Shown here: positions 1-56,240 of the stretch, one piece after another | Layout of the letters: each line of letters opens with the position of its first letter | How positions within the stretch are numbered: position 1 is the first letter of the stretch | Assembly (NCBI GenBank): GCA_002118135.1 | Contig: BDIU01000447.1 | Location: 1 to 56,240 of the forward strand | Reading direction: 5' to 3' | Origin: Trebouxia sp. TZW2008 | Taxonomy: Eukaryota > Chlorophyta > Trebouxiophyceae > Trebouxiales > Trebouxiaceae | Length of the DNA: 56,240 bases | Made by a program: the position numbers and the translations under genes | The notes under the pieces: generated by a model | The model's input: the letters and a program-made list of their open reading frames with translations, nothing else | Database searches by the model: none | Told to the model about the DNA's origin: nothing

Positions 1-118
1 CGTTCACTGCATGCAGCCATTGGCATTACAGACAAGCAACAGGATGTGCAGAAATGATGGAGCACAAATGGTGTCAACACAGGTAAGCCAAGATGTACAA
101 GCTGAAGGCAGGGCTTAC

Positions 119-323
119 TTGGTGTTTGGCTGCGCAGGAGAATGTTCTTCTGCTCTTGCAGACTGAGCAGCTGATTATTCAGACTGAGCAGCAGGTCCAG
201 GAGCACCCTCTTTTCCTCCTTGTTCCCTGCCTGCTCTGCAGCTGCCAGGTCCTGCTTGGTTTTGACTATTTCATCTTTGACACTGCCAATGTCATGCCTG
301 ACTGCCTCAAGCTGACTGTCCAT
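119..323 (-). CDS. Partial coiled-coil protein, N-terminal exon (gene runs off left edge)
   Basis: The minus strand opens with an ATG at 323-321 and reads 68 codons of strongly heptad-like sequence: it begins MDSQLEAVRHDIGSVKDEI, then alternating Lys/Glu/Gln and Leu stretches. It stops at a good donor (GTAAGC, 118-113). The exon is rich in E, K, Q and L, with motifs such as DLAAAEQAGN and NQLLSLQEQKN, which is typical of an extended coiled coil. No catalytic domain lies in the window, so no function can be given. Similar coiled-coil leaders precede varied C-terminal domains in some algal and fungal proteins, but that comparison is from memory. The next exon may begin at position 6 after a minus-strand TGCAG acceptor; only a few bases remain, so the model is open at its 3' end. 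Confidence 0.6.
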
Positions 324-830
324 GGTACTTAGCAGCAGAATTGACTTTCCACCTAAGGTGTACAAATTGAACAAATTCAGGCAACACACAGCACCTCACA
401 ATGCCAATAGAGCAGCAGTATTGCGTCTTCACTGAAACATCAGGTTGTGGCAGGACACAGCAGGCAGACCCAGCACTCACGCACCAGGTGCGTGCAGTGC
501 TATCAGTACAATAACGGCGGTACCTGGGTAGCAGAAGAGCGTAACTTGGCTATGATGTTGCAAGGTGGGAGCGTCGTATCCGCCAGGACGGCTTGAGATC
601 GCAGTAGTCAAGTCAAACTATAGCAGGCTGAACTGCCACGAGTACGACATTGACAAAGCGCAACACCTGGCTTCAGCACTGGACACTAACCGTTTGTTTG
701 TGGCTTCGCTTGCGCAGACGCGAGTTTCTGTGGTGCTGTAATCTCGCTCGCTCCAATTTCGCCCAGGGTTCTGACAACCTAAAAGACCGCTGACTAAGAC
801 CCTGCCAGGTCTTGACCTCCAACCCAATTT
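324..830. other. Intergenic, divergent 5' regions
   Basis: This segment separates the minus-strand coiled-coil start (323) from the plus-strand dehydrogenase start (831), so it should hold both promoters. I see no TATA-like element I would defend, no long open frame with family similarity, and no repeats. Confidence 0.4.
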
Positions 831-3463
831 ATGGAAGGGTCAAAAGGGTGCAAATACTTCACGTCTTTGCCAGCCGCAACAGCTTGCAACAGTGCAATTG
901 ATACTTGGCATGCACGGCAAAACTGCATAGGATCTGAAAAAGTTCACATCAGCAAGCTCCCGACGCTGCTACCGACAACCGCAGATGCCGTTTTTGTCGT
1001 AACAGGCGGGGCCCGAGGCCTCGGACTGGAGCACGTTCGGCAGTTTTTGGAGAAGACGCAAGTGCAAGTCGTGGTGACTACGACCAAGAAGCCGGCATCG
1101 AATGCCAAAACCATCAGGGCGCTGGCGGAACAAGGCAAAGGACATCGACTAACCGTAGTCACGCTTGACCTAAGCGACGAGGCTAGCATCAAGGTGGCCT
1201 AAAGCTTTCGCAAACGAAAGCGATTTCAAAGTGATCCTGAAGGTTGCCAACGCTTTGCAGGCAGCTGCGGAGGAAATCAGCGAAGCGCACCCCACCGGCA
1301 TTGACATGCTGCTCAACAACGCTGGCATGCAGGAACCCATTACTCGAGCCTCAGAGACGTAAGCACTCCTTGTGACTGATATGAATCTGGTGGCGCGTGC
1401 CGTCGACCGAATCTTGAATCATGCTGTCCATTAGGATGCACCCCGTAGCCTGTCTTTGCACTGTTGATCAGCTTGTGTTAGTACTGCTGACAGTGTTACA
1501 GATGCATGCAGTGAGGGCAATGAGTATGCCCATGTGTTGAAGACCAATGTTGTTGGTCCCTACCTGACAGCAAAACATCTGCTGCCATCGCTGATGAAGA
1601 AGAAGACCAGGGTCATTGTCAACATCTCCTCCCTCTATGATTCCATCAATGCAAAGCATGATGACAATGAGGGACATCACAACCCAACAGGAAGCGTGCT
1701 TCTGGCGTCAAACACCAGCAAGGCTGCTTTGAACATGCGTAAGCTATGATACTATCTGCTCATGCCTCTGAGCATTCACTGCAGAGCTCACAAGTGCTTT
1801 CAAACTTTGCTTCATATCACTTAGTGCTATTTAGCATCATCGGGGCTCTGGTTGAGCTAGCTGTCCCTGAAGCCTCACTATGGCTGGTTGCCCTGCTTTT
1901 TCACGTCACCAACGGTCAGTTCAGCAGCAATCTCTGCCACGTGGATAGTCAGCAGTGTTGGCAAATGACCTCAAAAAGGTCATCTTCACTTTTGCGTCTC
2001 CACACACATTATCTTTGTGATGTCCGTTCACTTGAGTGATCTGACAGAGGATCACTGTTGTGTTTCTAAACACATGAAATCTATGCAATTGTTTCTTCAA
2101 TTGAGTAATCTGCTTTGATGCTGCAGAGTCAGCAGTGTTGACGGATGACCTCAAAAAAGGGCGGCGTCACTGTTGCGTCTCTAGACACATTATCTTTGCG
2201 ATGTTCGTTCACTTGAGGGACATGAAAGAGGATGATTTCACTGTTGTTCTAAACACATGACATCTATGTAAACACATGACATCTATGCAACTGTTTCTTC
2301 AGTTGAGTAGCAGGCTTTGATGCTGCAGAGTCAGCAGTACTGGCAAATGACCTCAGAAAGGATGGCTTCCCTGTTGCGTTTCTAGACACATGTTCTTGGT
2401 GATGGCCGTTCACTTGAGTGACCTGAGAGAGGATGGTTTCACTGTTGTGATTGTAAACACATGACAGCTATGCAATGTAGTTTTAAATGAGTAGCAGGTT
2501 TTGCTGCTGCAGAGTCAGCAGTGTTGGCAAATGACCTGAGAGAAGATAGATTCACTGTTGTGTCTCTAGACACAGGCTGGGTCAGGACAGAAACAGGGAA
2601 CACCACAGAGGTTTTGGGCAAGTCCCCGCCCTTGGATGTGCTCACAAGTGTGGCAGGTGCTCTCCATCATCTTCTCAGAAGTTTTTTTTTTCTGCCCACT
2701 TTTATCTATAATAAGTACCAAAACCAATAACACCAGTCATTATTACACTTTCTAGCATACAGTACTAGGTGTGTGTGTGGGGCACAAGTCCGGTCTCGCC
2801 AAACCAGGCAGGTATTGCCCAAATTCAACAGCACAGGCCTTGTAGACAGGCTAGTTCTGCTTGTTTGATGCCATTTTGGTGCCTGCAAGCAGGCCGTGTG
2901 TTCACGTCTGATGCTGTTTATTCTCCCGGGCTGCCTCTTTAGACAGAGGCTCCCGTTATGACGGCTAACGGCGTGGACTTTTTCTTTTCTTTTCTGTTTA
3001 TTCAAACGCCAGCATGCACAGCGTTAAGGCAGACACTGTTGTACATGCTCCGCAGCAACCAGTTTGCTTGCATGGCATACACATAAGACGCGCAGACAGG
3101 ATCATGGTGTGACTGTAACTGCTCACAAAAACGTGGTGACGCGCAACAATGTACAATTTTTGTGGAGAAAAGCAGCGTTGTCTGGCTGCAGGTCAGCAGA
3201 AGGTGATTATGGCACTAACGCCGCAGCATACAGGCAAATATTTGAATTGGGACGGCAAAGCGCCAAAGGAACATCCAGCTTCTCATGCATTTGCAAGTGC
3301 ATCAGCCAATGCTCATAAACCTGCCAGGATTACAGACATCTACAGGCGCCAATTTCAGCGCAGACTCAGACTCCCTTTGTCTTGCACAGCCCGCCATGCA
3401 CACGTCCCACATCTATGCCCTGGACTCCACAGCTCATGCAGGTCACTGTTGAAAGCCTTATGA
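831..3463 (+). CDS. Short-chain dehydrogenase/reductase, C-factor-like, catalytic Tyr replaced by Ser
   Basis: Five exons: 831-1193, 1243-1358, 1512-1738, 2513-2656, 3192-3463 (about 373 residues). The classical SDR fold is visible in order: the NAD(P)-binding motif VVTGGARGLG (residues 57-66), D-L-S-D after beta-4, NNAG (146-149), and the active-site strand VNISS near 196-200. The spliced tail includes LDTGWVRTETG and HTGKYLNWDGKAP, matching the C-factor-like SDR subfamily, whose tails end close to a YDG/WDG motif. The usual YxxSK becomes S-N-T-S-K (residues 226-230), so the proton-donating Tyr is Ser and activity is doubtful. An N-terminal extension of about 50 residues may be a targeting peptide. 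Intron 1 is only 49 nt. It could instead be exon carrying a frameshift, but the spliced length fits the family better. The last 40 residues are uncertain. Confidence 0.85.
1935..2400 (+). repeat. Three upstream echoes of dehydrogenase exon 4
   Basis: Intron 3 carries three degraded copies of the start of exon 4, each keeping the string GTCAGCAGT near 1948, 2128 and 2330. The intact exon has it at 2514, so the period is about 180-200 bp. The 2120 and 2322 copies also keep the CTGCAG acceptor. Frames are broken after roughly 15 codons. Confidence 0.85.
2928..2994. repeat. Dispersed short repeat, copy 1
   Basis: Shares the core CTGCCTCT-tAGACAGAGGCTCC and a following pyrimidine-rich TTTTCTTTTC tail with 30092-30159, and a more diverged version lies at 3844-3903. 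Copy 1 is inside dehydrogenase intron 4. It may be a SINE-like or MITE-like element; the family is unknown. Confidence 0.55.
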
Positions 3464-4813
3464 GGCACAAGGCGTATCTTGTACTGGATATTAGCCCTTT
3501 ACCCCTTCAGGGTACCAGCCTTGGTAAGGGGTATAGGGGAGTACCCCTTGCCAAAATCCCTTTCTGGGTACCACTCCAGATCTTTCATGACAGCCTCGGG
3601 CAGACACAACTACCTGGCTGTGCTATGCATCTCTGCTGCCTGTGTGTTTTGACATACTGATACAGTTCAGTATACTGACGCCGCTTGCTGTCCATATGCT
3701 GTTCCAGAATCACATTGGCTTTGGGAACATAGAATACAGAAAAGGGATAGGCAACAAGGCACGAGTAGCTGTACCTTGGAGTACCAATCTAATTGTCCCT
3801 AGGGCCTCTTCAGAGGCTTCCTGCTTTATAAGAGCAGTGTCAGGACGCTTTAGTCTATCTGAGGCTTCCTTGACATGCCTTACGGCATAGACATTTTCTT
3901 TTTAGGAGGTATGCATTCATTCTAGCCCACCTGGCTTCATATTGCATCGTGTTCTGGCAAGATCGGCACTTGATCACAGTGTCACAGTGTTGGTCATAGC
4001 TGCGAGTGTTTCAGGCTGCATATGTCTTTTAACTAAAATGCAACAGCAGTGCATGAAATGCATCACTGGAAGGGCTGCAGCTCCTTTTTTTGTTACATAC
4101 CAAAATGTACTCAAGCTGTAAACTCTGTACTCTGTGCGGAGTGTGCGGCTTAGGCATCAGCTTAGATGTGAGTTGTGTCACAGATACTCTCATGCCCAAG
4201 TGACCTCTGAGTCTCAAAGTGCGCTCAAGCCACAGCTTCCAAGAAATTTTGGGGTCAATGTAGGCAGCATTGACAAGATCAGATGTAAACAGAAAACGGG
4301 GCTGTTCAGTTACAGTCATTCGCGTTCGACATGGCTCAGACTGATTGCAGCCTGCACCTCGCTGGCAGCAACATGGATAACATTCTTGCTTTGCTGGCTC
4401 AATGCGCCACTTGACTATGAGCAGGCCACTACGTTACAACACTGCATCAGTCGCTTCATGACATGGTCTCTGGCAGTGCCGACAAGCAAGTCTTATCAGC
4501 AAGCCCCTGCTTGTAAATTGTCAGATAAACCACCCAATGAAATTGCATAGCCACAGCGTTCAGCAGAATCAAGGGCCTATATTACAAGTTTGCCATTCAA
4601 TGCAATTTGCTGAAACCCTATGAAAGCTGCAACCTTGCATTGTTGATGCTGGAAGCGTCCCAACAGATCATACTGTTTCTCCTGATCTTCCGAAGGAAGT
4701 TCCTGGCAGGCGGCGTTGACTCTGTTCTGTACAGATTCTCCTAAAATTTACACACAAGGGATCTGGTGATAATATCTGATGGCCTGGACCTTTCATTTCT
4801 TCCTTTCAGTGCG
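3464..4813. other. Convergent intergenic region
   Basis: Lies between the 3' ends of the dehydrogenase (+) and the DUF1995 gene (-). It holds the diverged dispersed repeat and a small inverted repeat (TACCCCTT at 3500, AAGGGGTA at 3526). A TGTAA, the poly(A) signal used by green algae, lies on the minus strand at 4752-4748, about 62 nt past the DUF1995 stop. Open frames here resemble no family I know. Confidence 0.4.
3844..3903. repeat. Dispersed short repeat, diverged copy 2
   Basis: Contains TCTGAGGCTTCC, a CCTTACGGCATAGAC segment and a terminal TTTTCTTTTT tract in the same order as the copies at 2928 and 30092. More divergent than those two. Confidence 0.4.
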
Positions 4814-7800
4814 TTATAGCTTTGCCCACCAGGGCTTGTCAGAGTCGGTGTCTGCTGGCTTGTTTTTGAAGCAATCGCTAAGCCGCTGGCCTGACGGCTC
4901 TGAATCAAAGGTACCCACCAGGTCAAACCGCTCCTCTTTCTTGCCCAGGTCAAACCGCCGCCACACCTACAGACAGGCAATGCCAATTGCCAAAACAAGC
5001 AATGCAGTCGCAGTGCAATGCTGTTCAACCATTCAAGTTCCCACAAAGTGGCAGTCAATGCAACTGAGTGAGTGACAATAGGTGTTTTGCGCCAAATGCA
5101 GGGAATGCCAGGCAAACAGACAACAAAATCGCTTCAGACTGAAGCAGCAACACGGCAGCTTGCGATTTTCACCTCTTCAGGCTTGCTGCAGCTGTGGCGC
5201 ATGTTTGCATTGACTTTTGATGCTAGATGCAGCAGTGCTTGTAGACAATCAACGAAAGCGAAGCTTAGGACTCGAAAAGCCCATGACTGCAGGGCTGACC
5301 TCCCAGGCTTGGCCATATATTGACAGTCACACTTAGGCAGAACCAACAGAGAAGATGCGCAAAACAAAGGAGTCAACACCACTGCAAAGAGCGTCATGAC
5401 AGATTTCAAACAGCAAAATTGCAGCTGTATGGCTGACCTCCCAGGGTTTGCCATAGCTATGTCGCATGGCGCCCATGATGGGGTACATGAGCTGCGTGGA
5501 CATATACAGCAGCCGGAAGTGGTACGCCTGTACAAAGCTGTCTGCCAGCGCCATCCTCTCTTCCCTCCCCCTACACACCACACAAGTTTGTTAAACAGGG
5601 TATGGGTAGGCTTACATTCTACGTAGACAGAAGTTGTACGCCTGTATAAATCTGTCTGCCAACGCCATCGGCCTCCTCTCTGCCCCTGGGATACACACAG
5701 AACATATTTGTTACAGACATGACAGGCAGAGTTACAGGCTCACTGGTCAGCTTGCATGACTCTGTCTGCAAGCGGCATCCTCCCCTCTCTGCACCTCTTA
5801 TATACATATGATGGGCTTGCATACAGATTCATAATCGATACACGCAACCCTTGTGTGCTCGAAACCGGTGGAGACACGCCAGAGAGCACAGTGCTTGCTG
5901 TTGCTGAGGTTTCATGAGCACAAAGCCGGTTTGAATGCTGGCATGTCAAGAACAAAAGAGTTTGGGGGAGGCAACAAGCGAAGTCAAGGAACAGCAAGAA
6001 AGGGGACAAGCTCAGCAGGCAAAGAAGAGGATGGGGCGTGCCTGACTCCCATGACGCCTGCTGCAGAGGGGATGTCCTTCAGTGCAGGGTTCATCAGAAT
6101 GACTGCCTTCGATTGCCGCTCTGCTTCTTCCACCTGCAACATCACATATCATTCATTCACTTGAGTAAGTAAACTGACCAATATGTATCTATGAAACAAT
6201 CACCGCCTTGAACTGCCGCTCTGCTTCTTCCACCTACACTACATTTCCAACTGAAGGACACTCAATATATAGACATTGCTGTGGTAAGGACAAATGCATT
6301 TGGCAACCAATACCGCTGGCTGCATGGCTACAATCAACCATGGACGCTTTGATGTGAGGACCCTTTTATTGACAACTAAGGCAGTCAGCACAGCACCAAG
6401 ACCAATCATGATACAATACATGCAGACATTGCTTGATGCCATGCTTCAAAAAGTCATGTGGGGGCAGCAGCAGCCTGTAGTATTTGCGATAGGCATGGCT
6501 TGATTTAAAAGCACGCCAATAACCACAATGCCGTCCAAAATACCCCGTGAGGCGGAAAATTTTGAGCCTCACTGAATTATCTGATGCAATCTGACATATG
6601 CATGCAGTATCTGAATGCTCTGAAGCGTACTGCTGTTACTGCTACCATTGACGCTGTAATTGGTGGGTATGCTTAAGAGGTGTTTCCTGATAAGCAAGCT
6701 TTGAGACAGTTTTCGCTACTCTGAGGAGTGCATACCATGTCTCCCAGATTGGTCAAGATAGTGTTTCCGGCAATGTTCTGTGGCGCAACCAGAATGTAGT
6801 AGGATGAGTCGTCAATCTGCTTAGGGCTGACTTCTCCAATGGAAACAAAGTCCCCGACATCGCCCCAGTCCATCATATTCATGATTTTCCTGACACCGGA
6901 CAATGACAATGGCAAGCCCTGCAGCATTGCAACATATTGTCTATAGCCCTACGTTTGAAGTGTGGAGGCTGTAGTTTCTGCTCATGATGCCTTGTATTGC
7001 TGAAAGATGACAGCAATTGCAGCTTTTAACACCTCTCCTGAGAAAGCCTAAAGATCTTCTTGAAGAAAGCCTTGTCCATGATGAGGGTCATGTCAGCAAG
7101 CAATGGTAGCCAAGGAGCCTTGCAGCATCATTGCATGTTGAGCGAATCTTCGACTCAAAACGTCGGTCTATTTTATTGTCCACTTAGAGGTCCTTTTGTT
7201 ACCTGAAATACCCCTTGGCCCATGGACTGCTGCACACACACTTTCACCTTCTTGCCGTCTTCTGCTAAGGCATAAGCCATTTCACGCACCATTTCCAACA
7301 GTGTTCCAATGCGGTACACATCCATCTCAGGGTTTGTCTCAGGTATGGTGCATCTGCAGAATTAGACAGCATGGACATATAGCCTGTACATGTGAGCATG
7401 ACAACAAGCGACAGGCATGCATGCACATCATCTGGGACAAGATAATGACAAGAGTTTCACCAAAAACACATACTTTGAACACTTAACAATTCAGGAAGTT
7501 CAAAACTTCACAATCTAGCGTGCATTCATGCACAGCATGCAAGACAAGGCCATGACAAGAATTTTGGCCAAAACACATGTCCTGATCAATTGACGATGAA
7601 TGAGCTGAAAGTAGCAGTCACAGGCTTTGTGGTTGGCAAGGTATCCTCACCAGACACTGCTGCTAGCAAAACGATCTTGCCAAAATTGAGCAGCGTCAAA
7701 ACAGCAAGAGCAACAACGCAACAGCTGACCTCAAGCTGATGCGGCTCTGACCATCAGCCAAAGCATCTCTCATAGCTTGAGTGGCCTCTTTGTAGTACCA

Positions 7801-8142
7801 GCGTCTCTTATCGCGGTGATGAGGCACATCATTCATTCTGGTGGGTAGCTCTGTCTTCTGCTGCTGCTGGGCCTCCTGTCATCAGCACGAATACCGTCAA
7901 ACGTTGCTTTCAAGAGCCAATGTTGACCATCTGTAGGTGCTAGCAGCTGCTACTTGTGTGCATGTCGAAGTGAGCACCTGCACGCTGTTCTGAGCAGCAT
8001 GGATAAAACTGCATCGCCGGCTGCCATGGACGTTAGCACGCTTGTGTGGAGTGATCACGAATGGTCTACCATGTAAAGGCGCCTGCCTGCTGACGAGTGG
8101 CGAAGCACAGCTGAGTGCGATCTGGCCTGTGTGTGCATGCAT
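4814..8142 (-). CDS. DUF1995 domain protein, probably plastid
   Basis: Seven minus-strand exons: 8142-7978, 7875-7730, 7353-7203, 6918-6736, 6133-6042, 5570-5438, 4966-4814 (340 residues). The product matches the DUF1995 domain found alone or fused to chloroplast adenylate kinase 5. Diagnostic pieces appear in order: IPETNPEMDVYRIGTLLEMV, KVKVCVQQSMGQGVF, MDWGDVGDFV, YYILVAPQNIAGN, ILMNPALKD, YHFRLLY, YPIMGAMRHSYGKPWE and a C-terminal DKPWWAKL. Exon 1 (55 residues; basic, Ser/Ala-rich) is a plausible transit peptide. DUF1995 proteins include factors for photosystem accumulation; the biochemical role here is unknown. Intron 5 must use a GC donor (AG|GCAC at 6041) to keep frame and family length. 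Exons 5 and 6 have truncated echoes in flanking introns. It is divergent from the dioxygenase gene. Confidence 0.93.
5283..5325 (-). repeat. Downstream echo of DUF1995 exon 6 (3' edge plus donor)
   Basis: The minus strand reads TATGGCCAAGCCTGGGAG then GTCAGC. This duplicates the end of exon 6 (YGKPWE) and its GTCAGC donor. Only the last few codons survive. Confidence 0.75.
5618..5806 (-). repeat. Two upstream echoes of DUF1995 exon 6 (acceptor plus 5' edge)
   Basis: Two copies of the exon start (real version GREERMALADSFVQAYHF) lie upstream on the minus strand. They read as MALADRFIQAYNF near 5665-5627 and MPLADRVMQAD near 5780-5748. Each keeps an AG acceptor, and spacing is about 110-120 bp. 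Confidence 0.8.
6205..6240 (-). repeat. Upstream echo of DUF1995 exon 5
   Basis: The minus strand reads TAG followed by codons for VEEAERQFKA, almost the same as the real exon start VEEAERQSKA at 6133. It then diverges at once. Confidence 0.75.
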
Positions 8143-8866
8143 GGTCCTGCGCTCGCAAAACGGCTCTCAAATGCAGGGACGGAGCAGAGCTTTGATAGGC
8201 TAGCTACGAGCAATTTGTAGTGCATACGAACGTAGACTTGAGAGCGCTTGCGAAGGCAGCAGCACAGTCGATAGGGTCAACGCTTGATTGCAGGTTGACT
8301 AAAGCTGCAGCTATGAACGCTGCTGACGACCGTCTTGATGCCTTGCATATACGGCAGGGAGAAACTTTTGGCAGAGTTGGACGCATTGTTCGACGCAGCA
8401 TTCTTTTGCAAAGCTTTGCAAAACTGTGCAATAGTATTTGTTTCTTGTACTGCATGCATGATAGTTTGCACACCGGCACGCACACATAGATGCGATGCCA
8501 TGTCAAAGCTTCTGCCTGCCTAAGCTCGATTTTGCCACGCGATTCTTTCACGTCAATGCCATGGCGCTTTAGCGCAACAGTGTAGCAGATGTAAGCACAG
8601 CACCAATGCCGCATGGGAAGCCTTGACAGATCACTGCCAGCAAGGCAAGGAAATTTGAAATGCAGAAGCGAATCACGGCAAAGTTATGCTTTTTGTTGAC
8701 TAAGGAAGGATGCGCTTCACGGTCTTGACCGCCTTCACGATCAGGCTGTCGACACTTCCCCAACCACTTTGCTGTAGGGCATTTGCATTGGCACTGCGCG
8801 GCGACTTCGGCAACAGCTGCCTCCCTGTCGACAGTAAATCAACCTTGCTCGGTCGGGAGTTCCGAG
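8143..8866. other. Divergent promoter region between DUF1995 and dioxygenase genes
   Basis: Separates the two outward-facing start codons. It holds a perfect 20-bp palindrome at 8404-8423. No defensible coding exon was found; the open frames here overlap each other on both strands without family similarity. Confidence 0.45.
8404..8423. promoter_or_regulatory. Perfect 20-bp palindrome in divergent promoter
   Basis: TTTTGCAAAGCTTTGCAAAA reads identically on both strands and lies centrally between two divergent genes. It could be a dimeric transcription-factor site or chance. Confidence 0.35.
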
Positions 8867-11800
8867 ATGGGCGTCTTGAAGGGAGACGCAAGGCTGGCTT
8901 GCGTGGACCTGTCGAACTATGCAGGAAGAAAAGGCGAAATCACAAAGCAGCTGATGGAGGCTGCTAAGACTGTCGGGTGCGGCATTGTTGTCGTGAGCTC
9001 AAAGATCCTTGCAGAGACTCCGTCAAGCTTTCGGGAGCTTGTTCCCAAACGCCTTCAGCCGCAAAAGGTCGGCACTCCTGCAGGTTCTTCTACGTGACAG
9101 GTCACGGCATGCCCCAAGACGCAATTGACCGATGCTTTGCGACCACGAAAAGGTAGGTCACTGCCGTGCACCTTGCCGGTCTTGCTGTCTGCTGTCGCGC
9201 AGCACGCCGGTCACCGCTCCATGCTTGGTCACACGCTATGATGCATTGTGCCCGTCAAGTGTGCATGGCTTGCAATGTTAAGCTCTGTCAAGGTTAACAG
9301 AGCTCAGCACCTTTGATCAGTATCAAGTGCTGAGGACTAGCTGCTTGCACAGCAATGCTCTTAAACAGATTTTCACATCAAGCTTTGCTGTATATTACAG
9401 GATTTTGGCCATGGAGGAAAAGCCGCCCATGCAAAAGCAGAGCTTTGCTTACATTCTTGGCTGGTCACAGGAGAAGATTGCAGGTCAGTCTTACTGCATG
9501 CTCACTTCAGTGAAGTTGTTGGCAACCTAAGCTCTTTTCAAGATCTGCACAATCATAACCATTTCTCAGCTTCCTGGTGCACTGCTTCAAGTCAAAGTGT
9601 TTGCACTTTACATGCACTCGCACTGGTTGCCAACATCCATCTTGCAAGACATACCGCATCGTTGGTTGTTTCAGCCCACCTACTCATCTTCAATGCATGA
9701 CTGCGTAGTTTTCTAGAAGTCTGCAGACATTCAAGTGTAGTCAGAGTCATTGCTAGATGAGCTTCACACATTGCATTTCAGCAGCATCTTCAGCCTTCCC
9801 AGTATTGTGGCAGCTGCCACTCGTGTGTTACAGCTTGTCTTCGTGGCGCTGCAAGCGCCCAGTTTGATACATCTCAGGAGTTGATTCACACTCAGACCCA
9901 CATGCTCTCCACCCCACTATATCTTTTGGCATATGTGCTTCATGTTCAAGCTGCCATTTGAGCAGTGTTGCAACTAAAAACGAAGTTAAGTTTAAATGAT
10001 GGTTGCACTTTCAGCAAGAAGTGTTTCAGCTTCAGGATGACTTGCGGCACCTTGATAATGGAAACTAGAGCTGTCAAGCTTCAGCAGGCATCTTTTCATA
10101 GGGCTTCGGCCTTGCCAAGCACTCAATTGTGTTACCAACAGCAACAGTAGTGATTGTCACAGTGATACTCACACTGACAAGCCCTGAACAACAGTAACAA
10201 CGTGTACAATGCTTGTCACACAAATTGTGAAAACACCAGGTCAGAAGTCAGTTGAATACTGAGTGTGAGATTGCAGCTGGAGCTTTGAGGGAGGCACTGC
10301 TGATAGGATATGACCACCCTCGCATGGAGGGGCTATGGCCCTCAGAGAAGCAATGCCCAGGGTTCAAGTATGCCCTGTACCACTCTATACAAGGCCTGTT
10401 TGATTTTCATGCAAATAACGCTCACTTCCAGACGATGTGCACTGCGTCATGTCTGCTGATATTGTTTCAGCAAAAAACATCAAATGCAATGTGGCAGCTA
10501 CGTGTTGCCTGTGGTTTTGTGTTGGGTCTCAAATTCAGAGCTTACGTGTTGCCTTGTCGTTTTGCTGTGGCTCAGATCCATGTTGCTGGTACGTCATGCA
10601 ATGGCATGCGCACATGCGATTTTCCATTTGTACATTGTGGTGTGATCTGTTGATGCACAGCAAAACAAAATGAAGCCTGTCCAGACGCAAAAGCATGTGC
10701 CCTGTTCAAACCTTTTTCTGTTCTTTTCCTCAGGGAGGAGATGTTGGAGTTCATGCACATGTGCCACAAAGTGGTGGAGATGCTCATGGAATGCTTTGCG
10801 CGTGGTCTGGGTCTTCAAGAAGACTTCTTTAAACATGTGAGCATCAGCTGCTGTGCCTTTCCGCATTGCATCTTGGCCTCACTTCTCAACCCTTGCAATC
10901 ACATCAACCAGGCGTTGGTGGATTTTTCACTATCTTAGCAACCTCAATTCTTGCTCTCACATATTTTTTCACCAAGAGTGGATCTGCACTGTCTTAGCAA
11001 CCACGATCCTTATCCTCTCATCAATGAATCAATAGTGGATTTTGCTGTCTGCGGGGGCCAACATGAGCCCAAACAGACATTGTCAGGAACCAAGTACCAG
11101 CATTTTGATGTCTTATCCTCAACACATGCCACTCACATCAATCAATCTGTAATAGTGAGTTTTCCACTGTCTTGGCAACCCAACACAGGTCCCAAATAGA
11201 TGCTGTCAGGAGAGGATCCATCACTGTTGGATTTGCGCTGCTCCAGCCTCAACCCTCACCGCATTCACTCCCGACAATCAAGTAAAGGGTTCCCCCTGTC
11301 TTGACAACCCAACAAGGGATATAAACAGACGTCAGGGATCAACTAAATCAGTATCTGCACATGACTGATCAATGACATGCATGTGGTGTGTTCCCAGCTG
11401 TCATGCAGGCCATGTCATCCACTGATTGCATGCAAATGGCTCCATACGATCTGCATATGGTGTGTTGCAAGCTGCTTGCATTGCAGGATCGACCTTGCAG
11501 AAGCAGCTGTACGTCAAGATGCAAGGCATGAGTTGCAACGTATAAGCAGCTGATTGCCTGGATTTGGATGGCACAGCTGGCCATTACTTCCACATGATTG
11601 CTTGTGACCTGCATCTGTTTTGTTGCAAGGTACTTGCACTACAACAATGAGGTGGCAGGGACAGCTGTGATGTGGAAGTACAAGCAATGAGCTGCAAGAT
11701 ATCAGCAGCTGATTGCTTGCAGTTCAACGCCACAGCCGGCCCTGGCAGCTTGCTTTTGCAGCTCAGATTGTCTACAACAAGCCGCATGCAGGTCACATAG

Positions 11801-14800
11801 CAGTCATGAGCGTGCCGCACCTGATTCCTGAAGCTCTTGCTGCAAAGATTTGTTGACACCTAGACAACAAAATACTTGCTGCAAGAAACGTCAATACCTA
11901 CAAAACCAGCAAGAATATGCGCATAAGGTCATGCAATGCTGATCTTGCAGTTCCCCTAGCTTGGGTGCAGAACAGAGTCAAAGGCACTTTGACAGTACAG
12001 CAGAACTTTGTTTGTTTGGTGCGCAAGCTCAGTATTGGCTGATGCTGACAGCAGGATGCAGGCTCAGTGCACTGAAATAGCACCATCAGCATGGCTGTAT
12101 ACCTGTGAAATCAATTAATCAATGGCTGTATGCCTGTCTTTCTGCGGGAAGCATGATACACCTGAGTCTTTCAGGGCTGCAAATTAAAGCTTGCATTGTC
12201 GACATGACAAGAAGGATTTTGTCATATTTCAAGACAAGTGCTAGGTGGCTGTGTGGTTCTGGGGCCTTAGGCGATGAAAGGCACTTAGTGTTTGAATGTG
12301 GAGCATTGGCTGGGGTGCGGGCCAAGTACCCTGGTTTGTTTGAGGGCTGCGGTTATCACATGTGCGCTTTTTTGAGCAACATGATCATTTGGGGGTGTTT
12401 CGCTATGTCATAGACTGCCTGAATGTCATGGACAAATAGTCATTGCCACAGTGTGGCACATGTGATCAGCCTTGTTGGCTGGCTAAAGCGTGTAAAATCA
12501 CTCTGTCTCTCTCTCTCTCTACGGGCATGCGGCGCACGTCACAACATCCTGCCAGCGACAACCTGAACGATGCAACCTTGCGTGACAACTCAGCAAGGCA
12601 AGCTGAAATTCTCATCAAATGGCTCTGCGCCTGACAGAACACCACAAGGTGTCTAGGAATCTGACCATGCTCATCATCCTGCTTGCTGGCGCTAGAGATC
12701 TGACCTGCTTGCTGGTGCTAGAGATCTGACAGTCAGTACAGTAATCTTTCTATGACGACTGAGGAAGTCACTAAGGAAGTCATCCTTGTGGCACATTGTC
12801 CTGAATGAGGGATACAATGAAAACGCAGTGATTGGTGTTGTCCTTACATGAGGAATGTTAGTCGACTATGATTGTCAGGGAAAGTTACTGTAGTTATGTT
12901 TGCAGGACAGCATTTAATGCGTGATCTCAGACAAATTTGCTTTTCAGTGCTACAGGATGGAGAACTCAATTATGGAAACTACCTGCAGGCCGCACTTCCA
13001 AGGCGATCTGGCTGCTTGTCAAGTGACTGCTTGAGAAGCTCAGCATTGGCGTTGTGCTTGCAGGACATGGATCTAAGGCTGTCTGAGAACATGACCAGCA
13101 TGCATTTGAACATGTTTCCCTGCAGAGATTGCTTCCCTGTGCAACAAAGCTGATACCTTATCCATGCTTGCTGACTGCAGGAGATCAATCCAAGGCGAAC
13201 TGACTGCTTTAGAAATGACTGCTCAGCAACTACAGCTGCAGAATATCACACAAGCCGCTTAGACAGCACTAGCAGCACAACAAGCTTTGGCAAGTTGTTC
13301 ACCAATTTTGACAGCTCAGCATGTGTGACGGCAGGAAATGGACACAAGGCACTCTGACAACATGACCAGCATGAATTTGAACATGTACCCCAGCACAGAG
13401 GGGCATGCGTTCCCTGAGGGGGCGCAGCGCATCTGGTCACATACAGACTATGAAGCCCTCACCCTCCTGTTCCAGCAACCAGGTAAAGTTTACCTTCCAC
13501 TAGTTTTTCACTGTACTTTCCCACTCACGACCTTCACATGTACTTCTGTTATGCTATGTCATGCAAAGCATGATTCATGTGGTGCATTGACTATGAAGCC
13601 CTCACCCTCCTCTTCCAGCAGCCAGGTACCTTGGGCTTTATGGAGTGATCACTTCAATTTGTTGTACATGACTTTGCTTTATTCCACTTTGGCTTTTTGT
13701 TTTCACTTTACTGCATTAGACCACGGCGTTCAGATGAACATCCAATATACCGACTCAGTTGTCTCTTGCTCTCATACCAGTTATGAAGCTCTCACCCTCC
13801 TCTTCCAACAGCCAGGTACCTTCTACTTCACTTTGATTTCATTCACTGCACTTTTTTTAACTTTACTTTCTGTTGCTTGACAGCGTGAGTTTGTGGCTTT
13901 TGCATGGGCTTTGATTATACCTGACTGATTGTCTCTTGCTCTGACTCTGACGACCATGTCCTGACCCTCCTCTTCCAACAGCCAGGTAGCCTTTCCTGAC
14001 TTACGACTCCAACACGTGCTTCAGGCATGCCAATTGTGGTGGTCTTCTTCTTGACATTGGACACTGATGCAAACCCAGCTCCTATAGTTCTCCCCATGAA
14101 GCCCTGACCCTCCTGTTACAACAGCCAGATTCCCTGTGTTTCACTTTGATTTCATTCTGCTGCACATGATTGCATTTCACTTCTGTTGCTGTTCTGGGTC
14201 ATGGCTTTCACATGGGCTTCAAGTATACCAAGTTGATTGCGTCTCGCTCTCACTCTAATGATAAAATCCTGACTTGTCTTCCAACAGCCAGGTACCCTTT
14301 ACCTGAGTTGCCTTCTCTGTACCTGTTGACTAACAACTCGGACGATGCAAAAACTGCAAAAGTTGAAGTCTGCTTTGTGTACTATAAGTGACTATGAGTG
14401 CCTCACCCTTCTATGGTCTGGTTGCCGTCCTTGATTGAGGAGCTAGGTAGATAAGACTGTCAGGTCAGCTGAGGCTTCGCACTCACTGCCAGTCAGACTG
14501 GCTTGGAGACTTGCCAATCGACAGGCGCAGGTGCAGCTGAGGCTTTGCACACACTGCCAGTCACACTGGCTTTGACCAAGGCATTGCAAGCACTGCTGGT
14601 CAGACTCTCAGGTGAGCTGGCGTTTTGCATGCGCTCCAGGTCAGACTGGATTAGAGATGTGTTCACGCCTTGCAAGAGGCAAGCAGCGAAGCAGCTGGGA
14701 CTTGACGGTCACTCAAGGCCAGACTGTTAATTTCAGGGCTGACAAGTAGTTGACGTTTTGCATGCACTGCAGATCAGACTGGCTTAGAAGTTTGCTCAGG

Positions 14801-17170
14801 GCTGACAACAGACAGGCAGAAAGCTCAGGAAGCACAGTGGAGATCTGTTTATGCAGCTGAGGCTTTGCATGCACTGCGGTTCACCTGAAGCTCTGCACAC
14901 ACTGCAGGTCAGACTGGCTTAAGAGGTGTGCTCTGGTTCGACAGTAGACGGGCAGAAAGCGCGTGGTGCGCAGTGGGTCTCTTTTGCCCCTGGTTCAGAC
15001 ATTGGGTACAGCTTGCAATAGTGAACTGACAGCGCCCTAAAGCCTACTCATCACATGTGTTTCCATGCACTGCAGGTCAGACTGGTCTAGAGGTGTGCTC
15101 AGGCTTGACAACAGACAGGCAGAAAGCGCAGGAGGCGCAGTGGGTGTCTTTTGACCCTGTTCCAGGCGCCATCACCATCAACATTGGAGACAGCCTGCAG
15201 TACTGGAGTGATGGGGCCTTGAAGTCTACTTATCACAGAGTGCGCTGTCCACTACCTGGGGAGTATGCGGTGAGCTGTTGCAGATTTGTTTGCCTATCAG
15301 TCCTTGTCTTGTTTAGCGCTGTTCTTCTGCTCACTGAACCCTCACTCAACCCTCACTGCTCAAATTCCTGCCTGTCATTTTGACTCCAACTTTTGCTCTC
15401 ACAAAATGTGACACTACCAGTAAGTGCGCTGTGCTCTGCGTGGAGAGCATACAGTAAGCAGCCCTGTCACTCATTCTCCATGCTGTTAGTCTTCTGCTCC
15501 TTCCTCCCTTCTTATTGACTGTTGTGATCGCTGATGCTTCTGATCATCCCATTGACAAGAAAGACACCCAGCAGTACTGGATGGCGCTCTCAAGTCATTT
15601 TACCACAGAGTGCACTGTCCACTACCTGGGGAGTATGCAGTGAGCATTTCTGATCCTTCTTTCTCTTGTCTTGTCTGTGAGCCTGAGTACCATAGTTGCA
15701 TGCTCTTCTGGGGACCACTTGCTGTACTGCAGTGATGGTGCCCTCGAGTCTACTTGCCACAGAGTGCACTATCCACAGCCTGGGGAGTATGGAGTGAGCA
15801 TTGCTTACTGCTTCTCATGTAGCGCAGTGATCACTGCATTGTGCTGCACATTTCAGGCAGCAAGCACATAGATCCCTGCAGCTGTTGACAAACTGCCATC
15901 AACGAAAGAAACTTGAGTTGGGCCATTGAGCTTGCAATCTGTCACAGCGCAAAGACCTTGCAGAAGCGTTTGCCAGCAACCCTCATTCTGCGCTTGTTCA
16001 TGAACGTTGAAGGCCCTCATACTGCTACCCACATGTGTCAAGGCGGGATGATTCAAGACACCCCTCGCGCTGCTACTCTGCAAGCAATTTGGGTGTAAAC
16101 AGATTGCAATTGTGTGCAGGGAGGCAGTTACAGCTTAGCCTACTTTGCAAACGGCAGAGCCAGCACTATTCTGCAAGGCCCCAAAGAAGAGGTATCCGCC
16201 TATCAAGTTTGAGCAGATTGTGGCTCAGAATCTCACAGAGTATGTGAAAGCTGATGGTCATGATGCAGGGTGACCGTTACAGCATAGCCTACTTTGCAAA
16301 TGGCAGAGCCAGCACTATCCTGCAAGGCCCAAAGAAGAGGTATCCGCCTATCAAGTTTGAGCAGATTGTGGCGCAGAAGAGCAAGTACCTGACTGAAGAC
16401 GAGATGACCAGTGATGAAAAGTATGTGGAGTGGCAGAAGAAGACTGCGTAAGCATTCCGTCTTGCACCACCATCAGCATGAGAAAAGCACAGAAAAGGTC
16501 TACTTGTGGATACCATTGCAGGGGCTTGTACAAGTGGAAGCAGCCCAAGATTGCTGCCTTTTTCATAGCAATCAGCAAAAAGTTGACCTATGGGCAGTCA
16601 GCTGAATGTAAAGCACTGCCATGATCACCACTATCACTGTCACCATCTTGATTTTGCATTTGCTGGACAAATTGCTTGCTGGGAAAGCAACAGCATGGAG
16701 CTGATCCACACAATAGCACAACAGCATTGACAGCCCCAATCAATGCCTACATGCTGCTCTGAAACAGCTCTGTTGCATGCCTGTTGGGGGTAATGGCAGC
16801 AGTCAAGCATACAAGACAACACATGTGTGCGCCGACAGCAGCACGTCAGTTGATTGCATGACTGAGCCACGACTTGCATGTGACCTGTGATGCACTTTCA
16901 ACATGGATTCAAGCTTCACATGACCGGCAATTGGACTGTTTGCAGCGGGTTTGACAGCTGTGTAGTGGTATGCAATGCAGCAACAACAGCATGTCTCACA
17001 TGCAATGATGTTAATCAAATACAGCATGATGTGTAATTTTGTGCAGAATGGGACCTGAGTTTGACCCAGTAGAGACAGCTGAGAATGGGGTGCAAGACGA
17101 GATGCCACAGTTGGTGCAACCTCACTCCACCAAAGAGAGCTTCTACAGCCGGCCTGTTGCGGCTGCATAA
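8867..17170 (+). CDS. 2-oxoglutarate/Fe(II)-dependent dioxygenase (isopenicillin N synthase-like)
   Basis: Nine exons: 8867-8976, 9084-9152, 9401-9483, about 10245-10367, 10734-10836, 13335-13482, 15076-15269, 16269-16447, 17047-17170. The DIOX_N part includes KTVGFFYVTGHGMP and MEEKPPMQKQ; then comes GLWPSEKQCPGF. The catalytic half carries HTDYEALTLLFQ (HxD iron ligands, exon 6), PGAITINIGDSLQYW, STYHRV (distal His, exon 7) and RYSIAYF (2-oxoglutarate-binding Arg-x-Ser, exon 8). All key residues are present, so an active oxygenase is likely; the substrate is unknown. The C-terminus ends SRPVAAA. The exon 3/exon 4 junction is unresolved: the obvious donor (9484) and acceptor (10240) do not share phase. 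Introns 5-8 hold the densest echo arrays in the window, and intron 5 also contains a LINE relic. Confidence 0.86.
10870..11335 (+). repeat. Degenerate tandem repeat in dioxygenase intron 5
   Basis: About four imperfect copies of a unit containing ATCAA, a TGGATTTT-like segment and a CTGTCTTAGCAACC / CTGTCTTGGCAACCC core (near 10930, 10993, 11170 and 11309). It has no clear exon content, unlike the junction echoes. Confidence 0.5.
12105..12440 (+). mobile_element. LINE (non-LTR retrotransposon) relic: zinc-binding tail of reverse transcriptase ORF
   Basis: The frame reads LCGSGALGDERHLVFEC followed by ALAGVRAKYPGLF, a hallmark of the zf-RVT segment at the C-terminus of plant and algal LINE reverse transcriptases. 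After one frameshift near 12355 the frame continues VRFFEQHDHLGVFRYVIDCL and NVMDK, then a stop at about 12439. Only the last roughly 100 codons are recognisable. It is a dead, 5'-truncated copy lying in intron 5 of the dioxygenase gene, in the same orientation as the host gene. Confidence 0.8.
13065..13131 (+). repeat. Upstream echo of dioxygenase exon 6
   Basis: After a TTGCAG acceptor the copy reads DMDLRLSENMTSMHLNMFP, parallel to EMDTRHSDNMTSMNLNMYP in the real exon at 13335. It ends where the copy runs into CTGCAG. Confidence 0.85.
13585..14430 (+). repeat. Array of downstream echoes of dioxygenase exon 6
   Basis: Five or six copies of the exon end (DYEALTLLFQQP plus donor) at about 13588, 13783, 13955, 14096 and 14262, with a very weak one near 14396. 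The first reads DYEALTLLFQQPG, the second SYEALTLLFQQPG, and the later ones decay. Spacing is about 135-195 bp. Early copies keep the CAGGTA donor context. Confidence 0.9.
14480..15000 (+). repeat. Array of upstream echoes of dioxygenase exon 7
   Basis: Copies of the acceptor and exon start (CTGCAGGTCAGACTGG and following) occur near 14495, 14555, 14625, 14765 and 14899. The last two extend through the ACAGACAGGCAGAAAGC segment. The intact exon follows at 15076. Confidence 0.85.
15555..15800 (+). repeat. Two downstream echoes of dioxygenase exon 7
   Basis: Copies ending at 15640 and 15794 repeat the exon end (a degraded SDGALKSTYHRV segment, then CCTGGGGAGTATG) and keep a GTGAGC donor. They lie 3' of the real exon, about 155 bp apart. 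Confidence 0.88.
16114..16245 (+). repeat. Upstream near-complete echo of dioxygenase exon 8
   Basis: Starts with GTGCAG and reads GGSYSLAYFANGRASTILQG, then a 1-base frame break. The intact exon, GDRYSIAYFANG, follows at 16269. The copy carries nearly the first two-thirds of the exon and looks recent. Confidence 0.88.
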
Positions 17171-18959
17171 GCCCAAACGCATTCTGAAGTCGCTTGGCTA
17201 ATCTTGCAGTTGGCCTGTTGCTGCTGCATAAGCTCCTCAAGCTTGGTCTATCCTAAAAGTCAACATAATGGTGGACGCTCTTTTGCAATTTTTGTCATTT
17301 CTGCAAGTGACGTGTTGCTGCTGCATAAGGCCTGCAAAGATGGTCTGTGTGCAAGGCATGCCGCCTGAGTGGCAATGGCTAACGTCTTCACACTCGACAC
17401 ATGATGTACACAACTCTTGTCAATGCTCTGTTACAGTCTGATCTGTCTGTTGGTTGATTGCTGCGATGAAGACTAATTTTTGGGAGGTGTCTGGACCTCT
17501 CTGTTTGTACCCATTTTGGAAGGCTTGTAAAGGTCTGGGGGTTGCAAACTGCTTGTGCTCAGGATTCTCTACAACAATACAACAAGGGCAAGACATTGTT
17601 TGTGATGACACCTCAAATAGTCTACAGCAAGTCAAGGGGCATCTCTGCAGCAACTCAGGATGATGTCAACTCAGGATCATACACGAGGTTCAAGAGCTTG
17701 TGTTGACCCTGAAGCTGCTTTCATGACCAGAGCTCAGAGTGTTTCGACAGTACAGTCATGTTTTGTGGCTTTTGCCACACAGCCATCCCTGCCTGTTTGT
17801 GACTTGGAGTGTGCTTCAACAACTGCTTATCTCCCAGATCCCATGCTGGCCTTCAGGTGGCATTACAGACTGTGCTGTCTGCTGTATTTTGCCATAAGTG
17901 CTGCTCTCAAAAACAATGCACTGTAACAATGTGAGCAGCTTTGCACACACTTCCACCTGAGGTGGCTGTGGCTTGCCACTGCATGGTCAATGCAGACAAC
18001 TGTTGCAGAGCTTAGCCATCAAGTAGCTCATACATTTTGTCAACTTTTGTCAACTGAGCAACTGTCACCTGCTACTATGTAATATATCAAGCCGTGGGCA
18101 TGTACATGTGAAACACGCATCCTGTCTACAGCTGTCAGTCTGCGACATCACATACTGATGCTCAGAGCTGGCAGCCTCAATAAGTCTCAACAGGCCTAGG
18201 CTGCATACATCAAGTGAAGCGTGGAACACGTCTTTGATCACAATCTTTCTGCCAGGTAATGTGTTTGAGCAAGTAGCATGTAAGTCCGCTGCTGCCAGAG
18301 CTTTCGAGCTGGCATCTCAAGTAATGCATACGAGGCCGTGCTGGGCATGCTTTGCCTCTAGTAATAAGATGTCACGAGACTTACCCAACACAAACCTCAG
18401 TGTCTTACTTCAACCCTCTGTCTCTTCACCTCGTTACACACTTATGTACAATGGCGCCTACGTGGTACAACCACAGGCTTTGAAGCAACTGCTCCCGCCA
18501 AAGGCAGGACACCTCAGCTTTCCACATGAACCACGTACTGACAGACATGCTAGTCAAAATTGCTGTTTCGATCGTTTGCGACATTAAATTTGCTGTATCC
18601 GCACACAGCTGCTACTTATCGTATCTAAAGTTTGCATCCATGTGCAGATTAGGCTGGATGATCCAGGTGGCAGTGACGGCCCTTCTAGCGTAAGAAAGGC
18701 GTAATAGCAGGTACAGAAGGCGTAACAGTGTCTGCAGGGCTGACCTGTGGCACTTGCTTCCTGCAGCTGCGTTACAACGACGTTCAAATAGGGTGAGGAA
18801 GTTGGTCGGTGTCACCTCGCTGCAACTTGGCAGCATGCGAATGGCGTCACGAAAGGCTAGCATGCGCCTTGTGGTAGCGTCGTGCCCGGGAGTGCATGCC
18901 GGAGGAATGACGCTGCCAAGCCGTACCACTCCAAGATATACTACAGTAGCTTGAGGGTG
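17171..18959. other. Intergenic region between dioxygenase and PPR genes
   Basis: Contains the two 3'-end echoes just after the dioxygenase stop and the 5' leader of the PPR gene. TGTAA poly(A)-type signals occur at about 17526 and 17923. A long minus-strand frame (18612-19340) runs antisense through the PPR start and is not supported as a gene. Confidence 0.4.
17205..17332 (+). repeat. Downstream echoes of the dioxygenase 3' end
   Basis: The terminal codons and stop of the gene (GGCCTGTTGCGGCTGCATAA, ending 17170) reappear as GGCCTGTTGCTGCTGCATAA ending near 17231, and as a weaker copy ending near 17328. Here the echo is of a gene end, not a splice site. Confidence 0.8.
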
Positions 18960-21294
18960 ATGTTGCTTATGGCGCACAGACCTCGGGATGAGGGGTCCAT
19001 ATACGATGCCTCGAACGCAGCCGGCTATTCGTCGGCCTTTAGCTATCCTCCACGACAATCTGCTGGCCAAAAGCGGCCTTGCGACATGGACTCGCTTAAG
19101 ATGGCTATTTCGCAAGCAGTCCCTGGCACAGGCCAAGTAAAGCGTGCGATCACAGATGCAACGTTTCAGCCCAGGGCGCCAGCTTTCACTAGCTTGATAC
19201 AGACTTGCGCGAAATTTCGGCAAGTGCAGAAGGCAATCGAGGTCTTCGACACCATGGCTAACAGCGAAGCTATTGACGTGAAGCCGAACACTGTGCACTA
19301 CAGGCAAGCTTATGGTCTCGTACTGTTGCATCGGTTCCACACTGCTGTCACGTCTAAACGAGCTTTACTGAGCCTCACCCAGCAAAGCGTGCTCAGACCT
19401 CGACTCTAAGCACATGCTGACCTGCAGTGCACTGATATCCGCTTGCGCAACGGCCGGTCAGTGGCAGGAAGCCCTGGAGGTGTTCGAAAACATGAAGCAG
19501 GCAGCCGTCAGCGACCCTGGATGCACGCCGAACACGATTACCTATTCGAGTCTTATCAGCGCCTGCGCAGCGGGAAGCAGGTTAGACAAAGCGCTTCAGG
19601 TCTACGATGAAATGCAAGAGGCAGGTTTGGAGCCAGATCACATCACATACAGCACACTGATCAGCGCCTACGAGAAAGCAGGCGAGGTTGCAGAAGCTCT
19701 GGCTCTTTTGGACAAGCTTCACGCAGCAGGTGGAGCAGCATCTGCAGAAACCTACACCAAAGTTATGCAGTACCTAGCGGGCAAGCAGCTTTGGAACAGA
19801 GCGCTGGAGGTCTTCCTGGAGTTGCAGACAGCAGGTATGTCCGCAACTGCAGGTGCAGTGTCTTTAGCACTTCAGACAATCACGCAAAGCTTGCTTCGCA
19901 TGATGCATGTTGCCTGGGCACAAATGCACATTCAGCATGCTTGCATATTGCATTCAAGATAATGGACATCAGCGCTGACTCAGGTCTCAATAGTGCTAGC
20001 GTCATGTTTGCAGCTGCCATGCGCAGCAGACCAATATTCTCAGATCTGATCACACAATAGCCACATGTAACAATGAGTAATGTTCAGAGTCAATAATAGT
20101 CATCTTCAGTGCATACAGAGAGTGGTGTCCAAAGCCCCTGTGTAGCGATGCATAGTTATATGCTGCTGCAGGTGTGGCCCTGTCACATATCATGTGAGTG
20201 ACCTGCCTGCCAACTGAACTTGCAAACCTCATAAGGTTGGCGCCTCTTCCACAGATGTGCAACAGCTTGATCACTTGTCTGCTGCAGGTGTTGCCCTGTT
20301 GCAGCCTCTTTGCTTGACGCTACTGTCAGTCTTTGAGGCTTGCAGTCAGTCTTGTCAGGCGCAAGGCGTTTTGACAGCTGTCAGTGACACTGTCACCTGG
20401 TCTTGAGGATCACAACAGCTTGTTGCCTTTCTCTCAGCAACATAGCTCGATCACTTGTATATGTGTTGCAGGTGTTGCGCTGTCACAGCCCTTGTGCTTG
20501 GCGCTGCTGTCAGTCTCCAAGGTCTGCAGTCAGTCTGGTCAGGCAGAAGACGTTTCAACAGCTGCCAGTTGGTCACCTGTTCTTGAGGATCACAAAAGCT
20601 CTTCTCAGATGCAACATAGCGCGATCACTTGTCTGCTGCAGGTGTCGCCCTGTGGCAGTCTCTGTGCTTGGCGCTGCTGTCAGTCTTTGAGGCTTGCGGT
20701 CAGCCTGGTCAGGCACAAGACATTGTGACAGCTGCCAATGATGCTGTCACCTGGTCTCAAGGATCACAAAAGCTTGTTGCTTTTTTCTTAGTTGCAACAT
20801 AGCTTGATCACTTGTATATATGTTGCAGGTGTCGCCCTGTCACAGCCCTTGTGCTTGGCGCTGCTGTCAGTCTTTTAGGCTTGTGATCAGTCTGGTCAGG
20901 CGCAGGATGTGTTGACAGCTGCCAGTGATGCAGCAATACCACTGACGCTTGATCACTTGTCTGCTGCAGGTGTTGCCCTGTCGCAGCCTTTGTGTTTGGC
21001 CCTGCTGTCAGTCTTTGAGGCCTGTGGTCAGTCTGGTCAGGCGCAGGATGTGCTGACAGCTGCCAGTGATGCAGCCATACCGCTGACAGTGGAGCTGTAC
21101 AACGCTGTGCTGCGGTGCTGCATACTGCAACAGCATGGTGAGCGGGCCATTGAAGTCTGGGAAGAAATGCAGGTATGTCATGTTACCTTCTCGCCCTAAC
21201 TGGGACAATGTTCATACATGCCTGAGTGCTGCGTACTCAAACAGCATGGTGAGCAAGCCATCAAAGTCTAGGAGGAGATGCAGGTCTCTGTCTT

Positions 21295-21361
<67 letters not shown>

Positions 21362-23534
21362 CAATCAATCAATTACATTTATAGTCCGGGTCCAAGACCT
21401 GAAGCCTGATAGGCTTATCGGACTTCCTGTGATCAAGCACAGGGCGATGCATACACTTCAGTTGTCAACAACAATAACATAGAATCTTCATGACTTTGAC
21501 AGAATTGCTGCGTGTACACATATCAACATGCGTCAAAATAACCAAACATCCATTGCCTTGCCTGTTGCCTCGCCACAACCAAGACGGAGACCATACATGC
21601 CTGAATGCTGCATACTGCAACAGCATGGTGAGCAAGCCATGGCAGTTTGGGAGGAGATGCAGGTACACAGCACTGCCTATTGCCTTGCCATCTGTGTTGC
21701 CATTTGCCTTGCCTCTTGGCCTCAACTGAGACACCGTTTATGCATGCCGTAGTGGTGCATACTGCAACAGCATGGTGAGCGAGCTATCAAGGTCTCGGAG
21801 GAGATGCAGGTACACAGCCTTGCCTGTTGCCTTGTCTTTTGTCTTGCTTTGCTTTGTTCATGACAAAGACCATGCACGCTTTATTGGCGCATACTCCGAC
21901 AGCATGGTGAGCGAGCCATTGAAGTCTGGGAGGAGATGCAGGTACACAGTCTTGCTTTTTGCCCTGCCTTTTGCCCTATTTTTGCCTGCCTTTTGTCTTG
22001 CCGTTTGCTTTGCGTCTTGGCCTCAAGTTAAGCATAGATCATGCATGCCTGAACGCTGCATACTGCATCAGTATGCTGAGCGAGCCATTGAATTCTGGGA
22101 AGCAATGCAGGTATGTCATGTTGCCTTCTGGCCTCAATTGAGTCACAGATTATGCATGCCTGAAAGCTGCATACCGCAACAGCATGGTGAGCAAGCCGTT
22201 GAAGTCTGGGAAGCAATGCTTGGCTTCTGCTGTGCTTGTTGTGCTGCTTTGCATAAACCAAGGCACAGACCATACAGGCCTTAGTGCTGCTTACTGCAAC
22301 AGCATGGTGCGCGAGCCATTGAAGTCTGGGAGGAGATGCAGGTACGCTGTGTTGCATTTTGTTCTCAAATCAGGCACAGCCTATGCATGCACAAGCGCTG
22401 CATCTGCTGAACATGCTGCTCAGTCAACTTGCTTGAGAGTTTGGTGCACGTGTAGAGCTGAACTCAAGAAGGTTCAGAAAGGCCTGCTGCAAAGCCAAGC
22501 GCCGCTGAAGTCTTACCTGCTACCGTTGTCCATCTGGTTCACAGACTTGCATGTTGACTTGCCCGCCCTTGCTTGCGATGTGTCCTCAGCTGTCATCTTT
22601 TGCTTTACAATGAGATCCAAGGCTTTTATTGGTCAGCAGTGCTTATGCCCTTGTATGTGTGTTGGCATGAACTGCATGGCTGACAACACCCTAACTAGCC
22701 ATGTCAGTTCGATTCAACCACAGTATATTCAAGCAAGTATATCAGCATAGCATGCAGTAGAAGTGATCTGTGCTGCCATTGACTACACTGTTCACGTGCA
22801 GAGTGTTGGCGTGGCACCAAATGTGGCATCAGCACAAGCATTGTTGCAGTCTTGCTGAGGTTGCCCATATCTGTCACCCAAGGTCCAAAACGCTGACTCT
22901 AATACGAATGTCCTGTTTGCAGAATATGGGCGTGACACCGAATGTGGCATCAGCAGAAGCACTAATACAGTCTTGCCAAGACTGCCCGCATCTGTCAATC
23001 AAGGTCAACAGCCTAACAGGAGCTTTTCAGCCTGCCTTAGCTGCGCTTCACAAAATGCCTGCAGCAAATCTGACTCAAGGCATGACAGCACAAAACATGG
23101 CGCTGTTGTCACCAGACAGCATGTCAATGCCAAGTGGGCTTGCATATGACAGCTTGGTGCGCTTTGAGACTGCTCGATCAGGGGCATTAAGCAGTTCACC
23201 AAGCCAGGGGGTACAGTCAGCGTCATCAGGTGCTCTGCAACGGGTGCAATCAGGAAACACTGATGTGCTTAGGTCAGCTTTTGGTGGCCAAGGGGCAGGG
23301 CAGTCTGCAGCAACCACTCGCCCAGGGCTGTTGCCAGCAGATGCCCTGTCAGGGCCGCACGCAACAGTCCCATCAGCAGGTTCAAAACCTTCAGCGCCAG
23401 GGTCAGATACAAAGGCAGGGCACGCGGGGAAACGCCCTGGGTCAGGGCTGTCCGCTGGCGCCCCTACAACGCCTGATCTTCAGTCTGAGGGCGAAGAAGA
23501 TGTATCACCACAAGATGCTGGAAAAGCGTCTTGA
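18960..23534 (+). CDS. Pentatricopeptide repeat (PPR) protein
   Basis: Four exons: 18960-19303, 19428-19834, 20970-21172, 22923-23534 (521 residues). At least five PPR-like helical hairpins are visible, for example TYSSLISACAAGSRLDKALQ, VYDEMQEAGLEPDHITYSTL, YNAVLRCCILQQHGERAIEV and EMQNMGVTPNVASAEALIQ. The last 150 residues are low-complexity Ser/Gly/Pro/Ala with an acidic end. PPR proteins bind organellar RNA one base per repeat; this repeat number is small, and no DYW or SMR domain is present. The start is the first in-frame ATG; a basic Ser-rich leader is consistent with organelle import. Intron 1 uses a GC donor (AG|GCAAGC at 19304), required because VHY must join SALISACATAG in phase. 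Exon 3 lies between arrays of its own 5' and 3' edges. Confidence 0.88.
20285..20965 (+). repeat. Array of upstream echoes of PPR exon 3
   Basis: Four copies start at about 20288, 20470, 20640 and 20828 (period about 170-190 bp). Each has a TTGCAGGTGT or CTGCAGGTGT acceptor and most of the first 35 codons (VALSQPLCLALLSV). The real exon starts at 20970. All copies stop matching around the codons for DAAIPLT. Stops and frameshifts have accumulated. Confidence 0.92.
21226..22341 (+). repeat. Array of downstream echoes of PPR exon 3
   Basis: Seven copies of the exon end (CILQQHGERAIEVWEEMQ) occur at about 21228, 21608, 21754, 21886, 22056, 22167 and 22287. Six keep a GT donor straight after the ATGCAG codons. 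Spacing is about 110-180 bp, except the first gap, which is widened by a LINE-like insertion. Confidence 0.92.
21286..21490 (-). mobile_element. LINE-like 3' end with (AATC)n tail, inserted in PPR intron 3
   Basis: About 20 tandem AATC units (21293-21375) are followed by a unique block containing ATTTATAGTCCGGGTCC and AAGCCTGATAGGC. Read on the minus strand, this is a short body ending in a TAAATGTAATTGATTG-type microsatellite tail. That structure fits a 5'-truncated non-LTR element. No coding sequence remains. It splits the echo array between copies 1 and 2. Confidence 0.6.
22805..22895 (+). repeat. Upstream echo of PPR exon 4
   Basis: After GTGCAG the copy reads SVGVAPNVASAQALLQSC then a stop. 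It parallels NMGVTPNVASAEALIQSC of the real exon at 22923. The offset is about 120 bp. Confidence 0.88.
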
Positions 23535-24446
23535 CTACTGCCCCTATTCAGTTGCACAGTCATTTTATCGGGTCTTGCTGCTGAACTGTTGGGCTTTTGG
23601 AAGAGGGACGGCGGAATACTGGGTGATGAAATGGTGGCGATGATTGCTGTTTTTGGCATTAATACTGTACTTATAGAGTGAGCAATGTGCATGCTGTTCA
23701 ATGTATTTGCTCAGGGTAACAGCATCATAGTTGCAACAGATGGCACATAAATCCTTGGCAGTAGTTTTGCTCATGTTTGCAGATTCAACTTTTCTGTGCC
23801 TAATTTCAGTCTTGTTTTTCATGCTACTGTTTGCACAGGTCATAGTGTGTACATTCATTGCAGGAGTCACATAGTCCAGCAGCTTTTTGTGCAGATCCAC
23901 CATCAGATACGTGATTGAACGTTGCCCAAACGGATACAGTTACAGCTCATTAAGGTCGAAATGAGTTTAGTTTTTGAACTGCCCTTGTCAAATATGTACG
24001 CTGGCCAGGTGCCAGTAGTTTTGTCAAAGATAGCGCTGTAATCACAGCTGAGTGCAGATGCAAAAGCTTGTGCATTGTTACACAACATGCAGGGCCGTTG
24101 CAATTAGACAATCTGGTCACATTATGCTGGGTCCTGCAGACCCTGCCAATCAGGCTAAGTGCTGCACCTGCTTCATGCTGACCTGCGTCTGCATTACAAA
24201 GGAAGCCAGCATGCCTATGAAGCACAGCCCGTTGTGTGCATACCTCAAGCTTTGGTGCTAGCAAGGTATATGCAAAGTGCAGATTGCTGCTTGACTGACT
24301 GATTGTACATACAAATTGTGCAATTGTACACACGTTTTGGGCACATGGTCCCGCAATCACAACAGCTTAGGCCTTAATGTTACTCTAGACATGTTCATGT
24401 TCACAAGACCATTGAGTGTCCAGCTATAGCATATAGACATACCAGC
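23535..24446. other. Convergent intergenic region (PPR / OSCP1 3' ends)
   Basis: No supported coding exon. Open frames are on both strands and lack any family resemblance. It should hold both 3' UTRs. A minus-strand TGTAA occurs near 24197. Confidence 0.4.
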
Positions 24447-27400
24447 TCAAGCCACACTATCAAGCAGATCCAACAGATCTGCATCTTCTTGTGGTGCCTG
24501 GTCATCTGCGCTATCGAGAGACATGTTTTGCAGAGCCAGCTTCTGTTCTGATGCTGCATCTGAACTTCCAAACATCAGATGCTGCACATGAGCATCCTTG
24601 CCTGCATCACAATGCAAAGCCTCACCAAAAGCCAGCTGTCTGTGCTAGCTTGGACTGAAACCTGGTCATGAGAGGAAGTGCAAAAGGATGGCATATAAAA
24701 CAATCAGCACCGCAGAAGCAAGGGCTCTGTAAGCCTGTTCAGGTATGCAGTGCAAACACTGACATGTAGATGCAGCGGGGTAGACATGCTCATCTAGTGA
24801 TGCAGCAGAGTGCACATGCTCAGGGCAAAAGGCGGCTTTTGTCTGCTCTCAGCATTGCTGCATGCCACATGAAGGGATATACCTGGGCTGTCATTCATTG
24901 CATCTCATTCTTAACGTGCGCTAGGCAGGCTCAGCAGGCCCAGCTAGGTACGTACTGGAGCAATCAACTGTCTCGAGCCAGTTCAGTTCTGTGCTATCCT
25001 AAACCATTTGTGTTGAGCATGTGGTTGCCAGAGCTGGCTTTTGGCTGCTGCCAGCAACCCCCAGCTTCAGATGCAAGCATGCTTGTACCTCAGGGAGGTG
25101 AGATCCTGGTACGTTGGGCCGTGGTCTGCTGACAATGATGGCACATGCACACAGCTGCTGCTGCACTCTCTAATGCAAGTGATCTGTGGCGCAAAGTATG
25201 CACAGCACACACATGACTCACCTGGGCTAGTTGGCTCTTGGCCTGACTTGTCACCAAACAAATTCAGCTTGAAGTTTGAGGTTGTAGCTGGAGGCTTGAT
25301 CAGCTTGGCCAGCAGGCTGAGCTCATACAGACCGGTGCTGGGCTTTGTTTCCTGCAAAACAAAACAATCTTTCTGCTCATGATCAAGAGAATGCTGTCAT
25401 TAGCATAGGAGCGTGTTTCTGAAGACGTTGCAGAGGCCCACTTGCACTAGCAGGCTGACTCCATGCAGATTGGTGCTGGGCTTCGCTTGCTATGACACAA
25501 AACAATCATTCTGCTCATGGTCAAGAGAATGCTGTTATTAGCATAGGAGTGTGTTTTGGAAGACGTTGCAGAGGCCCACTTGCACTAACAGGCTGACTCC
25601 ACGCAGAACAGTGCTGAGCTTTGCTTCCTGTACACAAGCCACTCTGCTACTTAAGTCAACCAGGTAATGCTGTTATCAGTGTAAATGCTGTTGTGTGACA
25701 TTGGCTCAGGCTCCAGTTACATCAGCAGGCTGATGCTGGTATGCTGTAATACGTGGCTGACCTGCAGTCAAAGTGCATTCACGGATTGATGACATGTACA
25801 GGCATCGCAACCCCTCATTCTTGGTTGCACCAAAACGTAGCTGGATACTTGGGCAGTTGGAAATGGGTGTAAGTTGTCTAAGCTTGATGAAAATGTGCAT
25901 TTCATGCTTTGTTCTTGCACACAAACAGCCCTGCTGCCCGCATGAGTCAGAGCAGGCAATCATTGACATGGTGAACTGAGAGGGCAAAACAGCACAAACC
26001 AGTAATTGAGGTCACCCATATGAGTCCTGCTTAGGGCTGCCTCAAAACAATACAAGTTTGATGTTCCAGAGATGAGAGATGAGCTCGTCAGACGAGAGCT
26101 GAGCCTGGACTTATCATTACACAATCTGGCATGACGAGCAAATGTGGCAGAGGATCCTTAGCAGTTTGCAGTCTGTGATTCAAGAATGTGATTTCACCTG
26201 CATTCATTCATTCCCCTGCATGAATGAATCATGCAGTGTAGGTGATATGCTCCTCTGCCCACTTTGAGACCGCCTCTGGCTCTCAATTGCACTGCTGAGG
26301 CTCTGGAAGGACATCAGCTGCTGTCCTTGCGCGTAACCTCTGATTCAGCTGCATTGTTCTGATGAGACATGAGCGCTCACCTTTGACACTGCCTCTGGTT
26401 CAGTTGCACTGCTGACGCTCTGAAACGATATCAACAGTCACCTGTGACACTGCCTCTGGCTCAGTTACACTGCTGGAATTCCAAAAGACACCAGACATTG
26501 CCTCTGACAATACCTCAGGTGCAGTTGCATAGCTGAAGTTCTGGTAACATGAACGCTCACCTTTGACACTGCCTCGGGTTCAGTTGCACTGCTGAGACTC
26601 TGAAACGATATCAGCTGCTGTCCCTGCCCGCTACTGCTCTGCCTGCCTTCAGGAGGAATAGCCTTTACCCTGTTTCTGTCATACAGGTTTGAGCCAAGAG
26701 GTGCTGGGTGCTGGAAGAAGTCTGCAGGGTTGCCTTGTGTGCTGGCCATCTCCAGCTGACTTGTCTGTGTGCTTCCTGCAGCTTACCATAGCCTTATGAA
26801 TGCACAAATCGACTTGCAGCTCAGACAGTTTGCGGTGTACTTGACATGTGGCTCTGCTTGGCAACATCATTCAAGCAATGATGTTGCCAAGCATCATTGC
26901 TTTCAGCTGCACTGCCAGATTTCAATTTCTGTACATGTTCTGCACAGAATACAGCAAACCTGCAACACCAACTGTACATCAAGCCTGCAAGACCTGAGAT
27001 GTGTGATGGCTATGCTTGTCAAGCAGTCATCCAAAGGAATGGCAAAAAGAGCAGCTAGCGTTGCCATCAGAAGGCTAATATTTACCGATTGGCACATGTC
27101 AAAACCATCAACGTGCTGAAAATGTCAGCTTGTGACCATCTGATGCATGTGTTGCAACCACTGCACTGGCGTTGAGTTGCATTGATGTGCTTTGGTGAAT
27201 GTATGGGCACCTCACCGTCGGGTGTATATGTTGTAACAGTGCCGACTGCAGGCGCAGGGGGTTTGGAAACGGGCTGGGGGAGCACCACACGTGACCCATC
27301 AACCTGTATGCCTTCTTGCATGAACAGAGATACCTGCAGCCAGGTCAAGTAATGCACTTGGGCTCTTGACTTGCAGCATAGAGGGACATGGCCATGTGAT

Positions 27401-28410
27401 GCCTGTGTTGCTGCTTTTTGCTGATATGCAACCAGGCATGCTGTTTGTGGACTCAGGTAGATTTGAGTACACCAACTGCATCAGAGCTAATGGCTGCATT
27501 GTTGTCAGTCATTAGCTGAATTTCAAATAGCTACCTCAAACAGCAGCCAGCATAGAAATGCTGGCGCAGTTGTGCTAGTCAGAGCTTGCATCAGCTCAAA
27601 CGATCATTGCATCTAGAAGTACATGCACTGCTTGATGCCGATGCAACCAGATGGTGCAATTGTGCTTTGTTTTGCTGCATGCCGGCGAATGCAAACACCT
27701 TGATGCGCCTGTCTTGGAAGAAGCTGCACAGGGCCTGTCTGATGAGACGCCACTCACCCAGAGTCAACTTCTCGTAAAGCGACCGCACGCGTGCCTCCAC
27801 CACGTCCACAGCATGCTGCACGTCTGCTTCTGTCAGGAATGCTCTGACTGTGTTGATGTGTAGCAAAGTGACCTGCAAGCCAAAAAGACCTTCCTATACG
27901 CTCTGAATTGTTCGTGACAGGTGTGACGGTGCATGGGGAGGAAGCAAAGCAGCAATCAAGGTGGCTTGTGCAAAAATACACACATGCTGACCTGCAGAAT
28001 GTCTGGCGCTGCCTGACTACACAACACTTGATACTTCAAACCCATCAGCATCAAGTCAAAGAGCTTCTCCATGCTGCAAAAAGCACACAGCAAGTGAGCC
28101 TGAGTGCATTGCCATCATTGCATTGCAAAGGTCCGCAGACTGTACTGGTGCACCTTGACTGATTTAGGCGCATGATGGAAGAGTGTGCCAGGCGCTCAAA
28201 GATCTGCCTTGTGGCAGGCAGACTATACAGCTGCTGGGGCTTGAAAAGCTCTGCTATGAATCCATTATCACACCACGTTCTTACAACATCGTTGAGCACC
28301 ATACGCGATTTGTCATCGGTAATGCACTGCGCTCTCAGGCGCTGATCTAGGATGTACACCATCTCCGCGCCCAGATTGATGATCACCAACGGCATCGCTA
28401 ACATCGACAT
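24447..28410 (-). CDS. OSCP1: OSCP1 homologue (organic solute carrier partner 1 / NOR1)
   Basis: Seven minus-strand exons: 28410-28154, 28073-27992, 27872-27699, 27333-27211, about 26764-26561, 25351-25222, 24601-24447 (about 374 residues, close to the roughly 380 of animal OSCP1). The N-terminus is diagnostic: INLGAEMVYILDQRLRAQ, ELFKPQQLYSLPATRQIFER and LAHSSIMRLNQ. Later exons give FDLMLMGLKYQVL, LTLGEWRLIRQALCSFFQD, LYELSLLAKLIKPP and NFKLNLFGDKSG. The end is acidic, with DLLDLLDS. OSCP1 is a conserved eukaryotic protein first linked to organic-solute transport and later to cilia and stress; its role in a non-animal cell is unknown. The 5' edge of exon 5 is ambiguous (26764 or 26755; both keep phase). 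Exons 5 and 6 have echoes in the introns between them. Confidence 0.95.
25450..25650 (-). repeat. Upstream echoes of OSCP1 exon 6
   Basis: Two copies of the exon 6 start (plus-strand GTGCTGGGCTT-GTTTCCTG in the real exon at 25335-25352) lie near 25470-25492 and 25608-25631, each preceded by a CAGGCTGACTCCA-type block. They lie 5' of the exon on the coding strand. Confidence 0.75.
25766..25869 (+). other. Orphan exon-like segment antisense in OSCP1 intron 5
   Basis: On the plus strand a CCTGCAG acceptor is followed by an open stretch including RIDDMYRHRNPSFLVAPKR then SWILGQLEMG, ending at a GTGTAAG-type donor. Composition and flanking splice signals look exonic, but no partner exons are seen on this strand. 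It could be a captured exon fragment from another locus. Confidence 0.35.
26265..26550 (-). repeat. Array of downstream echoes of OSCP1 exon 5
   Basis: Four to five copies of the plus-strand block TTTGACACTGCCTCTGG-CAGTTGCACTGCTGA occur near 26269, 26383, 26445, 26490 and (real exon) 26562. Each keeps part of the exon end. Two retain the GCTCACC donor complement. On the coding strand they are 3' of the exon. Confidence 0.85.
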
Positions 28411-28965
28411 GCTGCTGTTGGTCGACTACAGGCGAATTCGCCGCCTGCTAGGCGATCGGTCCAGGAGCTCTTACAACCAGACGTGCGGACGCACAGTAGG
28501 TCAGCTGATCACGCTAATCTTGAGCGGCCGAAGAGCGCCAGAAGTTCTGTCAGGAGTCGAACGTGGTGCTTTGCCGCACGCCGTCGTCCACAAATCGTGC
28601 AAGGCGGACTCAAGTGTGCGCATTGCGCTATGGCTATGCAAACAGACTTTTCCTCAGCAGCTAATTAGTCGAAATAAGCAGCAATTTGCGCTTGCAATCA
28701 CAATCACGAGCAAAACTGCTCTTTCCTGGAGGGGATCACTTGTGGGTCACAATTTCACCGCTGTTATGTTGACTTGTCTGCCCAATAGGTGTCTTTGAAA
28801 TTCGGACCATGGCGCAAGCGAAAAGAACGCAAACAACATGTCACCGCATCTGACGGTTGCGCTTCAAGCTTGACGCGTGCGTACGCTTGCCAGTCCTTCG
28901 CGCTGCAAGGTGAAGCACAAGCTCGGGACAGCCTCGCTGTAGCGTTGAGTGCCCTCCGTGCAAGA
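28411..28965. other. Divergent intergenic region (OSCP1 / membrane protein)
   Basis: Separates the OSCP1 start (-) from the first ATG of the membrane-protein model (+). Plus-strand frames here use no ATG. It should contain both 5' UTRs and promoters. No repeats were seen. Confidence 0.4.
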
Positions 28966-29869
28966 ATGACGCAGGAGTAAGCTGTCGAGACATCTTGCCG
29001 CTTTGCTGCATACAGGACGTGCACTGTACTCGTCCTGAGCTCCTTGTACCATTGAACTGTGTTTCGACTCTCGTGTGTACAGTTCTCAATGCACGACCCT
29101 TATACATCTGCTGCCTTCAACCGCTGTCACGATTTCCTAGTTGCAGTGGCTTTGACCTAATGGGACCAAGCCTTTTGCATTTCTTGCAGGAACTGGTTGT
29201 TGTATGAACCTCTAAACGGTCCATTGGGACGACACTTGTTGCGTGGTAGCCATCTCCACTCACATCATACTGGCGGCAGCAGCCTTGGCAACACGGCAGC
29301 TAACAGCACCAATAACAAAACAGCACAGATCGTGCTGAGTGTTGTCTTTGGGTGTTTGGGCGTGATCCTAGGGGTTGTGTATATCATTTTGATGTACTTC
29401 CGCATCAGGCAGAAGCGGCGCAAGATTGCAGTACGTTCACACCTGGTGCAAACACATCGCACAAGCGCTGGGCACAGCTTGCTCAGAGAAGAGCAGCACT
29501 TGCAACAAGCATGTTGTGCTTACATACATTTGATTGCGGTTAATGTCGCAGGACACAAACAAGAGTGTGTTGCTCATGCAGGCTCACCGTGCACATGCTG
29601 CTGCTCAAGCGCATGCCACTACACATGCACACCCAACCCCGGCAGGTCATGCTCATCACAGTCCCGATCATAAAGTCAGCCATGCAGCAACCAAGCCAGA
29701 TTCAGCAGCAATAGTCATGAGTGCAGAAGCCAATTCAGCAGCTTATGCAGCATCTGGTGGTGACCAAGCTATACCCATGGCGTGGACTTCTCCATATCAG
29801 AATGCTACTGCTTATCAAAGCGTAGATTACCAACCAGTGTTTCAGCACAAAGCAGGGGTTGACTACTGA
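28966..29869 (+). CDS. Single-pass membrane protein with His/Ala-rich tail, unrecognised
   Basis: Three exons: 28966-28976, 29190-29430, 29552-29869 (189 residues). The first coding piece is only 11 nt (ATG ACG CAG GA), ending at GTAAGC; it joins exon 2 in phase to give MTQENWLLYEPLNGPLGRHL. Exon 2 holds a single hydrophobic helix (IVLSVVFGCLGVILGVVYII) followed directly by the basic stop-transfer RIRQKRRK, so the tail is probably cytosolic. The tail has a HAHATTHAHPTPAGHAHH-like His/Ala stretch and a Tyr/Gln-rich end. No family was recognised. The short first exon is the least certain part; the remainder is coherent in phase and composition. A GTGGTT hexamer repeat follows the stop. Confidence 0.62.
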
Positions 29870-29885
29870 CAACAGGGGAAAGTGG

Positions 29886-29910
29886 TTGTGGTTGTGGTTG
29901 TGGTTGTGGG
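29886..29910 (+). repeat. (GTGGTT)n microsatellite
   Basis: About four perfect GTGGTT/GTTGTG hexamer units lie 17 bp after the membrane-protein stop codon. Confidence 0.9.
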
Positions 29911-30659
29911 TCATGTAGGTAGAGGCTTCAATGTGTTAGTAGCTGGGTGAAAATGTGCAGCCATGCAGCCAGGGTCCAGGAAGAATGATAACTTGCGACA
30001 GCCTGTAGCTGTACTATCTGCTGGTGTATGAAGGCAGCGTGTGCTCTCTGGTGCAGCAAACAAAGCTGACAAGGTATTTGCAGTCAAAATCTGGGCTGCC
30101 TCTGTAGACAGAGGCTCCTGTCATGGCGCCTTACAGCATACACATTTTTTCTTTTCTTTAAAAGAAAATGCTTTTGCCGTCCAGGCAGGTGGGTGAAGTG
30201 AAGTAAGATTGAAGTTCGAATTATTAAGCTACACCCAGTAGTATCCATGCCGGGATGCATATGGCTTCTGCAAATGCTACCCAACGTGACAAAAGTGTAT
30301 ATGGGGTGCCTGTAGTAAAAATTGCATGCATGTGTAGCCTTATGGGTACATTGGTATTGGGCTACTGTCAAGCATTGGGAGAAGTTGATTGTTCTGCTTG
30401 CCATGTGCATGTCACGCTTGAAAACCCCAGAAGCTGTAGGCGTAACAATGCAAGCTGCAGTAATGAAAGCTGCAGTAATACTTCCGATCGGAGGTGAAAA
30501 GTTTGCTGCAATTGTTTGGGTGTTCACACCTTTGACTGTGACACAAGCTGGGTTTACATTCCCATAAGATGCAAGTGTACCTCCTTCATGCGAGATCATC
30601 ATCTGCATGTCGCGCTTGCTCCTAATGCGTTGGACTGTGCAACAGACAGAGGCCAGAAC
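29911..30659. other. Intergenic or unresolved 3' part of the small minus-strand gene
   Basis: A single long minus-strand frame crosses this stretch, but its composition weakens after the first exon and it runs through the dispersed repeat. A short duplicated motif (CAAGCGYGACATGCASATG, near 30602 and 30415) may be a further echo. Exons downstream of 30660 were not resolved. Confidence 0.35.
30092..30159. repeat. Dispersed short repeat, copy 3
   Basis: Matches the copy at 2928-2994 over the CTGCCTCT-tAGACAGAGGCTCC core and the TTTTCTTTTCTTT tail, with a variable 20-base middle. It is in the intergenic region between the membrane protein and the small gene at 30764. Confidence 0.6.
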
Positions 30660-30764
30660 CTGACTACAACACCGAGCACCGACGATCCATATTGCTACGA
30701 GTGCAGCTGCTTTGATAACTTCCTGATCAACCTCCGACTTTTGTGCGCCGGGCGGATCTGCCAT
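30660..30764 (-). CDS. Small gene, first exon (unrecognised, possible membrane anchor)
   Basis: The ATG at 30764 starts MADPPGAQKSEVDQEVIKAA, continuing ALVAIWIVGARCCSQ, and meets a CAG|GTTCTG donor at 30660/30659 in phase 0. An acidic, alanine-led N-terminus is followed by a short hydrophobic run. It is only 129 bp from the WD40 start in divergent orientation, which supports a genuine transcription unit. Later exons could not be fixed, so only this exon is claimed. No family assigned. Confidence 0.45.
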
Positions 30765-30893
30765 CCCTAGCTAGCAACCGCTCTGTGTTCACGGCTCGCA
30801 CCCCTTGCTCAGACACAGCTTGCCACCGATGCCGCATCAGTCATGACCTGTATGTAGCAGCTTCGCATCGGCCGCATGTAGTCTCTGTGCGGC
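30765..30893. promoter_or_regulatory. Compact bidirectional promoter
   Basis: Only 129 bp separate the ATG of the small minus gene (30764) from the ATG of the WD40 gene (30894). Both 5' UTRs and promoters must overlap here or extend into the genes. No specific motif is claimed. Confidence 0.4.
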
Positions 30894-33800
30894 ATGCCAG
30901 GTCTGAAGGCGTCAGAGTTCGAGGACGCCACAGCAGAGTTTAATCATGTCAGCACGATCAAACTTCAGCTTAGCAGCTCACGCTTGAGACTGGGAGAGCT
31001 CAAGCCAGGCTTTGCACAAGGCGTGAAGAAGATACACACCCCCAAGCTATCAGCCATATATTTCCTTGCAGAGCAGCGGCGCCTGTATGCTGGCATTGAC
31101 TCTGGCGAGCTACGCCTGTGGGACTTCAGTGCTCCAGCCAGGAGACAGGCATGGTTGTTGATAGGGGTACACAAGGGCAGCATAAGCACAGTCTGTGCCC
31201 CCAAAGCCAGCTCCAAGATAGATGCTGCAGCTGGACTTGTCCTCACAGGGTCAGCAGACGCCAGCATCAAAGTGTGGGACGTCAAGCTACAGGTGCAGGA
31301 GACGCATGTATGTGTGCAGACACTCGTTGGTCACACAGGCACCGTCACAGCTCTTGTTCACAAAAGCAGCTGCATCCTCAGCAGCAGCACAGACTGCACA
31401 ATCAGGATTTGGAAAGCTGTGGAGGGACGCAGCATGATGGCGTACCCTTGGTTTGAGCCCCATGTAAGCACCAGCTCCCCTAACAAGGCAGAACTGCATG
31501 GTGAAGCATGTTCTCTCTGCACGCATACTCCCATCTATGCACCCTCCCATACCTGCGTACTCCCAGCTAGGCATTCCCCCATCTACACAATGCCAATTGT
31601 ACTAAGCTGATCTCAGGGCCGCTTTGTCTTCAGACGTATAGCGCAACGGTCTTATTTGACGCAGCAAAGCACAGCTCAGTCCCGTGAGTAACTGTAACAG
31701 GCAGCAAGTTGTCCCCCAAACTAGCAAGCTGCACCAAGTGGCAAGTGCAATGTGTTACCATCAAGAGCCGCTTTTGCTAAAGTAACATATTGTGCTAATC
31801 TCAAGTCTGACTCTGTAAAAAAAGTGCAAGCTGCAAGCTTCTCAGAAGAATTGTGCAAACATGGTCGTCTGCAGAGCCAAGCGGCAATTGCAGAGCCTAT
31901 CAACATTCAGTCCTGCTAAACATAAACTTTTGTGTGGACCTCATGGTTTGCAGGACAAATGCAAGCTACAAGATGTCCTCGCCTAGCAGGCTCATAGAAC
32001 CTCCTTAAAGCATGCAAATGATGATTTTGAGCAAGCATGGCCACCTGCAGGCAGTTGTTCTGAAGATGGCGGGCTGGGTGACCAGCATGAGCTTTGAGGC
32101 CTCAAACCGGGTTGGCGACTTTGGCACCCTGTACGCAACAGATGCTGCAGCTGCCATCGTCAAGATCAACCCCTGCATTGTTGACGGACCAAACGTTTGG
32201 AAGGAGAACAGCCAAGTCCAATGGCAGCTGACAGGCACTGTCAAAGACGCCAAGCTGAACTTTCTCCTGGCCTTCAGGTGCGTATGTGTAACAATAATCA
32301 TTACACCTTCCAGCAAACGTGCTAGGCGTTTTGGCCCCAAGTCCTATATGTATGTACATTAATGGGTAATGCAGTCAAAAACATTGCAGTTGGCATTTTG
32401 GTGCGGTACCAATCAACTGCTATGAGCGGTACTGAGATTTGTACTGTCTGGCATAACTCAATGCCGCCAGCCTCGCAATATTTGCAGCAAGATACACTGT
32501 GTTGGAAGTTCAAAAGGCATTGTGATCACTGTTAGTATTCAACATTGATGTTAGGTTGCAGACGGCTACAGACAGATCATGAACAGCTGCAGTTAGCTTA
32601 CTGACAGATCTGAATGGCGGCATGCAACTTTCAACACGCTGGATAGCAGACTAGCAAGCACCAACTGCATGCCCATGAAGCAAGATCAGCGTGACTGTGG
32701 GTGTCTTGCTTTGGCGATTTTTATGGCACAACTGAAGTACATGCCACAGATGCAGCAGTTGTGTCCTCAGGGCAATGCAAACCAAATGCTGTGTACCTGA
32801 CAAAGATGACGGATAGGTTCAGAGAATAGTGTGAGCAGCATGTGATGAAATTGGCATCACCTCCTTGCTTTGATTGAGCTGGAGCCGTCCTTGTTTGCAA
32901 TGCAATGTGGGCAGCAGGTGTACCTCACCCTGTTTCTTTGCACCATGAAGCAAGCCTGTTTTGAGCGAAGTCACCTCCTTTCTGAGCTCAAGATAGTAAA
33001 TGCTGCGGGATTTGCTGCAGTCAAATGCATGATGAGACTAGCTGTATCTCATAAGCACTTGCCAAGCAGTTTGAGATTGACTGTTACAGGGTGACATTGG
33101 CAGCACACGATGCAGCTGATATTCCCCTTTCCGCCCTGCGCATCTTCAATGATGTGCACTGTTTGAGGTGAGCTTGACTAGTGGCAAGCTGATTGCGGCA
33201 TGCTGCAGCTTGGGGCATGACAGGACCATGAGTCGTGTCCAGTGTTTAGCACAGGAGGGCCTAATTGCCACAACGGCCCTTGACAACACCCTGCGCATCT
33301 TCAATGCTGCGCTCCAGAGTATGCCCTGATGTAGCTGAGCAGTACTGATGGTAGCTTTGTTGTGGCATGTGCTGCAGTTGGGTGCATGGCAGGACCATCA
33401 GTCATGTCAAGTCTCTCCTAGAGGAAGGCCTGATTGCTACACTGGCCCTTGACAACACCCTGCGCATCTTCAATGCTGTAGAAGGCGCTTTGCGCTGACT
33501 TGGCTGAGCTTTACTGACAGCATATTTGCTGTGGCATGCAGTCGGGTGCATGACAGAACCATCAGTCATGTGAAGTATCTGCCAGAGGAGGGCCTGATTG
33601 CCACACTGGCCTTTGACAACACCCTGCGCATCTTCAATGCTGTGCAAGGCACCCTGCGCTGCACAGCTTTGAACGAGACTGGAGGCCCCTTTACAGGCAT
33701 GGAGCATGATGCTGAAAGGTCACAGGTCAGACATATTTGCCCTTTCTAGAAACAATCTTACAATTTGTATGTGATTAGTTCCATTGCATGAGGTCTGATT

Positions 33801-36800
33801 GCTGGTGTGAATGTCACCTTAGGCTTTCAGCGGCATGTTTCATGATGCTGAGATGTCACACATTCTAGTCAGCAGCTACTGACGTGCATGCTTGGTGCCT
33901 ATGCTGGGAGTCGATCAGTTGCTGCGTTGCGTTGAGTCTGACCTTTGCTGTGGATGAGACTGTAGGCCCCGTCACAAGCATGGACCATGATGCTAAAAAG
34001 TCACAGGTCAGACCGCCTTGCTCTTGTCAGCAGCTTGCGCCATGCTTACGCCGTGGTTGGTGCAAACTCAGCAAGCTATGCTGGGAGATGATTAGATCAT
34101 TACTCTGAGTCTGCTGCTGCTGTGAATGACACTGGAGGCCCTCTCATGGGCATTAAGCATAATGCAGATAGATCATAGGTCAGACATATTTGCCCAGTCT
34201 AGAAGCAACCTAGTTTGTGTATGGTCACTTCCATTGCATGAGGTCTCCTTGCTGGTGGAAATTTCACCACGGGCTTTCACTGGCATGACTTATGATGCTG
34301 AGGGATCACAGGTCAGATTTCTATGCCCTTGTCAGCAGCTACTGACAAGCATGCTGGGAGTTGGTCAGTTGCTGCATTGCGTTGAGTCAGAGTTTTGCTG
34401 CACACGAGACTGGAGGCTTCCTCACGAGCATGGAGCATGATATTAATAGATCACATTTCAGACATCATTACTCATGTCCAGCAGTTGCTGCAGTGATACA
34501 GTGCCAGGGTTTAGGTTAGCTCAGGACCAAACTGGTTGGAGACGGTTGCTTGCTCCAGTACGTACCTAGCTGGGCCCGCTGAGCCTGTCTAGCACACGTT
34601 TAGAACGAAGTGACCAGTGAGTACAGTGTCTGTGAGTCAGAATGGCAAGTCACAGTTGCATACAGGCAGTCCTTTCCCCTCCACACTATCTGCTTTGACC
34701 AATGTGAAGTCTGATCTCAAACAAGAAATACAGATGCTGTCAGGCTGCAATCTGCAATGCAGCCTGCCTCATGCATCAACACGCATGTTGCATCATTACA
34801 GCAGGACAGTGGCTGCATGTGTTTTCTCACATTTGCTGCTCGCTGTTGCAGCTGCTGTTGATTGACAAGCACCATCTGCACGTGTGGGCTCTCACCCATG
34901 GCCGCTACATAGCTGAAGAGCGCACCAACCAGCAGCCCTTGCTTGCCATCTTCAAAGCTGGTGTTGCTGATGCTGACTTGAGACGTATGTCACTGCAGCT
35001 GCTGTTGATTGACAAGAACCATCTGCACGTGTGGGATCTCGCGCATGATCGCTTTATAGCGAGGGAGCGCATCAGTCAGCAACCCCTGCTAGCCATCTTT
35101 AAAGCCAGTGGCAGAGGCGAATTTGGTGTGGTGTCTCCTTCTGCAGTGGACATCTGGCGAGTAGACCAGGACTTGGACTACAGAGTTGTGTTGGGTGGTC
35201 ACACAGGCCCTCTCATTGCCGTGCATACTGTCAAGGGCGAACTGGTAGGCCTTGCTCAATCATGCAGAGATTGGTTTAGTTTGCTTGCATGCACACACAA
35301 GTTTATTCGAGTATGTTGTCAAGACGAGCCTTGAATTTCTGCTTTGTCATCTAAATCAAAACAATACGCCACTGAACCACAATGCGACTCCAAAGACGAC
35401 TCAGACTGCATGCAGTTTAGTTTTCTCAGAGCAGTAATTGAGGACAGGCACTCACCTTGATAGTGTTGGCAGGGCAGAATACTAGCACATCCTTTAAATT
35501 CTGGCAGTCGTCGTCAGTATCCAGAGCAAAGACTTTCTGAAACTGAATGCTAGACTTGGTCCAACCATACGCGTTTGATACTTGTCTGACATGAGCTGCG
35601 ACAAATCAAGCAATTTACACATACAGACAGGATGAATCACACGTCACACATTAGTCATCTTTTAGATGTGTTGTGACTTGCGAGGTTTTGTGCCCTGGCA
35701 GGGTAACAATGGCAATGAGGACTATAGAACTGTGAGCGCTGGGCAGGACAACACTGTGCACATATGGGACCCATATGACATGACTTGCCTAAAAGCCTTT
35801 AGAAGAATGTGCTGACAACTGACACATGACTCAAGGCTGTTGTCTCCTTGTTGCAGCTCCTTGTTGTGAGGTTGTCTGAATGCTTTTTGTCCTGGCAGGG
35901 CGAGCATGGCAGTGACGACTTCAGGATTGTGAGCGCTGGGCAGGACAACACAGTGCAAATTTGGGACCAATATGACATGAACTGCCTGAAAGCCTTGAAT
36001 ACTGCGTTTTGCAGCTGATGTATCACTAAAGGCAATTTTGAGCAAGTCAACTAGACACGGCTTGTATGGCAGGGTGAGAATGGCAGTGAGGACTACAGAA
36101 TTGGGAGCGCTGGGCAGGACAGCACTGCGCGCATGTGGGACCCATGTGACATGACCTGCCCAACAGCCCTTTGCAATCTGGCTTGCAGCTGTTGCCCTAC
36201 CGAAAATCTTTTTGAGGAAGTCCTTTAGTTTTATCTTATATGGCAGGGTGAGAACGGCAGTGAGGACTACAGAATCGTGAGCGCTGGGCAGGACAACACC
36301 GTGCGCATGTGGGACCCGTATGACATGACCTGCCTGAAAGCCTTGAAGGAGGAGCGCTCAGAGCTGACTGCCCTCACTTTCTTTGCTGCTGGAAACACTC
36401 CAATCACTGGTATGCAGTCTGCCTGCTTGCATCAACTCAGCTTGTTGGCTGCTGAGCGCAGCACCATCACAATCATGCAGCCTGTTTGCTTCTCTGTTGC
36501 CCTGCATCATGCGTACACAGCGACGCCAAGAGGCGTTTGACCACAAATGTTGCAGACTGGCACAACGGTTGGCCTTTGGGCCTACAGAAATCCCAATGCA
36601 TGTCTGATGCAGGTCATGAACATGGCAGCATTGAGCCTTGGAGTTGAGACACGGCTCAACAGTCAAGCTTTCAAGGTTTTAAAGCTAAATGCAGGTCATG
36701 ATGACGGCAGCATTCGGCTTTGGAACTTGGAGACTGGCACCACAGTGGACCTGGCACAGCACACCAATACGGTCACCTGCCTTGTCATGGCGCCTGTGTC

Positions 36801-39800
36801 TACTGTGGATGAGCTGCTCTTCAGTGCAGGTCAGACACCATTCTGATCTTGTGTTTGCCAATTGATGTTTTTGAAGCTGTTTCTGAAGGTGTTTCTAAAG
36901 CTACAGGGTCTGTAGTCAGAGGATCATGAGAGCTGTAAGCTACCTTTCTCAGGGTACATGTTGAAATGGAGATGGCATCGTGATTGAACCTTCCTGTCTT
37001 GTAATCTACAGCAGAAGTGCTGCTGTCAGCAGTTTGGTGCAACCAAAAGTTGTGACGTCAAAGGTGCTTGGTGAAACGTCTGGTGATCTTCTAGATGTAG
37101 AAGAAGAGTGCATTCTTCAACAGTGTAACTGTGTGGCCTGCAAGCCGCATGGACTTTCTGCTACCATTGCAAAAAAGTGTCTGTTTGCGGACCCGTATAA
37201 TCTGCGTAGACCAATGGGACAGCATAATTCTGCTGTGAAAGAAGATCAGCCAGGTCCTGGTAGCATTCTGAAGATGATGGGCTCTCTGGAAAAAGGTCAT
37301 TTGTCTGTTTGCTCAATATGGTATGTAGAAACCTTACAATTATACAAAGAAAGGGTCAACAGCCGTCCTACACTCTTTTGAATTGAGGCAAGAGTGGTTC
37401 AAGCTGTGCTTGCAAGTAGTCGCACAGCAGGTGGCACCGGGAAGCACCTTAGCAATGCCTTTTCAGATTGGCTGTGGGCTTGCTGGAGGTGACTGGAAAG
37501 TGTACAACCACAGCTTGACTGAGTGGGCTGCAAACTACCCAACTCTGCACCTGACAGTGTAAAGAGAAGTAGCAACCACAAGTTGAAACACACAAACTTA
37601 TATCCAATCTTGCTTTACCAACAAACAGCCTGAGAGTCCACCTAGGGTGGCAAGAAACGGCCCAAGAGCGCGCCTGCTAGTCTAGCAATAATAGATTTGC
37701 TGTCTGGATCGATACTGAGCAAAATTACAAAAACAAGAATAACAAATCTCATATCCAATTTGGCGTTTGAACGTTCAGCAGTAGTGTCTATTTCGGTTCT
37801 CAATTGATCAGCAGTTGTGTCCATCTTAGTGTTCAGAGCTTTCATCTCTGTCGTCAGCTATGTACACACAACTCGATGACTCAAAAGGGAAAAGGCAAAA
37901 AAGTACTTTCTGCCAAATAGGGGGCCCTTTCAGGTTGGCCTCACCTTTGGTGAAGCCATCGCGTCGCGATTCCTCACTCAATAGAGCAGAAGACTTGATA
38001 CCTGATGTAGTCAGCTGCTGTCCTCATCACTGCTTGTCTCAAGTTGTTCAAATCTGCAAGAGCTTTGTTTAATGCTATTACCAACTCACTCTTGCAAACT
38101 TGTGTTTTAATTCGACGGAAAGGTATTTTGCGCTCATCAAGAAATAATTTCCTCTTTGCTCGTCCTTTTTAATATTTCTAATCACCATCAAATCTTCTTG
38201 GAAAACGGCTTTAGCTGGCACAAGCTATCTGCATGCTCATCAGTTGCTGTCTGCTGTTTGTCTGGCCCTGCTGATGCTACATCTGTAGCCAATAGCAACC
38301 TGGCGGACATCATTGTTTCATCAGATGCAAGCAGTTCCCAGAAGACTATCAAGGCAAAGCCAAAACAACTTGCGTCTCAGGCCACTCTGCGTGAAGTGCA
38401 TGTCTGGTCTGTCACAGAGTTTGACGGACATGTGTGTGTTGGGGACGTCAGGCCACCGTGTGTCAATTGCGTGTCTGTCATTTCAGAGTGCTGCATGGCC
38501 ACGTGCATGTTTTGGGCATTGGATCAGTCTGTGTCAAGTGCGTGTCTGTCATGTCACAGGATTCGATGGCCATATCTGTTTTGGGGACGTCCGGCCACTC
38601 TGCATCAAGTGCGTGCCTGCTGTGTCAGAGTGTTACATGAACCTGTGCATGTTTGGGACCCTCAGGTTACTCTGTGTCAAGTGTGTATCTGTGATGTTAT
38701 AGGTTTTGATGGCCATGTGTGTGTGTGGGACGTCAGGAACGGTGCATCCACAACTCCACATCTCATGCACCGCTGGCAGGCACATGCCGGCTTGGAGATC
38801 CTCACCATGCTACATGACCCCATGAAGAATGTGCTGGTCACAGCTGGCAACGACAACATCATCAATGTAAGCAGTTGTGGACTGCTTCCCCTCACAAGGG
38901 CTCCAGCTATGACGCTTGATGGCCTGTGCTTTTCATTACTTCTGTGCTGTAAGCACTGCTCACTGCACACCATTCTGCATGGACCCATGAAAGATGTGCT
39001 GGTCACAGCTGGCAGAGACCACACCATCAACGTAAGCAGTGCTTACTGCAGATTGTGCTGTATGACCCATAAAGTGAGTCGTGGTCACTGCTGGCAATGG
39101 CAACATCATCAGCGTAAGCCATGCTTATTGACGCCATGCTGGAAATCTTGTGAACATTGTGCTTTTCTCTGCGGGCAATGACAACACCATCAAGGTAAGC
39201 CATGCTTACTGCACACCATACTGCACGACCTACTAGCATGTGCAGGCCACAGCTAGCAACGACAACACCATCAATGTAAGCCACGCTGAATAAACACCAT
39301 GCTGCATGACCCGATGAAGGATGTGCTGGTCACTGCTGGCAATGACAACAATATCAACGTAAGTCATGCTTACTTCACGCTTGCCCTTCTTGCATGGGCA
39401 TATCGATGCTTGCCATGGCTGCTGATGTCTTTCAGTGTATCAATGAGTATAAGTCATACTCTCGTATGACTCTAAGACTGTGCAGCAAGGACGGCGGAAA
39501 ACTTGAGGCATGGCTGGGAGCTCAGGGAGATATCTTCCCTGTGCATAGTGCTGCATGCAAGTGTATGATGACGTGCAGAGGCTGTCAAAGTCCAGCTGTA
39601 TGAGCATCTTGGGAGGCACAAAGGCCCAGTCACATGCCTTTCCCTGGACAGCAACCCCAGCCAAACGCTTTGCCTGAAGGTTGCTACAGATGTAGAGCGC
39701 CCTGCCCCAGCCTGCTACCTCACCACTGACTCAAATCCTGCATGCGAGTACAGGTGTGGAGTGCTAGGCTTATGATCATCTGCAAAGGCACAAGGGGCCT

Positions 39801-41241
39801 GAACGCCCTTTTAGCCTGCCTTGCTGTGGACAGCAACCCTGACCAAGATCACCTCATGGCCTTCAGAGTCGCTACCAGTGTTATGTGCCCTCTCAGGCTG
39901 TAAGTCTAGGACTGACAACAAGCCTGATTGTGACTACAGGTATGGAGTGCTAGGCTGTATGAGCATCTGGGGAAGCACCAGGGGCATGAAAGTCCAATCA
40001 CCTGCCTTGCGCTGGACGGCAACTTCCTGGTGTCTGGCAGTGAGGACTGCACTGTGCGCCTGTGGGACCTGGTGCCTGCCTCAAGGTTGCGTCCCCGCTC
40101 TTCCCCTCTTCCGAAGTCTACCAAGACTGTCGGACTACCTGGCTGATTGACTGACTGCTTGGTTGTTTGACTGGTTACATTGTCTGCAGGACAATGATTG
40201 ATTGAGGGCGTGACTGCTTGCTTGCTGACTTCATTGATTGTGATAGTGTTCCTGCTGTGCTTTTCCACCACCTCAATTGTGTACACGTACAAATCCGCAC
40301 TTCCCTGCAAAGTCTCCACACATCAAATTCAAGCGGACACTTATAGTTTTGTCATACAGGGATGGTGATCCACGTGGTCTGGCGCCCTTTCAGGGCAGTG
40401 GGTTGTTGAAGACCCTCAAGGGGCACAAGGCACCCCTGAGGGGGGTGGTGGTTCTGCCTGACATTGGTCATGTGGCTTCAGCCTCATCTGATGGCACCTT
40501 GTTACTGTGGGATTACTCTCAGGGCACTATTTTGCGTACATTTCACCATGCAGAGGAGGTCAGCTGCATTGCATGCAGGTAAGATCTTGCAGCAGTACTC
40601 CTGCACTGTGTCTGATGATTGAAGAGTGATAGCTGGCTGACTGTCTCATGAGGATAGAGCAACTTGCCTGTCAGCTTGACGAATCTGTTTCTGTAAGCTG
40701 AGCATGCATGCCCATGCTGTTGCATATTGTATGAGGGGAGAGTAACTGCACAAGTATGCTGCCTGCTGCCAATGTGCTCATTTCTACAGTGCGGCATTCT
40801 GCACAGAACAATGTCGACAAATACTGTCAGATACCAAGCCATGTGCATTCACCTGTTTGGGTCTTGCAGTGACCAGCAGCCCATTGATACAGCAAACACA
40901 GTGCACTCCCATCTGCGTGCTGAATGATAACAGTTGAAGCCTGTTATGTCCACCAGAAGCAAATGGTCTTTTGCAAACATGGTCTGATGTATGAAAGTTG
41001 CACACAAATGCAGATTAGCAAGCAAAGTGTGGCCTGCTGCGGCCAGCATGGCTATGATATGAGCTGCATCAATAGCGGCAGCTAAGTGCATTGATGAAGC
41101 TTACATGTATTGCTGCTGTGCAGGCATGACACTAGTGAGGTCTTGGTGGGCACAATGCAGAACAGTATTTTGCGCTTTCCTGTTGATTTGGAAGAAGCCA
41201 CAGACGAAGCAATGCAGCAGGCTGGGCAACTGTATCAGTAG
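30894..41241 (+). CDS. WD40-repeat protein, 11 exons
   Basis: Exons: 30894-31463, 31634-31683, 32032-32277, 33542-33725, 34999-35244, 36247-36409, 36695-36829, 38703-38866, 39940-40085, 40360-40578, 41124-41241 (746 residues; every junction keeps phase). At least ten WD-type blade ends can be read: LRLWDF, IKVWDV, IRIWKA, LHVWDL, VDIWRV, VRMWDP, IRLWNL, VCVWDV, VRLWDL, LLLWDY. Gly-His dipeptides precede several blades. This is enough for two seven-bladed propellers or one large one. WD40 proteins are scaffolds; no catalytic or extra domain was seen, and I could not assign an orthologue. Exons 4 to 9 each have upstream and/or downstream echoes in neighbouring introns. Intron 7 (36830-38702) holds a nested coiled-coil relic. 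Confidence 0.87.
33100..33505 (+). repeat. Upstream echoes of WD40 exon 4
   Basis: Three copies near 33110-33175, 33208-33325 and 33373-33500 repeat the exon start: a TGCAGTTGGGTGCATGRCAG-like block, then segments that read LIATLALDNTLRIFNAV in the best one. Period about 165 bp. The real exon starts at 33542. Confidence 0.88.
33940..34460 (+). repeat. Downstream echoes of WD40 exon 4
   Basis: Four copies of the exon end (real: ETGGPFTGMEHDAERSQ then GTCAG) occur at about 33950-34005, 34120-34178, 34258-34313 and 34398-34457. Three keep the GTCAGA donor. Spacing is about 140-170 bp. Confidence 0.9.
34858..34990 (+). repeat. Upstream echo of WD40 exon 5
   Basis: After GTTGCAG the copy reads LLLIDKHHLHVWALTHGRY, continuing ERTNQQPLLAIFKA, still open in frame. 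The real exon at 34999 reads LLLIDKNHLHVWDLAHDRF. This is an in-frame, high-identity copy and could act as an alternative exon. Confidence 0.88.
35700..36170 (+). repeat. Three upstream echoes of WD40 exon 6
   Basis: Copies start after TGGCAG at about 35701, 35900 and 36072; the real exon is at 36247 (period about 170-200 bp). All three stay open through a full WD blade: RTVSAGQDNTVHIWDPYDM, RIVSAGQDNTVQIWDQYDM and RIGSAGQDSTARMWDPCDM. They end before the exon's donor. Because the frames are intact they are candidates for alternative blade exons. Confidence 0.92.
36543..36660 (+). repeat. Upstream echoes of WD40 exon 7
   Basis: One copy at 36613 repeats GCAGGTCATGAACATGGCAG for the exon start GCAGGTCATGATGACGGCAG at 36691. 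A second fragment (36552-36590) resembles the internal ETGTTVGLW segment. Confidence 0.75.
36980..37381 (+). other. Open frame of unknown origin in WD40 intron 7
   Basis: A 133-codon frame (no ATG required at splice level) with Cys-rich CNCVACKPHG and a basic segment. It is not needed by the WD40 protein, since exons 7 and 8 join cleanly as LFSAGFDGHVCVW. It may be part of inserted DNA that also brought the nested coiled-coil segment. No family recognised. Confidence 0.3.
37642..38150 (-). pseudogene. Nested coiled-coil, tail-anchored protein relic in WD40 intron 7
   Basis: On the minus strand, 38150-37985 reads a basic-to-helical segment (KRKLFLDERKIPFRRI, then ELVIALNKALADLNNLRQAV). A frame change near 37985 leads to SSALLSEESRRDGFTK and a donor at about 37948. 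After an ACAG acceptor the last exon (37847-37642) reads MKALNTKMDTTADQLRTEI, a Lys/Asp/Glu coiled coil, then a hydrophobic segment RFVILVFVILLSI and a short tail to a TAG. Base composition is visibly more A+T-rich than neighbouring exons. The layout (coiled coil plus C-terminal membrane helix) resembles DUF1640-type proteins, and a full DUF1640 gene lies just downstream at 41838. The frame break suggests a decayed copy; a short unseen intron is the alternative. Confidence 0.45.
38395..38640 (+). repeat. Upstream echoes of WD40 exon 8
   Basis: Two or three copies of the exon start (real: GFDGHVCVWDV after TTATAG at 38702) are seen. One, near 38412, reads EFDGHVCVGDV; another, near 38560, reads GFDGHICFGDV in one frame. 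Each is followed by a run-on repeat with GTCAAGTGCGTGTCTGTC. Confidence 0.82.
38975..39362 (+). repeat. Downstream echoes of WD40 exon 8
   Basis: Five copies of the exon end (real: VLVTAGNDNIIN then GTAAGC at 38867) finish at about 39031, 39113, 39196, 39277 and 39360. All five keep a GTAAG donor. Unit length is about 80-85 bp after the first, shorter than elsewhere. Confidence 0.93.
39580..39870 (+). repeat. Upstream echoes of WD40 exon 9
   Basis: Two copies of the exon start (real: VWSARLYEHLGKHQGHESP after CTACAG at 39939). One, near 39592, reads LYEHLGRHKGPVTCLSLDS; the other, after GTACAG near 39753, repeats GTGTGGAGTGCTAGGCTTA. Period about 170-185 bp. Confidence 0.87.
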
Positions 41242-41837
41242 ATTCAGGATCACAACTGCCATGTCGCAGCTGACTCCTGCACATGATTTATGTTATACGA
41301 GCCAGCAACAGCTGCTGAGCAACTGTCAGCACAATGATTGCCTGCTTGTGTGCTCCAGCTTATGAATCACCGTGTACTTGATACAGCACGAAAATTTACC
41401 TCTTTCAAGTTGGCATGCAGGCGTTTGTTGTATCCTGTCGAGCTCAATTGTGCTTTGTCTTGCGCATGCTGCATGCATTTGCAGGCGGTCACACCGCTCG
41501 TGTTGCACACTGTTGTCAAGCTGACCTGGTCTGCAACAAAGGCGCTTCAGAAAGTTGTCATCTATTGTCTTGCGACAACATGTAAAGTCCCACTGAACGT
41601 ATGGAAATGACTATAGACACTCCTGCTGTGAGCAGCACAAAATGTGTCTATCTCAACGGCTAGAACCATGCAGGCCCTCAGACTCAAGGACACAATGGAC
41701 AGCTCAAACACCCCAAAGTCAAATAGTTGAAACAAGAGCCTCATCTGTTGAGAAATCATCAAGCAACTGCTCTCAGCTTGCATCACAAAGTATGATGAAC
41801 ATAGGCACACAACAGTCAAGGGCTAAAGTCAAGCAGC
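41242..41837. other. Convergent intergenic region (WD40 / DUF1640)
   Basis: Holds both 3' UTRs. A TGTAA poly(A)-type signal for the WD40 gene is near 41580. No coding exon or repeat is supported. Confidence 0.4.
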
Positions 41838-43430
41838 TCAATGACTGACCAGCCTTGCAGCACCCAGACCAGCTGTGGTGAATGCCAGCATCATACCCAA
41901 GCAGTACTTGATGGTCTCGTTTTTTGTCTGTTCTACAGCAGCTTTCAGGGAGTTTGTTTCTTTGTCCATCTTGATTTCTAGCTCATTTGCCTTATCTCGC
42001 AATGCTTGCAGCTCATCTCGCATGCGCCCTTTTTCCAAGTTGAGGTCAAGCCGCTGACTGGCTGTCAGCTTGTCTATCTCATACCTGCAGCAAATACAGC
42101 GTTACTGGTTTGTCACAGGAGGTTTTTGGCCAGACATGGCCAGAACAGTTGCTGCTGCAAGCTCTGATGCTCACGACAACCCATACAGAGGCTTTTGCTT
42201 CCACAAGGCTGGAAGCAAGCTTTTGGAGAAAGGTTTCAGGCAAGTGCAACCTTTCTCTGGAAGCTTGCAACCAGCGATGTGGCAGCAAAAGCCTTGAAGC
42301 CAGCTGTTGTGAGCTTTAAAGCTGGCATCATGTCACAGAGTGCTGTCAAAAGGTGCAAGGGAGCTAGGCTGAGCACTCAACACACAGCCATTGGGGTGCA
42401 TGGCAGTTCAGCAAATTTGATGGTGAGCTCAGAACGTCCTGTGTGATCACAGCACCAGCTGTAGGTGACCAGTGCATCATAGAAGCAACTACACTGCAAG
42501 ATGGAGCTAGCTAGAGGAATTGACAGGTGTCCACGGTCTGCTTGATGTCACATTGCTATCAGAAGCAAGCTGTTTTAGAAGCCTTGCCTGATCTCTGCTT
42601 TGACTTTGTCCAGCATAGTCTGCAACCGGTCAGTGTCCCTGGTCAGGCTGCTATGATGCAGCTCTTGGCTTTTCTGCACTTCACTTTTGAAGCCAGCTAT
42701 CCTTGCTTCCTGTTCCAAGACAGCCTGCAGCACATTTAAAATAAACAAGGTAGAACAGAAGCAAAGACCGTGGAATTTTGACAAACTCAAATTGACAAAC
42801 AAATGTATTGCGCATGACTGTGATCCACTGCACAGGCTGATATCTGCTTGACATCGGACAGATGTGTGAAGACTTGCTATGCTAAGCATGTGCACCTCAG
42901 GCACTTTGCTGGGAATTGCAACAGTTGGTGCTGATACGCAAGCCTCATGCGTATCAAGTAACAGGACACGTGAGGGCGCACCTTCTCAAGCGTGGACTTG
43001 GACACAAACTGCGCTGCAATCTTGTCTTTGTTGATGCACAGTATCTCTGTCAAGTCTCGCGTGAGCCTTTCTGACTGTTCCCGAGTCATGCCAAGTTTCT
43101 CAAAGTTTCGCATCTGCAGGGCGTGACATGTCAACAGAGCCCTTCAAGCAACTATGCCAAGTGCAAAGCAGAACTCAACAAGTCAGCGAGAAGCACACTG
43201 TAGTTACTCACCATGTCTAGTGTATCCACAAGCAATGCATTTGAGACTGCCTGATGGCCAGGTTTAACCCCAGCAGCGGTGGTGTTTGTGCGCACCAAAC
43301 AGCTGCCACTGCTGCTAGTGGCAGCACAGCCATTTAGCCGAGTACAGACCTCACTTCCAGCTGTTGCGCTGCCAACGCTAGACTTGACAATTTGTGCACA
43401 GCGCCACAGCTTGAGTGCCCTTGATTGCAT
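41838..43430 (-). CDS. DUF1640 / CCDC90 family protein (MCU-regulator-like), mitochondrial
   Basis: Four minus-strand exons: 43430-43212, 43113-42982, 42724-42588, 42084-41838 (244 residues). A presequence-like N-terminus rich in Arg, Ser, Ala and Thr is followed by LLVDTLDMMRNFEKLGMTRE, the family's opening signature. Long coiled-coil exons follow (AVLEQEARIAGFKSEVQKSQ; RYEIDKLTASQRLDLNLEKG), with a C-terminal helix YCLGMMLAFTTAGLGAARLV. This is the full DUF1640 architecture of yeast Fmp32 and animal CCDC90/MCUR1, inner-membrane proteins linked to calcium-uniporter and respiratory-complex assembly. Whether the algal member does this is unknown. Intron 3 must use a GC donor (ATCAG|GCAAGG at 42587), since only that phase joins AEI-R to YEIDKL. 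It is convergent with the WD40 gene. Confidence 0.93.
42214..42268. repeat. Imperfect hairpin inside DUF1640 intron 3
   Basis: GCAAGCTTTTGGAGAAAGGTT and AACCTTTCTCTGGAAGCTTGC are inverted, roughly 21-base arms around a 12-base loop. It could be a decayed MITE or an intronic RNA stem. Confidence 0.55.
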
Positions 43431-43719
43431 GCCGGGCGAGCAAGCGCCCTGAATGCTGGTCTGCGTATGCTCCTGGACCAAGCTGTTTACCCGTGCTGAA
43501 GGCTGTACTAAGCAATCAATACAAAAGATTGACTTCTGCACAGTATAGGCTCAGGCGCTGTGGTGGCGCGCTTTGGACGAGGCTTTGCGTCTCGCAAGTC
43601 TCACGCAACATGCGGCAATAACCTCACGTGGATTGGCTGCACAGCGGTCAAGGTTTGTCAAGCAATATGTTGTCCACAGTGTGTTCAAGTGCGTCGCTGC
43701 CAGGCAGGGCTCTACAGGG
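43431..43719. other. 5' flank of DUF1640 gene
   Basis: In-frame codons continue upstream of the chosen ATG but without an ATG start, so this is taken as leader and promoter. No repeats were noted. Confidence 0.35.
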
Positions 43720-44200
43720 CCTCTGGAAAATCGGGGGTTGCCCTCCACAGGGGCAAAATTTCGCGGGGGCTGCGCCCCCACGAAATTTTGTTTTGCTGGC
43801 TTTTCTCGGGGGCTGCCCACGGACAATGACAAGTGCGAGTGGGTGCCAAGTTGTGAGTTCTGTTTGAAAGCACATTTTGCCTGTTTCTGCATCAATATTT
43901 GACGTCGCATCACCCTTTTTGCTGAAAAATCCTTTGTACCGTACAGTAGTACAGCTAGTAGTACAGCCCACAAATTCAATGCTCCAGCAGTGTTTTCGTG
44001 TGGGCTGCCCACCTTGATGCAACTTTGTGACGAGGGCTTCGCCTCCGTCAAAAATTCAAATCAGGGCGAAGTACGGGGGCTGCCCGCGCGCGGCCTTCGG
44101 CCGTACGCGGGTGAGGGGTCGTGCCCCCGGGGCAGAGCGGGGGGTGTAGAACCCTGGCAGTGGCAGGGCCGTGATGTGACCGCCCTTGGCGGGAAGCGCC
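43720..44200. other. GC-hairpin block resembling organelle intergenic DNA
   Basis: A dense set of short GC palindromes unlike the rest of the window. One is a stem at 43754-43790 (CAAAATTTCG, then GGGGGC, a TGC loop, GCCCCC, then CGAAATTTTG). Others are GAGGGCTTCGCCTC near 44032, CGGCCTTCGGCCG near 44091, and GTGCCCCCGGGGCA near 44120. GCTTCGC and CTTCGG hairpins like these are typical of repeat-rich green-algal chloroplast or mitochondrial spacers. I see no organelle gene. It is either a nuclear insertion of organelle DNA or a selfish GC-cluster family. Confidence 0.5.
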
Positions 44201-44270
44201 CTGATTAGGAGAGAATAGGGCCGTTCTGTGAGGCAGGCTGCCTTGCAGACTGTTCCGGCTGAGCCTGTAC

Positions 44271-44319
44271 TGCCTCTTTGATGCAACCGCTACTAAGTCC
44301 TGGTTGCATCAAAGAGGCA
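44271..44319. repeat. Perfect 18-bp inverted repeat with 13-bp loop
   Basis: TGCCTCTTTGATGCAACC (44271-44288) is exactly complementary to GGTTGCATCAAAGAGGCA (44302-44319). It lies between the organelle-like block and the Alba start, probably in the Alba promoter or 5' UTR. Confidence 0.9.
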
Positions 44320-44405
44320 ATGCGCTCCTTGGTCATGGCCAATGTCTGATGCTGCACATTGAATAAAGTCAGACAGCGCTTCGGAAGGCTGTTTGACAGA
44401 ACAGC

Positions 44406-45581
44406 ATGGGAGATGTGGCTGAGGAGCGCCCGCCTGCGCAGCATCCGGCCAGGTACATTGCATGCAATGGCCGCTCAGACGCTGACCACTCCGCAAACGG
44501 TTCTGAGATGCCTTCTACGGATTCTGGCGGATACAGACTGACCGTTCTGTCCAACTCAACTCACCACTGCTTCCGGCAGCAGCAATTCTGAGATGCTGAG
44601 CAAGTCCTTTCTTGCTCAGCACCGCTCTTCTGACCGTCTCAGATTGGCGTTGCTGTTTTGCAAAGGCCTCACGTCTGGTAGGCCACTAGCAGGAGACTCT
44701 GCTCCTACAGAGAGGCTGATAGTTCTGATTCAGCTTTGACAGGACTTCTGTGATCAGGACACCAGTCTCTCTGATACTGATTTCAGGCTTTTGTAAAGTT
44801 TGCTGAGAACTTTACAGAAATCAAAATTTGGCTGTGGTTCAGGATCTTGGTGTCCAGTACGCGCAAGCCAGTGTCTTACATCAACCTTGCAAAGGTAAGC
44901 AACTGGCACATCATCAGCCAGTGAGCTTTGCTGCTAGACTTCATTTCTGTCACGCTGCTTGAACTGTTTGCTTGTTCACAGCGCTACTTGCAAGAACATG
45001 GAGAGGTGCAAATCTCAGCTCTGGGCACAGCTGTCTCGCCAGCTGTCACTGTAGCTGAGATTTTGAAGAGTAAAGGCCTGGCTGTGGAAAAGCAGATTGA
45101 AACTTCTCTGGAGATTGTTGGTGTGCCTCCAAGGTAAGTGCCTATCCACCTGCCTCATTGTTTACAGACAGTGTTGCTTGTTTTGGGAAGTCCTAGCTCG
45201 CGTAAATAGTCACGGTGACTGCTGCCTAGCCGCATGTCAGTCCTGTGGTCCACATCTCAGTTCAGCGTATAATGCATGCAAAAATGCATGCTATTTTACG
45301 GCCAGATCATGGTGTCTCATTGCCACTCACCATCTCTCAGTACAACACGCGCCCTGCGCCAGCAAGTGACCATCTGACACCGCCCTGAATTGTGCAGGGC
45401 CAAGCAGAAACCAAAAATTGATATCACCTTGACCAGAACAGCAGACTTTGAAAGCATCATTGCAGCTGAGAGCCGTCCCTCAATGGACGGGGTAGCCGAT
45501 GGAGTTGCTGACGGGATTGCTGATCATTCTCACCTTGATGGTGTGGGTCAACACTCCGGTGGTAGCAGCTCCAGCAACTGA
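44406..45581 (+). CDS. Alba-family DNA/RNA-binding protein (plant At2g34160 type)
   Basis: Four exons: 44406-44452, 44843-44894, 44982-45133, 45398-45581 (144 residues). The Alba fold reads in order: RILVSSTRKPVSYINLAKRY (the RKP-x-x-Y-I-N core), GEVQISALGTAVSPAVTVAE, ILKSKGLAVEKQIETSLEI, and AKQKPKIDITLTRTADFESI. This matches the short plant Alba group rather than the RGG-tailed group. Alba proteins bind RNA and RNA-DNA hybrids in plants and also act in genome stability. The acidic N-terminal 15 residues and the Gly/Ser-rich tail are unstructured; the tail includes a small GVADGVADGIAD repeat. All three introns are GT-AG with matching phase. The gene is convergent with the HMG-box gene. Confidence 0.93.
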
Positions 45582-46930
45582 CCCTTGCCAGCCTCATTCA
45601 CTGACCTCCCGCTCAGCTAACAGTGCAACGACAAAGCCCTTTCTCAAGCCAAATGTCCCAAGGTGAATTCTTGCCCGCAGCATATGCCCAAGCTGCAATA
45701 AAACGCCCTCGTATTTGATGAGCGACTCCTGCTCAAGCCTAGATTCCAGATCCAGAAACACCCATTAGATTGCCTCAGCCCCCAGACCAGCTCAGCCTTC
45801 AGATCATCTCAGCCTGCCTATACTCAACTTCCTGGGTGCCAAATTGCTCCAGGGTCAGTTGAGCTTCGGAAAGAATGTATCACAAGGCATGAAGCGACAA
45901 CAGCATCAGTTGTGTCAGAACCACTATCATGCTGTCAGGGAGTTCTTGACAGCCGCCAGTCTGCAGTGTGAAGCCCAGATGCATGATCCTGTCAGCTGCC
46001 ATCTATACTGTGGTTTTGCGCATAAAATGCAGGCACACACAATTTTGTTGTCATCGGTATTTGCAACAGGCATCTTCCTCTTCCTTTTTTGGCTGCGTTC
46101 AGCACCACAGGATGCAGCAACAGCTATAATGTTGTCTGGTCTGCATTGCCAGCTCACTTGGAAATGCAATTTAGTTTGGATACACAGATATTCAGTGTAA
46201 AACTTGTCTGCCAAGCAGAGTATTATGTACTGTAGACTTCTTCTTGCTTTTGCTATTGTCCTCTTTGGACAAAGCATTCCCATTTCTTACTTGTAATCAC
46301 ATGAAGATTCGCTGGTGAACCATAGCATTGCATTGCCTGGAGCCTCCGGGCACACAAAACAATCTCAAGTCTAATGAGCTGAAAACTTTCTTCACTGCCT
46401 GTATGCAAACGTCAAGGCTCGAATGCATCAAGCCAACAAACTTTGCAGTAATCAACTATTGTTGCATGCGGGCAGTTGTGCCCTAGGGCTGCAATGTCTG
46501 AGTGTAAAACTTCTGTGACATTATGCGTTATCTCCGCATCACTACAATCCAAACAGGTCAACGGTTTGCAGAATTTGTTGCCACAGCACTCTGCAGCTGC
46601 AGTGTAACACACACCATCTCAGAAAGTGACGGTTTGCTACTGCTAAGTAGGCCTATGCCTGCCTGATTTCTCCTTCTGCCGTTTCTATGATGGCCAAGCA
46701 ACCCTGTTACAGTCCCCAATACTCATCAAGTACAAATGTCAAAGTACCCAAATATACAACACTCTGATGCAATGCAAATCTGCAAATTGGGCGTGGAACG
46801 CTCGGCAGGCATCCGCCTTATGCCACACAAAAGCAACGCCTTCACAGCATGTGCTTCTGAAGCATATGCATCAGTACAGGCACAACAACAACTGATATAC
46901 AAACAAAACACTATACATCACTCCTCGTGA
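45582..46930. other. Convergent intergenic region (Alba / HMG-box)
   Basis: About 1.3 kb with no supported exon. It contains an AATAAA near 45697 after the Alba stop and a minus-strand TGTAA near 46708 after the HMG stop. A hydrophobic plus-strand frame at 45844-46200 lacks splice context and family similarity. Confidence 0.4.
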
Positions 46931-48509
46931 CTAACTCCCTTTCTGTCTTTTGCTGTGCAAACTGGCATCATCTTCTTCAGCAGCGTCCATGACCTGCAAG
47001 CAGCCAAGTGGCAGGCAACTGATTCTGGGAGTTGTCACGACGATATATTTCAAGCCATACAGGAGCGCTAAACATGTCATCAAACGGCATCACTGACGGC
47101 AAAGCAGAGCATTGCTAATGATGCTCATGCTGCAAACATAGACAGCGGCAACATTATTGCAATGTACACGCGTCATTGATTGGCTGAGTCCGGGTTGTTT
47201 TGTGCCAGACAGATCACGATCATTCACAAGTCATGACGTATGCTTGCAAGGTGAAGCAGTGACCTCAAGAGAGTTGCAAATGCTTAGGGCTCAGAAATTA
47301 AAACAAAGCTAACATGGGTAGTTCTAGTAATCTTTCTCGTCATAGCCCAGAGCAGCATGCTGCAATTGACAGAACTAGACAACACAAAGGCAGCAGTGCC
47401 TTCCACCCGATGTACAGCAAGACTTGTGTTGAACGCGCTGTACTTATTAGACTGCCATGCATTGCCATGCACAGGCTATACTGAAGACTTCAACAAAAGG
47501 TTGTGTCAACCTGACTCTCAAACCTTAGGCCTGCTCAATCATCAGCTGGCCACCTTGCTTTGCAAACCAAAGATGCATTGCAAATTTGTTGCACCACATT
47601 TCGATTTTGGCAAAATGAAAGGCGTATACTGACCTTTGGAGAGGGGCTTTCATCCACAACAGGAAAAAGTGGCTCGTCCAAGCCGTCTGCTTTCCTTTTC
47701 TTATCACTCAAGTCTGTGAGCTGAATATCACCAGCAGGCAAGACAGGTGACGCAGGAGCAATGGCAATGGGCCCTTGACTTGTGTCAAATTCAGGCGCTA
47801 TTGGCACGCTGTCTGGCTCAACAGCATTGCTTGCCTGTCGCCCTGTCTGCAGTTGCACATGTTGTTGGACAGCAAGGAGTGCAACCTTGGCTCACACTGC
47901 AGCTTTCAGGCTGTCTAAGGTGTCGTCACAGGCTGCAGAAAAAATGGCGACAGCGAGCAGACCTGCTGCAGTGTGCACACTGGGCTGCATATGATGCCTC
48001 ATGATTTGTGACCAACAAGTAGAGGTCCAGCAGCAACAAGCAATGCAAGATAGTCATTGACCAGCACAGAGTCACCCACCCTGCCAGCGCCAATTACTCG
48101 CACACGTCTGAGGTCATGACATCACATGCAAACAGCTTACCTGGTGTTTCTTGATATACTGCTGCTTCTGCATTTCATCAAGCTTCTTCCAATGGTCAAC
48201 AGCCAGCGCAAACAGCTGGTTGCCATTCCTGTCATCCTCTAGCTTAACACCAGCAGCCTTGAACTCTTCCATCTTTTCTTTCACAAACATGTTAAAGGCG
48301 GTTGGTCTCCTCTTGCCCTTGTTCTTTGTGTCGCTAAGATTGTGGGCAGCTGTGTGAGAGGCGGCACCTTGCTTGAAGATTGTGTCTGGTAGCTGACCAT
48401 CTGCTTTATATTGGTTGAGCGCGTGTTTCATCAAGCCAAAAAACGCCTGAAACTCCTTGGCACAGAAGAGCATAATATCCGCCACGTCAGCAGTCGGAGA
48501 GTCAGACAT
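46931..48509 (-). CDS. HMG-box protein
   Basis: Three coding exons on the minus strand: 48509-48141, 47846-47634, 46993-46931 (214 residues). Residues 66-120 form an HMG-box-like domain: KRRPTAFNMFVKEKMEEFKA then NQLFALAVDHWKKLDEMQKQ QYIKK. The first 60 residues are helical (ADIMLFCAKEFQAFFGLMKH) and are not a standard HMGB feature. The C-terminal exons carry an acidic/proline segment, a basic KKRKAD (possible nuclear signal) and a final EEDDASLHSKRQKGS. HMG-box proteins bend DNA in chromatin, but organellar TFAM/ABF2-type members also exist; the KKRK motif favours the nucleus. A 5' UTR intron probably ends 8 nt before the ATG (TTGCAG|GTCCCAAG). Confidence 0.88.
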
Positions 48510-49217
48510 CTTGGGACCTGCAAGCATGTCAAGGCATGTTAAGGATGTCACGAGCTGTTTGTATCATATCTGCAATATATTATCTGGACAGGCTCAAAGG
48601 CTATGGCCTTGCGTTTTTGCATTGGCGTGCCTACTTCGCAAAGGCGACCACTGTCAAAGATACAGTCCACGCACGCTCGCCTTGCGCCCGTTGTGCGCCG
48701 GAATCGCCTGCCGGCAATGAACGGCAACAAACGGATGCTATCGGCCGAATGCTGGGCAGTGTAAAGGCAGCCGTAACTCGACCGTCCCGTACCGTAGGCC
48801 ATGCCAAGCCCTTTGCCTTTTAAGCGCAGAGCCTGCCCATTGCATTCTGCATTGCATGGCAACCAGAACAAGCATGCTCTCAAACAGGCTTACAATGTAG
48901 TGCTGGTACATCTTGCAGGGGCCAGCTTGAATTGCATTTCTGTCATCAAACTGCTGCAGACTTATCTTGCTGAGCATAGCATGGCTGGGACCGAATCAAG
49001 TGCGTACTTGTCACCCCCTGTGGAGTAAAAGATACACAAAAACCTGTCTGCAGGCCACACAGTTGTGGGCATTGCGGCACAGGTACTGCAAGCAAGGTGC
49101 ATGCATTGCCAGGACTATATTTGGCACGTTGCGCAGGCCAGATATTGTACACGCCCATTGGGCTTTTGGCAGAGCTACTGTTGGTATAGGGGTTGCTGTA
49201 TGGATCTGACTCTGATA
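48510..49217. other. Intergenic region between HMG-box and CBSX3-like genes
   Basis: Holds the HMG promoter and probable 5' UTR exon, and the 3' UTR of the CBSX3-like gene. No coding exon with family similarity. Confidence 0.4.
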
Positions 49218-51014
49218 TCAGTAGGATCCCTGAATGTACTCATGCAGCCTTCCAACCTCTTCACGGTGTTCTTGCACCATGATACTGACCTGGATGCCAA
49301 CAAATCAAATTTTCAATGAATACCTCAGGTGCAAGCCTGTCAATTTTGTCAGAGCTGCTAACAGATCTGTTGCTGAGTTGCCTTTGAGCATGCATGCTGC
49401 TTGGTGAGAAGCAGATTCCAGGTCAGGCAGCAAATTGCCACAAAAAAGCTTTGAGCTGAAGACTTACCACATCTCTGATGCTGACCATACCTAGGTACAT
49501 TCCTGCATTCACCTGCAATGACCATGATACAAGGCTTAAGCTGATATAGCAAAATGCCTTGACTGCTAGCTCTTTTGGCACATATCATCAAACAATGTGC
49601 TGCTTTGCCAAATTTACTTTTTTGCCTCAGGTTGCATGCACTAGTGTCAATGCCTAACAGCACATGCATGTTGAGGTCAAGGTGAGTGCACAGCCAGAAG
49701 CGCACCACTGGCACATGGCGAAAGTTGTTGTCATTCATCATCTCCATAACCTCAAGCACGCTGTGGTTTGGTGTGACTGTCATCAGCCTTGCAGCAGGCG
49801 TCATGACGTCCTTGACATGTACATTTGTGGAGCTCTTGCCCTTGACAACCACCTTAGTCAGGTAATCTGCACATCACACAAACCACTGTCACCATTGTAC
49901 CGTACGTCACAGAACAAGCAGTGAATCAGAGCATTTGTTGACCTTAGGAGGAGCCTTGATACGGTCTACTTATGTAAGCCAACCAAAGGCAATACAAGCA
50001 TGTATGATGCAGAGTACTATGATTGCTGTTTCAAACTTGCACTGACATGTGCAAAGCATGCCTTGGACACAAACAAACACAGTTTAGACACATGTTTGAC
50101 TGCTAGCTCTTGCGTGTGCTTTGCGATATATGTGCAGTTGGTAAGGCATGCTGCCATGGCAGAAGCTTCACATCTAATACAGGACCAAACGCATTGGCCA
50201 ATTCTGGTGCCAGATTCAAGACACTGACATGCCATGTGGCTCACAGATAGCCCAGGAAGACATGTGATTGGTGGGACGTACCTCTCTCGGTGATGATGCC
50301 AACAACTGCATCTCCTGCAGCGCTCTTGACCTTGTCATCAGTTGCAAAGTCTATTTTTGCTGGGTCGAAGACAAGCAATGATCCAACATTGCCTTTTGCC
50401 ATCTACACGCAAAAAGCAACTCAATGTCAGCTATGTGCCGGCACACACTGAAGGCCAGCACACTTGTACCATGCTGGAATTGGTCAACTGCACAAGCAAC
50501 TGTGAAGATTGTATTCATGCTCATGAGTCTTGCAGAAGCATTGAGATGAACGGCACATCTGCATCTGACCTTTCGAATCGCATCAATCATGAAGTCATCT
50601 TGTGCACACCAAAGCCATGCTCCGCTGTTTTCTTTCTGTTCAACAAACATGACAAAAAACAGTCAGAGAGCACCTCACTGGAAAGCAGCAAGATGTATAA
50701 CCGTGAGATGAAGATATATGTCTGACCTTGTCCTTGAGAACCTGCAGGCAACACTGGTTGCTTAGGTGATGAGGCAAAAGGTTTGCGTGTCACGCGTCTT
50801 CAACAATCGCAGAATGCGAGCTGCAGGTGGCAATCACAGTGTTGTTGTGAAGCCGCGCTGCAATGCATCTGTTAGCGTACCTCGTAAATGCGCGTTTGAC
50901 CCCATCCCTGTTTCGTGTTTTGTGCATCTGCGGGTACAGCTTGGCCGGCATCGGGTTGTAGCAAATATGCAGAAGTGGCGACCTACATTCAGAGAGCACC
51001 ACGCGTTGCTTCAT
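49218..51014 (-). CDS. CBSX3: CBS-domain pair protein, CBSX3-like, probably mitochondrial
   Basis: Eight minus-strand exons: 51014-50881, 50820-50796, 50741-50727, 50635-50570, 50402-50282, 49866-49706, 49512-49468, 49289-49218 (212 residues; Arabidopsis CBSX3 is about 206). Two CBS motifs are clear: SGAWLWCAQDDFMIDAIRK, NVGSLLVF and AVVGIITERDYLTKVVVKGK, then VMTPAARLMTVTPNHSVLEV, FRHVPVV and GMYLGMVSIRDV. The end is MVQEHREEVGRLHEYIQG. CBSX3 proteins bind adenosine nucleotides and regulate mitochondrial thioredoxin; that role is inferred. Exon 3 is a 15-nt micro-exon (VLKDK). Joining exon 2 to it in phase needs a weak GC donor (GAC|GCGTGA at 50795), so this junction is uncertain. The Arg-rich, acid-poor N-terminus fits a mitochondrial presequence. 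Confidence 0.92.
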
Positions 51015-52141
51015 CTTGAGCCCGATAAAATCCGACGTGTTTGCACCTGTTGATTCCCATCTCGGCTCTTACCGTTCTTGATAGATCACGACAACATCGC
51101 TTGCCAACGGGTAACAGCGCTCGTGTAGCAGGTCCCAGTGCCTGTCGAAGCGCCATATCGCTTGTCTAGTATAATGCAGCCGTGGGCGTGACTGACAACG
51201 CTGACTGTGTTAGGAAAGAGCTGTTTAAGATCGCATGCGTTGTGCATCAAGGCTCAAGAAGAGGTTCAACATCAATGCAATGCTCTTCAGATCAGCAATT
51301 TGAGGCAACAAGTAAGAAAGTGGTCTTGCATAGGGATGCAGGTGCCATGTTCATCCAAGATGCCATGCTACAGACACACAGCTGCTAGACCACGCTGCTT
51401 GCAGCAGCTGTGTGCTCCTGAACCAAACGAGACTAAAAGAAACTAAGGTTGTTCAGACGGCAAGCTGTATCACTCACCCATTAGCAACAAGGTGAGCAAG
51501 GCACACGCATGTCTGTTTCGCAAAACCAGTTACTGTGGAGCATGCAATTTTTGCATTCTGGCGTTGTGACAATGCATCAAACTGCACATGATGATGGTCA
51601 TGGGGATCACCTAGCAAGCGTGATCAAGCGCCACACCAAGCCTGCACTTTCACAATGAAGTTTCTGCGCCCATACTCAATGTCATATCAATGAAATAGCA
51701 CAAAGATTTGTTGAGCACCGAAACACGCAAATATGACTAGACAGCCTGCAGTATACATACTACATAGCACTCTCTACATGGGGTCTGCAAAACTAGAAAG
51801 TTGCTGTTGGCAGGCGGACTAAACCGCTTGTCAAGAAGACAAGTCAACAAGCAAACTTTATACACCCGGATGCCAGTAACAATTTTGCCACATAAAATGC
51901 AGTCAGAAACAAACACAGCTGCTGATCAGAAAGAAATTACGCTGTGCAACCCAGAAAAGACAGATCTTGGCATGTGCCATCCTGCTCACAGCTTGCAACT
52001 GATGGCCTAATGGACCCTGCAGCCCCATGCAGCAACAGTCTGGACACAACCAATCTTGACTTACATGCAAGATGCTGATTGCTGTATGCGCCTAGGACTT
52101 CAATACTGCCAAAGCTTCTGCCTCATTGATCAAAATCGGCC
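51015..52141. other. Intergenic region with a possible coiled-coil exon
   Basis: Upstream of the CBSX3-like start and downstream of the small membrane gene. On the plus strand, about 51245-51312 reads IKAQEEVQHQCNALQISNLR up to a GTAAGA donor, a plausible coiled-coil exon of an unknown gene, but no partner exon is in frame. A minus-strand TGTAA at 52065-52061 probably belongs to the 52142 gene. Confidence 0.35.
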
Positions 52142-52581
52142 TCACTTGTTTGTCAATGACAAGTAGACCATGATGGCAACTTCCAGTGCAGAGCCCAAAA
52201 GGAGGGAGTTGAGTCGCTGCTGAGACATGACTCCTGCCCAAGAATACAAGAGGACGCCCAGGCTGATAGCAAAAATGTTTGAGAATGCAAAGTTCAACAG
52301 GACGCCCTTACGCTTCCCCTTGATGAACTTCATGTGCTCAGGAGGAGTAAAGCTTCTGTCTTTGAATGGACGACCCTCATCTATTCCCCAACGAAGCCTA
52401 CATAAACGAGGCAACCATCGTCAGGACAATCATCATGATTCGCGCAGCGCGAACAAAGATCAACAAGACCTTGCCTTAGAGAGCAGCCGCATTGGTTAGC
52501 GAACCCAGTGATCGTCACGATCATTGCTGTTGCGTACAGAAAAGAAAACGCAACCCCAGAAATGCCTGCGATCCCCTGCAT
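52142..52581 (-). CDS. Small three-helix membrane protein, unrecognised
   Basis: Two minus-strand exons: 52581-52475 and 52397-52142 (120 residues). Hydrophobic segments are at the N-terminus (GVAFSFLYATAMIVTITGFA) and the C-terminal half (LLNFAFSNIFAISLGVLLYS; LLLGSALEVAIMVYLSL). Between them is a polar loop, GIDEGRPFKDRSFTPPEHM, followed by the basic KFIKGKRKG. No family recognised. The single intron needs a GC donor with near-perfect consensus (CTAAG|GCAAGG at 52474); the only GT nearby gives the wrong phase. The chosen ATG at 52581 overlaps a possible acceptor (ATGCAG), so an upstream first exon is also possible. A TGTAA lies about 80 nt past the stop. Confidence 0.72.
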
Positions 52582-53301
52582 GGGGTGTGACAAAACAGTG
52601 CAGTTGGAAGTGATATGACGCTGGGCTAACGATGAAGCTGTGTCGTCCGTATGCATACTTTTGCATACACTCTGAGCGTCGTCAAGCCGAACAACGCAAA
52701 GCCGATGGTCTTGCGAAGCGTTGCTTCGCGCACAGAGACCATTCTGTTCTCCTTGACCGCTTGTGCATATCTGTCTTGAGTTGCCATTCTGCAAGGTCTG
52801 GTGTTACTCGCGTACTTGCACAGTTTGACCTGTCAAGCAAGCGCTTTGTCTCAGCAGGCAGGAAGTTTGTCTGACGTCTGCGTGATGCCAAAATTACGAT
52901 GCCTGCAGCGTGGGGAGCAGCATGTGAGTTCCCCCATAAATTCGCTCCCAGCCGCTTTGCAAATTCAGCCAAATGTAAAGCCAGCCGCTTCGCAAATTAG
53001 TCATCGTCAGCTACCGCAGCTAACACGGAAAGAACCGCCAATGACGGAGGGTTCCGCGCGCAGCGTGTCCGTCAACGCAGCATGCAACCGAGCTGATGAG
53101 GAGGCACGTCGGAGTGTGGCATTTTAGGCAGTAACTGTTCACCCTTTGGCGGGGTCATCCCGAGCCTTGGCTTGATCGTCAGCAAGTTAACACCTGATAT
53201 CTTCTCAAAGCATTGAAGTCTGGTGATCCAATGATGTCCACGAAAACAGCATTTTGCTGCAGACGGATTAGATACAACGGTTGACCTTGACGAAACTATC
53301 A
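52582..53301. other. Intergenic region between two minus-strand membrane genes
   Basis: Contains a short direct duplication (AGCCGCTTTGCAAATT near 52951 and AGCCGCTTCGCAAATT near 52983). It should include the promoter of the 52142 gene and the 3' UTR of the 53302 gene. No supported exon. Confidence 0.4.
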
Positions 53302-54664
53302 CTAATCATAATGCCAAACAGCCGTAAAAACCAACGTGATTATAGTTGCTACGGCTCCAATGGCGGACAAAATGTAGAAGAAAACAACAAAGCCTCTTCC
53401 CCAAACACTGTTCTTCCAGCTTTGCTTGATGTCTTCTGGACCCAAATCTGCACTTTAGTGTACAAGGCTGAGAAGCCACCATTGATTCTTGGCTGGGGGG
53501 TAAGCTTGTGCAGACTTCCTACCTGCATGCTAGAGCAGATTTGTACTGATGTTGCAAGACCAATTGTGCACACAGGAAGTCACATTGCAATACAAATAAT
53601 GCTGCCAAAGTGAGATTGCACAGCATTGCACCATGTCAATGTGCATGTACAGAAAGACGAGGTGAATTAGCTTCACCTGGGTGTCGGACAGTTTGGGCCT
53701 TGATAGTGGTTGCTGTGAACTTTGTTCGACTCAGTCCGTTGCCATTACGGTAGGGGATTTTGCCATCCAGCTTGCTCAAGATCAGCCCATCTTGAGCCAG
53801 CTGGTCTTTGAGAACATCTACATCCAGCCTTCCACCAAACAGAATGGCTGGATACTCCCTTCCATCTTCAATCTGGACAGTGACCTCTTGCTCGGTGGGC
53901 ATGTCAATGACAGTATCTGTAAGTCATCAGTGCAATATGAGATCCGAGCCAGACTTACAGAAAGCAAGACAAGTCACAAATCAGCAGGTATGCACAAAAG
54001 TTAAGCTGAGTGCATGTAAGCGCTGCCACATAATGAGGCAAGCTTCAGCTGGAAGGAATGTACATGCAGACTCATGATAGGTACAGAGTTGTCGTAAAAC
54101 ACACAGTGTTGACTGTACAAACAATGCAAATTCATACAAATGACAAGACCATGCTTGATTACAGCCATGGCTATTGCTGCTATGGGCAGCACCAACTTGG
54201 CAGAAGATGACTTGAGGGATCAACATCAACCGCTCAAGTCACTGAGGAGTCTATGTGTAAACTGTGCATCTAATCTCAGTACATGCAAACACATTAAAGC
54301 AAACCCTCCAGTCACAGAAAATCTGAGAGACTGCTTTGAGGCTACTTGAACACTATCCAGTGATGCATCCAGGGTCAGGGTGGGCAGGAATCCACAGCAC
54401 ACAGACCATGCTGACAGCCTTTTGCCAAGAACTTGATGAGTCATGCCTTGATGATCACAGTGACATAAGCAAGTGGCCTCGTTTACCTGCTGACTTCAGT
54501 ATGCCAATCTGTTTCTTGACATCTGCTGGGATTCCAGCTAAGAGCTCACGCCACTCCTTCCTGTCCAAGTCATAAATCGCTCTTTCTAGCAGCAATTCCT
54601 CAGCCTTTTTTCGCGCAGATGTGTTCTTGGACAGAACTTGCTGCCGGATGTCTGCTAAGTCCAT
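53302..54664 (-). CDS. Tail-anchored-type protein with C-terminal membrane helix, unrecognised
   Basis: Three minus-strand exons: 54664-54487, 53916-53677, 53447-53302 (187 residues; all GT-AG, phases match). The N-terminal 60 residues are helical and charged (MDLADIRQQVLSKNTSARKK; LERAIYDLDRKEWRELLAGI). The middle is a soluble domain with VTVQIEDGREYPAILFGGRL and DGKIPYRNGNGLSRTKFTAT. The end has a single helix (FVVFFYILSAIGAVATIITL) followed by VFTAVWHYD and the stop. A soluble protein with one helix at the extreme C-terminus is typical of tail-anchored insertion in the ER, mitochondrial outer membrane or plastid envelope. No known family was recognised. It is divergent from the gene at 55214. 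Confidence 0.77.
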
Positions 54665-55213
54665 GTTTCTCAAGGGGGGGTGTAGCTGCAGTGGAAGAGC
54701 GCAAATCAAAAGCTGTTCACTGCTGCCCGAACGACCGAACGTTCGCGGTCAACGTGTTTGCCACTGCAGCCTGCCCAAGTATTTGATGCAGACCAGTGCG
54801 GGGGTGTTCAAGCTGAGCGTGGGTACACCTCGTATTGTAGGTAAAGAGCCGAAAGTCTGACCTGAGCATTTCCAGACAAATTTTTCTTGCCGGAAACACC
54901 CTTAGGAGCGCAAGTGGCACAGCCGGAGCTCTGGCACCTTCATGCGGTGTGCCGTTCTCTACTCTGCCCTAGTGCCCACAAACTGTCGAGAAGCTTCAGC
55001 TCGCGTGCCTCAGCAGCGGTCACGTGCCGGGGGCAACGTGGAATCTGGTCAGCATGGTCAGAACTTAGCATGTCAATGCATCATTGAAGTGTCGCAGCTG
55101 TCTGCGCTTGCGCTACAGTGTGGAAGGTCCGAACAGTCTTTACAGCTTGAGTCTCCGTCTGTGCAGCCTGCTAAAGGTCGCTACATTGAAGTTGCCTCGA
55201 AGTTGCCGCAGTC
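54665..55213. other. Divergent intergenic region
   Basis: Separates the tail-anchored-type gene (-) from the last gene (+). A palindromic CGAACGACCGAACGTTCG segment lies near 54729-54746 (core CGAACGTTCG). Plus-strand open frames here end at a TGA that overlaps the next ATG (TCATGA at 55212), so they are taken as 5' leader. Confidence 0.4.
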
Positions 55214-56125
55214 ATGAAGCGCAGCAGAGCCAAATCAAGAGATGATATTATGGCTCTGATGCATGTAACTTACATTGGAGAAGACGCTGTTCCTCAGCAG
55301 CAAGACACTGAGATGTAATATGAGACTGCTGCTAGACTCTATCTGAGATGATCAAATCACACTCCATGTAAGGTGCTGCTATTGACAAAAGCAGGATGAG
55401 CGCTCAGGACATCTGGCTGCGAAAGTATCACGAACTTTGGGAGAAACTTGAGGAAAACACGAAGAGCTCATTCTGCACTGCTCAGTGGAAGTGGCTGGTA
55501 CACAGGCACTGCTTAATCACAACACCCTGATGCAATTGTTTCTGAATGTAGCGTGCATTGATGCAGGCTTGGTGTAACAACAAAGCTTTCGACACTGTGA
55601 TACATCCGATACCCAAATGTGTCATATTCCTGGAAGATCTGCTGCAGGAAATGGTAAACAAGAAATCCAAAGATCCATTTGGGACAATAAGAGTGGCCAG
55701 GAAAGCACTATCCAAGATCAGGTATCAGCCTCAAGTGACTGCTGTAACCACAGCTGACAACTGACATCTGTAATTTGTGCAATCACAGGGAACTGCAAAG
55801 AGGTGTTCCTCCACCGTATGGTGAACAGTTCAGCGAGGAGACCCTCATCAGATCTGCCAGCAGCAAGGCATTTGCAGCCACCACAGAAGCTAGAATAGGT
55901 TGATATACAAGTACAAAACTTATGAGCTGGCACATGCTGCTTGATGAACTCTACTGATTCAATGCAGGCCCTAACAGTGACCCTCTGAGAGATGGTTTTC
56001 AAGCCACAAGCTTGGACAGTGATGAAGTTGTGAGAATTCTGGATGCCTGCATAGGACATCAAGACCACTTCAATGGATTCAAAGTTGCAGCTATGCTTCT
56101 ACTAGGCACCAGCATGGGGTTTTAG
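55214..56125 (+). CDS. Conserved-looking helical protein of unknown function (3' end uncertain)
   Basis: Five exons: 55214-55314, 55395-55497, 55567-55721, 55789-55898, 55968-56125 (208 residues to the first stop). Phase is kept at every junction. The sequence starts MKRSRAKSRDDIMALMHVTY, then MMSAQDIWLRKYHELWEKLE, HPIPKCVIFLEDLLQEMVNK, GTIRVARKALSKIRELQRGV, PPPYGEQFSEETLIRSA and ILDACIGHQDHFNGFKVAAM. It looks like a helical, well-constrained protein, but I recognise no family. A TAG at 56123-56125 ends the frame two bases before a good donor (AG|GTGAGC at 56128), and another exon-like segment begins at 56190. The true protein therefore probably continues past the window, and the TAG is either a disabling change or an error. 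Confidence 0.72.
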
Positions 56126-56189
56126 AGGTGAGCTATGCAGCTGCTGTCTACTGATGAGTTGTCTTATCACATGCTGCGTTGCAATGCAG

Positions 56190-56240
56190 GTGATGACTTG
56201 ATGGATGCAAAGCCCAGCTTACTTGCTCTCACTCCAGTTG
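56190..56240 (+). other. Exon-like segment cut by the window edge
   Basis: After an ATGCAG acceptor (56184-56189) one frame reads DDLMDAKPSLLALTPV and is open to the edge. It is probably the next exon of the 55214 gene, but its phase does not match the preceding donor without removing the TAG. Confidence 0.45.

Follow-up and report, generated by a model that had tools for sequence, protein, structure and literature searches.

Arrays of truncated exon-edge copies in predicted introns of the green alga Trebouxia sp. TZW2008

Genes and exon-edge arrays of the window

The material consists of a 56,240-nt stretch of Trebouxia sp. TZW2008 (contig BDIU01000447.1, here called the window) and 240 kb from six other contigs, together 296 kb of a 68.5-Mb genome. 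Gene models come from our own HMM, run without RNA, and some of them fuse adjacent genes. In the proteins of these models, Pfam finds WD40, DUF1995, OSCP1, PPR and short-chain dehydrogenase; the identity of the dioxygenase rests on homologues, not on Pfam. OSCP1 and DUF1995 lie on the minus strand, and the dehydrogenase, dioxygenase, PPR and WD40 genes on the plus strand.

Self-blastn of the window, a comparison that the first-pass annotation had proposed, yields 72 pairs at E<1e-4. Direct repeats separated by less than 1.25 kb account for 70 of these; the members of the remaining two pairs, one direct and one inverted, lie far apart. Within the gene spans, 21 repeat clusters are present: 18 join an exon edge to a copy in an intron, two are exon-exon, and one is intron-only. 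The arrays are as follows (5' arrays hold first parts of exons, 3' arrays last parts).

1916..2512, plus: dehydrogenase 5' array, four copies of the first part of exon 2513-2656 (self-blastn; exon-edge cluster 1916-2574; offsets -113, -184, -386, -566; genome search returned this locus only)
5630..5713, minus: DUF1995, copy of the 5' edge of exon 5438-5570, upstream in gene sense (pair 5516-5593 / 5630-5713, 76%; exon-edge cluster; Pfam DUF1995)
6198..6238, minus: DUF1995, copy of the 5' edge of exon 6042-6133, upstream in gene sense (pair 6098-6138 / 6198-6238, 85%; exon-edge cluster)
13037..13128, plus: dioxygenase, copy of the first part of exon 13335-13482 (self-blastn, cluster; residues 156-174 of ortholog P0001 weakly match 13064-13120, E 0.1)
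13589..14309, plus: dioxygenase 3' array, four scored copies of the last part of exon 13335-13482 with donor region (P0001 matches 13589, 13770 and, weakly, 13940; genome search returned this locus only)
14461..15055, plus: dioxygenase 5' array, first part of exon 15076-15269 (offsets -168, -303, -436; ortholog matches 14775, 14923 and, weakly, 14636)
15562..15815, plus: dioxygenase 3' array, last part of exon 15076-15269 (self-blastn, cluster; ortholog matches 15580, 15695)
16115..16230, plus: dioxygenase, copy of the first part of the exon starting at 16269, offset 149 (93% over 116; ortholog match 16120-16191)
20244..20968, plus: PPR 5' array, four scored copies of the first part of exon 20970-21172, each with a TGCAG acceptor (offsets -141, -328, -498, -682; alignment; genome search returned this locus only)
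21212..22403, plus: PPR 3' array, seven copies of the last part of exon 20970-21172 (alignment, exon-edge cluster)
22797..22885, plus: PPR, copy of the 5' edge of the exon starting at 22923 (pair 79.8%; exon-edge cluster)
25449..25679, minus: OSCP1 gene, copies of the 5' edge of exon 25222-25351, upstream in gene sense (self-blastn, cluster)
26262..26560, minus: OSCP1 gene 3' array, four copies of the last part of exon 26561-26775, downstream in gene sense (cluster 26262-26630)
33134..33541, plus: WD40 5' array, two copies of the first part of exon 33542-33725 (alignment; residues 269-304 and 266-305 of ortholog P0121)
33899..34488, plus: WD40 3' array, last part of exon 33542-33725 (weak ortholog matches 33911, 34125, 34400; genome search returned this locus only)
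34847..34958, plus: WD40, in-frame copy (offset 147) of the first part of exon 34999-35244 (self-blastn; exon-exon by our own models, exon-edge only with ortholog-defined exons)
35687..36246, plus: WD40 5' array, three copies of the first part of exon 36247-36409 (self-blastn; ortholog matches 35702 and 35899 with P0121, 36073 with P0123)
38376..38702, plus: WD40 5' array, first part of exon 38703-38866 (self-blastn; ortholog-defined exons)
38948..39380, plus: WD40 3' array, five copies of the last part of exon 38703-38866 with donor (offsets +165, +247, +328, +409, +492; genome search returned this locus only)
39595..39936, plus: WD40 5' array, first part of exon 39937-40086 (self-blastn; ortholog-defined exons; weak ortholog matches)

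Self-blastn and clusters bear out the first description of exon-edge copies in the introns of all six genes, on both strands. Orthologous proteins, used without our own gene models, recover the same type of partial copies in the dioxygenase and WD40 genes. By ortholog, one WD40 exon occupies 33531-33728 (residues 263-328 of Trebouxia C0004 P0121); upstream of it, residues 269-304 match at 33216 (E 9e-7) and residues 266-305 at 33376 (E 5e-10), and downstream, residues within 303-328 weakly match at 33911, 34125 and 34400 (E 0.1-0.5). The DUF1995 arrays are single pairs, and the PPR array has a higher-order periodicity of 354 bp. Arrays of this kind may mislead gene finders; our predictor called 46 of 510 exons that resemble exon-edge copies.

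Anatomy of the copies

Local repeat pairs of low trinucleotide diversity or with an offset below 35 or above 1500 were discarded; exons under 25 nt, the 46 flagged copy-like exons, short introns and introns above 3000 or 3500 bp were also left out. Of 201 exon-edge copies, 188 run to within 8 nt of the splice junction and were scored, and the 13 that fall short were set aside. The AG is exact in 88 of 106 copied acceptors, and GT or GC is present in 64 of 82 copied donors. Copies are spaced at a median of 152 bp (IQR 124-176, n=188), in agreement with the 110-200 bp first estimated. The spacings are spread over the three frames (55/70/63), and seven of nine exon-exon duplications are multiples of 3.

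Copying depends on depth in the exon: 16.7% of exon windows are copied at the acceptor edge and 11.1% at the donor edge, and at most 2.6% more than 150 nt from an edge. Similarity of acceptor-side copies extends into the intron above unrelated background; intron parts on the donor side hardly align, even between copies. A gap of no more than 20% of the offset is seen in 87 of 277 local pairs (all pairs before thinning). In 11 border pairs of at least 88% identity, the alignment covers a median of 0.35 of the unit versus about 1.0 in simulated tandem duplications, suggesting that the intron half decays faster than modelled or was not always copied. Ungapped extension finds no complete exon copy (0/188), and gapped alignment finds nearly the whole exon in 13 of 187, so truncation is not absolute.

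The first-pass annotation had introns filling with splice-site look-alikes, and this holds: measured against the lower quartile of real-site scores, 51 of 106 acceptor copies and 33 of 82 donor copies are at or above it. At acceptors 21 of 59 arrays, and at donors 15 of 41, contain a copy that equals or exceeds its own real site, indicating that motif strength alone is insufficient to choose the right splice site. The arrays are therefore a natural test of splice-site choice. Purging of the decoy sites was sought through real-to-copy identity and was not seen: identity at the acceptor AG is 0.90 and 0.89, no lower than in the exon part, and at the donor T, among copies whose exon had a stored phase, it is 0.74, a slight loss at most.

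The exon part of the copy correlates with exon length (rho 0.62 and 0.38). Since this part is limited by exon length and spacing, and local alignments over-extend, the correlation was not taken as evidence. A breakpoint at the exon centre (a nucleosome dyad) was considered and rejected; the relative breakpoint position does not favour the centre.

Frequency and polarity

Copies are present at 104 of 704 exon borders and in 21 of 31 gene models in the window and the six contigs. Exon-edge clusters occur in 7/7 sampled regions, 10 to 18 per region; the first-pass term "genome-wide" thus stands for every region sampled, within a scope of 296 kb of 68.5 Mb.

Polarity was assessed for exons of at least 120 nt. 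The 5' edges recur in the upstream intron in 47 of 237 cases and in the downstream intron in 0 of 214 (Fisher 9e-15); the 3' edges recur downstream in 30 of 228 and upstream in 4 of 216 (Fisher 4e-6), as the rule first proposed had it. Outside the window, before cleaning, the figures are 41/291 versus 5/273 (5') and 27/290 versus 13/272 (3'), with one and two reverse-complement control matches on the two expected sides. Permutation on the uncleaned gene models gives only a mild enrichment.

The rule itself is observed, but it is not special. Simulated random tandem duplication across borders, with coding sequence preserved, yields the same polarity; in one such simulation, 5' edges recur upstream in 30 of 240 and downstream in 0 of 214. 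The reason is that, after a duplication across one border, whichever copy remains connected to the body of the exon is the real one, and the truncated one falls on the intron side. Polarity is mostly geometry.

Anchoring at exons and history of the arrays

What exceeds the geometric expectation is the anchoring at exons. The sample holds 90 exon-edge, 11 intron-only and 14 exon-exon clusters, an exon-edge to intron-only ratio of 8.2 versus 0.42-0.82 in eight simulations; at the level of pairs, the ratio is 2.37 versus at most 0.77 in 15 simulation runs. By our own arithmetic, an excess of about 3-fold is left after correction for faster intron decay. Ortholog-defined exons of two genes give 11 exon-edge clusters versus one intron-only. 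When the test is restricted to exons of a length not divisible by 3 (249 of 415), the ratio drops to 73:36, still above the simulations. Furthermore, 21 exons carry both 5' and 3' arrays (odds ratio 7.2, p=7e-8).

These numbers bear on one alternative, that uniform tandem duplication of about 150 bp, hitting all DNA alike, is combined with selection that removes just the exon-disrupting events, and that exon edges look special since the exon is conserved and intron copies decay twice as fast. Simulations of it do yield the polarity and the profile of intron windows (those near exons are no more repeated than deep ones), and intron parts do decay faster. Yet none of its runs, 0/8 for clusters and 0/15 for pairs, approaches the observed ratios. 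Repetition of the intron flank is detectable at 28 of 98 copy-bearing borders versus 6 of 400 borders without copies, where by our estimate about 20 would be expected, and intergenic DNA is poor in repeats (2.4% of windows with local direct repeats versus 16.0% in introns, from a small sample of 1046 intergenic windows). We regard uniform duplication as unlikely.

An alternative we consider improbable as well is that the first duplication is random and arrays persist or expand by unequal exchange or conversion where the constrained exon keeps copies alike; the exon would then be a recombination anchor and not a mutation hotspot. Consistent with this, 47 of 90 exon-edge clusters have two or more pairs, the PPR array shows its 354-bp periodicity, and acceptor copy pairs chosen for similar introns have like identity in exon and intron (0.832 and 0.874, n=23), as if mutually copied. 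The age gradient is also not strong: the nearest copy is more similar than the farthest in 29 arrays, less similar in 17, and tied in 2. Against it, 43 of the 90 clusters are single pairs, and intron-only clusters are similar in copy number (median 2 versus 2.5). In addition, copies of the PPR 5' array share third-position states absent from the real exon, which argues against recent conversion by that exon.

Decay of the copies

The copies look like near-neutral relics rather than used exons, judging from their codon pattern. Their median identity to the real exon edge is 0.78. Changes private to the copies are distributed over codon positions as 176/152/203, a mild third-position excess (p=0.02), versus 22/12/44 for changes private to the real exon (exons with a stored phase). 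Among copies with at least 10 ungapped codons (148 kept), the nonsynonymous share of differences is 0.52 and homogeneous, our own estimate for a dead copy being about 0.6, and 0 of 134 fall below p=0.01.

It is therefore very unlikely that the copies are alternative or mutually exclusive exon edges under selection. Their splice motifs are well preserved, a few (such as 14757-14840) differ from the exon chiefly at synonymous sites, and, besides the third-position excess, stops number 19 versus about 40 expected, an expectation that uses total divergence and is overestimated. But the synonymous-rich copies are the tail of a homogeneous distribution, 37 of 188 copies carry a frameshift within their first 45 nt, and the spacing is not in reading frame. 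When the PPR protein is read without copies, 100% of it is covered by the alignment with a relative of 500 residues, which lies on a 2.2-kb contig that is probably a transcript. Conservation at the protein level had seemed indicated by N/S ratios of 0.14 (acceptor) and 0.28 (donor) in the class of highest identity, counted for exons with a stored phase. This class is a selected tail; with whole ungapped extensions the effect vanishes, and with it exchange between diverged haplotypes, which those ratios had prompted.

Introners are known mainly from lineages that evolve relatively fast, green algae among them (PMC9860276). Such mobile elements, like assembly artefacts, are nonetheless hardly credible sources, since searches returned 5/5 arrays at their own locus only (best candidates scored, very common words skipped, which limits "local only") and a dispersed element of about 130 bp, the positive control, at 40 or more other places, and since just one of 188 copies reaches 0.97 identity, so that copies are not duplicated reads.

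A model for the origin of the arrays

Together, these results favour, as a probable though by no means certain account, that tandem duplication of units of about 150 bp recurred, anchored at exons, and left worn, truncated edge copies in predicted introns. Speaking against it are the flat repeat profile of intron windows, the weak age gradient, the short alignments of high-identity border pairs and the poor match of donor-side intron parts. Repeated duplication of segments spanning an exon-intron border, as originally proposed, is supported on both strands and in all seven sampled regions. The unit would be produced as one segment that starts in the exon interior and reaches past the splice site into intron sequence. 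Selection would continue to act on the copy connected to the remaining exon and the other would become intron, so that a border-crossing copy would leave the coding sequence intact, which is probably why copies survive. Duplications confined to the exon would be removed unless in frame. The splicing machinery may ignore the copies since most would lack the partner splice site needed for exon definition. With each event the intron would gain about one unit and one decoy splice site; gene length and look-alike sites would increase and proteins would be unchanged. As for the anchor, our guess is that exonic DNA is a preferred site of breaks or template switching, at about the size of a nucleosome or Okazaki fragment.

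Introns with copies have a median length of 633 bp versus 346 bp without, and make up 33% of the sampled intron bases; this share and the near-doubled length make a local growth process testable. For outward growth of introns from exons, also part of the original description, the age gradient is weak (29 versus 17 arrays). More tentatively, exons might be the mutational source of intron growth in this algal lineage, nucleosome-sized duplications nucleating in exonic DNA, those that do not cross a border being purged, and introns growing outward. If so, intron lengthening would have a genome-wide driver separate from both transposons and introners, and the spliceosome would have to ignore decaying arrays of decoy sites.

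Comparison with known systems

The closest known case is the potato RdRp gene, with one tandem duplication across an intron-exon boundary (PMC4974935). There, as described, the duplication crosses one border with branch site, tract and 3' splice site; likewise, 188 of 201 Trebouxia copies run to within 8 nt of the junction, with acceptor similarity into the intron. The potato duplication concerns one gene and created a new spliced intron, whereas in Trebouxia 21 of 31 gene models carry iterated arrays, at donor and acceptor borders, within existing predicted introns. Short intragenic segment duplications cited in PMC3443670 and PMC4974935 are likewise frequent and affect splice structure; the citing passages concern new introns and duplicated coding segments, and mention neither exon-edge arrays nor anchoring.

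In intron gain from AGGT segments (Hellsten 2011, as described in PMC3443670), a short tandem duplication in a gene is also tolerated since splicing hides it, but there an exonic AGGT segment is duplicated to give a new intron, with the copied edge at the intron's far end. Polarity alone cannot separate such gain from border-crossing duplication. In our sample, the copied junction lies within 12 nt of the far end in none of the 106 copies of acceptors and in one of the 82 copies of donors; AGGT-type gain is thus rejected, and existing introns were lengthened. Introners, as presented in PMC9860276, also produce intron sequence at genome scale, green algae included, but they are transposable and dispersed, and the five Trebouxia arrays searched lie at their own locus only, with no near-identical sequence in many genes among the best candidates scored. 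Nor do the copies resemble mutually exclusive exons, being complete in 0/188 (ungapped) or nearly so in 13/187 (gapped) and near-neutral in codon pattern, although complete copies of equal length may be missed, kept as exons by cleaning.

The literature searched yielded no description of exon-edge arrays, whether from Trebouxia or from other green algae. Tandem duplication across a border is known singly, and its exon-anchored, iterated scale is unreported in those sources. The long introns of core-Reinhardtinia (PMC8226300) are similar in that these green algae have many long introns and lack a short-intron peak, but the account given there does not propose a duplication mechanism. The same Chlamydomonas comparison states that the selective advantage of keeping long introns is unknown (PMC8226300). 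The Trebouxia arrays bear on why many unicellular algae carry long introns.

Gene models in the sampled sequence

The assembly comprises 68.5 Mb in 527 contigs, one of which, 56,240 bases long, is the window in its entirety. G+C in the window is 0.47-0.53 per 2-kb block; PMC12712428 gives Trebouxia A48 as 69.1 Mb, with nuclear contigs of 48-50% G+C kept, so composition and assembly size both agree with Trebouxia. The sample consists of the window plus 240 kb, as six 40-kb pieces from other contigs, and a small splice-aware gene finder was trained on all seven sequences. It returns 31 gene models, a rough count since some models fuse adjacent genes (e.g. dioxygenase and PPR), with 479 introns (median 309 bp) and the consensus TGCAG/G at acceptors and CAG/GT at donors. 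The donor model places C at intron position 2 in 13% of cases, which suggests either frequent GC donors or model error. Pfam matches among the predicted proteins include dehydrogenase, DUF1995, OSCP1, PPR, and WD40. The nearest named proteins for the dioxygenase (64% identity, about half of the query aligned) and the WD40 protein (74% identity, 96% coverage) come from Trebouxia sp. C0004; with composition and assembly size, these matches indicate a Trebouxia or near relative as host. Because copies mislead the gene finder, 46 of 510 exons were dropped for their resemblance to a longer adjacent exon, as were exons under 25 nt, leaving a cleaned set of 415 exons and 384 introns.

Exon-edge copies and their polarity

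The first-pass annotation had described truncated copies of exon edges in the adjoining introns, and comparison of exon ends with flanking introns bears this out. When the cleaned models are restricted to exons no shorter than 120 nt, 5' edges match the upstream intron in 47/237 cases and the downstream intron in 0/214, while 3' edges match downstream in 30/228 and upstream in 4/216. Uncleaned models, using 60-base edges, give 52/352 upstream versus 7/332 downstream for 5' edges (reverse-complement control, 1 and 1) and 36/352 downstream versus 15/329 upstream for 3' edges (control, 2 and 0). Orthologous proteins, compared with the window without use of the gene models, also match partial copies there; several of these matches are strong and several weak.

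In all, 201 copies were collected at 104 of 704 exon borders, and 188 of them reach the junction to within 8 nt. AG is exact in 88/106 copied acceptors, and GT or GC is present in 64/82 copied donors. Copying is restricted to exon edges: 16.7% of exon windows are copied at the acceptor edge, 11.1% at the donor edge, and at most 2.6% beyond 150 nt. Copies occur in 88/384 introns and 21/31 gene models, with a median junction spacing of 152 (IQR 124-176), and the median intron is 633 bp with copies versus 346 bp without.

The polarity of the copies, previously taken as a special rule, is not special. Random duplications of 60-420 bp, centred on 150, were simulated with real exons and resampled introns; those altering coding sequence were discarded and decay was then applied. 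The same polarity arises automatically (30/240 versus 0/214 in an example run).

Probable anchoring at exons

Local direct repeats in the sample form 90 exon-edge, 11 intron-only, and 14 exon-exon clusters, compared with exon-edge to intron-only ratios of 0.42-0.82 in eight simulations. For pairs, the observed ratio is 97:41 versus 0.30-0.77 in fifteen simulations. Thus, exon anchoring probably exceeds the random-duplication expectation. Part of the excess arises because the intron half of copies fades beyond recognition earlier, most of all at donors. Repeats can be detected in the 120-nt intron flanks of 28/98 borders with copies versus 6/400 without; by our own estimate, about 20/400 would be expected given equal frequencies of intron-only and border-crossing duplication, leaving, by our arithmetic, a roughly threefold exon excess after this correction. 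Errors in the gene models do not account for the excess: exons defined by orthologs in the WD40 and dioxygenase genes yield 11 exon-edge clusters and 1 intron-only, and the ratio is still 73:36 when every exon whose length is a multiple of 3 is removed, genuine exons among them. Arrays flank both sides of 21 exons (odds ratio 7.2), and local direct repeats occupy 2.4% of windows in a small intergenic sample versus 16.0% in introns. Against anchoring, the intron-window profile by distance to exon resembles a uniform simulation, and permutation on uncleaned models gives only mild enrichment.

Origin and fate of the copies

Splice scores reach the lower quartile of real sites in 51/106 copied acceptors and 33/82 copied donors. 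Stops number 19 versus about 40 under a crude neutral expectation, a shortfall that may mean that some copies are slightly constrained or arose recently. The codon evidence makes a role as functional alternative exon edges unlikely. Changes private to copies fall near-evenly over codon positions (176/152/203; mild third-position excess, p=0.02), those private to real exons unevenly (22/12/44). Frameshifts occur within the first 45 nt in 37/188 copies, and spacing shows no frame preference (55/70/63). Over whole ungapped extensions, none of 134 copies is significantly conserved, and the nonsynonymous share is 0.52, where we reckon about 0.6 if the exon is constrained and its copy dead. Of 9 exon-exon duplications, 7 are multiples of 3, which fits survival of within-exon duplications only if in frame. 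The spliceosome could ignore the copies through exon definition.

One copy differs from its exon mostly by synonymous changes (3 nonsynonymous against 10), but the distribution over all copies is homogeneous and this copy belongs to its tail:
14757-14840, copy, matching the C0004 protein at 95% over 22 residues
15076-15269, dioxygenase exon, matching the C0004 protein at 91% over 65 residues

Two relatives of the PPR protein, P0241 and P0242 (68% and 64% identity, about 500 residues), lie on contigs just 2.2 kb long, which probably represent transcripts from a related alga; they align over 100% and 98% of the PPR protein read without copies.

Introners or other mobile elements are an unlikely source. 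All five arrays used in a genome search returned their own locus only, among the best candidates scored, whereas a dispersed element in the same window, serving as positive control, was readily found elsewhere. Two repeats in the window are of other kinds:
24905-25005 and 34508-34608, inverted, the dispersed element (about 130 bp, comparable in size to a SINE)
2928-2992 and 30093-30159, far apart, a 67-bp direct repeat (82%)
The former has at least 40 other scored places on many contigs (81-89% identity; 1406 first-look candidates). The latter carries an inverted motif, GCCTCT...AGAGGC, followed by a T-rich stretch, and may be a mobile-element terminus.

Under AGGT-type intron gain, the copied edge would lie at the intron's far end, a position seen in 0/106 acceptor and 1/82 donor copies. 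Assembly artefact, raised earlier as a possible undoing of the arrays, is rejected by divergence (median identity to the real edge 0.78; at least 0.97 in 1/188).

Growth of the arrays and comparison with known duplications

Of the proposal that introns grow outward from exons, there remains a gradient of copy age that is at best weak: in 29 arrays similarity to the real exon is higher for the nearest copy than for the farthest, in 17 it is lower, and in 2 the two are tied. In some arrays, copies seem to have given rise to further copies, as in a PPR array with a 354-bp higher-order period. One microsatellite adjoins a PPR copy:
21295-21373, about 20 AATC units, directly 3' of one copy's donor in the PPR 3' array

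Together, the arrays apparently reflect iterated border duplications anchored at exons, with a unit that may be about one nucleosome long. In PMC4974935, internal gene duplications are termed commonly observed, citing Gao and Lynch, and border-crossing duplication is known in single cases, chiefly potato RdRp. The potato event is of the same kind, a duplication across an intron-exon border; unlike such single cases, the duplications here are iterated, involve both border types, and affect two thirds of the sampled gene models.
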